Part shown: in pieces, positions 1-41,392 of the stretch | How positions within the stretch are numbered: the stretch's first letter is position 1 | How the letters are laid out: each line of letters starts with the position of its first letter | From: a virus | Strand: one strand, 5' to 3' | DNA length: 41,392 nucleotides | IMG/VR virus record: IMGVR_UViG_3300043667_000015 | Coordinates: 1 to 41,392 of that record | Made by a program: the position numbers and the translations under genes | The notes under the pieces: generated by a model | The model's database searches: none | What the model was told of the DNA's origin: nothing | Seen by the model: only the letters and a program-made list of their open reading frames with translations

Positions 1-2
1 AC

Positions 3-302
3 GGCAACGTCCAGCTCGTCCGCCGCCGCGACGGCTGGTCCGTGGACGGCCATCTGACCGAGATCCACCCGGAGATCGGCATGGCCACTGAAGAGGAACC
101 GCGCGGCGACGGCTGCCAGGTGATGGCGGCCGAGCGTCCGCAGCTCCTCGTGACGAACCTGATGGTCGCCAGCGCGATGCTCAGCTGCCTCTGGCAGATC
201 AGTGAGCGCGGCAGCGTCCCCTACAGCGAGGTCTACCTCGACGCCATCCAGAACGCGGCCCGCAGCCGCTCCTGGTTCCGTGTCCCGGCCGGCGCGCAGT
301 AG
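3..302 (+). CDS. 3' end of an unrecognised protein (partial)
   Basis: The frame is open from the first base of the window to a TAG at 300-302, so the true start lies outside; an internal GTG at 42 is the first possible start inside the window. The visible 99 residues have mixed charged and hydrophobic composition and include a moderately hydrophobic stretch reading LLVTNLMVASAMLSCLW, but no family is recognisable. It lies about 90 bp upstream of the ATPase gene on the same strand, so it may belong to the same transcription unit. No function is proposed. Confidence 0.5.
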   Translation, partial: GNVQLVRRRDGWSVDGHLTEIHPEIGMATEEEPRGDGCQVMAAERPQLLVTNLMVASAMLSCLWQISERGSVPYSEVYLDAIQNAARSRSWFRVPAGAQ

Positions 303-392
303 GGGAGTGTGGATTTCAGGTGCACAACCCGGCCGAGGCGGCGCCCACTGGCGTCCCTCGGCCGGACACCCACATCGCAGCGGATTTGTGAC

Positions 393-1610
393 ATGACCCA
401 GGCCGAACCGAATACCCGAACCGAACAGTTCGCGAACCCCTTCCGCCCAGGAAACGGGGTTGCTCCGCCGTACCTCGCGGGCCGAGACGGGCTGCTGGCC
501 GAGTTCCAGCGTTTCCTCGACGAGGACCATCCGCCCCACGCGAACTGGACCCTGACGGGGCTGCGTGGAACCGGGAAGACGGTGCTGCTCGGCGAGTTCG
601 CCACGCGCGGGGAACGCGCCGGCTGGCTCTGCCTCGAGCGGGAACTCGGTGACCGGCATCGCGATGAGGTGCGGCTCGCCGACGCGATCACCGACGACTG
701 CGCAGCTCTCGCCCGTCGCTGCAGCGCGCTCACGGGTGTCGGAGACACGCTCGAACGAGCCTGGCAATACGTTCGACCTCGCCGCCTGACCGTCGGCGAG
801 GTCGGATATGAGCCGGCATACGAGACGGAACCCGATGAGCCTGCTCGCGCAATCCTTGCCGCATTCGCGGCTCTTGATGAAGCCGTGGCCAAGACGGACG
901 CCCGGGGGGCGCTGCTTCTGTTCGACGAGGCGCACCTGCTGGTCGACGATCGACGCCATGAGCAGTTCCCGCTGTCGGCGCTACTCGCGGGCCTCGGCCA
1001 CGCCCAGCGCAAGTCGACCCGCGTCCGGCTTGTCCTCTGCGGGCTGCCGACCCTCGGCCTGAACCTCAAGCGCGCCCGAACGTACGCCGAACGGATGTTC
1101 CGCCATGTCGTCATTGGCCATCTCGAACGAGGCGATGCCTGGGACGCCCTTGGCGTCCCGCTGGCGGGCAGCGGCCGAGCCATCGAGCTGCCGCTCCTGG
1201 GCGAGATCGTCGAGCAGACCGGAGGCTACCCGTACTTTCTGCAGTTCTTCGGGAGCTTTCTATGCAGCCGAATCGGGCGGCCCGATGTCCGACTCGATGA
1301 CTATCTGGCCCTCGAAGGAAGCCTCCTCCATGAGCTTGACCTCGCGTTCTTTGAGGACCGCTATCTCAGCGCGGGCGCGGCCGGCCAACGCGTGCTGGAG
1401 GCGATGGCCCTGGCTGGCGGTCGCGTCAGCGCGCTGAGCCTTCGCCGCTCGCTTACTGACCTTCCGAATGTCGATGTCGTCGTCCGTCGGCTCGTGGACC
1501 GTGGGCTCGTCTATCGGCCGACCCGCGGCACCTACGACTTCGCGCTGCCGCTCTTCGGTTCCTACCTTCGGCGGCGGGCGGAACTAACAGAACTAACGGG
1601 GAGGCGTTAG
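393..1610 (+). CDS. P-loop (AAA/ORC-type) ATPase
   Basis: This is a 405-residue protein with a Walker A motif GLRGTGKT at about residues 56-63 and a Walker B motif LLLFDEAH at about 173-181. The arrangement fits the broad ORC/Cdc6/STAND-like ATP-binding proteins, with a C-terminal part (about 340-400) that looks like a winged helix. I prefer the ATG at 393; a GTG at 309 in the same frame would add 28 Arg-rich residues, and neither start has a convincing ribosome-binding site. The stop is 6 bp before the next gene, a tyrosine recombinase, so the two are probably co-transcribed. An ATPase coupled to a recombinase suggests a DNA-mobilisation role, but this is inference from context; a regulatory or defence ATPase is also possible. 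Confidence 0.75.
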   Translation: MTQAEPNTRTEQFANPFRPGNGVAPPYLAGRDGLLAEFQRFLDEDHPPHANWTLTGLRGTGKTVLLGEFATRGERAGWLCLERELGDRHRDEVRLADAITDDCAALARRCSALTGVGDTLERAWQYVRPRRLTVGEVGYEPAYETEPDEPARAILAAFAALDEAVAKTDARGALLLFDEAHLLVDDRRHEQFPLSALLAGLGHAQRKSTRVRLVLCGLPTLGLNLKRARTYAERMFRHVVIGHLERGDAWDALGVPLAGSGRAIELPLLGEIVEQTGGYPYFLQFFGSFLCSRIGRPDVRLDDYLALEGSLLHELDLAFFEDRYLSAGAAGQRVLEAMALAGGRVSALSLRRSLTDLPNVDVVVRRLVDRGLVYRPTRGTYDFALPLFGSYLRRRAELTELTGRR

Positions 1611-1616
1611 AGGACG

Positions 1617-2693
1617 GTGGCGCGTACCAGGAAGGCAGCTGCGGCCGATCTCTCGTTGACCCAGGTCGCGACAGACTTCCGGTTCGCGCTCGCCGCCGGC
1701 GGACGCCGGCAGACGACGGTGGGCTGGTACGCGGACATCCTCGATGCTTTCGTTCAGTTCGCCACGGGCGAGCTCGGCCGTGGGCCGCGGCTGGCCGACC
1801 TGACGGTCGACCTCGGTCGGCGTTATGCCGTCTCGCTGTCCGAGCCGGCGAAGTCAGGGGGCAGATCGCGCCGACGTGGCAAGCCATTGAGCCGGGCAAC
1901 GGTGCGTGGTCACCTCAAAGCGCTCAAGGTCTTCGCGGGTTGGCTGCGCCGAGAGGGCTACCTCTCCCGCGACGCACTGGCTTCGCTCGAGGTGCCGAGA
2001 GATGATCGTCGCCTCTTCGCGGTGTTCAGCGACAGCCAGCTCGACGCTCTCCTTCAAGTCGCCGAAGGCGACAGCCTCCGGGCGCGCCGCTGGACGGCCG
2101 TCGTCTGGCTCCTGCTCGACACCGGGCTCCGCTTGAGCGAGCTCACGGGGTTGACGCTCGAGCGGCTCGATCTTGAGTTGGGCAGCGTCCGAGTCGTCGG
2201 CAAGGGCGGCAAGGAGCGCCTCGTACCGATCGGTTCGGCTGCGCTCTTCGCGCTGCGCCGCTACCTCGACCGCCGGGCCGGACCCGCGCGGGGTGCCGTC
2301 TTTCTCGACGACGACGGCCGGCCTCTGAGCCCGACCGCCGTATACAAGGGCATCCGTGGCTTAGGTGCGCGAGCCGGGATCAGCGGTGTCCGCTGCTCGC
2401 CCCACACGTTCCGGCACACCTTCGCGACCCGCTACCTGCTGCTCGGCGGTGACCTGCTGACGCTAGCCCGGCTGCTCGGCCACAGCCCGCACTCGCTCGA
2501 GGTGACGCAGCGATACGTCACCCTGCTCGATGCCGACCTCCGCGCCGCGCACAAGCGCTTCTCGCCGGGCGATGACCTCGCCAGGCTCGGCGGCGTTCGC
2601 CCGGCGAGGCCGCCCCGTCTCATGCCCGGGCGAAGGCCCGCGAGGCGATCGCCAGCCGATCGACCGGCGAGGCCTGCGCGTGTTGGCGCTTGA
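1617..2693 (+). CDS. Tyrosine recombinase (XerC/XerD-like), plus strand
   Basis: This is a 358-residue site-specific recombinase. After an N-terminal SAM-like DNA-binding domain (about 15-115) comes a full catalytic domain: the first Arg in DTGLRLSEL (about 171), Lys in GKGGKERLVP (about 200), H-x-x-R in HTFRHTFA, His in LLGHS and the nucleophilic Tyr in QRYV (about 300). All catalytic positions are present. It starts with GTG at 1617, just after the ATPase stop. Its last 74 bp overlap the end of the convergent recombinase gene. The protein ends in a Pro/Arg-rich tail not needed for catalysis. The lack of an arm-binding domain makes it Xer-like or transposon-type rather than a phage integrase. 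Confidence 0.93.
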   Translation: MARTRKAAAADLSLTQVATDFRFALAAGGRRQTTVGWYADILDAFVQFATGELGRGPRLADLTVDLGRRYAVSLSEPAKSGGRSRRRGKPLSRATVRGHLKALKVFAGWLRREGYLSRDALASLEVPRDDRRLFAVFSDSQLDALLQVAEGDSLRARRWTAVVWLLLDTGLRLSELTGLTLERLDLELGSVRVVGKGGKERLVPIGSAALFALRRYLDRRAGPARGAVFLDDDGRPLSPTAVYKGIRGLGARAGISGVRCSPHTFRHTFATRYLLLGGDLLTLARLLGHSPHSLEVTQRYVTLLDADLRAAHKRFSPGDDLARLGGVRPARPPRLMPGRRPARRSPADRPARPARVGA

Positions 2694-3531
2694 CCTCGTC
2701 GGTGTCGAGGTTGACGTAGCGGCGAACCATGTCGAGGGTCGTATGGCCGAGGATCTTCTGGAGGCTGAACAGGTCGCCGCCGTTGAGCAGGTAGAGCTTG
2801 GCGAAGGTGTGGCGGAAGGTGTGCGGGTTGGTCCGCACGCCGTCGAGCCCGGCCCGCCCGCCGAGCCGGCGGAGGGTGTGCTGGATCGCCGCCGAGGTGA
2901 GCGGCCGCCCGTCGCGGGCGAGGAAGACGTGATCGACGTCGCGTCCGATCGGCCGCGGGCGGCTGTGGGCGAGGTAGTCCGGCAGGCGGGCCTCCGTCAC
3001 GGTCCCGAGGGGAACGAGCCGCTCCTTGCCGCCCTTGCCTCGGACCCGGAGGTAGCCGTCGGGGAGCAGATCACCAATCCGCAGACCGGCCAGCTCGGAC
3101 AGCCGCAGCCCCGTGTCGAGGAGGAGCGCGATGATCAGCCGATCGCGGCGCGAGGCGACCGCGAGGAGTCGCTCCAGCTCGACCGGTCCGAGCGTCGCGA
3201 TGAGCCGCGACGGCACCTGCGGACGGGGCAGACGCCGAAGCGGATCCTCGGCGACGAGACCCTCCGCGGCGCACCAGGCAGAGAACGCCCGGAGACCGCG
3301 GACAAAACCTGCGACCGACGATGGCGCGAGCCCGGCCTCCTGGAGCGAGACGACGAATGCCCGCGCCTCGGCGATGCTCACCGCGCTGAGCGCCGGGTCG
3401 GCGCCGCGGCCCGTCCGGTAGGCGGTGAACCGCTCGCCGATCATGCGATACCAGTCGAGCGTCTTGGGCGACAGGCCTCGCGCTCGACCCGAGACGAGGA
3501 AGTCGTCCAGGCCATCGGCGAGGGTAAACAT
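2620..3531 (-). CDS. Tyrosine recombinase (XerC/XerD-like), minus strand
   Basis: This is a 303-residue recombinase with all catalytic residues: Arg in DTGLRLSEL, Lys in GKGGKERLVP, HTFRHTFA, ILGHT and Tyr in RRYV. The catalytic core strongly resembles the convergent neighbour, so the pair are probably paralogues. I choose the ATG at 3531 because an AGGTG ribosome-binding sequence sits 5-9 bases upstream. A longer frame to 3660 exists, but its extra residues are mostly translated DNA repeats. The gene lies outside the prophage, 174 bp from attL, and its 3' end overlaps the other recombinase by 74 bp. It could act with the neighbour on the repeats upstream of its start. Confidence 0.92.
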   Translation of the reverse strand: MFTLADGLDDFLVSGRARGLSPKTLDWYRMIGERFTAYRTGRGADPALSAVSIAEARAFVVSLQEAGLAPSSVAGFVRGLRAFSAWCAAEGLVAEDPLRRLPRPQVPSRLIATLGPVELERLLAVASRRDRLIIALLLDTGLRLSELAGLRIGDLLPDGYLRVRGKGGKERLVPLGTVTEARLPDYLAHSRPRPIGRDVDHVFLARDGRPLTSAAIQHTLRRLGGRAGLDGVRTNPHTFRHTFAKLYLLNGGDLFSLQKILGHTTLDMVRRYVNLDTDEVKRQHAQASPVDRLAIASRAFARA

Positions 3532-3533
3532 CG

Positions 3534-3606
3534 CACCTGACGCCGAGTCAGGTGACCGACCGGCCTGACGAGTCAGGTGACCGGACGGGGAACGAGTCAG
3601 GTGACC
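3534..3606. repeat. Three 14-bp direct repeats with internal dyads upstream of a recombinase gene
   Basis: CGAGTCAGGTGACC occurs exactly at 3544-3557, 3569-3582 and 3593-3606, with spacings of 25 and 24 bp (about 2.3 helical turns). The first copy also forms an inverted repeat CACCTGAC-5 bp-GTCAGGTG (3534-3541/3547-3554) that includes the ribosome-binding region of the recombinase gene. The second forms CCTGAC-GA-GTCAGG (3564-3577). This looks like an operator or recombinase-binding array for the gene starting at 3531. Confidence 0.7.
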
Positions 3607-3661
3607 ACGAGCCATTGGAACGCCTCCACGCTGGTCGGCGATTCCATGCTCGAACCACATT

Positions 3662-3695
3662 ATCTGGTGGTCTGATCAGACCGTTGCTACCAGAT
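3662..3695. terminator. Nested inverted repeat next to attL (possible original tRNA terminator)
   Basis: ATCTGGT (3662-3668) and ACCAGAT (3689-3695) form an outer inverted repeat around a perfect 14-bp palindrome GGTCTGATCAGACC (3669-3682). It lies 9 bp outside the orphan tRNA 3' end. Before phage integration it was therefore directly downstream of tRNA-Gln and may have been its 3' processing or termination structure. There is no clear T-run, so the terminator role is only likely. Confidence 0.4.
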
Positions 3696-3704
3696 GGTGT
3701 GGGG

Positions 3705-3755
3705 TTGGCTGGCGAGGAAGGATTCGAACCTTCGATCTCCTGATCCAGAGTCAGG
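3705..3755. repeat. attL: 51-bp core repeat with orphan tRNA-Gln 3' fragment
   Basis: The sequence is identical to 40564-40614. On the minus strand it spells the anticodon stem-loop, variable region, T arm, 3' acceptor strand and CCA of tRNA-Gln. It diverges from the tRNA after TCAGG at 3755. Integration therefore split the original gene here, and the phage supplied a replacement 3' part at the other end. Confidence 0.97.
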
Positions 3756-3761
3756 AGTCGC

Positions 3762-4178
3762 TCACGCACGGGGCACGCTCAGCGATTCCGGAAATACCGC
3801 CACCGATACCGCCACCAGTCGGTCGGCCTTGCCGAGATTGCAGTCCTCGCAGGCCGCGACGAGGTTCTCCAGTGTCGTCTCGCCGCCGCCGGCGCGGGGG
3901 ATGACGTGGTCAATGTGGAGCTCGACGTCGGGCGGGCGGCGGCCACAGTACCGACAGGCGAAGTCGTCACGGACCAGGACGTCCCAACGGAGGCGCTTGT
4001 CGATCGCTGGCGCGACGCGCTGGAGCACCGCATCGATCGCCCGCGGCGCGTGGCCGAGGGCGACGAACGATCGGAGGATCCCGTCCGGACAGGCGAGCCG
4101 CACGGTCACCCGGCCGTCCTTGCGGCTGCCCCACTTCGGCTTCGGGATCCGGCCGGCCCGGTCGATCGCCAGGCGCAT
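3762..4178 (-). CDS. HNH endonuclease at the attL end
   Basis: This is a 138-residue HNH nuclease. C75-x2-C78, the ELHIDH core (H88, D90, H91) and C110-x2-C113-N114 form the zinc-bound beta-beta-alpha fold. It is the last gene of the early operon, and its ATG overlaps the previous stop (ATGA). The stop codon is only 6 bp from the attL core. The last 16 residues (VAVSVAV...) are encoded by the putative arm-type sites, so this tail is dictated by DNA-binding needs. It could be a free-standing homing endonuclease or a phage-encoded nuclease; the substrate is unknown. Confidence 0.85.
   Translation of the reverse strand: MRLAIDRAGRIPKPKWGSRKDGRVTVRLACPDGILRSFVALGHAPRAIDAVLQRVAPAIDKRLRWDVLVRDDFACRYCGRRPPDVELHIDHVIPRAGGGETTLENLVAACEDCNLGKADRLVAVSVAVFPESLSVPRA
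3795..3816. repeat. Putative left arm-type integrase sites (two TACCGCCACC copies)
   Basis: TACCGCCACC occurs at 3795-3804 and 3807-3816 with a 12-bp period, starting 39 bp inside attL. The same tandem pair in the same orientation lies just inside attR (40487-40508). Integrases with an N-terminal arm-binding domain use such repeats on both sides of attP. The left pair sits inside the 3' end of the HNH gene. Confidence 0.6.
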
Positions 4179-4423
4179 CAGTCGCCCTGGACCGGCTTGC
4201 CGCGTTCTGGGTTCGCGAAGCCCGCGAGCGCGCCGGCGATACCCTGCATCGCGCCCGCCTCGGCCGCGGCCATCAGCACCTTGTGGTGGTCCTCCGTCGG
4301 CCCGAGCTCCTCCGCGATCGGGACGATGATGCTCAGGTAGCGCGACCCAGGGTTGTCGCGGACGGCCTGCCGATATTGCTCGGCGACGCGCTGCGCCCCG
4401 TGCTCCAAATCCTCGGGCCTCAT
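4178..4423 (-). CDS. Small helical protein between integrase and HNH
   Basis: This 81-residue protein starts MRPEDLEHGAQRVAEQYRQ and is predicted mostly helical, with an Ala/Gly-rich second half. No family is recognised. It is coupled by ATGA overlaps to the integrase upstream and the HNH gene downstream, which supports real translation. A role near integration or excision can only be guessed from position. Confidence 0.65.
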   Translation of the reverse strand: MRPEDLEHGAQRVAEQYRQAVRDNPGSRYLSIIVPIAEELGPTEDHHKVLMAAAEAGAMQGIAGALAGFANPERGKPVQGD

Positions 4424-5610
4424 CGTGCGTCCTCCTCGCGCTCCGGGGCGGCCGTCAGGGCCGCGGCCATGGCCTCGGCGGTGACGGTCGAGGTCGGTCG
4501 GACGTGGGTGTAGCGACCGCTCGTCTTCATGTCCGTGTGACCGAGGAGCTCCATGATGTAGGCCCGGTCGAGGCCGGCCTCCATGAGGATCGACGCCGTC
4601 GAGTGACGAAGGTCGTGGACCCGGAGCCGGGGCAGCTTGGCCGCGGCCAGGTGGCGGTGGAGGGCATGGCTCAGGGTCGAGCCGGCCAGCGGCCCGCCGG
4701 TCCCCGTCGTGAAGACGAGCTGACTGGCCTTCCATTCCTCCCTCCGCCAGGCGGCGCCGGCGCGGATCCGCTCCTCGCGCTGACGCTGCTTGTGGGCCCG
4801 CAGCTCGTCGGCGACCAGGGCGGGCAGGCGGATCGTCCGCTTGGATCCGGATGTCTTCGGCAGGCCGAACGTGTAGGCGTCGCCGGGGAGGTAGGTCAGG
4901 CTGCGGGTGATCCGGAGCGTGCTCGCCTCGAGGTCGACCTGGGGCCAGCCGAGGCCGGTGAGCTCGCCCCGCCGGGCGCCGGTCGAGACGGCCGTCAGCC
5001 ACAAGGCGTAGAGGCGATCGCCGCGGATGGACACGAGGAACGCCCGGGCCTGCTCGGCGTTCAGGACCGCGGGCTCTACCGTCGTCGACGTCGGCCGGCG
5101 GACATCGCTGGCGACGTTCCGCTCGAGGATCCGGTCGCGGACGGCGAGGCCGAGAGCGATCCGGAGGACCGTCACGGCGTAGGCCGCCGTCCGGGATCCG
5201 CCTGTTCGCCGCTTCGGGTGGCCCGGCACGGGCGCGCCCTGCTCGATCGACCGCACCGCGCGACGCACGTCCGGCGCCGCCAAATGGATCAACGACACGT
5301 GGCCGAGGGCGGGGATCAGGTGGCGGTTGACGGTGAAGGTGTACGACTCGAGCGTCCGCGGACGCAGCCCCGTCAGGCCCTCGACCCAGCTGGCCAGGTA
5401 GGCCGCTACCGTGAGTCGCTCGTCGATCGGACCGAGGCCGATCCGCTCCCGCCGGCGGAGCTCGTCAAGCTTGTCGAGGACCTCGTCACTCGACGACCCG
5501 TAGAGGGAGCGGCGCTTTCGATGCTCGCGGCTTCCGCGCCCGACCTGGACGTCCAGCCTCCAGGTCCCGTCGGGGCGCTGATAGGGTCTCGGTTCGGGTC
5601 TCCTCGCCAT
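4420..5610 (-). CDS. int: Phage tyrosine integrase
   Basis: This is a 396-residue integrase that would recombine attP with the 3' end of tRNA-Gln. The order is: an N-terminal arm-binding beta domain (YQRPDGTWRLDVQVG, 10-24), a SAM-like core-binding domain (about 65-165) and a catalytic domain with R213 (TGARRGEL), K252, H332-x-x-R335 (HDLRHS), H358 (LLGHT) and nucleophile Y367 (RYTHV). All active-site residues are present. It lies under 700 bp from attL, reads towards it, and its first 125 bp overlap the excisionase gene in another frame. It is the penultimate part of the long early operon, so its expression should be tied to early transcription unless there is an internal promoter. Confidence 0.97.
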   Translation of the reverse strand: MARRPEPRPYQRPDGTWRLDVQVGRGSREHRKRRSLYGSSSDEVLDKLDELRRRERIGLGPIDERLTVAAYLASWVEGLTGLRPRTLESYTFTVNRHLIPALGHVSLIHLAAPDVRRAVRSIEQGAPVPGHPKRRTGGSRTAAYAVTVLRIALGLAVRDRILERNVASDVRRPTSTTVEPAVLNAEQARAFLVSIRGDRLYALWLTAVSTGARRGELTGLGWPQVDLEASTLRITRSLTYLPGDAYTFGLPKTSGSKRTIRLPALVADELRAHKQRQREERIRAGAAWRREEWKASQLVFTTGTGGPLAGSTLSHALHRHLAAAKLPRLRVHDLRHSTASILMEAGLDRAYIMELLGHTDMKTSGRYTHVRPTSTVTAEAMAAALTAAPEREEDAR

Positions 5611-5836
5611 CGTGGTCCTCCTCGACCGCAGGATAGTCCTCGTGCTCGGCCGCCCACCTGGCCAATCCCTCGGGCCGGAAGAGCAGCCGCTGGCCGACCC
5701 GGACGACCGGCAATCGTTCGGCCGCCGGCGTCGTCTCGGACGCGAGCTCGCGGACCTTCGTCTCGCCGAGACTGAGCAGCGCCGCGGCGCCGGCGGCGTC
5801 GACGAGGATGGCGTCCCAGGCGCCGCGATCGCTCAT
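5486..5836 (-). CDS. xis: Excisionase-like MerR/HTH_17 DNA-binding protein
   Basis: This is a 116-residue protein whose first 70 residues match the excisionase-type winged helix-turn-helix pattern: a helix in DAAGAAALLSLGETKVRELA, then PVVRVGQRLLFRPEGLARWA with the typical R-G-x-R-L-F-x-P ending. The C-terminal 40 residues are basic and low complexity, and are encoded in the 125-bp overlap with integrase. The ATG at 5836 overlaps the previous stop (ATGA). A parS-like 14-bp dyad abuts the start codon, so binding there could control xis-int. It probably bends attL/attR DNA for excision; a transcriptional role is also possible. Confidence 0.82.
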   Translation of the reverse strand: MSDRGAWDAILVDAAGAAALLSLGETKVRELASETTPAAERLPVVRVGQRLLFRPEGLARWAAEHEDYPAVEEDHDGEETRTETLSAPRRDLEAGRPGRARKPRASKAPLPLRVVE

Positions 5837-6132
5837 GTTTCCCGGGGAACCTCGCGGCGCTCTCTGCACTTCGACTCGTGGCCGACGCCGTTGTCGAAGC
5901 GGCACCAGCACAGGGAGTCGTCAGCGAGCTTCCGGACCGGGTCGGCGTCGGCCAATGGGAGTCGTCGGATGAAGTCTGCGGTGAGGGTGACGCCGACGAT
6001 GCGGATCGTCAGGAGCCGGCGCGGATCCTCGAGGACGACGCCGTCGCGGAGGTCGAGTCGGACGACGGTCCAGTCGCGCTCCTCGGCGGCGTCGAGGATG
6101 TCGCGCTGCCAGGCCCGGATCGCGTCAGCCAC
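5833..6132 (-). CDS. Hypothetical early protein, 99 aa
   Basis: The family is not recognised. The protein appears to be an alpha/beta fold (WTVVRLDLRDGVVLEDPRRL, then ILTIRIVGVTL-like strands) with a short C-terminal tail containing CWC and a Cys/Arg-rich end. It starts with GTG at 6132 with GGAG about 10 bases upstream, and overlaps its neighbours by 4-8 bp. Its position just before xis suggests co-expression with the integration module. Confidence 0.6.
   Translation of the reverse strand: MADAIRAWQRDILDAAEERDWTVVRLDLRDGVVLEDPRRLLTIRIVGVTLTADFIRRLPLADADPVRKLADDSLCWCRFDNGVGHESKCRERREVPRET
5837..5850. promoter_or_regulatory. parS/NBS-like dyad 1, abutting the xis start
   Basis: GTTTCCCGGGGAAC is one of five intact copies of the dispersed 14-bp motif GTTTCYCRGGRAAC. 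It lies directly against the ATG of the excisionase gene, where bound protein would block transcription into xis-int. Its centre (CCCGGG) is close to the known Noc site ATTTCCCGGGAAAT. Confidence 0.6.
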
Positions 6133-6658
6133 CGTGAGGCTCCGGGCGGGTCGCCGCTGTCAGTTGCTCGGCCCAGCCGTTGATCGCCTGCTCGGTCTCC
6201 GGCCAGAACCGGATATACCCTTCGGCGATCCTCACCTGCGCCGAGGCGGACGCCCTCGCCGCGATCGCCATGCCGGCGAGGACCAGGCCGACCGCGGTGC
6301 GGTCCTCGGGGTCGTAGCCGTTGGCGGCCGCGTACCGCCTTGCAATTGCGATGGCCGCCTGTTCGACCCGACCGTCAGTGCCCGGACCCGCTCGTCCTCG
6401 ACACCAGTTCAAGCCGATGGAGCGGCGGAAGTCTGAGCGCCGGACTGAAACCCATCGCTCGATGGACACGACCACCTGGCCGGGCTGGCCGCAGATACGG
6501 CAGACGAGCGGTAGGTAGTCGTGGGCTTCTCCGGGCTCGTGCGACGACCCGCCGGCGTCCAAGGGTGTTCCCCGCACTGCGGGGTTGCGCGGAGTGGAGA
6601 GCGGCGGTCCTACGTCCGGAGCCTCCCCAGCAAAATCGCCGTCGTATCTCAGACCCAT
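6125..6658 (-). CDS. Hypothetical early protein with CxxC motif, 177 aa
   Basis: The start at 6658 is set by GAGGAGG eight bases upstream; a longer frame to 6700 lacks this. A CRICGQPGQ segment near residue 55 and WCRGRAG near 85 could bind zinc. The C-terminal half is helical and Ala-rich (AIAIARRYAAANGYD...). It overlaps the neighbouring genes by 8-10 bp. No family is recognised. Confidence 0.65.
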   Translation of the reverse strand: MGLRYDGDFAGEAPDVGPPLSTPRNPAVRGTPLDAGGSSHEPGEAHDYLPLVCRICGQPGQVVVSIERWVSVRRSDFRRSIGLNWCRGRAGPGTDGRVEQAAIAIARRYAAANGYDPEDRTAVGLVLAGMAIAARASASAQVRIAEGYIRFWPETEQAINGWAEQLTAATRPEPHGG

Positions 6659-7035
6659 GACTGTTCCTCCTCGGGCTCGTCGACGAATGGTGGTGACCAC
6701 GTCTCGGGCAGTTCGGGCTCGGCCTCGACCGCGCCATCAGCGGGGGGCTTCGGTGCCACGGCGGGGCGCTCGGCCGGTGGTGGAGGCGGAGGCGGCGCGT
6801 CGTCGCGCGTCTCCCATGCCTCGCGGTCCCGCTGGGTGTCGATGACCGGCCAGGCCCGCCCACTACCGTCGGGCCCCGGGGTCTCGACCCGGATCCGGCA
6901 GGCGATGCGATCGCGACATCGGTCGACCGCTTCCCACTCGTCGCCGATGGGCTCGACCCAGCGGACGAGCGAGAGCCGGACATCGGCGTCGTGCCCCTCG
7001 ATCTCGCACAGGGCACAGGTCGCCTTCTCGCTCAT
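6649..7035 (-). CDS. Small zinc-finger-like protein with a Pro-rich linker, 128 aa
   Basis: The N-terminus MSEKATCALCEIEG carries a CxxC pair, with further Cys at CRDRIAC, suggesting a small zinc-binding domain. The middle is a run of Pro residues and Pro/Ala spacers, and the end is acidic (EPEEEQSWV), like a protein-protein tether. The ATG overlaps the previous gene's stop. The function is unknown; single-stranded-DNA or replication partners with acidic tails are one possible analogy. Confidence 0.65.
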   Translation of the reverse strand: MSEKATCALCEIEGHDADVRLSLVRWVEPIGDEWEAVDRCRDRIACRIRVETPGPDGSGRAWPVIDTQRDREAWETRDDAPPPPPPPAERPAVAPKPPADGAVEAEPELPETWSPPFVDEPEEEQSWV

Positions 7036-8099
7036 GACCTCGACCTCGAGCCTGCCAGGATGGCCTCGGCCTCTCGTCGGTCACGTGCCTTGGTCTGCGA
7101 CCAGATCGACTCCTCCTCGGCGATGCGACGCTTGTTGGCCTCCTGCGCGTCGCGGTCGGCGCCAATGACGGCCCGGAGCGGGTCCAGGTCGCCGGCGTTC
7201 GCGATCGCACTGACGGCGAACCAGGAGCCGTCGTCGCCCTTGCGCCGATGGCGATCGGCGATCTCGTCGAGCACCGTCCGCTGCTTGGCCGTGACGCGCC
7301 GGTAGCCGTGGTCGAGCAACGCCTGGACGTCGGCCCGCTCGGGCACCGCCGGCGAATCTCGATTCTTCGAACCTCTACCGTGAGGAGAGGATTCTCTCTC
7401 CGTCCTTGTCGCCGTCGCCGTCGTCGGGCGCGCGCGTGAGGAGACGCGTCTCGTGACAGCGTCACGTCGTACCGGTGACGCGTCACTGTGACGCGTCACA
7501 CCGTCACCAACGGGGACCGGCAGGGGCGTCATCCCCGCTTCCTCGGGCGTGCGGCCGCCCTTCTTCTTGTTGCACGATCGGCACGCGGTGACGAGGTTCT
7601 CGAGCGTCGTCGGGCCGTTCGGGATCACGTGCTCGGCGATCAGCCAGTCGCGTTCGTAGTCCGCTCGGCCGCAGTACCGGCAGGTGTGCTGGTCGCGGGT
7701 GAAGACCGCCTGCCGGAGGCGCCACAGGGCGGTCCGCTTGGCGCCGGAGCTGACGGCGTCCTCGGTTGTCGATGACGTCGCCGAGCGCTGCTCTCGCAGA
7801 AAGTCATGGACGACCACGACCCCATGGCGGAGCTCGCCGTACCGGATCGCGCACTCCTCGCACAGGTCGGGGTCGGTCTCGAGGAGGCCCGCGGCGAGGT
7901 AATCCTTCACGTAGCGCCCGTGCCGACCCAGCACCTCTGTGAAGTGGAACTCGGAGCCGAAGACCCCCATCTCGCGCTGGACCTTGGCCTCGAGCATCGC
8001 GTAGACCCAACCGAGGCGGGCGCCGTCATCGGGGAGGCCAGCGATCTTCGGGTTCCGCCGGAAGCCGATCAGGAGCTTGATCCACGGTTCGCGAGCCAC
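7032..8099 (-). CDS. Replication-initiator-like protein with an internal HNH domain
   Basis: This is a 355-residue protein. The first 100 residues (PWIKLLIGFRRNPKIAGLPD... then EVLGRHGRYVKDYLAAGLL) resemble the winged-helix N-terminus of phage replisome organisers. A complete HNH nuclease module follows: CRYCGRAD, LIAEHVIPNG, NLVTACRSCNKKK. After a low-complexity Thr/Arg/Ser linker, a C-terminal helical part begins near residue 255. Four to five iteron-like dyads (7441-7507) lie in the DNA encoding the linker, which is the lambda gene O arrangement of an origin inside its initiator gene. The start GTG at 8099 overlaps the previous stop (TAGTG) and has GGAG upstream. The initiator role is inference; the HNH domain is clear. 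Confidence 0.72.
   Translation of the reverse strand: MAREPWIKLLIGFRRNPKIAGLPDDGARLGWVYAMLEAKVQREMGVFGSEFHFTEVLGRHGRYVKDYLAAGLLETDPDLCEECAIRYGELRHGVVVVHDFLREQRSATSSTTEDAVSSGAKRTALWRLRQAVFTRDQHTCRYCGRADYERDWLIAEHVIPNGPTTLENLVTACRSCNKKKGGRTPEEAGMTPLPVPVGDGVTRHSDASPVRRDAVTRRVSSRARPTTATATRTERESSPHGRGSKNRDSPAVPERADVQALLDHGYRRVTAKQRTVLDEIADRHRRKGDDGSWFAVSAIANAGDLDPLRAVIGADRDAQEANKRRIAEEESIWSQTKARDRREAEAILAGSRSRS
7441..7507. repeat. Cluster of iteron-like palindromes (candidate phage replication origin)
   Basis: Two perfect 12-bp palindromes GTGACGCGTCAC lie at 7475-7486 and 7488-7499. A variant GTGAC-AGC-GTCAC is at 7453-7465, a related palindrome GAGACGCGTCTC at 7441-7452, and a half-site GTCAC at 7503-7507. 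All fall within 67 bp inside the initiator-like gene. The neighbouring 7345-7400 is poorer in GC than its surroundings and contains GAGAG-GATT-CTCTC. This is the layout of lambdoid origins. Confidence 0.6.
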
Positions 8100-8305
8100 T
8101 ACGCCGCTCCCGCGGCCCGGTGGCGGGCGCAGACACATCGGCGCCGGGGCTTCCGGCGGAGACGCTCGACGGCGTCGGCGATCCGGATCCGCGTGGTCGC
8201 CTCCCGGGGCCTCAGCCCGTGCGACTCCAGGAGCGCGATCTCACCGACGGCCGCTGCAGCTGGCCGGGTCGCCCAGAAGCGCTGCAGGCGCTCCTCCGCC
8301 GTCAT
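8099..8305 (-). CDS. Small basic hypothetical protein, 68 aa
   Basis: This protein (MTAEERLQRFWATRPAAAAV...) is helical and ends in an Arg/Cys-rich tail (RRKPRRRCVCARHRAAGAA). It is co-translated with its neighbours by overlaps at both ends. No family is recognised. The basic tail could contact nucleic acid. Confidence 0.55.
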   Translation of the reverse strand: MTAEERLQRFWATRPAAAAVGEIALLESHGLRPREATTRIRIADAVERLRRKPRRRCVCARHRAAGAA

Positions 8306-8862
8306 CGGGCCCTCGCCAGCTGGGCGTGGCCGGCACAACGCTCAGCGGGCGTCCCGTCGGCCCTGTACGGCACGCCGGCGACGATCGGGGGCTGGTAGTC
8401 GGCGCTGTCCGCCTCGGGCCGGATCCGGCCGTCTGGATGGCGGTGGGCGATCGGACGCCGGATGCCCTGATGGCACCAGAAGTTCGGCAGGCCCTCGAGG
8501 TCCTCGTCGCGCTCCCGCTCGGGGCTGTCGGGCCGGAAGGCGCAGTCGATGCACCGCTTCGCCCGGGTGACGGGCTCGATCCCGGCCTCGAGGAGCGCGA
8601 CCAGGGAAGCGGCTGGCGGGACCTGCTCGAGGTCGTAGATCGGGCTCCAGCACGTGCAGCCGGTCGGGCCGTCGTTGACGCTGCCCATGCAGCACCAGGC
8701 GTCGGCGGTGATGTCCTCGGCCGTCAGGAACGGCAAGGGACCGCCCCGGACGCACAGCATCATCCATTGCCCATCCGGCTCGACCCGCCACTCGTAGTCG
8801 GCCCGGAGTGGGATATCGGGCGGGAGCGGCACTAGCGCGACGGGCGTGTCGGCGATCGCCAT
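8302..8862 (-). CDS. Cys-rich hypothetical protein, 186 aa
   Basis: It contains many Cys residues in pairs (AWCCMGSV, TGCTCWSP, RCIDCAF, FWCHQG) spread over residues 55-150, consistent with zinc or redox-metal binding. It lies in the early operon between the ParB-like downstream gene and the replication gene, with 1-4 bp overlaps. The family is not recognised. Confidence 0.6.
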   Translation of the reverse strand: MAIADTPVALVPLPPDIPLRADYEWRVEPDGQWMMLCVRGGPLPFLTAEDITADAWCCMGSVNDGPTGCTCWSPIYDLEQVPPAASLVALLEAGIEPVTRAKRCIDCAFRPDSPERERDEDLEGLPNFWCHQGIRRPIAHRHPDGRIRPEADSADYQPPIVAGVPYRADGTPAERCAGHAQLARAR

Positions 8863-9125
8863 TAGGCGGGCTCGCTCTCAGCGGTAGGAAGAACCGGGCC
8901 GACGCTCTCGAGCCGGATGATTGGCTCCGCGTGGTCGGCCGGGACGTCGACCGGCTTTGCGATGAGGTCCAGCGGGTCGAACAGCCAGTCGGGCACGTCG
9001 GCGACGAAGGCGACGCGGATCGCCCCGCTACCACGTGGCGTGGCCCCTCGAGCCTGCGTCAGCTTCGTCGCCGAGACGGTCCCGTACTTCCGCTCGAATT
9101 GGACGAAGAACTTGACCTTCGCCAT
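8862..9125 (-). CDS. Hypothetical protein downstream of parB-like gene, 87 aa
   Basis: The protein starts MAKVKFFVQFERKYGTVSATK and then shows strand-rich segments (AIRVAFVADVPDWLFDPLDL). The ATG at 9125 overlaps the parB-like stop (ATGA). No family is recognised. Translational coupling suggests a partner of the ParB-like protein. Confidence 0.6.
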   Translation of the reverse strand: MAKVKFFVQFERKYGTVSATKLTQARGATPRGSGAIRVAFVADVPDWLFDPLDLIAKPVDVPADHAEPIIRLESVGPVLPTAESEPA

Positions 9126-11143
9126 CAGGAAGCCGCCGGCGCCGGCCGGGCGGGCGGGACCTCGCCGCCCTGATGAACGCATCCCGGGACGTGGTTGGAG
9201 CCGACGCAGACGAGCGGGAGCGGCTCAGTGAGCTCGTCGAGCTGGCCGGCGGTCTCCGTGGCCACCGCGGCGACCGATGGCGCCTCCACGACTAGGGCAG
9301 GCGCCCTCCAGACCCGCGCCTTCGTGTCGGCGACGAGGTCGGCGAGCATCACGTGGTGACGGGCCGCGATCGGGCGCCCAGGCGTGTAGTCGGGCGGAAC
9401 GAGATCGACGATCGCCGGGTCCTGCCCCGGATAGACGATCGCGATGACCACGTACTCGCGATGCCCGCCAATGACGACCGGGTCCTGGAGGCGGACGTCC
9501 TTCCCGAGGCGCTTCCGGTCCGGCTTCACGGCCGCGGGCTTCGGCGCCTCCTCACCGCGTCCATGGGCGAGGAGCCACGCGGCGATCGCCGCCCGCACGC
9601 CGGGCCCGCCGGCGAACCCGCCCACGAAGTCCACGATCGCCTTGGACTGGATCCCGGCGAGATCCTCGTCGGGGATCCCCTCGAGGAGGGTCCAGGGCGC
9701 GTCGTCGAGGTCGAGCAGGCCCGCGGTCTCGCCCTGGAGGTACTCGTCGGCGAGCTCCTGGTCGATCTCGCCCTCGAGGAGCGCGTACAGCGTCAGACGG
9801 CGCGCCAGCGGCGTCGGTGGCTGTTCGGCCAGGATGTCCACGATCCCCGCCCGGAGGCGCCCTGCGGCCGCCTGCTCGGCCTCACGGGCGACGCGGCGCT
9901 CCTCGTTGCCCTTGGCCACGTCGGCCTTCCACTGCGCGTCGAGCGCGGCCTTCCGGGCCGCCTTGTGGTCGCTCGAGTTGCACGCTGGGTGGAGGGTGAC
10001 GTGGCCGTTGTCGTTGTACGGGATCGCCAGCCGCCAGACGCCGGCGCAGCCGCACGAGCCGGCCTGGGCAATGACGTCGACGCCGCCCCCGTTGGTCACC
10101 TTCCAGCCGTCGGCGGTCAGGGCCTTCTTGACCTCGTCGCCGGTGTAGAAGTCCTCGACGCAGATCGTCGACGCGTCCCGCTGGGCGACCTTGTCGAGCA
10201 TCGCGATCGCTTCGGCGGCTCGCTTGGCGACACCGGCCTCGTGCTCGCGGATCCGCTTCCCGCTCTCCTTGACGTGCTGCGCCTGCTGCTCCGTCGCCTT
10301 CGCCGACAGACCGCGCTCGACGACCGTCTCGAGCAGGCCTGCCTGCAGGTCGACGTCGACAGCGGCGATCGCCCGGGCGTGGGTGGCGCTCAGGCTGCCG
10401 GCCCGGACGGCCTCTTGGACGACGGGCGCCGTCTCGAGCAGGCGAAGCGTGTTGGTGACCCAGGACCGATCCTTCTGGACGAGCTTGGCGATGTCCGCGT
10501 GGGTCATCGAGGGCCGCGCGGCCGCGATCGCCGACATCGCCTTGGCGATGTCGAGCGGATTCAGGTCGGCGCGCTGGACGTTCTCGACCAGCTGGACGAC
10601 AGAGCGGCCGATGCCGGTCTCGCCGAGCTCGAGGCGAGGATCGACGATCGCCCGGATCTTGGTCTCGCCGGCGAGCGTGGCCGCTGCGAGCCGCCGATGG
10701 CCGGCGAGAACGCGGTACCCGGTTGGCTTCTCGTCGAGCCCTGCGCCGTAGAGGGCGGTGACGGTGATCGGCTCGAGGAGCCCGTGATCGCGGATCGATC
10801 CGGCCATCTCGGCGATCTGACCGACATCTTCGCGGACGTTGGTCGCGACCTCGATCTGATCAATCGGGATCTCGCGCAGCTGTCCCATCGGCCCGGCGAG
10901 CCCAAAGGCGATCTCGGGCTCCTCTTCGGCCTCGCCACGCTCGACTGCGCGCTGGAGCTCGACCGGAATCCCGAGATCCTCAAGCTCGTCGTCGGTCGGG
11001 CCGGCCTCAACCTCGGCGTCTGGGTGAGCCATGGCGAGGTGCCCGTTCAGGCTACCGGCCGTCATGGCCGAGTAGGTGCAGTGCGGGCATCGGTGCTTGC
11101 CCGGCTTCCCCTTGAGGGTTTCCTGGGAAACGTCGACCGCCAT
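9125..11143 (-). CDS. Large ParB-like CTPase/DNA-binding protein with N-terminal zinc finger
   Basis: This is a 672-residue protein, about twice the usual ParB length. A C2H2 finger comes first (C19, C22, H35, H40). Then follows a canonical ParB N-domain: HGLLEPITV near 120, the GHRR motif at 148-151 and ENVQR at 187-191, which in ParB bind CTP and close the clamp. A ParB helix-turn-helix follows at about 213-236 (MTHADIAKLVQKDRSWVTNT) with the usual LSATHARAI helix. The C-terminal 350 residues hold a Cys-bearing segment (CGCAGVW) and unrecognised domains instead of the normal short dimerisation domain. No ParA is seen in the window. A parS-like dyad lies in codons 5-9 of its own gene, suggesting autoregulation. 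Confidence 0.85.
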   Translation of the reverse strand: MAVDVSQETLKGKPGKHRCPHCTYSAMTAGSLNGHLAMAHPDAEVEAGPTDDELEDLGIPVELQRAVERGEAEEEPEIAFGLAGPMGQLREIPIDQIEVATNVREDVGQIAEMAGSIRDHGLLEPITVTALYGAGLDEKPTGYRVLAGHRRLAAATLAGETKIRAIVDPRLELGETGIGRSVVQLVENVQRADLNPLDIAKAMSAIAAARPSMTHADIAKLVQKDRSWVTNTLRLLETAPVVQEAVRAGSLSATHARAIAAVDVDLQAGLLETVVERGLSAKATEQQAQHVKESGKRIREHEAGVAKRAAEAIAMLDKVAQRDASTICVEDFYTGDEVKKALTADGWKVTNGGGVDVIAQAGSCGCAGVWRLAIPYNDNGHVTLHPACNSSDHKAARKAALDAQWKADVAKGNEERRVAREAEQAAAGRLRAGIVDILAEQPPTPLARRLTLYALLEGEIDQELADEYLQGETAGLLDLDDAPWTLLEGIPDEDLAGIQSKAIVDFVGGFAGGPGVRAAIAAWLLAHGRGEEAPKPAAVKPDRKRLGKDVRLQDPVVIGGHREYVVIAIVYPGQDPAIVDLVPPDYTPGRPIAARHHVMLADLVADTKARVWRAPALVVEAPSVAAVATETAGQLDELTEPLPLVCVGSNHVPGCVHQGGEVPPARPAPAAS
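11118..11131. promoter_or_regulatory. parS/NBS-like dyad 2, inside the start of the parB-like gene
   Basis: GTTTCCTGGGAAAC is a perfect inverted repeat of GTTTC around CTGG. It occupies codons 5-9 of the ParB-like gene, an ideal place for autoregulation or spreading initiation. Confidence 0.6.
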
Positions 11144-11144
11144 G

Positions 11145-11459
11145 TCACCGGCTCCAGGGGCAGTCGCGGGTCAGGTGGAACGAGGCGCTGCCCTGTGCCG
11201 GCGCGGCCACGCGAACACCGAGCCGCGGAAGGTGGTCCGCGGAGTGCGTGACCACGTCCAAGTTGACCTCCTGCCAGTACTTGTCGCCCTCGCCCATGTC
11301 GTCGACGTGGGCCACCGTGGCTCCCTGGCACGATCCGGACAGCTCCTCACCGTCGCTGGACGTCGGCGTGAAGTAGTGGCCGGCGCGCATGAGCACGATC
11401 TCGGCCTGCTCGGCGTAGGCAGCGGCCGCCCGCTCCTCGCCCTTGCGTCCTGCATCCAT
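11145..11459 (-). CDS. Hypothetical early protein, 104 aa
   Basis: The protein begins MDAGRKGEERAAAAYAEQAE (helical) and continues with a strand-rich part containing GHYFTP, DKYWQEVNL and two Cys. It sits one base upstream of the parB-like start. The family is unknown. Confidence 0.6.
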   Translation of the reverse strand: MDAGRKGEERAAAAYAEQAEIVLMRAGHYFTPTSSDGEELSGSCQGATVAHVDDMGEGDKYWQEVNLDVVTHSADHLPRLGVRVAAPAQGSASFHLTRDCPWSR

Positions 11460-12590
11460 TCAGAGCTCTCCTCCGTGATCGGCGACCATCGATCGCCATG
11501 CTTGGGTGAATGCGTCGGCGCCCATCGAGCGGGCCGCGACGGCGATGGATTGGGCCGCGGCCGCGCTGACGTTGTCGCGGGCTCCGGGGCCGAAGGCGAG
11601 GTCGAGTCCGGGCCCGATCACGCCCTTGAGCGGGGCGAAGATCTCGACAAGGGCCTCGTGCTGGATCTCCGTCTTCGGGCCCGTCATCGACGACGTCGCC
11701 ACGCCCTCGCGGAGCCGCTCGAGCAGGCTCGGCGCTTCGCCGGCGGTGGCGAGGATCGCGTCGTCGATGAGCTCCTCGACCGGTGTCGGCGCGCGGAAGT
11801 CGGACGTCGCCGGAGGTGGCGTGACCGGGATCGGTGGTCGGCCCGGGCCCAGGAGCGGCTGAGCGAGTCCGGCCTGGAGCAGTGCGGCCTGCTGGCCGCC
11901 CTCGAGCAGACCGGCGAAGCCGCCGGGGACGCGGATCGCAAGGACGTTGAATTCCTTCTTGCCCTGGCCGGGCCGCTTCTTCGATCGCGGATCGATCCAT
12001 AGCTCGGCCGGGACCGTGCGGCCCGTGCCCAGGGCGGTTGCGACGAGCAGCTCCGCCGTTCCGGCGAGCTCGATCGCGGCGTAGAAGGAGTGCGAGACGG
12101 CGAGCCAGATCCCGAGGTCGGGGAGGCGCGGCAGGATGACGGGCAGCCGGGTCGTCGGCTTGCAGGCCTGTCCCTTGCCGGCGAGCTCGACGCGTGTCGC
12201 GACGTCGTCGGGGCACAGGCAGGGCTTCCGCGTCAGCTGCTCCGTAACACCGTCGCAGCGCCGCTTGCAGCCGCCGCCGGCGTAGAGCTCCATCCACTGG
12301 CTGATCGGGTTGCCGGGCGGGATGACGATGTCCAGGGTGTCGGTGGCGGTCGTGAGCTGCCAGGCGTCGCCGTCGGGCGCGTCTGGCCAGGCCTCGACCG
12401 TCCCGCCGTAGATTTCCGCGGCCGCCTCGAGCAGGTCCCGGCGCGACTTCACCGCCGTCATCCGGAAGGTCGCCAGGCGGGCCGGGCGCTTGAACGTCTT
12501 GCCGTCCTTGGTGCCCTCGACCTGCTCGCCGGTCCGGATCCGCCCGAGCTCCCGGAATTGGCGCTGCATCACGATCGGTGAGATCGGCAT
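11460..12590 (-). CDS. phiC31 gp3-like protein (recombination-directionality-factor family)
   Basis: This is a 376-residue protein. Its N-terminal 200 residues match the pattern I recall for phiC31 gp3-like proteins of actinophages: ELGRIRTGEQV, LLEAAAEIYGGTVEAW, TLDIVIPPGNPISQWMELY, GGGCKRRCDGV with PCLCP, CKPTTRLPVILPRLPDLGIW and YYAAIELAGTAELL-type segments. In phiC31, gp3 switches a serine integrase to excision. This phage carries a tyrosine integrase, so here the protein more likely does its other, probably ancestral, DNA-metabolism job. The paired Cys (C109/C113 and C122/C124 region) look zinc-binding. The C-terminal 170 residues are an extension with no match. Family assignment is from memory of the motif pattern. 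Confidence 0.62.
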   Translation of the reverse strand: MPISPIVMQRQFRELGRIRTGEQVEGTKDGKTFKRPARLATFRMTAVKSRRDLLEAAAEIYGGTVEAWPDAPDGDAWQLTTATDTLDIVIPPGNPISQWMELYAGGGCKRRCDGVTEQLTRKPCLCPDDVATRVELAGKGQACKPTTRLPVILPRLPDLGIWLAVSHSFYAAIELAGTAELLVATALGTGRTVPAELWIDPRSKKRPGQGKKEFNVLAIRVPGGFAGLLEGGQQAALLQAGLAQPLLGPGRPPIPVTPPPATSDFRAPTPVEELIDDAILATAGEAPSLLERLREGVATSSMTGPKTEIQHEALVEIFAPLKGVIGPGLDLAFGPGARDNVSAAAAQSIAVAARSMGADAFTQAWRSMVADHGGEL

Positions 12591-12599
12591 CCAGGCGAC

Positions 12600-13310
12600 C
12601 TACTTCATCGCGATCAGGCGGTCGAAGAGGGCGAAGCCCTCGGCGATCGCCTGATCGCGCAATGCCGACTCCGCCGACCACGCCGCCGACCACGCCGCCG
12701 ACCGCGCCGCCGACTCCGCCGACCGCGCCGCCGACCGCGCCGCCGACCGCGCCGCCGACTCCGCCGCCGACTCCGCCGACCGCGCCGCCGACCGCGCCGC
12801 CGACCGCGCCGCCGACTCCGCCGACCGCGCCGCCGACTCCGCCGACCGCGCCGCCGACTCCGCCGACCGCGCCGCCGACTCCGCCGACCGCGCCGCCGAC
12901 CGCGCCGTGGCCTCGTCGACAACCTCGCTGCAAGCAGCGAGGTTGTCCGCCTCGGCCGTCAGCCCGGCCGCTCGAAGGGCGATCGGGGCGAAGATCCTGA
13001 TCCCCGCGTCGGCGGCCATGAAGGCCCGCCGACGCTCCAGCTCGAGGTCATCGGTGGCGGTGCCGACGAGCTTCGCAACGTAGGGCACGAGGCGCTGGCG
13101 CTCAGCCTCCGGGAGGCCGTCGTTGAAGGCCCTCCCGTAGCTCGCGAGCACACCGCTCACGCATCCCGGTTGATCGGTGTGTGGCTCGCCCGCAAACCAT
13201 GCAACCGCCTCGAGCAGGCACACCCCGTCCGAGCGCCTCGAGTGAGAGCCGGAGAGCAGCTTCAAGGTCGAGAGGTCCGGCTTGGTCTCGACGGCCTTCG
13301 TTGCGCACAT
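12600..13310 (-). CDS. Phage protein with Ala-rich heptad-repeat (SAARSAE) domain
   Basis: This is a 236-residue protein. The first 130 residues (LKLLSGSHSRRSDGVCLLEA, AWFAGEPHTDQPGCVS, RLVPYVAKLVGTAT) resemble a conserved actinophage protein of unknown function. Residues about 135-215 are a tandem array of SAAR and SAE units, mostly alternating as a seven-residue SAARSAE repeat with late SAAW variants. Alanines at regular heptad spacing, with alternating Arg and Glu, predict a long Ala-packed helix or coiled coil. The C-terminus (ALFDRLIAMK) is again ordinary sequence. Copy number probably varies between strains by slippage of the 9- and 12-bp DNA units. Confidence 0.75.
   Translation of the reverse strand: MCATKAVETKPDLSTLKLLSGSHSRRSDGVCLLEAVAWFAGEPHTDQPGCVSGVLASYGRAFNDGLPEAERQRLVPYVAKLVGTATDDLELERRRAFMAADAGIRIFAPIALRAAGLTAEADNLAACSEVVDEATARSAARSAESAARSAESAARSAESAARSAESAARSAARSAARSAESAAESAARSAARSAARSAESAARSAAWSAAWSAESALRDQAIAEGFALFDRLIAMK
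12664..12906. repeat. In-frame tandem repeat array built from 12- and 9-bp units
   Basis: About 240 bp consist of the units GACCGCGCCGCC and GACTCCGCC (plus-strand view), often alternating to give a 21-bp period. Every unit is a multiple of three, so the array is open in several frames on both strands. It encodes the heptad domain of the minus-strand gene. Confidence 0.9.
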
Positions 13311-14297
13311 TCAGGCGACCTCCTTCGATTCGATGACGGGGGAGAGGTCCTCGAGCAAGACCGTGGCGGCGTGCTCGTGGAGGTAGCGATAGACCTCGAT
13401 CGCGTACAGGAAGGTGTTGAACGGGACGTCGTCGATCCGGACGAAGCGGAAGCGATAGCCCTTGGCCGCGATCTGGAGCACGGCGCCTGCCATGACGAAC
13501 GGCATCGGGTGCTCGGTGACCTTGTCGGCGCCGCCGATGAACTCGCCCCGGGCGTAGGCGCTCAGCTGGACGGACACCTCGGAGCGGATCGCGCCCGACT
13601 TGTAGTCCGTCAGGATCGAGGGCTTCGCCGCCGGGTCGAGAGCAGCCAGCCAGGAGGGCACGCGGCTGCCGCGGGCGACGATCCTCGCGACCAGCCGCTC
13701 GGCCCGGATCCGCATGACGGCGTCGAGGGTGCCGGCGTAGCCCTGGGTCCGGTTGAACACCGTGGCCTCGGTCGCGAGAAACTCGGGCTCGAAGTCGGCC
13801 AGGAAGGCACGGAAGGCCGCCTCGTGCCCCGACAGATGCGCGGGCCAAGGAACGAGCGGGCCGCCCGCCTGGAGGGCCCCTGACGCGCTCAGGGCCTCGC
13901 GGAGCACAAGCCGCTCCGCCTCGTCGTGGACCTCCGTCCCGACCGCGGCGGCGGCGTCGCGGTGGCGGTCGGCAGCTCCCTTGAGCCAGCGCAGCGCGAG
14001 CTGGCGTTCGGTCTGCTTGTGGAGCTTGATCGACCGGAGCTCACCGCGGGCCTGGCGCTCGGCGACGTCGGCGTAGCCCGCGCGGGCCAGACGGTGGACG
14101 ATCGCGATCGCCCGACTGTAGGGACCGCGGGCGAGGATCTCGGCGAGGGCGAGCTCGGACGCCATCTTGGCGTAGTGGGCGTGGAGGTACTTGGGGATCG
14201 CGCTGGCCAGCTCGGTGACGCTCCAGAACGACTCGCCCTTCCACGGATAGAAGCGCCGGCCGTCGTCGGTGTTCCGGGCGAGCGCCGGGTTGCCCAT
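13311..14297 (-). CDS. Cas4/RecB-like PD-(D/E)XK exonuclease
   Basis: This is a 328-residue nuclease for phage recombination or end processing. RecB-family motifs are visible: H124 in GTEVHDEAE, GTLDAV with D192, TDYKSG with D231 and K233, and the QLSAY motif (Q244-x3-Y248). Basic helices in the first 110 residues probably contact DNA. No RecT/Beta-type annealing protein is recognised next to it. The ATG at 14297 overlaps the previous stop (ATGA), and the gene ends directly against the next start. Confidence 0.82.
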   Translation of the reverse strand: MGNPALARNTDDGRRFYPWKGESFWSVTELASAIPKYLHAHYAKMASELALAEILARGPYSRAIAIVHRLARAGYADVAERQARGELRSIKLHKQTERQLALRWLKGAADRHRDAAAAVGTEVHDEAERLVLREALSASGALQAGGPLVPWPAHLSGHEAAFRAFLADFEPEFLATEATVFNRTQGYAGTLDAVMRIRAERLVARIVARGSRVPSWLAALDPAAKPSILTDYKSGAIRSEVSVQLSAYARGEFIGGADKVTEHPMPFVMAGAVLQIAAKGYRFRFVRIDDVPFNTFLYAIEVYRYLHEHAATVLLEDLSPVIESKEVA

Positions 14298-14581
14298 CAG
14301 GCCGAGTCCGTCTGCCGGCGGGCGGCTGCCCGGGCCTTGTCGGCGATGTCGCGGAGCGACGTCCGGACGTCGTATAGCTCGCGGATTGCGTTGAGCGTGC
14401 CAGCGCGCGGATTGCGGTCAGCGAGGCCGCGGAGGTCCTCGATGACCAGGTCGACGACGGCCGCGGCCGCGGTGAGGGATTCGGCGGCGTTGGAGAAGAC
14501 GCGGGCTGCGTCCGGTTGGGCGGGCTCCCACGGGAGGCGGGCGCCGGTCCGGATCGGGGCGTCGTTGGGGGCTGCGGCCAT
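14297..14581 (-). CDS. Small helical protein upstream of exonuclease, 94 aa
   Basis: The protein starts MAAAPNDAPIRTG and continues with helices (VFSNAAESLTAAAAVVDLVI, IRELYDVRTSLRDIADKARA). It is probably an all-helical small protein co-translated with the exonuclease. An 84-bp gap with a GC-rich inverted repeat (AGCGGG/CCCGCT) precedes it, the largest gap in the early operon. No family is recognised. Confidence 0.6.
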   Translation of the reverse strand: MAAAPNDAPIRTGARLPWEPAQPDAARVFSNAAESLTAAAAVVDLVIEDLRGLADRNPRAGTLNAIRELYDVRTSLRDIADKARAAARRQTDSA

Positions 14582-14665
14582 GGTGACGGGGCCTCGGGTC
14601 TCAGCGGGATTGGCCCGGGCCGGCCCGCTAGCAGACCGGACCCGGGCGCCAAACAAAAGGGGGTC

Positions 14666-15112
14666 CTAGGGAGGGGTGAGATCCCGGCCGCCGTGGACAC
14701 GCACGGCGGCCGGGCCAGGTGAGGTCGCCTGGTCAAGGTCAGGCGCCTCGCGCTGGGCGTCCCCGTCTCGGCGCTCAGACCTGCCCCCAAGCAGTCCGGC
14801 CAAGTCGGGACGCCCAGCGCGGGGGGCCGGACGGAAGATGCTGCGAATCCGCGAGATCGCGATCCGGACCTCGGCTAGGCGGGCGTCAGTGATCGTGTTG
14901 ACGAGGCTGTCGTCGTGACGATGGGTCCGGTTGTAGGCGAGCTCAAAGCGCAGGGCGCGGATCTCCCTCGCCGCCCGCTGACGGACGAGGGCCATACCGT
15001 CGTCGTGCTCGCGGCGGGCGATGACTCCCGGCCAGGGCCAGCCGGTCCGCGGGTTGATGTACCAATCGGAAGGCGTGATGTCGGTCGTCACGACGACGTC
15101 GGTCGCCGTCAC
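14666..15112 (-). CDS. Hypothetical early protein, 148 aa
   Basis: It starts with a GTG at 15112 that overlaps the stop of the 29-residue zinc gene (GTGA). Residues 14-30 (PSDWYINPRTGWPWPG) are Trp/Pro rich, followed by a basic helix (ALVRQRAAREIRALRFELAY). The C-terminus is low complexity. No family is recognised. Confidence 0.55.
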   Translation of the reverse strand: MTATDVVVTTDITPSDWYINPRTGWPWPGVIARREHDDGMALVRQRAAREIRALRFELAYNRTHRHDDSLVNTITDARLAEVRIAISRIRSIFRPAPRAGRPDLAGLLGGRSERRDGDAQREAPDLDQATSPGPAAVRVHGGRDLTPP

Positions 15113-15198
15113 CAGGCGAGCTGATCGAGCATGTGGCGCCCGAGGCGCCCGGTGGGCACCGCTGCACCGCAGATCTGGCAGGTGACTTCGGCGCTCAT
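15109..15198 (-). CDS. Tiny zinc-finger protein, 29 aa
   Basis: This very short gene reads MSAEVTCQICGAAVPTG, then RLGRHMLDQLAW. CQIC plus a downstream His (and possibly a second ligand from a partner) make a mini zinc motif. Its ATG overlaps the stop of the upstream zinc-ribbon gene (ATGA), and its stop overlaps the next start (GTGA), so it is coupled at both ends. It resembles the start of the plus-strand gene at 17138 (VTCSCGAIVPEAELEEHM). Confidence 0.65.
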   Translation of the reverse strand: MSAEVTCQICGAAVPTGRLGRHMLDQLAW

Positions 15199-15518
15199 CC
15201 GCCGTAGGCCTCACGGAGCTCGGGCTCGGTCCAGCCCGGCGCCTGGGTGTGTCCGTGACCATCGCCCGCTTGCGGCAGGCCCGAGACGATCGCCGCGGCC
15301 GTCTGCGGGTCGTCGAGGACGATGGTCACGGCCGGCACGAGGATCCCGGCCGCGTTCGGACTCCAGTGGCCGACGAGCTCGTCTGCCGTCAGCGAATCGC
15401 CGGTCGTGACGTCAACGGCGGCCTGGCACCGTGAACACAGGTCGTCCTCGACCCACCAGCAGCCGCCCGGGCAGGTCGAGAAGTTGGTGCAACCGCATTC
15501 GCGACAGACCTGGGTCAT
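15195..15518 (-). CDS. Zinc-ribbon protein, 107 aa
   Basis: The N-terminus has CRECGCTNFSTCPGGCWW followed by LCSRC, a dense Cys pattern seen in small phage and bacterial zinc proteins. The remainder (ADELVGHWSPNAAGILVPAV...) is unrecognised and ends in a Gly/His-rich tail. The start at 15518 overlaps the previous stop (ATGA). Confidence 0.72.
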   Translation of the reverse strand: MTQVCRECGCTNFSTCPGGCWWVEDDLCSRCQAAVDVTTGDSLTADELVGHWSPNAAGILVPAVTIVLDDPQTAAAIVSGLPQAGDGHGHTQAPGWTEPELREAYGG

Positions 15519-15772
15519 GACCCGGTCTCGATCGCATCACGGAGGGCGAGGTAGGCAGCGGCCGGCGTCTCGGCCGTCTCGGTGATGAAGCCGCCCGAGC
15601 GGTGATCCGCGATCGCCGTCCAGCCCTCGTCGCCGGCGTTGAGCGCCGTCAGCGTCCAGCCGTCGCCGAGGTTCTCCGTGAACTCGGGGCGCCTGTGCTC
15701 GAGGACCGCCGTGGCCGCGAGGAACAGGGAAACGAGGGTCGCGAGGACCAGGTAGGCCTCGAACGGAGTCAT
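15515..15772 (-). CDS. Small single-pass membrane protein, 85 aa
   Basis: One N-terminal transmembrane helix (MTPFEAYLVLATLVSLFLAA) is followed by a soluble domain (FTENLGDGWTLTALNAGDEG, then SGGFITETAETPAAAYLALR). The end resembles a small phage domain that stacks a sheet against one helix. It is coupled to its neighbours by ATGA overlaps. A role at the membrane in early infection is possible. Confidence 0.6.
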   Translation of the reverse strand: MTPFEAYLVLATLVSLFLAATAVLEHRRPEFTENLGDGWTLTALNAGDEGWTAIADHRSGGFITETAETPAAAYLALRDAIETGS

Positions 15773-16002
15773 CAGCGGTACCGAAGTGACTGTCGGAACC
15801 GGGCGCAGATGAAGGCGTCGGTGGGGATGACCGCGTACGGGTCGAGGCCGAACTTTCGCGCCTCCGCGACGAGGGAGCATGCGAGCAGTCCGCTCCTGGC
15901 GAACGTCTCCTGGCTGGTCGCGGCTTGAGCGAGGCTGGCGCCGGAGAAGGCCGCGGCCGCGAGGACGACGATGATGGTCAGTCGGCGAATCCGGGCACTC
16001 AT
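15772..16002 (-). CDS. Small secreted or membrane-anchored protein, 76 aa
   Basis: A typical signal peptide (MSARIRRLTIIVVLAAAAFSGASLAQA) suggests export with cleavage after AQA. The short mature part has two Cys (LLACSL and FICARF) that could form a disulfide. It is the second gene of the early operon. It could alter the envelope or block superinfection, but there is no family evidence. Confidence 0.6.
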   Translation of the reverse strand: MSARIRRLTIIVVLAAAAFSGASLAQAATSQETFARSGLLACSLVAEARKFGLDPYAVIPTDAFICARFRQSLRYR

Positions 16003-16211
16003 AGCGCCACCGCCGGTCGATCCTTCCGGTGGATGTCGAACTCGACGAGCCAATCGCGCACGACGCCGCGGCTCACCTCGAGGGCGTCAGCGATCTCCTC
16101 CTGCGTGTGCCGGCGCCCGATGTAAAGCTCTCGGAGCAATTCGGGCACGTCGCGGCCGGTGCGGGCGAACACCGCTTCTCGGGCGTAATCCTTGACCTTG
16201 CGTTCCACCAC
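15999..16211 (-). CDS. Helix-turn-helix protein, first gene of the early operon
   Basis: This 70-residue protein has the HTH GRRHTQEEIADALEVSRGVVRDWL at about residues 32-56, similar to resolvase/Sigma70-r4-like or AsnC-type HTH folds. It starts at GTG 16211 or the adjacent GTG 16208. It is divergent from the XRE repressor, in the position of a Cro or early regulator. The candidate promoter would place the transcript start at about the start codon, so translation may be leaderless. Confidence 0.72.
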   Translation of the reverse strand: MVERKVKDYAREAVFARTGRDVPELLRELYIGRRHTQEEIADALEVSRGVVRDWLVEFDIHRKDRPAVAL

Positions 16212-16214
16212 CGT

Positions 16215-16243
16215 AATCTGCCATTTCTGGCGGGATACGTCAA
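16215..16243 (-). promoter_or_regulatory. Candidate leftward early promoter
   Basis: On the minus strand TTGACG (16243-16238) is followed after 17 bp by CAGATT (16220-16215), a good sigma-70-type spacing. It is upstream of the HTH gene and the whole early operon. On the plus strand the same 40-bp region must also hold the repressor promoter; TAGGTT (16244-16249) is a weak -10 candidate. Confidence 0.55.
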
Positions 16244-16253
16244 TAGGTTACCA

Positions 16254-16703
16254 ATGGCCCAACCGTGGCCTGACCAATCGAATACGCGCTGGTCGACCGA
16301 TCCGCTCTTCCCTAGCCTCGTGGACGTGCCGCGAATCGACCAAGCCGAACGCGCCTACGCGATCAATCTCGGGGCATTGATCGCCCGCGAGCGCCTGGAG
16401 CAGGACGTTTCTCAGGAAGAGCTCGCCGAGGCCGCCGGTGTCAGCATCACGACGATGGGTCGCTGGGAGCGGGGGATCAACGCGCCCCGTTCCTACCAGC
16501 TGGCCCGCATCGCCAACCGACTCACGACACCTGCCGCCCGCTTCTTCGATCCGCCGGACTCTATGAGCGATTTGGATCGTCAGATCGTCGAGGCCGTCGA
16601 GGAAGGGCGTCGGTTGGCGTATCGACCGCGGCGGCGGGCAACGAAGCGAGGCGGCGGCGGGCCTTCCGAACGGCCCTCTCGACCTCCGAAGTCAGGTCCC
16701 TGA
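16254..16703 (+). CDS. XRE-family phage repressor
   Basis: This 149-residue protein has a clear XRE helix-turn-helix, QDVSQEELAEAAGVSITTMGRWERG (about residues 50-73), followed by a basic, low-complexity tail (RRLAYRPRRRATKR). I prefer the ATG at 16254, with AGG nine bases upstream; a GTG at 16326 would begin just before the HTH. It is transcribed opposite the early operon from a shared 42-bp gap, the classic lysogeny-switch layout. There is no LexA-type cleavage domain, so induction would not be by simple self-cleavage. It is the best candidate for the prophage maintenance repressor. Confidence 0.82.
   Translation: MAQPWPDQSNTRWSTDPLFPSLVDVPRIDQAERAYAINLGALIARERLEQDVSQEELAEAAGVSITTMGRWERGINAPRSYQLARIANRLTTPAARFFDPPDSMSDLDRQIVEAVEEGRRLAYRPRRRATKRGGGGPSERPSRPPKSGP
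16407..16420. promoter_or_regulatory. Degenerate parS-like dyad 3, inside the repressor gene
   Basis: GTTTCTCAGGAAGA matches the dispersed 14-bp motif except at the last two positions. It encodes part of VSQEEL in the repressor HTH, so it may be coincidental. Confidence 0.3.
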
Positions 16704-16864
16704 GAATCCCCTCGCGGGTCGTTGCCACGGCCACGTTCGTCCCCTCGTCCGCGCGACCGACCCTGGCAGAAGGTCGATCGACTTGGCAGCATCGGCCACG
16801 CCGGCGAGGCGGTCAACTAGGGCAAACACTGAAGGACGTCATCAGCGGTGGTTGGCTGCACCGC

Positions 16865-16932
16865 TTGCTGCAAGCAACGGTCTGGGCGCGCGTTGCACCG
16901 AGGTCTAGGATGAGCGGCCCGGAACGTCCGGG
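16865..16932 (+). promoter_or_regulatory. Control region of the 16954 gene: two dyads and a -10-like element
   Basis: The 250 bp between the repressor and the next gene contain GCTTG-CTG-CAAGC (from about 16863), a -10-like TAGGAT (16906-16911) and a perfect 6+3+6 dyad CCCGGA-ACG-TCCGGG (16918-16932) placed as an operator between promoter and gene. No good -35 is seen. Confidence 0.4.
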
Positions 16933-16953
16933 ACTACGCAAATGGAGGAGTCG

Positions 16954-17145
16954 ATGCCACGCGAACGACCCCAGGTCATCGTCGTCAAGAAGGGCGGCGG
17001 TCACGGATGCGTGATCTCGGTGATCCTGCTGGTCATCGCCTGGCCGCTGGCGATCCTCTACTGGCTCGCCCGGATGATCAAGTGGCTGATCTGGACCGCG
17101 ATCGACTGGCTGACTGCGGGTCCGCTCCGGCGCCGCCGTGGCTGA
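16954..17145 (+). CDS. Small two-helix membrane protein, 63 aa
   Basis: The start ATG at 16954 is chosen for GGAGG five bases upstream. A basic N-terminus (MPRERPQVIVVKKGGGHG) is followed by hydrophobic segments (CVISVILLVIAWPLAILYWL and IKWLIWTAIDWL), then a basic end. It is expressed on the repressor strand, so it is probably made in the lysogen. Superinfection exclusion or a small toxin-like membrane role is possible by analogy with phage morons; this is inference. Confidence 0.7.
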   Translation: MPRERPQVIVVKKGGGHGCVISVILLVIAWPLAILYWLARMIKWLIWTAIDWLTAGPLRRRRG

Positions 17146-17341
17146 GCTCGTCACCTGCTCGTGCGGCGCGATCGTGCCCGAGGCCGAGCTCGAGGAGCAC
17201 ATGGCCGGCCACGGCGTCGAGGCCGACTCGTATGCCGGCGCGAAGGTCCGCCAATTCCTCGAGGAGCACCGCAACGATCCGCCGGCGGGCGATCCCGACG
17301 CTGACGACAGAGACGCCGAAAGCCCGCCCCCCGGCCGGTAG
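17138..17341 (+). CDS. Small zinc-binding acidic protein, 67 aa
   Basis: It begins MAELVTCSCGAIVPEAELEE and has HMAGHG, giving C-x-C...H-x3-H as possible zinc ligands. The second half is acidic and low complexity (DPDADDRDAESPP). It starts with a GTG overlapping the previous gene by 8 bp and ends inside the upstream arm of the terminator. It is probably co-expressed with the membrane protein in the lysogen. Confidence 0.65.
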   Translation: MAELVTCSCGAIVPEAELEEHMAGHGVEADSYAGAKVRQFLEEHRNDPPAGDPDADDRDAESPPPGR

Positions 17342-17357
17342 GCCAGGGGGCGGGCTT
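17320..17357. terminator. Bidirectional terminator between lysogenic and late genes
   Basis: A perfect 12-bp stem AAGCCCGCCCCC (17320-17331) / GGGGGCGGGCTT (17346-17357) encloses a 14-base loop. It separates the convergent plus-strand gene ending at 17341 from the minus-strand late operon ending at 17384. A weak A/T tract flanks each side, so it can act in both directions. Confidence 0.88.
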
Positions 17358-17362
17358 CATAT

Positions 17363-17376
17363 GTTTCTCAGGGAAC
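17363..17376. promoter_or_regulatory. parS-like dyad 4, at the end of the late operon
   Basis: GTTTCTCAGGGAAC, flanked as T...A, gives a 16-mer close to parS. It lies in the 26 bp between the shared terminator and the last late gene. Confidence 0.6.
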
Positions 17377-17383
17377 ATCGAGC

Positions 17384-18001
17384 CTACAGGAACGACGTCT
17401 CGACGAACTCAACTGAGGAGAAGACGGTCAGCCCGGCTCGGCCCGTGATGACCTTGATCGCGATCCCGTTGGCGATCCCGGCCGGGATGATGATCGGCTT
17501 CGAGTTCGGGTGCATCACCCACTCCATGCTCGGGATCTCGACCAACCCTCCGACCGGGGCGGTCTGGATCGGCCACATGCCGCGGACCGCGATCAGTGAC
17601 CCCTCGACCCCCTTGACCGTCGGGAGTGTCATGGCGGTTGCGCCGGCCGCAGCGTCTCCGTTCTCGAGCTTCTGCGGCGTGATGACCCCCCCGCCTGTGC
17701 CGGCCGTGGTGAGCCGGTAGATCCCGATCGACAGGAGCGCGGCCGCGGTGATCAGCGCGCCCTGCTCCACGCGAATCCGACGGATCCGGACGTTCAGTGA
17801 GGCCCCGGCCATGATCTGGAGCAAGTGATCGGCCGACGTCGCCGCGCTGAGCGCGGTGATCCCGTCGACCGTGTACGACGCGAGAGGGAACTCGCCCGGC
17901 AGGCTGAAGTCATCCTCGACGTTGTTCGCGCCGATCGTCCGCTGCCAGGTGTGGACCTTCTTCCCCGACCCCTCCGTGACCTGGATGATGCTCTCAGGCA
18001 C
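17384..18001 (-). CDS. Putative virion (tail-tip) protein, 205 aa
   Basis: This is the last gene of the late operon. The sequence is strand-rich and Gly/Ala/Ile-rich (LIAVRGMWPIQTAPVGGLVEI, IIIPAGIANGIAIKVITG), typical of a small jelly-roll or beta-sandwich virion protein. It starts with GTG at 18001 and overlaps the upstream gene by 8 bp. The position after the tail-hub gene suggests a tail-tip or fibre-like structural role; no specific family is recognised. Confidence 0.6.
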   Translation of the reverse strand: MPESIIQVTEGSGKKVHTWQRTIGANNVEDDFSLPGEFPLASYTVDGITALSAATSADHLLQIMAGASLNVRIRRIRVEQGALITAAALLSIGIYRLTTAGTGGGVITPQKLENGDAAAGATAMTLPTVKGVEGSLIAVRGMWPIQTAPVGGLVEIPSMEWVMHPNSKPIIIPAGIANGIAIKVITGRAGLTVFSSVEFVETSFL

Positions 18002-18488
18002 GGTCGGTCTCCTGCCCGCAGGCGACGATGCACCCGGGGTGACAGCCGTGGAGCTCGATCGCGGTGTCGACCTGGGGGCAGATCATGTCGTGGCCTCGGT
18101 TCGTCAGGCCGGGGTCTCGGCTCGAGAGGCCGCGACCGCAATCGGGGCAATCCGTCGGGCCCACGCGACGGCTCCCCGTCACCTTGATCGACTTGCCGTG
18201 CTCGTCCTTCGCGTGCCGCTTGCCGTCGGGGTCGTCGGGATCGAGGCGGAAATACGGCTCGTCGACCTCGATCGCGCCGGCGGCGTGGACCACGTGGGGC
18301 GTCCCGTCGGGCTCGACGAACGCGGCCACGATGACGTCCAGGACGTGGTCGGCCAGGCCATCGGCGAGGTCGTTGTCGCCGGCGGTGCAGCCCGTCGCGG
18401 GCGGCTCGGCCAGGCGGTGCTCGGCGATCACCGCGGCGAGATACCGACGCATGTGGCCGGCGAAGGTCGGATCCATGGGGCTCCTCAT
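17994..18488 (-). CDS. Hypothetical protein with zinc-ribbon-like segment, 164 aa
   Basis: The first 60 residues are helical (MRRYLAAVIAEHRLAEPP). The second half contains TDCPDCGRGLSS and further Cys/His (MICPQVD, LHGCHPGCIVACG), suggesting one or two zinc sites. It starts by ATGA overlap with the tail-hub gene. A structural or assembly role is only suggested by its position. Confidence 0.6.
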   Translation of the reverse strand: MRSPMDPTFAGHMRRYLAAVIAEHRLAEPPATGCTAGDNDLADGLADHVLDVIVAAFVEPDGTPHVVHAAGAIEVDEPYFRLDPDDPDGKRHAKDEHGKSIKVTGSRRVGPTDCPDCGRGLSSRDPGLTNRGHDMICPQVDTAIELHGCHPGCIVACGQETDRA

Positions 18489-19684
18489 GAGCGAGTCGGA
18501 CGGGTGAGCCGACGAATGAGGCGGGAGGCGGATGGCCGAAGGCCGCCGTACTGGACCGTCCAGGTCTCCCGGCTGGCCTTCAGGAAACGCTTCGTCAGGC
18601 CGTAGATCCGGTAGGTCCCGGTCGCGTTCGCCTGGGCGTCGGTGATCGTCAGGAGGGACCCGACGCGGACGCCGGCGGTGGGGGCCCAGGCGGTGAGACC
18701 GAACGACCCGCGCTGGGCGATGACGTACTGGTTGAGGTACGCGCTCTGGGCGTCGTCGAGCTTCGCGGCCGTGTCGATCGTGGAGTCATTGATGTAGGCG
18801 ACGCGCCCGGGCTTGCCGGAGCCGTCGCCGAGGTATCCGCTCCCGGCCGCATTGGCGCCCTTGACGTACACGCCTCGCACGATCTGGGTCGCGTCCGTCT
18901 CGTGCTCGAGGCCGTCGGCGGCGTTGGCCCCGGCAATCGTGTCGACCACGTTCAGGGTGGTGAAGTCGATCGCCCAGGCGGAGCCAGCACTGTCCTTCAT
19001 CGCCCGGAGACCGCGATAGAAGTCGACCGTCGCCTGGAGGCTGGTCGGGACCGGGTTGAACTTGCCCGAGCTGACCGCGCCGCTGACCAGGCGGAGCGCC
19101 TCTCGGAGCGAGGTTCCGGCCGGGATCAGGAGGTCGTAGGCGAAGATCCCGGTGATGTTGCCGGCGATCGGACCAGCCTGGCGACTCGATGTCCCCACGG
19201 GCGCCATGAACGCCCGCAGCGGGCCCGTTCCTTCGGAGGCGGCAACACACGATTGGACCATTGCGGCGACCTCAGTCGTGGCCGGGATGACCAGGTCGGC
19301 AATGAGGACGGCCCAATCGAGGATGACCTCGAAGCCGACGCAGCTGATCGTCGTGCGCCGGCCCTGTCCGCTGGGCAGGGGACTGGTCGCCCAGTTCGAC
19401 ACGAAGCCGCCGAACAGCGGCACGTCGTTGGTGATGTCCCAGTACGAGACCTCGTCACCATCGCGCGGGACCGGCCCGGCCGCGAGGGGGTCGACCAGGT
19501 CGAAGCTCATCGTGCTGACGCCGCCTGGGCCCTGCTCGTCGAGGTCGATCGATCCGACCGGGACGTGGTACCCGTTGCCACCGAACCCGACCTGGCCGTT
19601 CACGTCGACCCCGGCGATCGTCAGCATCTTGACGCGGGCCGTCCGGTCGGTCATCTGGGTGGCCACGAGCGCCGACGTCACCAT
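18485..19684 (-). CDS. Tail-hub / minor tail protein, 399 aa
   Basis: It lies directly after the tape measure, where siphophages encode distal-tail or hub proteins. The sequence starts with a compact beta domain (VKMLTIAGVDVNG, GDEVSYWDITNDVPLFGGFV, where a defined ligand and a frame shift appear as in gp27/gpD-type hubs). It ends with a domain binding small loops (GSLLTITDAQANATGTYRIYG). The pattern of paired hub domains fits, but the exact family is not certain. Coupling is by ATGA at both ends. Confidence 0.68.
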   Translation of the reverse strand: MVTSALVATQMTDRTARVKMLTIAGVDVNGQVGFGGNGYHVPVGSIDLDEQGPGGVSTMSFDLVDPLAAGPVPRDGDEVSYWDITNDVPLFGGFVSNWATSPLPSGQGRRTTISCVGFEVILDWAVLIADLVIPATTEVAAMVQSCVAASEGTGPLRAFMAPVGTSSRQAGPIAGNITGIFAYDLLIPAGTSLREALRLVSGAVSSGKFNPVPTSLQATVDFYRGLRAMKDSAGSAWAIDFTTLNVVDTIAGANAADGLEHETDATQIVRGVYVKGANAAGSGYLGDGSGKPGRVAYINDSTIDTAAKLDDAQSAYLNQYVIAQRGSFGLTAWAPTAGVRVGSLLTITDAQANATGTYRIYGLTKRFLKASRETWTVQYGGLRPSASRLIRRLTRPTRS

Positions 19685-21417
19685 CAGGGCCGGCCGATCG
19701 TCGGCGCCTGGTTGGCGAGGTCGTAATACTCGACCCGCTCGAGCGCGCCGTGGACCTGCCGTCCGCCCAGGAAGACCTGGATGATCGGGGCAACCGTGCC
19801 GACGTCGTCACCGCGCTGACGAGCCGCGGCACCGCCATCGGGGAGGACGTACCCGCGCCCGCTGGGGAGCATGTAGCTCTCGGAGCTGCCGTTCTCAGCG
19901 AAGGAGAAGAGGCCACCCGGGAGGGTTGGCCCGCCTCGATGTCGCGCCACGCTCGCCGAGCCACCTCCCGCCGTCGTCCCGGTGTATTTGCCCTTCACCT
20001 TGCCCGGGGAGCTCGTCACCTTCAGCAGGGCGAGCACGGCCGCGGTGACGTCACTGATCCCGTCAACGACGTCGGCGACGAAGCCGGCGACATTGCCGAG
20101 GACGGTCATGAACCCGCCGAGGAGCTCGCCGGCGGCCTTGAGCGCGATCGCGAGCGGGCCCTTCCCGTTGCCCCACAGGGTCCCGACCAGGTCGCCCAGG
20201 GCCGGGACCAGGCCGCGCTGCTTCTCGCCCCCGAAGAGGGCCTTGACGACGCTCCCGAACGCGGGGATCAGCTTCTCGAGGATCGGGCCGACGACGCCCA
20301 TGATCGAGTCGATCACGCCGCCCTTCTTGGTCAGGGTCGTGATGAACGCCTGGACCTTCGGGACGACGTAGGTGAAGATCTGGCGCCCGAGGGTCATCGC
20401 CGTCGCGATCAGGCCGGGCCCGCCCTTGCCGCCGGCGAGGGCGCCGACCACCTTCCCGACGACCGAGATCAGGGTCGAGAGGACCCCGCTCGCGAAGTCG
20501 CCGATCTGGCGGATGAGGGGCTGGTTCTTGGCGACCCAGTCCTGGACGCCCGGGATGAGCTTGTCGGTGATGAAGCCCGCGACGACCTCGACCCCGGTCG
20601 CGAGGAGCGGCAGGACCGTGGTGGCCACCGGGATGATCGCGTTCCCGATCTTGGCCATCGCGTTGTCGACGACGGCCGCCAGGATCCGCTGCTGGTTGGC
20701 CATGCCGCCCGAGGTCCGGGCGAAGTCGCCCTGGGCGAGGGTGGTGTCCTTGAGGATCAGCGAGTAGGCGGCCTGGGCCTTGGCCGCGGCCGGCAGCGTC
20801 TCCTTGGTGTTCTTCACCAGGCCGAGCCGGAGGGCCTCCTGGCGGAGGCGGGCATCGGTGAGGTTGATGCCGAATTTGCGGAGCGGCTCGGTCTCGCCGA
20901 CGAGCCCGGCGCGAAGGGCCTCGAGGACATCCTCGGGGCTGGCGTTGTTGAACGAGGCCAGGTCCGACGCGAGACCGACGATGCTCTTCGACATCTTGGT
21001 CCCGACCGGGGCCGCGATCTTCATCGCCGAGAAGAGGTTGCCGAAGGTCCCGGCCGCCTCCAGCGCCTGCTGCTGGCTGATGCCCAGGGCCCGGGCCGAG
21101 GTCTTCGACCAGTCGACGATCGACGTCGCGTTCTTGCCGAACACGACGTTGACCTTGGACATCGATTCGCCGAGGTCGGACGCCTTCTGGGTCGCCTTGA
21201 ACAGGCCGGCGCCGACGGCGGCCAGGCCGATGCCGCCGAGGATGACTGCGTTCTTGGCCAGGTTGGCCACGGCGCCGGCGGCCGACTTCAGCCCGCCGGC
21301 GAGCTTGCCGGCGGCGCCATGGAGCTTGCCGAGGGACCCGTGGAGGCGGTTGACTTCGCCGCTCGCGAGGTTTTTGGCGGCGAAAATCAGCTGAAGGCGG
21401 CTGTCAACCGTTCCCAT
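19684..21417 (-). CDS. Tail tape measure protein
   Basis: This is a 577-residue protein. Typical tape-measure features are a helical Ala/Lys/Gly-rich start, a TP901-type core (KVNVVFGKNATSIVDWSKTS, ALGISQQQALEAAGTFGNLF, ETEPLRKFGINLTDARLRQE, ADGDFARTSGG-like ending in QGDFARTSGGMANQQ), then hydrophobic helices (VAGFITDKLIPGVQDWV). It is short for the family and would predict a tail of roughly 85 nm at 1.5 angstrom per residue. It begins with TGATG overlap to the HNH gene and has no ribosome-binding site of its own. Its first eight residues MGTVDSRL are shared with the HNH gene. Confidence 0.93.
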   Translation of the reverse strand: MGTVDSRLQLIFAAKNLASGEVNRLHGSLGKLHGAAGKLAGGLKSAAGAVANLAKNAVILGGIGLAAVGAGLFKATQKASDLGESMSKVNVVFGKNATSIVDWSKTSARALGISQQQALEAAGTFGNLFSAMKIAAPVGTKMSKSIVGLASDLASFNNASPEDVLEALRAGLVGETEPLRKFGINLTDARLRQEALRLGLVKNTKETLPAAAKAQAAYSLILKDTTLAQGDFARTSGGMANQQRILAAVVDNAMAKIGNAIIPVATTVLPLLATGVEVVAGFITDKLIPGVQDWVAKNQPLIRQIGDFASGVLSTLISVVGKVVGALAGGKGGPGLIATAMTLGRQIFTYVVPKVQAFITTLTKKGGVIDSIMGVVGPILEKLIPAFGSVVKALFGGEKQRGLVPALGDLVGTLWGNGKGPLAIALKAAGELLGGFMTVLGNVAGFVADVVDGISDVTAAVLALLKVTSSPGKVKGKYTGTTAGGGSASVARHRGGPTLPGGLFSFAENGSSESYMLPSGRGYVLPDGGAAARQRGDDVGTVAPIIQVFLGGRQVHGALERVEYYDLANQAPTIGRP

Positions 21418-21986
21418 CAGCCGACCGCTCGCAGCAGCGTGGCCCCGGAGAGGTACGTGGCCGCCGCCGCCAACCGATCCGGATCATCCGCGAGGAGGCC
21501 CAAGGCTCGATTGCAGTCGCCACACAGAAGGCCTCTGACCCGGCCGGTCGCGTGATCGTGGTCGACCGACAACGCGCGGACCTTTCCGGTCCGGCGGTCG
21601 ACGCTCGTCTCCTCTCGGCGGCAGATCGCGCACGTGCCGCCCTGGGCGGCGAGCATCCGGGCGTAGGCCTCGGGCGCCAGGCCGTAGCGCCTCGCGCGCC
21701 GCTCAGGCCAGAGGGCCTGAGCACGGTCGCGTGAGCTGCCACGACGCGGTTCCGGATCCGCCGCATAGCGGGCCCGAGCCTGGGCGTTGACCAGCGGCCG
21801 ATTCGCCTCCCGCCAAGCGTCCGCGGCGACGCGATGGCGAGCTCGATGTCGGGTCCGGTAGCCCCGGAATCGCTCCGGGTTTGAGATCCGGGCGGCCTTC
21901 AGCCGGGCCGAGATCGCTTCGCGGTTGGCCGCGTAATAGGCACGAGCCCTGGCGGCTCGAGCCAGCCGGCTGTCGACCGTTCCCAT
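21417..21986 (-). CDS. Endonuclease VII-type HNH endonuclease inserted before tape measure
   Basis: This is a 189-residue protein. The C-terminal half has the Endo VII/HNH pattern: YGLAPEAYARMLAAQGG, C119-x2-C122, the VDHDH core (142-145), then C155-x2-C158-N159 and a helical end. The N-terminal half is basic and Ala/Arg-rich, probably DNA-binding. Its first 24 bp duplicate the first 24 bp of the tape-measure gene (22 of 24 identical). It uses GGAGG seven bases upstream, which would be the original tape-measure ribosome-binding site. It is likely a free-standing homing endonuclease that has hijacked the tape-measure start. Confidence 0.88.
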   Translation of the reverse strand: MGTVDSRLARAARARAYYAANREAISARLKAARISNPERFRGYRTRHRARHRVAADAWREANRPLVNAQARARYAADPEPRRGSSRDRAQALWPERRARRYGLAPEAYARMLAAQGGTCAICRREETSVDRRTGKVRALSVDHDHATGRVRGLLCGDCNRALGLLADDPDRLAAAATYLSGATLLRAVG

Positions 21987-21990
21987 GGGG

Positions 21991-22535
21991 CTACCTCCGG
22001 ACGACGACGGCTGGCTCTCGGGGCAGGTAGCCCATCAGGCGGACGGTTTCCATGAACGTGTCGGTTGGCACGTCGTCGAGCAGCGGGTCCCAGGGGAACC
22101 GGCCGAACTCGCGGGCGACGAGGAAGCGGACGGCCTTCCAGGGCAGCGGGATCTGGCCGGCGTTGCCGACCCCGGCCCTGCGTCGAACGAGGGCCTCCGC
22201 TACCGAGGGGGGAGCTTCCCGACCTCCTCGCTCAGGCCCTCGACGAGGAGCGTCACCGCGTCGGGCGGGTCGACGTCGGCGAGAGCGGTCGCGAGCTCGC
22301 CGGTCTCGTCGGGGAAGTTGTGCTCGAGCACGATCCGGTCGAGCGCCGGCAGGACCCGGTCGATGTCGCCGGAATTGAGGTCCTGGAAGACCCGGAGCGG
22401 GAAGTCGGCGCGACACTCGGCCACCCACTCCTCGAACGGCGCCTTGAGCTTGACGGTCACGGTTCGGGCGGCGTAGCCGTCGGGGCGACGGGCAGCCTTG
22501 CGCGCGGACGCACGGGGACGACGACGAACGGGCAT
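21991..22535 (-). CDS. Tail assembly chaperone, frameshifted long form (G-T)
   Basis: A -1 shift at C-CCC-CCT (22212-22206) moves ribosomes from the G frame, four codons before its stop, into a frame that stays open to 21991. The extension reads PSVAEALVRRRAGVGNAGQ and ends near YLPREPAVVVRR. It gives a 181-residue fusion, the lambda gpG/gpGT arrangement used to load the tape measure. The extension overlaps the ribosome-binding site of the following gene. Confidence 0.87.
22200..22535 (-). CDS. Tail assembly chaperone, short form (G)
   Basis: This is a 111-residue protein with a basic start (MPVRRRPRASARKAARRPDG) and a soluble domain (VTVKLKAPFEEWVAECRADF) ending EEVGKLPPR just after the slippery sequence. 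Its position between tail tube and tape measure is diagnostic of the chaperone. A terminator-like hairpin precedes it, which should lower its expression relative to tail tube. Confidence 0.85.
   Translation of the reverse strand: MPVRRRPRASARKAARRPDGYAARTVTVKLKAPFEEWVAECRADFPLRVFQDLNSGDIDRVLPALDRIVLEHNFPDETGELATALADVDPPDAVTLLVEGLSEEVGKLPPR
22206..22212 (-). other. Programmed -1 frameshift site
   Basis: The heptamer C CCC CCT is in the correct phase (X_XXY_YYZ with codons CTC CCC CCT). A TAG stop follows two codons later in the zero frame, and the -1 frame then continues for 72 codons. Confidence 0.85.
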
Positions 22536-22593
22536 GATGGCCTCCAAGGTGGGTGCCGGGGCGACGCCTTGGATCGCCGCCCCGGCATGAAGA

Positions 22594-22632
22594 GGGCCCA
22601 CGGGTCGCCTCGAGGAGGCGATGCGTGGGCCC
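22594..22632 (-). terminator. Hairpin between tail tube and chaperones
   Basis: A 9-bp outer stem GGGCCCACG/CGTGGGCCC (22594-22602/22624-22632) encloses an inner 7-bp stem TCGCCTC/GAGGCGA (22605-22611/22615-22621). It lies in the 114-bp gap after the tail-tube gene and is followed on the minus strand by TCTTCAT. It is likely a partial terminator or RNA stabiliser. Confidence 0.72.
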
Positions 22633-22649
22633 GACGACGACGGCTGGCC

Positions 22650-23657
22650 CTACGGCAGGGCGGCGATCGAGCAGACAGTGATGAGGCTCTGGAGCGACTT
22701 CGCCGTGGTGACGTCGTTGGCGAGCTTGCCGCTGACCTTCACGAGGTTGACCCCGTCCTGCTCGCCGCCGAGCGGCTCGACGTCGTCGTAGAAGGCGGGG
22801 AAGTCGAAGCCCGCCTGGTAGTTGCTCGCGCCGAGCACCGGCCCGGTCGCCCGGAGCCGAAGGAAGGACAGGGTCGGCGGGTTGGCCTTGTACTTGTCGT
22901 AGAACTCGGTGATCACGCCGGCGGTGTTGTCGACCGTCAAGGCGATCTGGCCGCTGATGTCGAGCGACTCCTGGTGCTGGCCGAAGTAGAGGTTGCCGTC
23001 GGCGTAATCCTGGGCGGTGAGCCCGGTGTTGACGGTCATCTCCCAGTCGCGGAGGAGGTTGGCCTGGACCGCGGCGCCAGTGAGGCCGGCGGCGGTGGCC
23101 GCGAACTTCAGGGTCCACAGCGAGCCCGGGATCTTGATCGCCTGGTTCGCCGCCGGGACCGCGGCCGCGGCCTTGATCGCCCGCTGCGCGAAGCCGTTGA
23201 CCTCGATCGAGGTCAGCCCGCCGGCGGAGCCGGCCAGCTTGATCGACTGCCACATGACGTACTGCAGGCGCCAGTTCTGGACGTCGTCGCCGACGTCGAG
23301 GGTGAACGACTTCGGCGCGTTCGACACCGTCATCAACGGGTCCTGGGTCCAGGTCTTGTCGGCGCCGGCGCCGACACCGAGCGCCGTCCCGTTGAGGGCC
23401 GCGAAGAAGATCGGCAAGATGTCGTAGGGGACGCCGTTGGTCGAGGCGAACTTCACCGCGACCATCTCGCGCGTCTGGGTCGCATGCTGGACCCTCGTCC
23501 GCTGGCCGCGGTTCTCGCCCTCGTGGAACTCGAGACCGAGGTCCTCCTTGAACGAGCCCTCGTAGTCGCCGTACAGCTGGCGCGTCGGCGCCACCGGCGT
23601 CCCGCGCACCGCCTCGGCCGCGATGTTGATCCGTGAGAACAGTCTTACCCCAGCAAT
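22650..23657 (-). CDS. Major tail (tube) protein; start codon uncertain
   Basis: The body is a typical siphophage tail-tube protein: GTPVAPTRQLYGDYEGSF near the start, Ala/Gly-rich beta strands and an ending ITVCSIAALP. The usual N-terminal block FSRINIAAEAVRGTPVAP is present in frame but has no ATG. Options are an ATT at 23657 with AAGG upstream, a CTG at 23642 or a GTG at 23609 that would cut off the conserved start. A single missing base near 23658-23660 would restore a GTG start giving MPIAG... The upstream DNA is occupied by the plus-strand HNH gene, so an insertion may have replaced the native start. Confidence 0.82.
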   Translation of the reverse strand: MAGVRLFSRINIAAEAVRGTPVAPTRQLYGDYEGSFKEDLGLEFHEGENRGQRTRVQHATQTREMVAVKFASTNGVPYDILPIFFAALNGTALGVGAGADKTWTQDPLMTVSNAPKSFTLDVGDDVQNWRLQYVMWQSIKLAGSAGGLTSIEVNGFAQRAIKAAAAVPAANQAIKIPGSLWTLKFAATAAGLTGAAVQANLLRDWEMTVNTGLTAQDYADGNLYFGQHQESLDISGQIALTVDNTAGVITEFYDKYKANPPTLSFLRLRATGPVLGASNYQAGFDFPAFYDDVEPLGGEQDGVNLVKVSGKLANDVTTAKSLQSLITVCSIAALP

Positions 23658-23716
23658 GGCACCTTGCCGTCCTTTCTATATGCTTGGGCGGCCGTGCCCG
23701 GTATCACGAGGAGGAG

Positions 23717-24334
23717 ATGAAAGCGAACCAGTGGACCCCGCTCGCTGATCGTTTCTGGCCCCGAGTGGCGCCAGTCGACGCGAACGGCTGTGAGGTCTGG
23801 ACCGGGCCCGTCTACAGGCACGGCGGGTACGGACGGCTGCACCTGAAGGGGCGCCAGGTCAAGGCGCATCGGGTGGCATTCGAGCTCACTGACGGTCCGA
23901 TCCCGCCGGGCTTGGATGTGCTGCACACCTGCGACAACCCGCCCTGCTGCCGCCGGCTGCACCTCTACCTCGGGACCGACGTCGACAACTCTCGCGACCG
24001 CGAGACTCGAGGCCGTGGGAACCACAACGGACCTCGGGTCGGCCGCCATGGTCGCCACGCTCGAGGCGACGGCCACGGCGCGCGACTCCATCCGGAGGCG
24101 GTCCGGCGAGGCGAGCAAGCGACGGGTGCTCGCCTCACGGCCGCCGAGGTCATCGAGATTCGTCGTCGACGCGGCACCGGCGAACTGCTCCGGGTCATCG
24201 CCGCCGACTACCCGATCGCCCTCGTCAACATCGCCAAGGCCGCCTGCGGTGACACGTGGTCACACCTGCCCGGCGCCGTGCCGCGATCGGGCATCGCCGC
24301 CGGCGATCGCCACTACCGGCGTCAGACCGGCTGA
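23717..24334 (+). CDS. HNH endonuclease inserted antisense in the late operon
   Basis: This 205-residue protein is the only plus-strand gene in the late region. A homing-type HNH core is visible: WTGPVYRHGGYGRLHLKG, then LDVLHTCDNPPCCRRLHLYLG with D-N-S following. An AAA-type C-terminal helix-turn-helix (LTAAEVIEIRRRRG, then IALVNIAKAACGDTWSHL) resembles the NUMOD DNA-binding ends of such enzymes. The ATG has AGGAGG almost directly upstream. It sits between the tail-tube gene and a 70-residue gene, and overlaps the latter's 3' end by 13 bp. It looks like a homing gene that landed between two tail genes. Confidence 0.87.
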   Translation: MKANQWTPLADRFWPRVAPVDANGCEVWTGPVYRHGGYGRLHLKGRQVKAHRVAFELTDGPIPPGLDVLHTCDNPPCCRRLHLYLGTDVDNSRDRETRGRGNHNGPRVGRHGRHARGDGHGARLHPEAVRRGEQATGARLTAAEVIEIRRRRGTGELLRVIAADYPIALVNIAKAACGDTWSHLPGAVPRSGIAAGDRHYRRQTG

Positions 24335-24534
24335 GCCTTCGTCGAGCTGGCCGGCTTGGCCGGGCGGGGGCGGACGCGGACGACGATGCCCGACTCGAGC
24401 AGGGCAGCGACCTCCTCGAGCGGCAGGTCGATCCCGTCGGCCGGGATCCCCGGGACGTACTCGGTCGGGCCGAGCTTCGGCGAGGGCTTGACGCGGACAG
24501 TCGGAGCCGCCGCGGCGACGCGCTTTGTGGCCAT
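24322..24534 (-). CDS. Small tail-module protein, 70 aa
   Basis: It starts MATKRVAAAAPTVRVKPSPK and contains IDLPLEEVAALLESGIVVRV, a pattern common in small genes between tail terminator and tail tube. The function is unknown. It is convergent with the HNH gene, with a 13-bp overlap. Confidence 0.6.
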   Translation of the reverse strand: MATKRVAAAAPTVRVKPSPKLGPTEYVPGIPADGIDLPLEEVAALLESGIVVRVRPRPAKPASSTKAQPV

Positions 24535-24542
24535 TGGAGCTC

Positions 24543-24992
24543 CTACGAAACGGGGCTGATGCCGTCGGTCGTGGTGACCGCGACGTACAACGTGATGCCG
24601 TGGAGGGTCTCGGTGCCGATCACGAGCTGGCCCGTGGTGTAGCGGGCGATCCAGGCGAGGGCGACCAGGCCGCCGAGCTGGGCGCCGGCGATGATCAGCT
24701 GGTCGAGGACGACCCGGAGCCACTTCGCCGTGGCCTCGGCCTGGCGCGGCGGATCGGCCATGGACTCGAGGTAGATGTCGATCGTGAACAGGTGGACCCC
24801 GGCCCGCTCCTGGCCGCCGAAGGTGAGCGAGCCCTCGTCGGGCGGGTTGACGATCACCATGGGGAGCTGCGCGGCGCCCGGCGGGCCGTAGGCGAAGGAG
24901 CCCTGGATGTTCGTGTAGCCCAGCGGGGGCACGACCTCGGCGGGCGCGAACCGGGCCGCCAGGCCGTTGACGATCGCGTCGACGTCGATCAT
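24543..24992 (-). CDS. Putative tail terminator/completion protein, 149 aa
   Basis: Its position after the gp10-like connector and before the tail tube is that of the tail terminator. The sequence is alpha/beta (MIDVDAIVNGLAARFAPAEV; LPMVIVNPPDEGSL; GVHLFTIDIYLESMAD with paired strands), fitting the family's ring-forming fold. The ATG at 24992 overlaps the upstream stop. Confidence 0.68.
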   Translation of the reverse strand: MIDVDAIVNGLAARFAPAEVVPPLGYTNIQGSFAYGPPGAAQLPMVIVNPPDEGSLTFGGQERAGVHLFTIDIYLESMADPPRQAEATAKWLRVVLDQLIIAGAQLGGLVALAWIARYTTGQLVIGTETLHGITLYVAVTTTDGISPVS

Positions 24993-25534
24993 CGGCGGCG
25001 GCTCCGTGCTTCGATGTTGCCGGCCATCCGGTTGAGCGTGCTGAACCCGGCCTTCCGGGTGAGCGGCTCGATCCGCGCGCCGATGTCGGCGGCGGCCCGG
25101 TCCCAGAAATCGTTCCCGCTCGTGCCCGGGTGGCGGACGGTGGTGAGGAAGTGCCCTCGGGCGCCGGGGACGAACAGCCGGTGGCCCGGGCGGGCGGTGA
25201 TGAAGTGCGGCCGGGCGCCGGTCCGGATGATGTTTCCGATGGGACCGACCCGGACCCGGGCGGTCGAATCGATCCCGGCCCGCTTGAATGCTCGGCTCAC
25301 GCTCCGGCGGAAGGTCCCGTGGGCCTTGCCGTCGCGGCGCTGCCACTGGGAGGGGCGTCCGCGACCCACGGGGGCGTTGGCCCGGACGGCGGCGCGGAAG
25401 GCGATGGAGCTCTCGCCGATCCAATCCTCGACCGCCGGTCCCATGGCGTCCTCGAGGCCCGCGGCGGACAGCTCAGCGAGGACGGCGTTGATGTCGACCA
25501 GCGTGGCCTGGAAGCTGGCCTTGGGCGCGGCCAT
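24989..25534 (-). CDS. HK97 gp10-like head-tail joining protein
   Basis: This is a 181-residue protein. VRANAPVGRGRPSQW, GTFRRSVSRAF and the block around GARPHFITARPGHRLFVPGA match the gp10-like family (A-P-V-x-T-G-x-L-R-x-S and P-H-x-I...). The ATG at 25534 overlaps the connector stop. Confidence 0.82.
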   Translation of the reverse strand: MAAPKASFQATLVDINAVLAELSAAGLEDAMGPAVEDWIGESSIAFRAAVRANAPVGRGRPSQWQRRDGKAHGTFRRSVSRAFKRAGIDSTARVRVGPIGNIIRTGARPHFITARPGHRLFVPGARGHFLTTVRHPGTSGNDFWDRAAADIGARIEPLTRKAGFSTLNRMAGNIEARSRRR

Positions 25535-26472
25535 CAGATGATCTCGATCGACTTGACCGTGTAGCGGCCGAGGAGGTGGTAGTCGCGACCGTCGAGGACG
25601 CTCCGGATCGCGGCCCCGAAATCGGCGTCGCCCTGGCGGTTCTTCTCGCCGCTGAGCCGGGACTGCCAGCCCTCGACGACGAGCTTCTCGGCGAGCCCGA
25701 CGATCTCGTCCGGCTCCCGGGCCCAGCCGAGGGTGCCGCCGGCGGGACCGCTGATCCGGATGTTGGCGAAGCCGGGCGAGAAGAACGGCGTCGCGTTGCC
25801 CGCCGAGGGGACGTCGGTCATCCAGAGCTCGGTCGCGGGCCAGCCCGGATCCCGCTCCTGGGCGGTCGGGCGGAGGAAGTAGTCGGTCGGTGGGACGACG
25901 TTGAACGCGCTCCCGGTCGTGGTCGCAACCTCGAGCGTCGTGATCGCCCGGATCCCCTGGTTGATGACCAGGAGGGATCCGCGCTCGAGCGCGTCGTAGC
26001 CGTCGAAGAGGAAGGGTCCGCCGCTCGCGACCGGGGCGAGGATCCGGCTGGTCTTCGACTCGATCCAGGCGTTGACGAAATCGCAGAACCGCTGCAGCCG
26101 GACATCGTCGGTGGCGTTGGTGATGGCGAGCCGGGTCTTGACGTTGGCCACGTCCGCGTAGGTCCCGATGGCGGTCGAGTTGCTGTCGCCGACCTGGAAG
26201 GGCACCGACCAGTCGGAGATCCGTGTCGCGCCGACATTCTCGAAGCGCGTCCGGTACCAGCTGGCGCTCGTCCCGTCCGGATCGAAGGCGGTGTAGAGCC
26301 GCGTCGCAGCGACCAGGGGTACGGTCGGGGTCGAGCCAACGCCGGCGACGTCGGCGAAGGGGCCCGCGACGTCGGCCGCGGACTGGACGCGGATGAGCGC
26401 GCCGACCCCGTAGGCGCCGATGTTGAGCAGGTCGTCGACGTCGTCGGCCGTGAGCTTCAGGATGTTCGGCAC
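25534..26472 (-). CDS. Head-tail connector (gp6-like) with extra N-terminal beta domain
   Basis: Residues from about 105 (YADVANVKTRLAITNATDD, then RLQRFCDFVNAWIESKTSRI) are a clear gp6-type head-tail adaptor. It continues with an all-beta C-terminal half (ITTLEVATTTGSAFNVVPPT). The N-terminal 95 residues are unusual for a connector and look like a fibronectin-like sandwich: LIRVQSAADVAGPFADVAG, YTAFDPDGTSASWYRTRFEN. This may project from the neck. The start is GTG at 26472. Confidence 0.75.
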   Translation of the reverse strand: MPNILKLTADDVDDLLNIGAYGVGALIRVQSAADVAGPFADVAGVGSTPTVPLVAATRLYTAFDPDGTSASWYRTRFENVGATRISDWSVPFQVGDSNSTAIGTYADVANVKTRLAITNATDDVRLQRFCDFVNAWIESKTSRILAPVASGGPFLFDGYDALERGSLLVINQGIRAITTLEVATTTGSAFNVVPPTDYFLRPTAQERDPGWPATELWMTDVPSAGNATPFFSPGFANIRISGPAGGTLGWAREPDEIVGLAEKLVVEGWQSRLSGEKNRQGDADFGAAIRSVLDGRDYHLLGRYTVKSIEII

Positions 26473-26475
26473 GGG

Positions 26476-27264
26476 TCAGGCCTCCGGGGTGGGTCCGTGC
26501 GCCGATCCGCCTGGGACGAGGAGGGCAGCCGAGCCACCCGGCACGGCGATCGCGGCACTCCCGCGAGGGCCGGGCCCGCCGATGACCGGCTCCGCTGACG
26601 CCGCGGCGAAGTGAGCGGCGATCGCAGCCGGCGAGAGGACGCTGCCGTAGATGGCGACCTCGTCGATCGCGCCGGCGAATTGGCGACTGCCATCGAAGCG
26701 ACGGCCGAGCTCGAGGGGATCGGGGGTGCTGATGGTGGGGGTGCCCGCGGCCTCGAGGACGGTTCGGTCGAGCCCGTCGACGTAGATCAACCAGACGTCG
26801 GCCGCGCTCTTGGTCCCGACGACGTGATGCCAGTCGGTGTCATCGATGAAGACCGAGGAGTGCACCGCCTGGGAGCCCAGGAGGTTGTACCACTCGATGT
26901 AGTGAGCCCCGCCGGGGGCGTAGAGCTGCAGGTTCGGGCCGTTCGTGCCCTTCTGCATGAGCTCCATCGTCGCCGTCGAATCACCGACGGCCTTCTTGAT
27001 CCAGCACTCCCAGCTGAGCGGCCCGTCGCCCTGGTCGAGGGCGGCCGCGTCTGGGATCGTGACGTACTGGCCCGGTCCATCGAGGAGGACGGCGGTGTTC
27101 GCGTCGCTCTCGAGCGCGCCCGGGACGCCGAGCACGGGCCCGCCGATGTAGGCGCCGGGGTTGGCGCCAAAGGTATCGGCCGCGACCCCGCCGGCCGCCT
27201 CCCCGAGCCGCCAGTAGGCGATCAGGGAGGGCTCCGCCAGGATCGCGGCCGAGTAGACCGACAC
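26476..27264 (-). CDS. LamG/concanavalin-like lectin protein in the head module
   Basis: This 262-residue protein is a LamG/Laminin_G_3-type beta sandwich: YWRLGEAAGGVAADTFGANP, VTIPDAAALDQGDGPLSWEC, WHHVVGTKSAADVWLIYVDG, FAGAIDEVAIYGSVLSPAAI. Such domains bind carbohydrate. It lies between capsid and connector genes, where it could decorate the head or neck. It ends with a Gly/Pro-rich tail containing three PGGSA/PRGSA-type repeats. The GTG at 27264 is used. Confidence 0.85.
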   Translation of the reverse strand: MSVYSAAILAEPSLIAYWRLGEAAGGVAADTFGANPGAYIGGPVLGVPGALESDANTAVLLDGPGQYVTIPDAAALDQGDGPLSWECWIKKAVGDSTATMELMQKGTNGPNLQLYAPGGAHYIEWYNLLGSQAVHSSVFIDDTDWHHVVGTKSAADVWLIYVDGLDRTVLEAAGTPTISTPDPLELGRRFDGSRQFAGAIDEVAIYGSVLSPAAIAAHFAAASAEPVIGGPGPRGSAAIAVPGGSAALLVPGGSAHGPTPEA

Positions 27265-27273
27265 GGGCCCGGG

Positions 27274-27642
27274 TCAGCCCTTCTTGGCGGCGGCTTCGGC
27301 CTCGGCGAGCTTGGTCTTGAGCGCCTCGATCTCGGCGTCCTTGGCCACCGATTCCGCCTCGGCCTTCTCGGCGGCTTTCTCGGCGGCCCTGACGGCTGCG
27401 GCGCTCGGGCTCGCGGCCGCGACCGCTGCGGGGCGGGCGGCATCGGCGGCGGCCTTCCGCTCCTCGAACGTCGGGTCGACGTAGGAGAACGCGCCGCGCT
27501 TCACGACCTTCTCCGCCTCGGCGCGCTCGAGGCGGACGGGCATCGGCGCGAGCGGCGCCGACTTCTCGGTGCCCTCGTCGAGCTTGCCCGGGACCGGGTA
27601 GATGGCGACGATCGGATCGTCGGTGGCGGTGGCGGGAGCCAT
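27274..27642 (-). CDS. Small head-module protein with coiled coil, 122 aa
   Basis: The N-terminus (IVAIYPVPGKLDEG, VDPTFEERKAA) is followed by an Ala/Glu/Lys-rich segment with heptads (AAEKAAEKAEAESVAKDAEI, ALKTKLAEAE), predicting a coiled coil. GGAGAGG sits upstream of the ATG. It follows the capsid gene after a terminator-like hairpin. It could be a head-fibre or decoration accessory. Confidence 0.6.
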   Translation of the reverse strand: MAPATATDDPIVAIYPVPGKLDEGTEKSAPLAPMPVRLERAEAEKVVKRGAFSYVDPTFEERKAAADAARPAAVAAASPSAAAVRAAEKAAEKAEAESVAKDAEIEALKTKLAEAEAAAKKG

Positions 27643-27676
27643 GGGGTACCTCTCCGTTGACGGTTGGCGGGTGGAT

Positions 27677-27690
27677 GTTTCTCAGGAAAC
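27677..27690. promoter_or_regulatory. parS-like dyad 5, after the capsid gene
   Basis: GTTTCTCAGGAAAC with flanks T and A gives TGTTTCTCAGGAAACA, matching parS TGTTTCACGTGAAACA at 13 of 16 positions with identical 6-bp arms. It abuts the terminator hairpin downstream of the capsid gene. Confidence 0.65.
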
Positions 27691-27723
27691 AGCCCGGGCG
27701 GGCCAGTCGGCGCCGCCCGGGCT
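27691..27723 (-). terminator. Hairpin after the capsid gene
   Basis: A perfect 11-bp stem AGCCCGGGCGG/CCGCCCGGGCT (27691-27701/27713-27723) lies 13 bp after the capsid stop and is followed by GTTTCC. It is probably a partial terminator that keeps capsid mRNA in excess. Confidence 0.78.
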
Positions 27724-27736
27724 CTGCCTGGGGGCC

Positions 27737-29311
27737 TTACGGGCGGACGCCGACCATGACGCCGAGCGCGGCTGGCTGGAGGACGGCGATGGCCGAGCGC
27801 CCGATGGCGCGCGCCGCGGTCTGGTCGTTGGCGAAGGCGACGTGCTCGCTGAAGGCGACCTCGATCCCCTTGGCCTCGACGATCACGATGTTGTTGCGAT
27901 TGCCGAAGTAGACGTTGGTGCAGTCACCCGAGGCGCCGACGGTCCGGGCGATGTTGATCTGGCTGGAGAACCAGGCCGGATAGGACCCGAGGAGGACCGC
28001 CTTCGGAGCGCTCACCGCGGCCGCGAGCCCGGTCGACATGATCGACGGGGCGTTGTAGCCGGCAGCGTTGCTCAGGAGGTAGTTGTTCGTCGTGTCCTTG
28101 ATCTTGCTGAGGCTGTTCAGGTACCGCGGATGGGCGGCGAGGAAGTCCGGCTCGACGTTGGCGAGGCGGAGGTTGTAGAGGAAGTCGAACAGGTGGTCGA
28201 AGCTCGGCGTGAGGCCGTTGGCGCCCAGCGAGGGCCCGGCGGTCGTGCCCGCGTAGGCGACGAAGCCGGTGATATTCGTGCCGGCGCCGTCGCCCTCGAG
28301 GTACTGGATGTCCTGGCGGAGGCCGACGTCGCGGACCAGGCTGTTGGCGATGAACTCGTTCACGTCCGGATTGCCGTCGGCGAGGAGCTCGTTGCTGTAG
28401 ACCCGGTACCCGTACTGCTTCTTGATCGTGATCGTCTGCTGGGCGAAGGTCGGGTCCTGGGTGGCCAGGGCGCCGGCCTCGGCGGCGGACGCGGCGCCGG
28501 CGGGGACCGACTCACGCGGCAGGATCACGGTGAAGCCCGGGACGTTGAGCGTCTGGATCCCGGGGATCTGGCGGATGACGGTCGTCGACACCAGGGCATA
28601 GGCGAACTTGTCCTGGGCGTACACGGTCGGGACGAGCGCGCCGCCGAGGCCGACGGTGCCCTCGCCCATGGCCCGGACCGCGCTGTTGATCTTTTCGGCG
28701 TGCTTCTTCTCGCCCATCTGGCCGAGGACCTCGGCGAACTCCTCGCGGGTCTTGGGCCAGACGATGGAGCGGTAGGAGCGGACGCCGGCGCCGAGCTCCT
28801 GCACGATCGGGTCGTTTTCCTCGTCGACCGAGGCGACCTTGTCGTACTCGAAGACCTCGCGAGCGGCCTGGGCGAAATCCCACTCGAAGATCTCGGACGA
28901 GCGGACGGAGCCGCGGGCCCCGGCACGCATGGCCAGGCCAACCCGGGGCATCGCGTACCGGGCGCGGAGGTAGGCGGGCGCCTGGCTGTAGTCGCGCGTG
29001 GCCGGCGCGCCGCCGGCGGCCGGGCGATCGGTGGGATCCACGGTGTTCACGGCCCGCACCGCGGCTTCCGCCGAGGCCTGGAGCAGCGCCTGCACGGCCG
29101 GGTTGGCCGCGAGCTGCTCCGGGGTGATCTCGACCGGGGCGGCCGGGTCGGCGCCGCCGATCGGGTAGATCGGGGTCCCGTTCTTGCGGTACCCGATGGG
29201 CTGGAGGTGCTGCTCCGGCGTGACGGGCAGCCCCAGGGCGAGGGCCGCGGCGTACACCGCCAGCGGCATGTGGACCTGACCCTGGTAGCGGGTCAGCGCG
29301 GACGGATCCAT
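27737..29311 (-). CDS. Major capsid protein (HK97 fold)
   Basis: This is a 524-residue protein. The N-terminal 110 residues are a helical, Ala/Pro-rich part that may serve as a scaffold removed by the protease. The mature HK97 region includes GLGGALVPTVYAQDKFAYAL, VIRQIPGIQTLNVPGFTVIL, QTITIKKQYGYRVYSNELLA, RQDIQYLEGDGAGTNITGFV and a C-terminal VFANDQTAARAI-like P domain. The ATG at 29311 has AGGAG seven bases upstream. The gene is bracketed by RNA hairpins on both sides. Confidence 0.93.
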   Translation of the reverse strand: MDPSALTRYQGQVHMPLAVYAAALALGLPVTPEQHLQPIGYRKNGTPIYPIGGADPAAPVEITPEQLAANPAVQALLQASAEAAVRAVNTVDPTDRPAAGGAPATRDYSQAPAYLRARYAMPRVGLAMRAGARGSVRSSEIFEWDFAQAAREVFEYDKVASVDEENDPIVQELGAGVRSYRSIVWPKTREEFAEVLGQMGEKKHAEKINSAVRAMGEGTVGLGGALVPTVYAQDKFAYALVSTTVIRQIPGIQTLNVPGFTVILPRESVPAGAASAAEAGALATQDPTFAQQTITIKKQYGYRVYSNELLADGNPDVNEFIANSLVRDVGLRQDIQYLEGDGAGTNITGFVAYAGTTAGPSLGANGLTPSFDHLFDFLYNLRLANVEPDFLAAHPRYLNSLSKIKDTTNNYLLSNAAGYNAPSIMSTGLAAAVSAPKAVLLGSYPAWFSSQINIARTVGASGDCTNVYFGNRNNIVIVEAKGIEVAFSEHVAFANDQTAARAIGRSAIAVLQPAALGVMVGVRP

Positions 29312-29340
29312 GCGAGGTCTCCTGTAGGCGGACATGAAGA

Positions 29341-29361
29341 AGCCCGCCGACCTGGCGGGCT
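29341..29361 (-). terminator. Hairpin between protease and capsid genes
   Basis: AGCCCGCC/GGCGGGCT (8-bp stem, 29341-29348/29354-29361) with a 5-base loop is followed on the minus strand by TCTTCATG. It lies just upstream of the capsid ribosome-binding site, so it may be a processing or attenuation hairpin. Confidence 0.6.
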
Positions 29362-29385
29362 CAGGACTGGGAGGAGCGGCCGAGC

Positions 29386-30432
29386 TCAGCCGGGCGAGCC
29401 GGTGAGGCGCTTGGCGGCCGCGGCGCCGGCCTGCTCGGCCATCGCGAGGAGATCACGCTGGATGTCGGCGTCGGACCGCACCGCCTCGGCCGCAACGATG
29501 CGGAAGGCGGGTTGGCCGTCAGCCGGCGCAGCGGTCGCGTCCGGGGCGACGGGTGCAGCGGCGGGGGAGGGAGTCTGTCGGGCGCGGACGCCGGAGGCCC
29601 ACGCGGTGACGGAGATGGTCTCCTCGATGATCATCTGGTCGGCGGCTGATTCGGCGACGTCCTCGGGCGTCCCGATCTCGGCCTGCTCGGCGTCGATGAA
29701 CATCTGGAGGGCGGCGATCGCCTGCCGGAGGAAGCCGGCCTGCTCGGTCTCGGCCGCCTCCTCGCCGAGGAGGTCGATCAGCGAGGCGAGCGTCCAGGCG
29801 GCCGCCGAGGCGTCCCAGGCCGCCGAGCTGTAGCGGAGAGAGTTCGGGCCTCGGCGGGTTGCTGGCGGCGTCCGGTCGCCCGCGAGGAGGGATCCCGCGG
29901 CCGCGGCCCGGGCGGCCACGGTGGCCATCGGATTCGCCTCGGTAGGGGTGAGGGCGAGCTCGTACACGGGCCACTCGAGCCACTCGCCCGTGCGCTGGTC
30001 GAAGCGGACGGCGTGCTCCGCGGATCCGGACGAGAAGCCGAGGCCGCCGCGGCCAGCGACGTCGGCGTCGAGCATGGCTGCGACGCGGCCGTACCACTTG
30101 GCCCGCTTGTCCAGCTGAGCCTGGACCCAGATCCCGTCAGCATCCATCCGGACTGGCGACCAGCCGCCGATCCGAGCCAGGCCGATCTCCTTGTCAAAGC
30201 CGTGGTTGTAGGTCACGGGGCGGATGTAACCGGGCTCCTCGCCGGCGGAGCGGGTCGCGCTCGGGTCGAAGTCGGGGAAGAGGTCCCAGTGGAAATCGGT
30301 CCGCTCCGAGGCGAACGTCTGCCAGGAGTCGCGGCCCGCGAACGGTCCGCCAAAGGGGATCCCGAGGCCCTCGATGATCCGGACGTCGTCGGTCTCGCTG
30401 ACCGTGCGGACGGCCCGCAGCCTGTTCTTCAT
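29386..30432 (-). CDS. HK97-type prohead protease
   Basis: This is a 348-residue serine protease of the herpes-assemblin-like (S78) family. IIEGLGIPFG starts the fold, His77 lies in TYNHGF, Ser134/135 in GLGFSSGS, and VYELALTPTEANP closes the domain. It would cleave the capsid N-terminus. The C-terminal 170 residues are helical and Ala/Glu-rich, and may act as a scaffold or targeting region. The ATG overlaps the portal stop. Confidence 0.88.
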   Translation of the reverse strand: MKNRLRAVRTVSETDDVRIIEGLGIPFGGPFAGRDSWQTFASERTDFHWDLFPDFDPSATRSAGEEPGYIRPVTYNHGFDKEIGLARIGGWSPVRMDADGIWVQAQLDKRAKWYGRVAAMLDADVAGRGGLGFSSGSAEHAVRFDQRTGEWLEWPVYELALTPTEANPMATVAARAAAAGSLLAGDRTPPATRRGPNSLRYSSAAWDASAAAWTLASLIDLLGEEAAETEQAGFLRQAIAALQMFIDAEQAEIGTPEDVAESAADQMIIEETISVTAWASGVRARQTPSPAAAPVAPDATAAPADGQPAFRIVAAEAVRSDADIQRDLLAMAEQAGAAAAKRLTGSPG

Positions 30433-31982
30433 GCTCGAGCTCCTGTCAGCTGGTCGGCGATCTGGGTCGCGCTGTCCCGCCGGCGGAGGCCGGCCTCGAT
30501 CGAGATGGCGGTGGCGCTCGAGACGGGCGCGCCGACAACGTCGACGACGTTCAAGCTCGAGCCAGGGGCGGCGATCCAGGCGCGGACCGCGGGGTGGCGA
30601 TAGAGGCGCCGTCCGATCGCCCGGAGGGCATCGGCGGCGACCGCATCGTCGGCCTCGGGATCCTCGTCATCGGGCGGCGGATCCTCGCCCATGGCGAGGC
30701 GCTGCTTGAGCTCGTCGTCTTCGGGCGTGTCGGTCGGCGGCGCCGCGCCGGCGCGGACCAGGGGGACGTTGCCCCACGCCACGTCAGGCCCGATCTTGAA
30801 GTGGCGGCGGGCCTCGTTCGGCGTTGCCGTCTCGCGATCGAGCCAGCTCTGCCAGGCGAGATAGTCCTCGCGGAGCGGCGGCTGGAGAGCCTCGATCGCG
30901 CTGTAGTCGAAGCGGAGGCGGATCCGTCGCCGGCCCGGCCGGGACGGATCGAAGTCGGGGACCAGCCAGCCGTTCATCCCGTCGGCGAGCCAGTCGAGCT
31001 CGGTGATCATGTACCGAGCGAAGATCCGCTCGGCGTCACGGAGGTTGGCGTAGACGGTGTTCTTGTCGTCGTCGCCGGCGAGGACGAGCGGGACGCCCTC
31101 GACGGCGCAGATCGTCATCCGGCTGACCTTCCGGCTGGCCAGCCAGTCGGCATCCTTGGGGCTGAGAGAGAGGACCTTCGCCTCGAGGCCCTGGGGCACG
31201 ATCGGCGTCTTGCCCTGGTTGCGCGGCCCCCGAAGGGCGCGCAAGGCGCGCTTGACGAGGCTCGTGTCCTGGGGCGTGAAGTCGGCGTCCTTCGGGATCT
31301 GCCAGTAGAGGGGCGGGATGCCCCAGTTGGCGAGGACCTCGGCCTGCCATTCCGACGCCTGGCGGTTGACCGAGATGTCGTAGCGGGCCGCCGACAGCGG
31401 CGACAGGCCCCGGGTTGGATCCTCGAGGTTGAGCCGCCGGAACGGGACGATGTCCTTCGGGTAGAAGGTCTCGCCCGCCTCGCCGGTGGGCTTGTACTCG
31501 TACGACTCGATCCAGACGCGGCCCTTCTTCGGGGTCAGGTCGGGCGAGCGGAGCCAGTAGAGCTCCTGCGGGGCGCCACCAAAGCGACCACGCACCTTCC
31601 GCCAGTACGTCTCGCCCCAGACGGACGTCGCCGCGACCGACCACGCCTTGAGGTCGGAGCCGTTCATGTTGACCGGGTTCACGTCGTCGAGGAGGCCCTG
31701 GAGGTCGAGGGCCGCCCCGTCGTTCGTCTCCTCCGCGCGCACCCAGCCGGATCCGTCGCGGACCTCGGCGAGGAGCGGAACGCTCTGGGCAAACCCGGCC
31801 TTGAGCGCCACGCAGCGATACACCCAGGCCTCGTCCGCCGGCGCCTTGCCGTACTCGGCCAGGCTGTGCATCACCTGGGCGCCGTCCTGGCGGTTGATTC
31901 CGTTGAAGCTGAACCATTCGGGGCTCATCGCCCGCAGGCCGCCGCCGGCAACGTCGACGTGGAAGGGTGAGGGCATCGTCAC
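30429..31982 (-). CDS. Portal protein (HK97 family)
   Basis: This is a 517-residue protein with portal signatures: AWVYRCVALKAGFAQSVPLL, WLRSPDLTPKKG, IVPFRRLNLEDPTRGLSPLS, VLANWGIPPLYWQIPKDADF, MTICAVEGVPLVLAGDDDKN and ERIFARYMITELDWLADGMN. It forms the dodecameric DNA channel. The start GTG at 31982 overlaps the previous stop (GTGA); an ATG lies two codons later. Confidence 0.92.
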   Translation of the reverse strand: MTMPSPFHVDVAGGGLRAMSPEWFSFNGINRQDGAQVMHSLAEYGKAPADEAWVYRCVALKAGFAQSVPLLAEVRDGSGWVRAEETNDGAALDLQGLLDDVNPVNMNGSDLKAWSVAATSVWGETYWRKVRGRFGGAPQELYWLRSPDLTPKKGRVWIESYEYKPTGEAGETFYPKDIVPFRRLNLEDPTRGLSPLSAARYDISVNRQASEWQAEVLANWGIPPLYWQIPKDADFTPQDTSLVKRALRALRGPRNQGKTPIVPQGLEAKVLSLSPKDADWLASRKVSRMTICAVEGVPLVLAGDDDKNTVYANLRDAERIFARYMITELDWLADGMNGWLVPDFDPSRPGRRRIRLRFDYSAIEALQPPLREDYLAWQSWLDRETATPNEARRHFKIGPDVAWGNVPLVRAGAAPPTDTPEDDELKQRLAMGEDPPPDDEDPEADDAVAADALRAIGRRLYRHPAVRAWIAAPGSSLNVVDVVGAPVSSATAISIEAGLRRRDSATQIADQLTGARA

Positions 31983-32251
31983 GCGGTGGGCTCCTCATCC
32001 TCTGCGAACCCGAGCCCGCCGCCGTCGGCGTCGAGGGCCTCGATTTGACGCCTGCAGCGCCAGCACCAGGCCTCGTCGTCGTCGGGATCCCGGAACGACT
32101 CTTCGCAGGTGCAGAAGGCGGGGTTGGTCAGGCCACGAATGCGGTCGCTCGCGGCGCGGGCCAGGGCTGCAAGGCCCCGTGCACGGCCATGGCCGTCGCG
32201 ATCGCCCCGTCGATCTTCCGAGCTGAATCCTTGAGCTTCGTAATCCGCCAT
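31979..32251 (-). CDS. Small zinc protein overlapping terminase, 90 aa
   Basis: The gene starts 124 bp inside the terminase gene in another frame and extends to the portal start. The non-overlapping half contains FCTCEESFRDPDDDEAWCWR with a further Cys, a compact C-x-C...C-x2-C zinc motif. The overlapping half is Arg/Gly-rich and could be non-native. The real start may lie further in, but no alternative ATG or GTG is seen. Confidence 0.55.
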   Translation of the reverse strand: MADYEAQGFSSEDRRGDRDGHGRARGLAALARAASDRIRGLTNPAFCTCEESFRDPDDDEAWCWRCRRQIEALDADGGGLGFAEDEEPTA

Positions 32252-33690
32252 CCGCTCTCACCTCGGTTCCGGCCGACAACGTTGGACAAGTGCCGGGCGA
32301 GAACCGGATCGCCGTCGTGCTCGAGGCGCTTGGTGACGACCAGGCCGTAGAGGTCGGTCGCGGCCGGGACCATCTGGCTGTCGTTCTGGGCCATGGAGAC
32401 CATGACGAGGCCCTCGGATTCGAGGATCGACGCCATCGCCTTGAACCCCCACGGGTCGTAGGCGAAGACAGGCCCGCCGGCGCCGCGGCGCTGAACCTTC
32501 CGGGCGAGCGCCGGGAACATGTTTCGCAGGGAACGTAGGTAGTTGAGGATCTCGTTCACGTCGGCCTCTTCGCCCGTCCGCGGATCCGGGGCGAAGAACC
32601 GGGCCCGAACGACGACGTGGTCCTCGGAGCTCGGGATCTCGGGGTTGCGCCGCCCGATCGGCATCGGGATCCGCTGGGCGACCGTCACGCACGTCGTGTC
32701 GTCGCTGACGCCGAAGTCGATCCCGACCGCGATCGGGCGCTTCCGATCGAGCCCGTGGAGGAGATCGTTCGGATCGTGGTCCTTGCTCGAGCAGTCGGCC
32801 CAGGTCCCGAGGGGAAGCCAGTCCTCGACCCCGGAGGGCCACTGGTTGAGGTGGAGGCGGCGGAAGTCGGTCAGCCGCATCGTCGGCTTCCGGAGCTCGC
32901 GCCGGAGATATTGCTCGGTGATCCAGGAGGCCGGGTTGGACAGGGCCCACACGGCCGGATCCATGGGGTCGGCGTCGGCGGCCGCCCCGTACCAGTACAT
33001 CAGGAAGCCGGCGTCGCGATCGCGGACGATCGTCAGGCCCGGGCGGTGCTCGACGACATCGACTCGAGCCAGGGCGGCGCTGTAGATCTGGCCGAGGATC
33101 TGCTCCTCGGCGATCCCGGCGGTGGTGATCGTGATGGTGATCGGCTGCTCGCGCGCGCCGCCGGCCGAGGTGAGGGCCGTGTAGAGCTCGGGCGACTTGT
33201 GGGCCCACAGCTCGTCGATGATGTTGCCCGACGGGTTGAGACCGTGCTGCAGGGCGCCGTCCGACGAGAGGACCCGGAGGATCCCGCCGTTCTGGGGGCA
33301 ATCGATGTAGTCGCGCCGCGGGAGGACGAAGTCCTGGAGGCCCGGGCTCGCGGCCACGAACCGCTTCTGCTGGCGGAAGACGATCGTCGCCTGCTTGAGC
33401 GACGCCGCCGCGATGTAGACCTCGGGCTCGTTCTCGCCGTCGGCGGTCAGGAGGTACACGCCGCCGGCCGATGCGATCGTCGACTTGCCGTTCTTCCTCG
33501 GGATCCCGAGGATGACCTCCTGGTACACCCGGAGCCCGGTCAGCGAGTCGAGCTCGAGCGCCTCGTCCCAGAACTCCTGCTGCCAATCCTCGAAGATGAG
33601 GGGCTGGCCGGCCCACCGGCCCTTGGTCTGGCGGATGTAGCGCTGACTGAAGGCAGCGAGTCGAGGACCGTCAGTCAGGATCGGCGTCAT
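32128..33690 (-). CDS. Terminase large subunit
   Basis: This is a 520-residue packaging motor and nuclease. The ATPase has a Walker A-like GIPRKNGKS (62-70) and a Walker B NIIDELWA with D159-E160. The RNase H-like nuclease has IAVGIDFGVSDDT (first Asp near 310) and later Asp/Glu in FAYDPWGFKAM. The start overlaps the small terminase by 20 bp. Confidence 0.94.
   Translation of the reverse strand: MTPILTDGPRLAAFSQRYIRQTKGRWAGQPLIFEDWQQEFWDEALELDSLTGLRVYQEVILGIPRKNGKSTIASAGGVYLLTADGENEPEVYIAAASLKQATIVFRQQKRFVAASPGLQDFVLPRRDYIDCPQNGGILRVLSSDGALQHGLNPSGNIIDELWAHKSPELYTALTSAGGAREQPITITITTAGIAEEQILGQIYSAALARVDVVEHRPGLTIVRDRDAGFLMYWYGAAADADPMDPAVWALSNPASWITEQYLRRELRKPTMRLTDFRRLHLNQWPSGVEDWLPLGTWADCSSKDHDPNDLLHGLDRKRPIAVGIDFGVSDDTTCVTVAQRIPMPIGRRNPEIPSSEDHVVVRARFFAPDPRTGEEADVNEILNYLRSLRNMFPALARKVQRRGAGGPVFAYDPWGFKAMASILESEGLVMVSMAQNDSQMVPAATDLYGLVVTKRLEHDGDPVLARHLSNVVGRNRGESGWRITKLKDSARKIDGAIATAMAVHGALQPWPAPRATAFVA
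32521..32534. promoter_or_regulatory. parS-like dyad 6, inside the terminase gene
   Basis: GTTTCGCAGGGAAC differs from the consensus GTTTCYCRGGRAAC at one position (G for Y). It lies in the large-terminase coding region, preceded by AT as in four of the six sites. Confidence 0.5.
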
Positions 33691-34348
33691 CGCCGACGAC
33701 CCGGAGGCGGCCGCGCGGCGGGAGCTGGCGGGCGAGCTCGCCAGCCATGCCGCCCTCGTGCGGCGACCGAAGCGACCCGGCGCCGGCGTCGCCGGCCAGC
33801 TTCACCCGGCTCCCCGGCCCGATCCCGAGGACGCCGGCGAGGAGGCGGAACTCGGTCATCGCGCCCTTCTCGATCGCGATCGCCGGATGGGCGACGCGGC
33901 CCTGGCTGTTGGTGCCAGGAGGGGCCAGGAGCCCGCCGCTCGAGGCGACGCGACTGATCTCGCCGTCGGTGGCCTCGCACCACAGGCACTTGCCCGGATG
34001 GGCCTTGGTCTTGCGAAACTCCGGATCCGCGTTCCGAGCCGCGATGCAGGCGAGGATGGCGGTGTGCTCGGCCTTCATGGCCGCCCGCGCCTGGCGGACC
34101 CTCGCGAGGGCCTGGGCGGCGAGCTCGACGATCGTGAGGTCGACGCGATCGAGCATCCCGCCCGCGACGAGCGGGGCGATCAAGTCGCGCCAGGCCCGGC
34201 CCTCCATCGGGGTGAGGTTCGGTGGCGGCTTGACCGAGTCGAGCTCGTCCGGGTTGATCCGGCCGCCGATCAGGATCGCGGCCCGCGGCGGGCGGTGGTC
34301 GGGGTAGCCCTCGAGCCGTCGCTGCTCTTCCGACTTGGCGACGGTCAT
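33671..34348 (-). CDS. Terminase small subunit (P27 family)
   Basis: This is a 225-residue protein. PPPNLTPMEGRAWRDLIAPL and the later VAHPAIAIEKGAMTEFRLLA, then LGIGPGS, match P27-type small terminases. An internal segment (GKCLWCEATDGE) inserts a CxxC pair between the two halves, an unusual addition that may bind zinc. It would recognise the packaging site. The start ATG is at 34348 with GGGAG upstream. Confidence 0.82.
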   Translation of the reverse strand: MTVAKSEEQRRLEGYPDHRPPRAAILIGGRINPDELDSVKPPPNLTPMEGRAWRDLIAPLVAGGMLDRVDLTIVELAAQALARVRQARAAMKAEHTAILACIAARNADPEFRKTKAHPGKCLWCEATDGEISRVASSGGLLAPPGTNSQGRVAHPAIAIEKGAMTEFRLLAGVLGIGPGSRVKLAGDAGAGSLRSPHEGGMAGELARQLPPRGRLRVVGDDADPD

Positions 34349-34351
34349 CGG

Positions 34352-34693
34352 TCAGGCTCCCTTCGCGCCTCCCCAGCCGGACTGCTCGAGCGCAGTCCGG
34401 CGCGAGTGGCACGGCTTGCACAAACTCCGCAGGTTGGCGTGGTCGTCGGTTCCCCCCCGACGACGGGCGATCACGTGGTCGACCTCGGTCGCGGGGACGT
34501 ACTCGCCGCGCTCGCGGTGGAAGCGACACCACGGCTCGAGCTCGAGGTGATCGGCGCGGGTGTGCTGCCACGCTGTGTCGTAGCCGCGAGCTCGGGCCGA
34601 CGGCCGGGCGGCGTCAGTGTGGGCAGCCCGGTGGTGGCGGTAGCTACGCTGGTCGACGAGCTCGTGACAGACGGTGCATTCCCGGAAGGGCAT
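34352..34693 (-). CDS. HNH endonuclease upstream of terminase
   Basis: This 113-residue protein has an N-terminal zinc motif (CTVCHELVDQRSYRHHRAAH) and an HNH core: EPWCRFHRERG, EVDHVIARRRGG, NLRSLCKPCHSRRT. A small HNH directly upstream of terminase is typical of HNH-assisted packaging phages such as HK97, so it likely helps cleave the packaging site. The start at 34693 overlaps the previous stop (ATGA). Confidence 0.88.
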   Translation of the reverse strand: MPFRECTVCHELVDQRSYRHHRAAHTDAARPSARARGYDTAWQHTRADHLELEPWCRFHRERGEYVPATEVDHVIARRRGGTDDHANLRSLCKPCHSRRTALEQSGWGGAKGA

Positions 34694-34926
34694 CAGCCCG
34701 GCAGCCGGAACGGCTCCCCGTCGTCGAGGTAGGCCCGGCCGTCGCGGACCTGAAACGGGATCGGGGGCAGAGGCCCGATCGTCAGGCGGTACTCGCCGTC
34801 GGCGAACTCGCGCCACCGGGCGTCGGTCCAGTTGAGGCCGCTCGTGTCCGGGCCCCAGATGACCCACATCCGGACCGGCCGTCCGTCGGGCCGGCGGATC
34901 CAGACCGTGCGGGTCTCCTCGATCAC
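34693..34926 (-). CDS. Hypothetical small protein, 77 aa
   Basis: A strand-rich protein (TVWIRRPDGRPVRMWVIWGP, FADGEYRLTIGPLPPIPFQV). It starts with GTG by GTGA overlap with the previous gene. The family is unknown. Its position just before the terminase module suggests DNA-packaging or morphogenesis accessory. Confidence 0.58.
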   Translation of the reverse strand: MIEETRTVWIRRPDGRPVRMWVIWGPDTSGLNWTDARWREFADGEYRLTIGPLPPIPFQVRDGRAYLDDGEPFRLPG

Positions 34927-35147
34927 GTCGGAACGACGAGCCCTCGAGCTCGCGCCGCTGCCTGCTGGCCATTGAGGCGGATCCGGACGAGGAGCTCGAC
35001 CAGGGCCCCGAGCTCGTCCTCGTGAAGGTCCGAGGGGACGCGGATCCCGAAGGGCCGTCCGCTTTCGCCGAACTCGCCCTCGGCGGTTGTCATGGTGACC
35101 GGCGTCAGCTTCGTGGCGCCCGCGATCGCGGCATCGATCTTGTCCAA
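34923..35147 (-). CDS. Hypothetical small protein, 74 aa, TTG start
   Basis: It starts TTG at 35147 with a strong GGAGG five bases upstream. The sequence (MDKIDAAIAGATKLTPVTMT, LHEDELGALVELLVRIRLNG) is a mix of helix and strand. It is the first gene after a 106-bp intergenic gap, so a promoter for the morphogenesis operon may lie there. No family is recognised. Confidence 0.6.
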   Translation of the reverse strand: MDKIDAAIAGATKLTPVTMTTAEGEFGESGRPFGIRVPSDLHEDELGALVELLVRIRLNGQQAAARARGLVVPT

Positions 35148-35253
35148 GGGGACCTCCGTTGGGGACGTCGAACCAGCGGTGTGGTCGGTGACGGGCGTTG
35201 ACCTCGCCCGCCGGCATCACGGTCGCCGGCACGGGATTCGACTGGTCGGGATG
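35148..35253 (-). promoter_or_regulatory. Intergenic region upstream of the packaging/head operon
   Basis: This is a 106-bp non-coding gap in an otherwise packed strand. It has one inverted repeat CGGGCG-7 bp-CGCCCG (35192-35210) and TAGCAT just after the upstream stop, but no clear -35. It could hold a late promoter or the packaging (cos) site; neither is demonstrated. Confidence 0.35.
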
Positions 35254-35904
35254 CTACACGACAGCGGCAAGACCCTCGAGGCGCTGGGAGTACAGGCGGG
35301 CCGGCGGCTCGTCGTCGTAGCGGTCCCAGAGCCGCTCGAGCGCGCCGACCAGGTAGGGCCAGCGGACGGGCTCGATGATCCCCATGCTCCGGCCGGCCGC
35401 GCTCCAGTCGCCGTCCATCGAGGCGGTCCGGAAGAGCATCCGGGCCATGAACGGGTACGGGTCCGTGTCGGCACCGCGGCCGGCCAGGGCGGCCAGGGCG
35501 GCCCGCATCGGGAAGCGGAAGGCGGTCTCGGCCATGGTCGTGCCGGCCTCGGTCAGACGGGCGAGCTCGGTCTCGTCGCGGGGATCGCCCTCGAGGTAGG
35601 CCCGGAACGGATCCGCCGTGCGCGGCGTGCCGATGAGGGAGCCGCCGACCAGGTCGCGGGCCGTCGATAGAACGGCGCCGGTCCGAGGGTCGAGGCTGGC
35701 CAACGACTCGCCCCGACGGGCAGGCGTCCCGACGAACACCCCGCTGGCGTGGATCTGCTCAGGGATCTCGGCCCGGAAGCCGGACAGGAACCAGCCGAGC
35801 AGGTCGCGCGGCTTCGTCGCCCTGCGGCGGATGCTCGCCGCGTGCTCGCCGGCGTGGGGTCGGGCGAGGCGGGCGCGGGCTACCTCGACGTCGCGCCTGC
35901 TCAC
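35254..35904 (-). CDS. Hypothetical protein, 216 aa
   Basis: It starts with GTG at 35904 (GTGA overlap with the holin-like gene). The sequence includes RDLLGWFLSGFRAEIPEQIH, VLSTARDLVGGSLIGTPRTA and PYLVGALERLWDRYDDEPPA; it looks like a helical globular protein. It is the last gene of the lysis block. No family is recognised. Confidence 0.58.
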   Translation of the reverse strand: MSRRDVEVARARLARPHAGEHAASIRRRATKPRDLLGWFLSGFRAEIPEQIHASGVFVGTPARRGESLASLDPRTGAVLSTARDLVGGSLIGTPRTADPFRAYLEGDPRDETELARLTEAGTTMAETAFRFPMRAALAALAGRGADTDPYPFMARMLFRTASMDGDWSAAGRSMGIIEPVRWPYLVGALERLWDRYDDEPPARLYSQRLEGLAAVV

Positions 35905-36185
35905 AGGGTCACTGCGCGGTCGGGCTGGCCGGCCGGCGTCGTCACCGTGACGTCCGTGCCTTCGGGCAGGACGGGGTTGGCGAGCGACGTGACCGCGGAC
36001 TCGGTGGCGAACGCCAGCGCGGCGGCGGTGAAGCCGCTCACGGCGCCGACCTGGATGCCATTCCAGCCGAGGCCGAATGCCGTCCCCATGGCGATCCCGG
36101 CGACGATCAACGCCTGGGCCCGGACCGGCCACTTCTTGATGAGGGCCCACATCCCACGGAGGAAGCGCTTGGCGCCGGATCGCAT
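35901..36185 (-). CDS. Holin-like membrane protein, 94 aa
   Basis: A basic N-terminus (MRSGAKRFLRGMWALIKKWP) is followed by two hydrophobic Gly/Ala-rich segments (AQALIVAGIAMGTAFGLGWN and VGAVSGFTAAALAFATESAV). The C-terminal Thr/Val tail is soluble. Size, topology and proximity to the amidase fit a holin or holin partner. Confidence 0.65.
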   Translation of the reverse strand: MRSGAKRFLRGMWALIKKWPVRAQALIVAGIAMGTAFGLGWNGIQVGAVSGFTAAALAFATESAVTSLANPVLPEGTDVTVTTPAGQPDRAVTL

Positions 36186-36400
36186 CAGGGGGCCTCCTGC
36201 CGGGCGATGGCCGCGTTGGCCCAGAACATCGCCTCCTCGAGCTTGGTCATCGCCAGGCTCTTCTCGCGCCCCTCGGGCAGCCGATCCTGAAGGTCCAGGG
36301 CCAGCTTCTTGATCCGCTCCCGGGTCAAGCGGTGCGCCTCGGCCCGGGCGGTGTCGGGCACGTGATGATCGAAGCGTCGAGCGATGTCGCCTGGATACAT
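36185..36400 (-). CDS. acb2: Acb2/Tad1-hairpin anti-CBASS sponge protein
   Basis: This 71-residue protein has the hallmark helical hairpin of Acb2: RAEAHRLTRERIKKLALDLQ, then GREKSLAMTKLEEAMFWANA and AIARQ. In characterised members, Acb2 hexamers sequester cyclic oligonucleotides made by CBASS (and by some Thoeris-type systems), blocking abortive infection. The start at 36400 overlaps the amidase stop (TGATG). Its place in the lysis/late block, rather than the early genes, would mean expression late or from virion-proximal transcripts. Assignment is by motif memory. Confidence 0.86.
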   Translation of the reverse strand: MYPGDIARRFDHHVPDTARAEAHRLTRERIKKLALDLQDRLPEGREKSLAMTKLEEAMFWANAAIARQEAP

Positions 36401-37293
36401 CAGAGCGCCTCCGCCGCGGCGATCATCGCGGCCCGGACGAGCTCGTGCTCGGCGGCCCGGGCATCGGAGACCGCCTGGGTGCAGTCGGCCTTCGACACGA
36501 CCGGCCGGACGTTCACGGCGGCATTGGCGAAGATGGCCAGGAGCAGGTCCGGCGCAGGATCGGCGCGGGTCCAGACGATGGCCCGGAGGCCCGTGCCTCC
36601 TTCGGACGTCGAGACGAACGGACTGACGACGTCCTTCCGAGCCGCCGGCGCGGTGAGGCGGGGCGATCCGTCGAGGTTCAGGATCTTGGTCCCCTGGGGG
36701 ATGTCCAGGACCACCGCGGTGGCGCTCTGGACGTCGATCTCGGTCATCGGTTCCTCCGTTGTGAACAGGCCGTGGCCGCCGAGCCCGGCGAAGATCGCCT
36801 TCATGTTCGGGCTGACGCCGGGGCAGCCCTTCGGTGACTGGTCGTGGTGGCCAGTCGCTCCTCGAATCGTCGCGAACATGTCGCGCATTTCGAGGCCCCA
36901 CTCGATCGTTGAGCGAACCTGCGCGTCCGTCGGCCCGTCGGCCCGGCGGCCAGCGAGCTCGGCGCTGACGGTCCAGGCGTTCGGGTCGGGCCAGTGCGAG
37001 CCGAGCACGTCCCGCAGGTGGTGACCGCCGTAGTAGCCGTACTCGCCGGCCCGGTCGTCGGGGTTGAGGTTGCCCGAGGCGTGGGCCCAATCGAGCATCT
37101 GGACGCGCTTGCCGGTCGAGAGGATCGCGACGTTGCACGACACGCCGTTGACCCGCCTGGCCCACTGGTGGAGATCCTCGCCGCTATGTCGGGCGAGGTA
37201 CTCGGGCAGGCCATCTCCGCCTTCGCTCATGTGGAGCGAGATCCCGAGCGTCCCGTCCCTCGGGCCGTAGTCGATGCCCTGGACGAACGTCAT
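36400..37293 (-). CDS. Endolysin: N-acetylmuramoyl-L-alanine amidase
   Basis: This is a 297-residue lysin. Residues 1-160 form an amidase_2/PGRP fold: ISLHMSEG with H21, VSAELAG, then GATGHHDQSP with H149/H150 and KGCPG with C157, the expected zinc ligands. The C-terminal 120 residues are a separate domain (TEIDVQSATAVVLDIPQGTK, RLTAPAARKDVVSPFVSTSE) with no recognised family, possibly a wall-binding domain. Neighbours are holin-like proteins. Confidence 0.88.
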   Translation of the reverse strand: MTFVQGIDYGPRDGTLGISLHMSEGGDGLPEYLARHSGEDLHQWARRVNGVSCNVAILSTGKRVQMLDWAHASGNLNPDDRAGEYGYYGGHHLRDVLGSHWPDPNAWTVSAELAGRRADGPTDAQVRSTIEWGLEMRDMFATIRGATGHHDQSPKGCPGVSPNMKAIFAGLGGHGLFTTEEPMTEIDVQSATAVVLDIPQGTKILNLDGSPRLTAPAARKDVVSPFVSTSEGGTGLRAIVWTRADPAPDLLLAIFANAAVNVRPVVSKADCTQAVSDARAAEHELVRAAMIAAAEAL

Positions 37294-37697
37294 GCCGCGA
37301 GCTCGGCGACCAGGCCCTCGGCCACCAACGTCTCGATCGTCCGGCGCGTTCGTCGATCGAGGAAGCTGTTCAGCGCGAGCCCGCCCGCGACCGACATGAT
37401 GATGACGAGGTACGGCGTCAGGGGGGTGTCGCCCGGGCGCCCGAGGGCCGGGATGATGACCACGATCAGGGCGGCGACGACGTAGAGCAGGACCGCCTCG
37501 CGCCGAACATTGGCTCGCGCCTGGACCAGCCTGGCCCGGAGCAGGGTCGGGCTGACCGGTGGCGTGGTCGCGTCGCCGGCGCCGTCAACGGTGGCCCGCC
37601 AGCCCTGCCAGGCGTCCGCGAGGTTGCCGAAGATGACGCCGGCGGCGAACAGGTTGATCGCCAGCCAGGTGCCCTCGACCGGGTTGATGAAGATCAT
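37290..37697 (-). CDS. Multi-pass membrane protein (lysis block), 135 aa
   Basis: Three hydrophobic segments can be seen: WLAINLFAAGVIFGNLADAW, VLLYVVAALIVVIIPALG and YLVIIMSVAGGLALNSFL. The middle loop is Arg-rich. Coupling to the endolysin by 4-bp overlap suggests a holin, antiholin or spanin-like role. Confidence 0.65.
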   Translation of the reverse strand: MIFINPVEGTWLAINLFAAGVIFGNLADAWQGWRATVDGAGDATTPPVSPTLLRARLVQARANVRREAVLLYVVAALIVVIIPALGRPGDTPLTPYLVIIMSVAGGLALNSFLDRRTRRTIETLVAEGLVAELAA

Positions 37698-37885
37698 CGG
37701 CGGGGGCTCCGGCGGAGGTCCGCACGATCGGCCTGGAGGACGTCGACCTGGATGTCGATCGCCCGCTGGCGCTTGGCGATGCGGTCGAGCCGCTCGGCGA
37801 CGAGCTCCTGCTCGTCGGTCATGGGGTGCGGGGCCGGCGGCGTGAGCCCCAGCATGTGACGGAGCGCCGCCATCAGCCTACCCAT
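37694..37885 (-). CDS. Small coiled-coil protein, 63 aa
   Basis: Sequence MGRLMAALRHMLGLTPPAPH is followed by a helical segment (LVAERLDRIAKRQRAIDIQV, DVLQADRADLRRS) with heptad spacing. It overlaps both neighbours. The family is unknown; a spanin or holin regulator is possible. Confidence 0.55.
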   Translation of the reverse strand: MGRLMAALRHMLGLTPPAPHPMTDEQELVAERLDRIAKRQRAIDIQVDVLQADRADLRRSPRR

Positions 37886-38069
37886 CGCCGAGCGACTTCC
37901 GGACCGCGACCGTCGTCGCCTTGTCGGCGAGGTCCGTGCCCATCATGGCGAGGGTCCGCCAGTAGTCGCGGTCCTTCTTGAGGTCGCTGTAGATCTTCGC
38001 CGCGGCCGTGGTCAGAGCGGTGGCCAGGGCGCCGATCACCGCGATGACGACCCCGGGGTCGACCGTCAT
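37878..38069 (-). CDS. Small single-pass membrane protein, holin-like, 63 aa
   Basis: One transmembrane helix (VVIAVIGALATALTTAAAKI) precedes a charged soluble part (YSDLKKDRDYWRTLAMMGTD). Small size and location next to lysis genes fit a holin. The start is ATG at 38069. Confidence 0.6.
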   Translation of the reverse strand: MTVDPGVVIAVIGALATALTTAAAKIYSDLKKDRDYWRTLAMMGTDLADKATTVAVRKSLGDG

Positions 38070-38101
38070 CGCTCAGGCCCGGCATGTCTTTGCCGCGGTC
38101 A

Positions 38102-38500
38102 TCAGCCGACCCGCCGAAGTGAGGACGCCGGGGTCACGGCAACGCCCTGCTCGGGGTCATCGGCCGGATCGCCAGACGGCGAATCGCCGACGCTGCTGCC
38201 CGGCGTCCTCGTCATCCGGTCGAAGAGCGCATCGATCGTTCGCCGGATCAGGCGGTGCCGCTCGCGCAGGAGTTCCTCGACCTCGTCGTCACCGGGGAGC
38301 CGGAGCCATCCGAGGGCGGTGAAGGCCTCAATCGCGCCGCTCGCCCCGAGCTTGCGGTAGATCGCGCTCAGGTGGTTCTTCACCGTACTCAGGCTGATGC
38401 CGAGCTCGTCGGCGACGCCCTGGTGGTGGCCCGTCCGGCCGTAGCAGGCGAGGAGCTGGGCCTCCCGCACCGTCAGCGGTCGGCCGACGGGGGGGCTCAT
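38102..38500 (-). CDS. LuxR-type HTH regulator A, 132 aa
   Basis: The first 65 residues are a GerE/LuxR helix-turn-helix: LTVREAQLLACYGRTGHHQG, VADELGISLSTVKNHLSAIY, then RKLGASGAIEAF. There is no receiver domain. The C-terminal half is charged and low complexity. A perfect 16-bp palindrome lies 122 bp upstream. It may activate late genes. Confidence 0.83.
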   Translation of the reverse strand: MSPPVGRPLTVREAQLLACYGRTGHHQGVADELGISLSTVKNHLSAIYRKLGASGAIEAFTALGWLRLPGDDEVEELLRERHRLIRRTIDALFDRMTRTPGSSVGDSPSGDPADDPEQGVAVTPASSLRRVG

Positions 38501-38621
38501 GACACCGCCGCGGGTCGGTCGGCGGCCGCGCCCGTCACAACGCGGCGCCCACCGAAGGGGGTCCGGCAGCGAGCCGGGAGGAGACGCGGCGACGTGACGG
38601 ACCGATCCACGACATCAACGG

Positions 38622-38637
38622 TAGCTGCCCGCAGCTA
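38622..38637. promoter_or_regulatory. Perfect 16-bp palindrome between two LuxR genes
   Basis: TAGCTGCCCGCAGCTA (7+2+7) lies in the 171-bp gap between the two LuxR-type genes, a size and symmetry typical of LuxR-family operators. It may control gene 38102 and the lysis block downstream. No clear promoter pair is seen. Confidence 0.5.
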
Positions 38638-38671
38638 ACGGAAGGACCGTGTCTTTCCCCCAGTGGATCGC

Positions 38672-38908
38672 CTAAACGGTCGTCTTGGAACTCCCCAGGA
38701 GCCCTCGGGCGGCCGCGATTGCGTACGCCTGTGCGGTTGTCGCGGCGTCCAGGCGTCGCCGGCATTGGCCCAACTGCTGCTCGACGGTCGAGCTCGATAC
38801 ACCTCGCCGGCGGGCGAGCTCATCGATCGTCAGCCCGCCCTCGGCGTACTGGGCGAGCACCTCCAGCTGGGCCCTCGAGGGCGGCCGTGACGCTTCCTGG
38901 GTTGCCAT
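38672..38908 (-). CDS. LuxR-type HTH regulator B, 78 aa
   Basis: This is almost only a GerE-type HTH: SRAQLEVLAQYAEGGLTIDE, LARRRGVSSSTVEQQLGQCR, then RRLDAATTAQAYAIAAARGL. The ATG at 38908 overlaps the stop of the methyltransferase fragment (TGATG). The frame is also open upstream (VKRLAVASVDESTDAVVEDL...), where the code looks like the missing end of the methyltransferase. Confidence 0.78.
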   Translation of the reverse strand: MATQEASRPPSRAQLEVLAQYAEGGLTIDELARRRGVSSSTVEQQLGQCRRRLDAATTAQAYAIAAARGLLGSSKTTV

Positions 38909-39360
38909 CACACGTCGCCTGCCGCCGCGGTGAGACGCGACGCGTCGCCGGAGGTCCTCGACGACGGCATCCGTCGATTCGTCGACGGACGCGACCGCGA
39001 GCCGTTTGACTCGACGTCGGCCACGACGAGTAGCGCGGCGATCGCCGGGACGGATCGGCTCGAGCAGCTCAGCGCCCAGCCGTCGTAGCTGGCCAGACGC
39101 GACACGAGCTCCGAGTGGTCGACCTCGCCGGCGAACGACGCTTCGCGACCGTAGTAGCGGCGCGCCAGGCCGAGGTAGGGCGGGTCGGCGTACGCCAGCC
39201 GAAGGGGCCGATCCGTCGCTCGGAGCTCCGCGCGTCGCACGCCGGCGCGGTGCGACGCCTGGCGACACGACTTGCCACAGAACAGGGCGTCGGATCGAGC
39301 CGTCTCGGGGACCAGGTCGCGACACCACCGACAGGTCCGCGGCCGCGGTGCGCGACTCAT
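38908..39360 (-). pseudogene. Truncated or frameshifted adenine methyltransferase fragment
   Basis: The first 85 residues are a recognisable phage methyltransferase start: zinc motif CRWCRDLVPETARSDALFCG with KSC, then AYADPPYLGLARRYYG carrying the DPPY catalytic motif, FAGEVDHSELVSRL and DGWALS. After about residue 110 the reading changes to Ser/Arg-rich, non-coding-like sequence. The -1 frame from about 39015 (VKRLAVASVDESTDAVVEDL) has normal composition and runs into the LuxR gene. There is no slippery heptamer, so a mutation is more likely than programmed shifting. Activity is doubtful. Confidence 0.62.
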
Positions 39361-39926
39361 GCCGCTCCCCGCCTGCGCTCAGCCTGGGCGTTCGTCTCGT
39401 CGACGTGGCAGTCGTGACAGAGCGTCTCGAGGAGCTTGAGGTGGTGATGGCAGCCCTGGTGATAACCGCGACCGACCCGGGGACGCCGATGGTTGACCTC
39501 GAGGTTGTCAGTCGAGCCGCACCGTCGACAGCGCTTGCGATCGCGTCGGACGGCAGCGGCCGAGGCCGCGCCCCACTCGTGGTTCTCCGTCCAGCGCTGG
39601 ACGCAGGCATCGGAGCACCAATACCAGCGACGCTCGGGGAGCTCGCCGCCGCACATGTAGCAGATCCGGAGCCGACCACACTCGCCTCGATCGAGCCCGC
39701 GGATCCACGGCGGACGCATCCGGCAGTGGAGCTCGGCGGCCGCGTCGGCCTTCGCGAACGGGACCTGTGCCTCGAGGCGCGCCCGGGCAGCCCGCTGCGT
39801 GCGCCAGCGGCGCTCGATCGCCTTCGCCCGTGCCGGGTCGCGCGCCCGGATCCGCTCGAGCCAGGGATCGGCGTCCAGATGCCACGGATCCCGGTCCCAG
39901 GAGTCCCAGAAGTCGAGCTCGGTCAC
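39357..39926 (-). CDS. HNH endonuclease with extra zinc motif, 189 aa
   Basis: An N-terminal part (WDSWDRDPWHLDADPWLERI) is followed by a zinc motif (CYMCGGELPERRWYWCSDAC) and then an HNH core: RCRRCGSTDNLEVNHRRPRV, GCHHHLKLLETLCHDCHVDE. ATGA overlaps link it to both neighbours. It may be a homing or host-DNA-degrading nuclease. Confidence 0.83.
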   Translation of the reverse strand: MTELDFWDSWDRDPWHLDADPWLERIRARDPARAKAIERRWRTQRAARARLEAQVPFAKADAAAELHCRMRPPWIRGLDRGECGRLRICYMCGGELPERRWYWCSDACVQRWTENHEWGAASAAAVRRDRKRCRRCGSTDNLEVNHRRPRVGRGYHQGCHHHLKLLETLCHDCHVDETNAQAERRRGAA

Positions 39927-40102
39927 GGCTTCTCACCGTGGGCCTTTCGCCGGTGGAGGGCGAGCAGGATCCGGTTCGCGAACCGCGGGGCGACCGGGGC
40001 CGGCCACTCTTCGGGGGTGAGCCCGTTTGCGGCCATGGAGAGGCGCCACCGGCGGAGGCGGTCGGCGTGGCAGAGCTCGCATGGGACGCCCTTGATCTTC
40101 AT
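39923..40102 (-). CDS. Small CxxC protein, 59 aa
   Basis: It starts MKIKGVPCELCHADRLRRWR with a CxxC zinc half-site, and continues basic and helical (PRFANRILLALHRRKAHG). The start overlaps the previous stop (ATGA). The function is unknown. Confidence 0.58.
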   Translation of the reverse strand: MKIKGVPCELCHADRLRRWRLSMAANGLTPEEWPAPVAPRFANRILLALHRRKAHGEKP

Positions 40103-40380
40103 CGGCGTGCCCAATAGTCGTCGACGTCGATCCCCTTCGGGTAGGTTGAGGCCAAGTGAGCGACACCGGCGGCGGGGATTGGTCCGTCCTGGCGAATGAC
40201 GCTGAGAGCCCAGCGACGATACGGGTGGGGCCGCCGCTGAGCGACCGGCCGGACCGCGACGATGACGTACCAAACCCCGGTGGGCTCGCCGCCGCGGTCG
40301 GTTAGGAGGTAGAGATCCCCGGGCCGCGGGCCCGGATCGTCGGGCGGGAGGTCGTAACGGGCGGTTGTCGGCTCGCTCAT
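40099..40380 (-). CDS. Hypothetical protein near attR, 93 aa
   Basis: A strand-rich protein (GDLYLLTDRGGEPTGVWYVI, RWALSVIRQDGPIPAAGVAH) with no recognised family. It is coupled by ATGA overlaps to both neighbours. Confidence 0.58.
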   Translation of the reverse strand: MSEPTTARYDLPPDDPGPRPGDLYLLTDRGGEPTGVWYVIVAVRPVAQRRPHPYRRWALSVIRQDGPIPAAGVAHLASTYPKGIDVDDYWARR

Positions 40381-40550
40381 CGGAGGCGTTCGGCGCAGGC
40401 GCCGCAGCCGGGGCGGCCGAGGTACTCGGGATCAGGATGATCGTGGAGCCGGCCCTGACGATCGACGCGGCCCCGCCGGTCGTAAGTACCGCCACCGGTA
40501 CCGCCACCGGCCCGAAATCGTGCGGGATGCCCTGATGCCCCACGGGCCAT
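40377..40550 (-). CDS. Small zinc-knuckle-like protein next to attR, 57 aa
   Basis: The frame reads MARGASGHPARFRAGGGTGG, continues to RLHDHPDPEYLGRPGCGACA and ends ERLR, with a CGAC motif. The stop overlaps the next start (ATGA), supporting translation. The Gly-rich TGGGT part is dictated by the putative arm-type sites at 40487-40508. It begins only 14 bp from the attR core and lacks a clear ribosome-binding site, so the start is uncertain. Confidence 0.45.
   Translation of the reverse strand: MARGASGHPARFRAGGGTGGGTYDRRGRVDRQGRLHDHPDPEYLGRPGCGACAERLR
40487..40508. repeat. Putative right arm-type integrase sites (two TACCGCCACC copies)
   Basis: TACCGCCACC occurs at 40487-40496 and 40499-40508, in the same orientation and 12-bp period as the left pair at 3795-3816. 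The pair ends 55 bp inside attR. After excision the two pairs would flank the attP core on both sides. Confidence 0.6.
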
Positions 40551-40563
40551 TGGTGATCGGGGA

Positions 40564-40614
40564 TTGGCTGGCGAGGAAGGATTCGAACCTTCGATCTCCT
40601 GATCCAGAGTCAGG
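40564..40614. repeat. attR: 51-bp core repeat inside intact tRNA-Gln
   Basis: The sequence is identical to 3705-3755. It covers the tRNA from CCA through the anticodon stem, so the integrated phage end restores a complete tRNA. Confidence 0.97.
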
Positions 40615-40639
40615 CGCCTTACCGCTTGGCCACTCGCCA
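40565..40639 (-). tRNA. tRNA-Gln (anticodon CTG)
   Basis: The 75-nt gene folds as a full cloverleaf: acceptor TGGCGAG/CTCGCCA, D stem GCC/GGC, anticodon stem CCTGA/TCAGG with loop CTCTGGA (anticodon CTG), T stem GAAGG/CCTTC with loop TTCGAAT, and an encoded CCA. It is the integration target of the prophage; its 3' two-thirds come from the phage. Confidence 0.96.
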
Positions 40640-40654
40640 GTGGAACCGGTCGGC

Positions 40655-40660
40655 ATGATA
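40655..40660 (-). promoter_or_regulatory. Likely -10 element of tRNA-Gln
   Basis: On the minus strand TATCAT lies 15 bp upstream of the tRNA 5' end, a near-consensus -10 hexamer. No good -35 was found at 16-18 bp. The promoter lies outside the prophage, so integration leaves it intact. Confidence 0.5.
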
Positions 40661-40861
40661 CCCGAGGCAGCCTGCTGAGCGTGGGGCAGGCCTCTACCGG
40701 CCCATGTTCACGGCCCCGCCCGGGTCGGTGTTCACGGTGTTCACGGGTCTTCCGGGGTGCAAGGCACGCTCAGAGGAGGACGGGACCCGGGCCTTCCAGC
40801 GCTGTCGCAGCCGCGCGCCTCGTCCGGCCAATGGACACGATAACGAGGACGCTCCGGGCCG

Positions 40862-40883
40862 GGTCCAGAGTGGACCGTAGACT
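40862..40883 (+). promoter_or_regulatory. Dyad and -10-like element before the oxidoreductase gene
   Basis: GGTCCA-GAG-TGGACC (40862-40876) is a perfect 6+3+6 inverted repeat. It is followed directly by TAGACT (40878-40883), seven bases before GTG 40890. The spacing suggests a leaderless transcript with an operator at the promoter. The rest of 40640-40889 shows nothing else I can support. Confidence 0.45.
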
Positions 40884-40889
40884 TTGTGC

Positions 40890-41392
40890 GTGAAAAGGAT
40901 CGGATTCCTGTCGTTCGGACACTGGTCGGCCTCGCCCCACTCGCAGGTGCGGTCCGCGTCGGACGCCCTGATCCAGTCGATCGAGCTCGCCGAGGCGGTT
41001 GAGGACCTCGGTGCCGACGGCGCCTACTTCAGGGTCCACCACTTCGCCCAGCAGCTGGCGTCGCCGTTTCCGCTCCTCGCGGCGATCGGCGCCCGAACGA
41101 AGCGCATCGAGATCGGGACGGCCGTCATCGACATGCGCTACGAGAACCCGCTGTACATGGTCGAGGATGCCGGCGCCGCCGACCTCATTGCAGGCGGTCG
41201 ACTCCAGTTGGGGATCAGCCGGGGCTCGCCGGAGCAGGTCATCGATGGCTTCCGCTACTTCGGCCACGCGCCCGCCGACGGCACGACCGACGCGGACATG
41301 GCGCGTGACCACACGCAAGTCTTCCTCCAGGCCCTGTCCGGGATCGGCTTCGCCGAGCCGAACCCCGCGCCGATGTTCCCGAACCCTCAGGG
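40890..41392 (+). CDS. LLM-class flavin-dependent oxidoreductase (partial, N-terminus)
   Basis: Translation from GTG 40890 stays open to the window end (about 167 codons): MKRIGFLSFGHWSASPHSQV, then QSIELAEAVEDLGADGAYFR and VHHFAQQLASPFPLLAAIGA, followed by TKRIEIGTAVIDMRYENPLY and DLIAGGRLQLGISRGSPEQV. This is the bacterial luciferase-like TIM-barrel pattern, with the conserved E/A-x-L-G-D-G and G-R-L-x-L-G-x-x-R-G loops that bind FMN or F420. It belongs to the host chromosome. It lacks a ribosome-binding site, in keeping with a leaderless message. Confidence 0.88.
   Translation, partial: MKRIGFLSFGHWSASPHSQVRSASDALIQSIELAEAVEDLGADGAYFRVHHFAQQLASPFPLLAAIGARTKRIEIGTAVIDMRYENPLYMVEDAGAADLIAGGRLQLGISRGSPEQVIDGFRYFGHAPADGTTDADMARDHTQVFLQALSGIGFAEPNPAPMFPNPQ

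What the first reader, a model, noticed from the sequence alone, without database searches (positions are those of the whole stretch)
5837..32534. Dispersed parS/Noc-like 14-bp sites in a prophage that encodes a ParB-like protein
Seen: GTTTCYCRGGRAAC-type dyads at 5837-5850, 11118-11131, 17363-17376, 27677-27690 and 32521-32534, with a degenerate copy at 16407-16420. I found none in the flanks. The best copy, TGTTTCTCAGGAAACA, matches parS TGTTTCACGTGAAACA at 13 of 16 positions, and site 1 is close to the Noc site ATTTCCCGGGAAAT. The prophage carries a ParB-like protein with intact GHRR and ENVQR (CTP) motifs and a canonical HTH, but no ParA. The sites fall at regulatory nodes: xis start, parB-like start, repressor, end of late operon, after capsid. 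Inference: a Noc-like or stoperator-like network in which a CTP-switch clamp loads at several phage sites to silence, organise or protect the genome. The sites could instead be operators of the XRE repressor.
Basis: partly seen in the sequence, partly recalled or inferred. Interest (0 to 1): 0.88.

Follow-up and report, generated by a model that had tools for sequence, protein, structure and literature searches.

The report
Spaced ParB-type sites across a prophage
A bacterial virus that encodes a solitary DNA-clamp protein of the ParB/Noc family carries five copies of what look like that protein's own landing sites, spread along most of its genome, and some other viruses with such proteins show comparable site arrays, which suggests a virus-wide DNA-coating system whose job can now be tested.

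Summary
Confirmed: five parS/Noc-like 14-bp dyads lie at the stated places. They are the only GTTTC-N4-GAAAC matches with at most one mismatch in the window (5 against 0.28 expected), and an unsupervised dyad search ranks them first once GC-rich codon-phase seeds are filtered out. The exact pattern occurs at 3 places in 177 genomes of the likely host class. Two degenerate copies in the repressor gene are uncertain.

Best reading: the prophage's ParA-less ParB/Noc-family protein (9125-11143) binds them. Its residue 173 is R, and all five sites have G at position 1. Residue 201 is T where most class ParBs have G, and the host parS 'A' at position 6 is gone. Other phages agree: one with Noc-like residues (Q173/K184/R201) carries eight dispersed Noc-type sites; one has six sites every 5.3-7.4 kb; 14 of 77 ParB contigs share GTNCAGACGTCTGNAC with a copy inside parB. 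But the plain scan finds no array in most ParB contigs.

I infer CTP-clamp loading and spreading over the phage genome during early lytic growth. Function (organisation, protection or silencing) is untested. The XRE-operator alternative is weaker but open: three of five sites are intergenic.

The parts
3705..3755 (.). attL-side core, 51-bp perfect repeat in a split tRNA-Gln(CTG)
   Evidence: identical to 40564-40614 and does not extend further; ARAGORN
40564..40614 (.). attR-side core at the tRNA-Gln(CTG) gene (40565-40639)
4420..5610 (-). tyrosine integrase
   Evidence: PF00589 E 6e-21; phrog_1
5486..5836 (-). excisionase-like small HTH protein; an in-frame ATG directly follows site 1
   Evidence: ORF 5486-5911, weak HTH_17 match below the Pfam cut-off; in-frame ATG
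5837..5850 (+). site 1, GTTTCCCGGGGAAC
11118..11131 (-). site 2, GTTTCCCAGGAAAC, in codons 5-9 of the parB-like gene
17363..17376 (+). site 3, GTTTCTCAGGGAAC, between the end of the late operon and a hairpin
   Evidence: the hairpin is a reading, its scan hit is within chance
27677..27690 (+). site 4, GTTTCTCAGGAAAC, just after the major capsid gene, beside a hairpin
32521..32534 (+). site 5, GTTTCGCAGGGAAC, inside the terminase gene
   Evidence: absent in the two 74-75% identical TerL genes
16407..16420 (+). degenerate site in the XRE repressor gene (uncertain)
   Evidence: 16.4 bits; encodes a VSQEE stretch with rare codons
16695..16708 (-). second degenerate site, 3' end of the XRE ORF (uncertain)
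   Evidence: 14.6 bits
9125..11143 (-). ParB/Noc-like protein, 672 aa: zinc-finger-like stretch 19-40, ParB_N 89-190, HTH_ParB 193-292, low-confidence C-terminal part
   Evidence: PF02195 and PF17762; PDB relatives Spo0J/ParB/Noc/KorB; model closest to Noc 7nfu
10367..10477 (-). specificity-residue stretch of the HTH (QKDRSWVTNTLRLLE ... SATHARAI; 173R 179T 184E 201T in Caulobacter ParB numbering)
   Evidence: numbering from PMC7383237 through the Noc alignment
11460..12590 (-). Gp3-like recombination directionality factor-like protein, two genes upstream of parB
   Evidence: PF18897 E 3e-40
13311..14297 (-). phage exonuclease of the early leftward genes
   Evidence: phrog_298 E 1e-21
16029..16703 (+). 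XRE-type repressor candidate (HTH at aa 114-170 of the ORF as listed; true start probably later)
   Evidence: PF01381/PF13560
27737..29335 (-). major capsid protein
   Evidence: PF05065, phrog_10
32128..33690 (-). terminase large subunit
   Evidence: PF20441/PF03354

Best explanation
The five dyads are the cognate parS-type loading sites of the prophage's own ParA-less ParB/Noc-family protein. Step 1 (supported by comparison, not by a binding test): the HTH of the 672-aa protein recognises GTTTCNCRGGRAAC, with R173 reading the G at position 1; changes at residues 170, 172 and 201 go with loss of the A at position 6 of the host's parS. Step 2 (inferred from the family): with CTP the protein closes as a clamp at each site and slides outwards; the sites lie 4.8-10.3 kb apart, and every prophage base is within 8.1 kb of one, 2.3 kb on average. 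Step 3 (inferred): the gene sits among the early leftward genes with a directionality factor-like and an exonuclease gene, so the coating acts on excised and replicating phage DNA, to organise or shield it or to tune transcription, rather than to partition it, since no ParA was found.
For: Site significance and phage specificity. ParB fold, HTH and motif anatomy. No ParA by PF13614; no ParA-binding motif. Residue code: Jalal 2020 (PMC7383237, passages) assigns residue 173 to position 1 and 201 to position 6. In 37 ParB loci of the searched genomes (34 of the class, 3 actinobacterial) 173 is R in 33 and 201 is G in 35; family genomes carry GTTTCACGTGAAAC within 1 mismatch in 32 of 41. The phage protein keeps R173 and has T201; all five sites keep G1 and none has A6. 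Phage G244: residues Q173/A179/K184/R201 and eight dispersed ATTTCCNNGGAAAT sites, all A1 and C6. G249: six GTTTCTAYRGAAA(C/T) sites at gaps of 5.3-7.4 kb (CV 0.10, p 0.0002). GTNCAGACGTCTGNAC with at most 1 mismatch in 10 of 17 contigs of one HTH class, 4 of 60 other ParB contigs, 0 of 37 controls, with a copy inside parB in all 14. A site lies inside the parB gene here too. Coding sites 11118 and 32521 are spelled with rare codons (products 5e-4 and 3e-4; no null for random codon runs was computed).
Against: No binding, CTPase or expression data. Only one phage was found with this motif array and this ParB; no close ParB relative came from viral contigs. In PMC7383237 T at 201 is tolerated in parS-specific as well as NBS-specific variants, so T201 alone does not predict loss of A6; residues 170 and 172 also changed. 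The two nearest TerL relatives (L005, L006; fragments, no ParB found in them) lack the terminase site and show no array; L006 lacks the post-capsid site. Most ParB contigs show no array by the plain scan: p<1e-5 in 8 of 82, of which one is the window, one (L106) has no ParB in view, and one (G256) looks like a codon-phase repeat. GTTTC dyads are not generally enriched in ParB loci (37 against 27.3 in 80). L106 has a GTTTCYNNRGAAAC array without visible ParB. L122 has R173/G201 but no parS within 2 mismatches in 11.6 kb. Evenness in the window alone is marginal (CV p 0.053, smallest gap p 0.023). Three of five sites are intergenic (P 0.02), which operators would also give.
Confidence: 0.7

Rival explanations
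1. The dyads are operators (stoperators) of the XRE repressor, silencing the prophage from dispersed sites.
For: XRE dimers also read short dyads (recalled). Two degenerate copies, 16407 and 16695, lie in the XRE gene. Three of five sites are intergenic (P 0.02).
Against: No strong copy lies between the start of the leftward gene at 15880 and the repressor's HTH, where its own operators would be expected; the best match outside the seven places named is 11.0 bits at 15670. Two of five sites are inside genes. 16407 encodes a VSQEE stretch, typical of XRE helices (recalled). Arrays in some other phages go with ParB residues or ParB class.
Confidence: 0.12
2. The sites are decoys or loading sites for the host's chromosomal ParB, letting the prophage borrow host ParA/SMC.
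For: 27677 matches the 16-bp parS at 13 positions (reading); host family parS is canonical. The tolerance reported for residue 201 shows specificity can be loose.
Against: All five sites lack A6 and T9 of the host parS; the phage brings its own ParB with changed residues 170, 172 and 201. One genome, G024, does have GTTTCACGGGAAAC sites, so host variants exist.
Confidence: 0.07
3. The protein binds the sites but acts in packaging or DNA modification, guiding an apparatus to phage DNA, as was suggested for phage ParB-terminase loci.
For: A suggestion of that kind is quoted in PMC6536676 (passages); one site lies in the terminase gene and one after the capsid gene. The ORF 38908-39360 reads with a DPPY motif as in DNA methyltransferases, but has no Pfam match.
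Against: Here parB is about 21 kb from the terminase gene, and no methyltransferase family is the main match of any window protein given to Pfam and PHROGs (not every ORF was scanned; the ParB itself has a weak ParB-domain match to a PHROG named DNA methyltransferase).
Confidence: 0.07
4. Chance plus codon bias: a few similar dyads that mean nothing.
For: Codon-phase repeats give strong false families in 70% GC DNA; searches show no excess.
Against: The motif is AT-richer than its surroundings and uses rare codons; 5 against 0.28; 3 places in 177 genomes; held-out sites are found by the other four.
Confidence: 0.04

Closest known systems
Noc and its NBS sites (Bacillus)
   Same: ParB-fold clamp with no ParA partner; dispersed 14-16 bp dyads; closest fold match (7nfu); G244 has Noc's specificity residues at 173, 184 and 201 and Noc-type sites.
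   Different: Phage-encoded, one site inside its own gene, G at position 1, 672 aa with a zinc-finger-like stretch and a long C-terminal part; no evidence of membrane binding or division control.
ParB/parS of chromosomes (ParABS)
   Same: HTH_ParB and ParB_N domains, GHRR/ENVQR motifs, similar palindrome; nearest relatives found in the genomes searched are ParBs of the likely host class (48%).
   Different: No ParA by PF13614, no ParA-binding motif, sites spread over 27 kb, changed residues 170/172/201.
KorB, VirB, BisD-type CTP-dependent regulators
   Same: ParB-fold regulators outside segregation (named in PMC12704722, passages; KorB matched).
   Different: Sites here are partly intragenic and spread over the whole element; regulation not shown.
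N15 phage-plasmid dispersed centromeres (recalled)
   Same: Several centromere-type sites dispersed over a phage genome.
   Different: N15 has SopA and lives as a linear plasmid; this is an integrated prophage without a ParA found.
Orphan ParB proteins of prophages
   Same: 872 of 80,326 ParB homologs are prophage-encoded, and orphans are common on mobile elements (PMC12704722, passages).
   Different: The passages seen describe no cognate sites for them.

Membership tests
ParB/Noc CTPase-fold protein | ParB_N and HTH_ParB domains | tested here: met
   both over Pfam cut-offs
ParB/Noc CTPase-fold protein | conserved nucleotide motifs (GxRR, ENxQR) | tested here: met
   GHRR (H in place of E) and ENVQR; G148, R150, R151, E187, N188, R191 invariant and Q190 nearly so among 16 phage ParBs
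ParB/Noc CTPase-fold protein | CTP binding, clamp closure, spreading | not testable with these tools
   needs purified protein
ParB/Noc CTPase-fold protein | parS/NBS-type palindromes on the same element | tested here: met
   that this protein binds them is not shown
ParABS partition system | ParA ATPase | tested here: not met
   PF13614 absent in the record, found in all 14 control genomes and in Yong-DA; no other ParA family was searched
ParABS partition system | ParA-binding motif in ParB | tested here: not met
   motif of PMC12704722 absent
Noc (nucleoid occlusion) | Noc specificity residues Q173, K179/184, R201 | tested here: not met
   window R/T/E/T; of the ParB loci listed only L153 (G244) has Q173, K184 and R201
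Noc (nucleoid occlusion) | membrane-binding amphipathic N-terminus | not tested
   N-terminus carries a CPHC...H...H stretch
XRE stoperator network | operator copies at the repressor's own control region | tested here: not met
   no strong match between 15880 and the repressor HTH

The most novel reading that the evidence does not exclude
Many ParA-less phages encode a ParB/Noc clamp together with roughly evenly spaced loading sites for it along the genome, inside genes as well as between them and often one inside parB, so that CTP clamps coat the whole viral genome: a genome-wide, sequence-addressed DNA coat that is neither partition system nor repressor network.
Probability: 0.43. Interest if true: 0.88.

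Novelty: new variant of a known kind. Interest (0 to 1): 0.72.

Why it matters
What solitary ParB proteins of phages do is open; the survey PMC12704722 catalogues them (passages seen). This supplies concrete DNA targets, a published residue-to-base code that agrees with the sites of one independent phage (G244), and a spacing pattern that points to coating. It makes the question testable with purified proteins and in a named phage with integrase, attP and repressor genes, VarioGold, which carries a GTGCAGACGTCTGCAC-type family.

Tried and rejected
Tried without gain: viral-contig scans with whole ParB, ParB core and the directionality factor found no relative; ParB search in 17 TerL-related records and in 11 of 26 motif-bearing records found none. 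A generic dyad scan is swamped by GATC/TCGA codon-phase repeats in GC-rich DNA, hence the composition filter and mirror-repeat control. Consensus promoter/terminator scans gave no more than shuffles. PADLOC, given 8 window proteins, matched only 7032-8138, by its HNH part.

Rejected: an RNA hairpin. Nearly all recognised genes run on the minus strand, and there three of the five copies would carry a C-A mismatch in the stem (reading). Rejected: calling 16407 certain; it scores 16.4 bits against 20.8-25.5 for the five, yet its rare codons keep it open. Rejected as evidence: the overall GTTTC-dyad count in ParB loci (37 against 27.3), and the 6-of-6 coding placement in G249, which chance gives with probability 0.65.

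Limits of the controls: the 37 control loci are shorter (0.57 Mb) than the ParB set (2.05 Mb), only 17 of them were searched for ParB, and the mirror control passes p<1e-5 in 1 of 82 and 1 of 37. The 82 include three near-duplicates (L111, L133, L172). The HTH class was written after seeing sites in some of its members, and the copy inside parB may partly reflect shared descent of the coding sequence. The parB-internal statistic (5 of 6 phages, P 0.005) and the combined evenness p (2e-6, five phages) were computed post hoc on chosen phages; VarioGold and G255 alone are not clearly even (p 0.054, 0.24), nor is G253 (p 0.14). The VarioGold copy inside parB (29453) is a weak one that falls outside one mismatch of CAGACGTCTG. 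Five named phages were fetched before looking at their dyads: VarioGold gave 5e-5, Popper 2.5e-4, Yong-DA 5e-4, Microcystis phage yong2 1.4e-2, ctl617 none under the filter; only VarioGold and Yong-DA have a site type seen elsewhere. Rows dropped: L111, L133, L172; 50 of 80 ParB loci were given.

Changed on checking: best explanation 0.72 to 0.70, XRE rival 0.10 to 0.12, novel case 0.45 to 0.43, because T201 is tolerated in parS-specific variants and three of five sites are intergenic.
Full report
WHAT THE WINDOW IS. The record is a 41,392-base IMG/VR virus record; no host genome comes with it. A perfect 51-bp repeat at 3705-3755 and 40564-40614 lies in tRNA-Gln(CTG), so the prophage is about 36.9 kb and has both ends, with an integrase next to one end. 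The right flank begins a gene that reads like a flavin-dependent oxidoreductase (my reading). Terminase relatives lie in two viral fragments (75 and 74%) and, in genomes, best in three Chloroflexi MAGs (61, 50 and 48% over the best segment). The host is therefore probably of that class; this is inference.

THE OBSERVATION. The five sites are at the stated places. With GTTTC-N4-GAAAC and at most one mismatch the window holds exactly these five, against 0.28 expected; 19 TerL-related loci hold 1 against 2.4. A position matrix from any four sites ranks the fifth 2nd to 5th of 41,379 positions. A search that is not told the motif, restricted to seeds less GC-rich than the genome, gives the same five as the window's first family (p 1.2e-6, uncorrected). 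The exact pattern occurs at 3 places in 177 genomes of the probable host class (0.8-4.1 Mb each), against 4 in the window.

THE PROTEIN. 9125-11143 (-) has ParB_N and HTH_ParB domains above the Pfam cut-offs. Sequence relatives in the PDB are Spo0J, ParB, Noc and KorB. The AlphaFold model is good only for about residues 90-310 (pLDDT mostly 70-95, mean of the whole 58) and matches Noc 7nfu first, then nucleotide-bound ParB. PF13614 (ParA type) is absent from the record while it rings in all 14 control genomes.

WHO BINDS. Jalal et al. 2020 (PMC7383237; passages read) report that residue 173 governs position 1 (R with G, Q with A) and residue 201 position 6 (G with A, R with C), K at 179 or 184 being permissive; T at 201 is tolerated in both specificity classes. 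The residues are placed through the Noc alignment. In 37 ParB loci (34 of the class, 3 actinobacterial) 173 is R in 33 and 201 is G in 35; 32 of 41 genomes of the family have GTTTCACGTGAAAC within one mismatch. The phage protein has R173, T179, E184, T201. Its sites have G1 and C14 in all five; position 6 is C, C, T, T, G and never A, and the other half-site has C at the equivalent place in all five. The direction of change fits; it does not prove binding, since residues 170 and 172 changed too.

OTHER PHAGES. A profile scan kept the best 80 of 441 viral loci with ParB relatives. G244 (L153) has Q173, A179, K184, R201 and eight ATTTCCNNGGAAAT sites, gaps 3.1-6.9 kb, spaced more evenly than random (p 0.001). 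G249 (L173) has six GTTTCTAYRGAAA(C/T) sites with gaps 5.3, 6.4, 6.6, 6.6, 7.4 kb (p 0.0002), all within open reading frames of a simple gene caller that counts 93% as coding. G255 and VarioGold carry CAGACGTCTG-type families; with GTNCAGACGTCTGNAC, up to one mismatch, 10 of 17 contigs of one HTH class, 4 of 60 others and 0 of 37 controls have a site, and all 14 have one inside parB. PF13614 is absent in G244, G249, G255 and VarioGold, present in G253, L174's record (just over the cut-off) and Yong-DA, which also have arrays. Against generality: only 8 of 82 sequences pass p<1e-5 in the filtered scan (mirror control 1 of 82; controls 0 of 37, their mirror 1 of 37), and those 8 include the window, L106 (no ParB in its 18.4 kb) and G256 (probably a codon repeat).

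MECHANISM. Shown: the sites, their phage specificity, the ParB fold, no PF13614 match, agreement with the residue code, and arrays in some other ParB phages. Inferred: binding, CTP clamp loading and spreading. Spacing suits loading sites: every prophage base is within 8.1 kb of a site (mean 2.3 kb). Placement is mixed: three of five sites here are intergenic (P 0.02), which a regulatory role, or simple avoidance of coding sequence, would also give. The gene runs with the early leftward genes (directionality-factor-like, exonuclease), which suggests action on excised or replicating DNA. My estimate: binding by this protein about 0.78; spreading given binding about 0.85; protection or organisation somewhat more likely than silencing.

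WHAT IS IN PRINT. Prophage and orphan ParBs are catalogued in PMC12704722; the passages I saw mention no cognate site arrays. PMC6536676 (passages) quotes an older suggestion that phage ParBs direct a modification apparatus to sites in the phage genome. Searches for phage ParB with dispersed parS, Noc and CTP and for the motif strings listed no paper whose title or shown abstract start describes such arrays; the held library lacks most subscription papers and bioRxiv, and most listed papers were not opened. N15's dispersed centromeres are recalled, not read.

Noticed in passing
L106 1-8750 (same contig as L082): An unrelated phage fragment (DnaB-type helicase, primase, RusA) has eight GTTTCYNNRGAAAC dyads with at most one mismatch (0.1 in mononucleotide shuffles) but no ParB match in its 18.4 kb.
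   Followed up: partly
L142, L143, L144, L155, L166, L170, L181, L186 and others; L267 (VarioGold), L270 (Yong-DA): A shared palindrome GTNCAGACGTCTGNAC in ParB-encoding phages; all 14 contigs that have it hold a copy inside parB, Yong-DA too; VarioGold's parB copy is degenerate.
   Followed up: partly
G253 (L179), 37 kb: Fourteen CTACTNNNNNNAGTAG-type dyads, seven of them intergenic, in a contig with both ParA- and ParB-type genes.
   Followed up: partly
L117's contig (G218) 8799: A single perfect TATTTCACGTGAAATA in a phage whose ParB reads Q173 and G201, the base preferences the code would suggest.
   Followed up: no
window 3762-4178, 7032-8138, 21417-21986, 34352-34972: Four separate small genes with HNH or endonuclease VII domains; 39357-39926 reads similar but has no Pfam match.
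   Followed up: partly
window 38908-39360: Short ORF with a DPPY motif as in DNA methyltransferases, no Pfam match; perhaps a fragment.
   Followed up: partly
window 12600-13310: A protein with a long SAARSAE-type repeat tract among the early genes.
   Followed up: no
window 5816-5864: Site 1 lies between arms GCGCCGCGA and TCGCGGCGC of an inverted repeat just before the excisionase-like start codon (reading).
   Followed up: no
window 11024-11089: CPHC...H...H zinc-finger-like stretch near the N-terminus of the ParB-like protein, encoded just after site 2.
   Followed up: no

What the first reader, a model, noticed from the sequence alone, without database searches (positions are those of the whole stretch)
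36185..36400. Acb2/Tad1-type anti-CBASS sponge in the lysis block
The REKSLAxTKLEEAxxWANAxIAR pattern is diagnostic of Acb2-like proteins that trap cyclic oligonucleotides. It implies that the host lineage uses CBASS or similar signalling defences. Its location between endolysin and holin-like genes is odd for a protein needed early.
Basis: partly seen in the sequence, partly recalled or inferred. Interest (0 to 1): 0.62.

Follow-up and report, generated by a model that had tools for sequence, protein, structure and literature searches.

The report
Phage anti-CBASS-like sponge in lysis operon
A prophage, probably from a Chloroflexota bacterium, carries between its cell-lysis genes a small protein of a known family that soaks up the chemical alarm signals bacteria use against viruses; it is a good, fairly ordinary new member of that family, and several unrelated phages turn out to keep it in the same place.

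Summary
Window 36400..36185 (-) encodes a 71-aa protein that matches Pfam PF24729 "Acb2/Tad1, hairpin domain" (65 bits, cut-off 27, E=7e-18), PDB 9ptq "Acb2 homolog 43" (E=9e-10) and, by profile, the Tad1 hairpin (E=8e-5). T4 Vs.4 (Acb2) comes up only marginally. The gene has its own GGAGG site and is joined by TGATG overlaps to the endolysin upstream and a weakly hydrophobic 94-aa protein downstream. The Vs.4 residues needed for the hexamer are kept (L33, A50, A57, A61, plus T52). The Vs.4 dinucleotide-stacking residues F82 and R79 are not, whereas R45, E46 and N62 match Tad1. I therefore infer a hairpin sponge, with cyclic trinucleotides the likeliest ligand; binding is untested. The window is a prophage in tRNA-Gln; its host flank points to Chloroflexota. 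CBASS cyclases occur in 11 of 177 genomes of that class, three sampled with an adjacent effector gene; the two nearest relatives showed none. The "odd" position is not unique: four of 20 sampled annotated phages keep the gene beside lysin or holin. In three of 55 metagenomic loci a Tad2 sponge gene lies directly upstream (0 of 690 other genes; p=0.002). New member of a known kind; modest interest.

The parts
36185..36400 (-). acb2-like gene, 71-aa PF24729 hairpin protein (P0001)
36215..36268 (-). codons of the conserved stretch R45-N62 (REKSLAMTKLEEAMFWAN) in the second long helix
   Evidence: sequence; conservation; model helix 45-67
36400..37293 (-). endolysin (amidase type), stop overlaps the acb2 start as TGATG
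35901..36185 (-). 94-aa weakly hydrophobic protein, start overlaps the acb2 stop as TGATG; possible holin/membrane protein
   Evidence: no family match
37290..37697 (-). 135-aa protein with transmembrane segments, holin candidate
37878..38069 (-). 63-aa protein with one N-terminal hydrophobic segment, upstream in the same block
33671..34348 (-). terminase small subunit, downstream in the same direction
32128..33690 (-). terminase large subunit
40560..40614 (.). att repeat inside intact tRNA-Gln(CTG) 40565-40639
3701..3755 (.). att repeat, tRNA-Gln 3' half; other prophage end
4420..5610 (-). tyrosine integrase just inside the left att site
40884..41390 (+). host flank: partial oxidoreductase (LLM-class by my own reading) whose nearest relatives are two Chloroflexota MAGs (89% aa identity)

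Best explanation
The gene encodes a hairpin-only cyclic-nucleotide sponge of the Acb2/Tad1 type. Two long antiparallel helices and a short N-terminal helix are predicted; protomers are expected to form a hexamer through the small-residue face of the second helix and to hold host immune nucleotides without cutting them, so that effectors such as CBASS nucleases or membrane proteins stay off. Because R45, E46, T52 and N62 match the Tad1 hairpin while the Vs.4 dinucleotide-stacking residues F82/R79 are missing, I expect cyclic trinucleotides (cA3, cAAG) to be the main ligand, with dinucleotide binding variable. It is made together with the endolysin and just before the packaging genes, so it should appear in the lytic phase after induction, when CBASS triggers are produced, and not in the quiet lysogen. 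Shown: gene, family, predicted fold, conserved interface residues, overlap with the lysis genes, prophage nature. Inferred: hexamer, ligand, CBASS as the target, timing.
For: PF24729 E=7e-18. PDB 9ptq 'Acb2 homolog 43' E=9e-10. Profile of 52 relatives hits Tad1 hairpin chains at E=8e-5 and Vs.4 at E=0.18; hhalign to Vs.4 probability 69%, E=4e-5 over 21 columns. Model pLDDT 87, helices 3-10, 17-40, 45-67; the best-ranked named viral matches by fold are Acb2/Tad1 hairpin proteins (best E=1.4e-4), and the best PDB rank is Vs.4, though not significant (E=2.7). Vs.4 residues whose mutation abolishes the hexamer (L29, A66, A73, A77; PMC10097602) align with L33, A50, A57, A61, and T68 (T68M lowers binding; PMC12657230) with T52. 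K23 aligns with R27, invariant also in 15 phage members found without pattern bias. A Tad2 sponge gene lies directly upstream in 3 of 55 independent loci, 0 of 690 other genes, Fisher p=0.0024; one locus has two tandem copies. CBASS operons exist in the inferred host class. A staphylococcal CBASS cyclase is triggered by RNA from terminase genes (PMC10686824 abstract), i.e. late genes.
Against: No binding data for this protein or, in the papers held, for phrog_1454 members. Vs.4 ligand residues R79, F82 and S74 align with A63, A66 and M58. The alignment of the N-terminal loop (Y8/H11 of Vs.4) is ambiguous. The two nearest host relatives show no CD-NTase. Conservation in A1 is partly built in, because loci were fetched with conserved peptides. 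Tad2 co-location was noticed after the fact.
Confidence: 0.78

Rival explanations
1. It is a sponge aimed mainly at Thoeris (gcADPR or related TIR products) or at type III CRISPR cyclic oligoadenylates, not at CBASS.
For: The profile is nearer to the Tad1 hairpin than to Vs.4. One of the two nearest host relatives (G002) has two ThsB_TIR matches and no CD-NTase. ThsB_TIR occurs in 15 and Cas10-like palms over cut-off in 3 of 177 genomes. Tad2 neighbours recur.
Against: The Tad1 gcADPR pocket also uses N-terminal beta-strand loops (PMC12043709) that a 71-aa hairpin lacks. PF08937 covers TIR proteins beyond Thoeris; no ThsA partner was checked.
Confidence: 0.12
2. It is a lysis-cassette protein (antiholin, lysis timer or chaperone of the membrane protein) that only resembles the hairpin family.
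For: Overlapping reading frames with the endolysin and the 94-aa protein; lysin/holin neighbours in prophi91-3, Jace, SPI1 and KimJongPhill.
Against: Family match well above the curated cut-off. Most relatives lie outside lysis genes, next to replication, tRNA, terminase or capsid genes. No hydrophobic segment.
Confidence: 0.04
3. It drains a housekeeping cyclic dinucleotide such as c-di-AMP late in infection, which weakens turgor or wall control and so helps lysis, with immune evasion secondary.
For: Recurrent lysis-cassette position. T4 Acb2 binds 2',3'-c-di-AMP (PMC12657218). The effect of c-di-AMP on turgor and wall is my general knowledge.
Against: CDN-stacking residues of Vs.4 are missing; most relatives are not in lysis cassettes; no test of c-di-AMP in this host.
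Confidence: 0.05

Closest known systems
PF24729 Acb2_Tad1_hairpin / phrog_1454 (members in mycobacterio-, gordonia-, streptomyces- and paenibacillus phages, mostly annotated 'hypothetical protein')
   Same: Full-length match over residues 12-67; same size, same R..E..T..EEA..W.N signature; up to 62% identity to metagenomic members
   Different: Nothing beyond sequence divergence; the host appears to be Chloroflexota, and no Chloroflexota phage stood out in the phage collection tally
PDB 9ptq 'Acb2 homolog 43'
   Same: 58-residue alignment, PEGREKS and TKLEEAMF stretches shared
   Different: Lacks the WANA end of the motif; no paper naming the entry was found in the library
Acb2 of phage T4 (Vs.4)
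   Same: Three-helix layout; hexamer residues and T68 conserved
   Different: About 20 residues longer at the hairpin turn; F82/R79/S74 not kept; the T4 gene lies between vs.3 and vs.5, away from the endolysin
Tad1 C-terminal hairpin (8kbe-8kbh, 7uav)
   Same: RE-A-T-EEA-W-N signature in register
   Different: No N-terminal beta-sheet domain here, hence not a Tad1
Statler gp57, putative Acb2 in a Microbacterium phage (PMC13348362)
   Same: A published call of a putative Acb2 in an actinophage
   Different: Also untested; not compared residue by residue here

Membership tests
PF24729 Acb2/Tad1 hairpin family | Score above the curated cut-off over most of the profile | tested here: met
   65 bits vs 27, profile 2-58 of 58
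PF24729 Acb2/Tad1 hairpin family | Antiparallel two-helix hairpin | tested here: met
   AlphaFold2 model, helices 17-40 and 45-67, block pLDDT mostly 96-98; BFVD fold matches
Acb2 (anti-CBASS 2) | Short N-terminal helix plus two long helices, no other domain | tested here: met
   H3-10, H17-40, H45-67 in 71 aa; N-terminal helix pLDDT only about 63
Acb2 (anti-CBASS 2) | Hexamer with interface residues L29, A66, A73, A77 of Vs.4 | tested here: inconclusive
   Residues conserved; oligomer state not testable here
Acb2 (anti-CBASS 2) | CDN-pocket residues Y8, H11, K23, R79, F82 of Vs.4 | tested here: inconclusive
   K23 to R27 conserved type; Y8 region aromatic or His but ambiguous; R79 and F82 not kept
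Acb2 (anti-CBASS 2) | Binds and releases cyclic di/trinucleotides; restores phage growth under CBASS | not testable with these tools
   needs ITC and plaque assays
Tad1 (Thoeris anti-defence 1) | N-terminal antiparallel beta-sheet before the hairpin | tested here: not met
   71-aa protein, no strands; domain layout from PMC12043709
CBASS present in host lineage | CD-NTase with effector in genomes of the host group | tested here: met
   11/177 SMODS matches; HNH-SAVED, PDDEXK-SAVED and 2TM effectors adjacent in three; class-level only, none in G001/G002

The most novel reading that the evidence does not exclude
A sponge gene placed in lysis cassettes by several unrelated phages is a recurrent design: it is expressed only in the late lytic phase, which protects against late CBASS triggers, keeps the lysogen from setting off Panoptes-type guards, and may also drain cyclic dinucleotides to ease lysis.
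Probability: 0.12. Interest if true: 0.55.

Novelty: new member of a known kind. Interest (0 to 1): 0.3.

Why it matters
It extends the Acb2/Tad1 hairpin family to a prophage whose host appears to be Chloroflexota. It gives a specific ligand prediction (trinucleotide rather than dinucleotide) for a large phage family (phrog_1454, over 400 phage records matched) still mostly annotated as hypothetical. The repeated lysis-cassette position and the repeated Tad2-Acb2 gene pairs are simple, checkable patterns that bear on when sponges are needed and which signals they cover together.

Tried and rejected
TerL as a host marker: no relative in genome contigs. IMG/VR relatives with 74-75% identical TerL (L082, L083) showed no acb2-like gene in the stretch held, but both contigs are partial. 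Foldseek against PDB: Vs.4 ranks first but E=2.7, not significant alone. PADLOC and NCBIfam give no match to the protein. Promoter/terminator scan uninformative. Lysis adjacency as a strong enrichment: 4 of 20 sampled annotated phages; I judge the expectation to be around 1 but did not compute it, and in the 55 metagenomic loci only a few neighbours hit endolysin families, so I claim recurrence, not enrichment. PaMx33 Acb2 residues could not be compared, because the papers are not held.

Full report
What is there. The ORF at 36400..36185 (-) encodes 71 aa. It starts seven bases after a GGAGG; its ATG overlaps the stop of the endolysin gene (TGATG), and its own stop overlaps the ATG of the next gene in the same way. 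Codon usage marks it as coding (GC3 89%). PF24729 "Acb2/Tad1, hairpin domain" matches at 7e-18, 65 bits against a cut-off of 27; phrog_1454, function unknown, at 5e-27; PDB 9ptq "Acb2 homolog 43" at 9e-10.

Family. IMG/VR gave 172 confirmed relatives, of which 80 were kept, and the phage collection 404 records, mainly Mycobacterium, Gordonia, Paenibacillus and Streptomyces phages, nearly all named hypothetical protein in the rows listed. A 52-row alignment shows invariant F10, H13, R27, R45, E46, E56, W60, N62, A63. Because those loci were fetched with conserved peptides, I repeated the count on 15 phage proteins found by tblastn plus the window: H13 and R27 stay invariant, F10, E46, T52, W60, N62 and A63 are 15 of 16, R45 is 13 of 16, and E56 only 9 of 16. 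The profile finds Tad1 hairpins at 8e-5 and Vs.4 at 0.18. The R-E-A-T-EEA-W-N pattern is shared in register with Tad1; Vs.4 keeps only A, T, E, A and W.

Fold and residues. The AlphaFold2 model has a short helix and a two-helix hairpin (pLDDT 87). In BFVD the top-ranked named hits are Acb2/Tad1 hairpin proteins. In T4 Vs.4, L29, A66, A73 and A77 are needed for the hexamer and Y8, H11, K23, R79, F82 contact cGAMP (PMC10097602). The hexamer residues and T68 correspond to L33, A50, A57, A61 and T52; K23 to R27; R79 and F82 to alanines. [quoted passage not shown] From this I infer a kept oligomer and trinucleotide site with an altered dinucleotide site.

Setting. The window is a prophage. A 55-bp, 98% repeat lies at 3701-3755 and 40560-40614, inside tRNA-Gln, with an integrase at 4420-5610. 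The order on the minus strand from the right is small genes, LuxR-type HTH, membrane proteins, endolysin, acb2, 94-aa protein, HNH, terminases, portal, capsid, tail. The right host flank encodes an oxidoreductase whose nearest relatives are two Chloroflexota MAGs at 89% (then 84% or less, mostly in other phyla), 83-85% at DNA level. The tRNA-Gln matches two Chloroflexota MAGs at 83-89% over full length and a third at 100% over 47 nt, against at most 84% over a shorter stretch in an actinobacterium. Host: probably Chloroflexota, not proven.

Host defence. In the class of that MAG (177 held genomes) 11 have a SMODS nucleotidyltransferase; three sampled ones sit beside an HNH-SAVED, a PDDEXK-SAVED and a 2TM effector, so CBASS is present in the class. 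ThsB-type TIR genes are in 15 and Cas10-like palms over cut-off in 3. The two nearest relatives have no SMODS match. Only one of the 177 carries a PF24729 match, below cut-off.

Position. I sampled 20 annotated phages. In four the homologue touches lysis genes: prophi91-3 (lysin A, lysin B, homologue, holin), Jace (lysin A, homologue, membrane protein), SPI1 (lysin, holin, homologue), KimJongPhill (homologue, endolysin). L005 and L025 add metagenomic cases. Elsewhere it sits near terminase (Ibantik, Aminay, Whitty), DNA metabolism, tRNAs or capsid genes. The position is therefore a recurring minority layout, not an oddity, and I do not claim statistical enrichment. Since a staphylococcal CBASS cyclase senses RNA from terminase genes (PMC10686824, abstract), and the review reports Acb2 active on induction rather than in the lysogen (PMC12043709), a late operon is a sensible place.

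Association. Three independent loci (L031, L035, L065) have a Tad2-like gene (PF11195; placed by motif) directly upstream of the homologue, and none of 690 other genes in the 55 loci carries the Tad2 motif (Fisher p=0.0024); L049 has two tandem copies. This supports a role in sequestering nucleotide signals.

Verdict. A solid new member of the Acb2/Tad1 hairpin family, most likely a cyclic-oligonucleotide sponge; ligand and target untested.

Noticed in passing
window 3701-3755 and 40560-40614: Prophage ends: 55-bp repeat in tRNA-Gln(CTG), one tRNA copy intact; host DNA appears to be present on both sides of the window.
   Followed up: yes
window 309-3660: Left flank outside the att site holds two more tyrosine recombinases (1617-2693 +, 2620-3660 -) and an AAA ATPase (309-1610), possibly another mobile element beside the prophage.
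   Followed up: no
L031:5741-5998, L035:2255-2476, L065:5570-5974: Tad2-like sponge genes directly upstream of Acb2-like genes; two of the three overlap the Acb2-like gene by 4 bases.
   Followed up: partly
L049:5956-6462: Two tandem Acb2-like genes of the same family.
   Followed up: no
L184:2992-3198 and phage records NC_055029, MG727698, NC_028837: Acb2-like proteins of Paenibacillus and Brevibacillus phages are annotated as phosphomannomutase, which looks like a propagated annotation error for a roughly 68-aa hairpin protein.
   Followed up: no
L171, L172, L174: CBASS operons in Chloroflexota-class genomes: cyclase with HNH-SAVED; two cyclases in a row behind a 2TM effector; cyclase with PDDEXK-SAVED.
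   Followed up: partly
L169 (G002:C1:5810-5857): A 48-nt 3' tRNA-Gln fragment in a Chloroflexota MAG, perhaps the scar or end of another element that uses the same integration site.
   Followed up: no
window 9125-11143 and 11460-12590: A 672-aa ParB-like protein and a Gp3-like recombination directionality factor in the same prophage, although the integrase is of the tyrosine type.
   Followed up: no
window 38102-38500: 132-aa LuxR-type HTH protein just upstream of the lysis block, a candidate late regulator.
   Followed up: no
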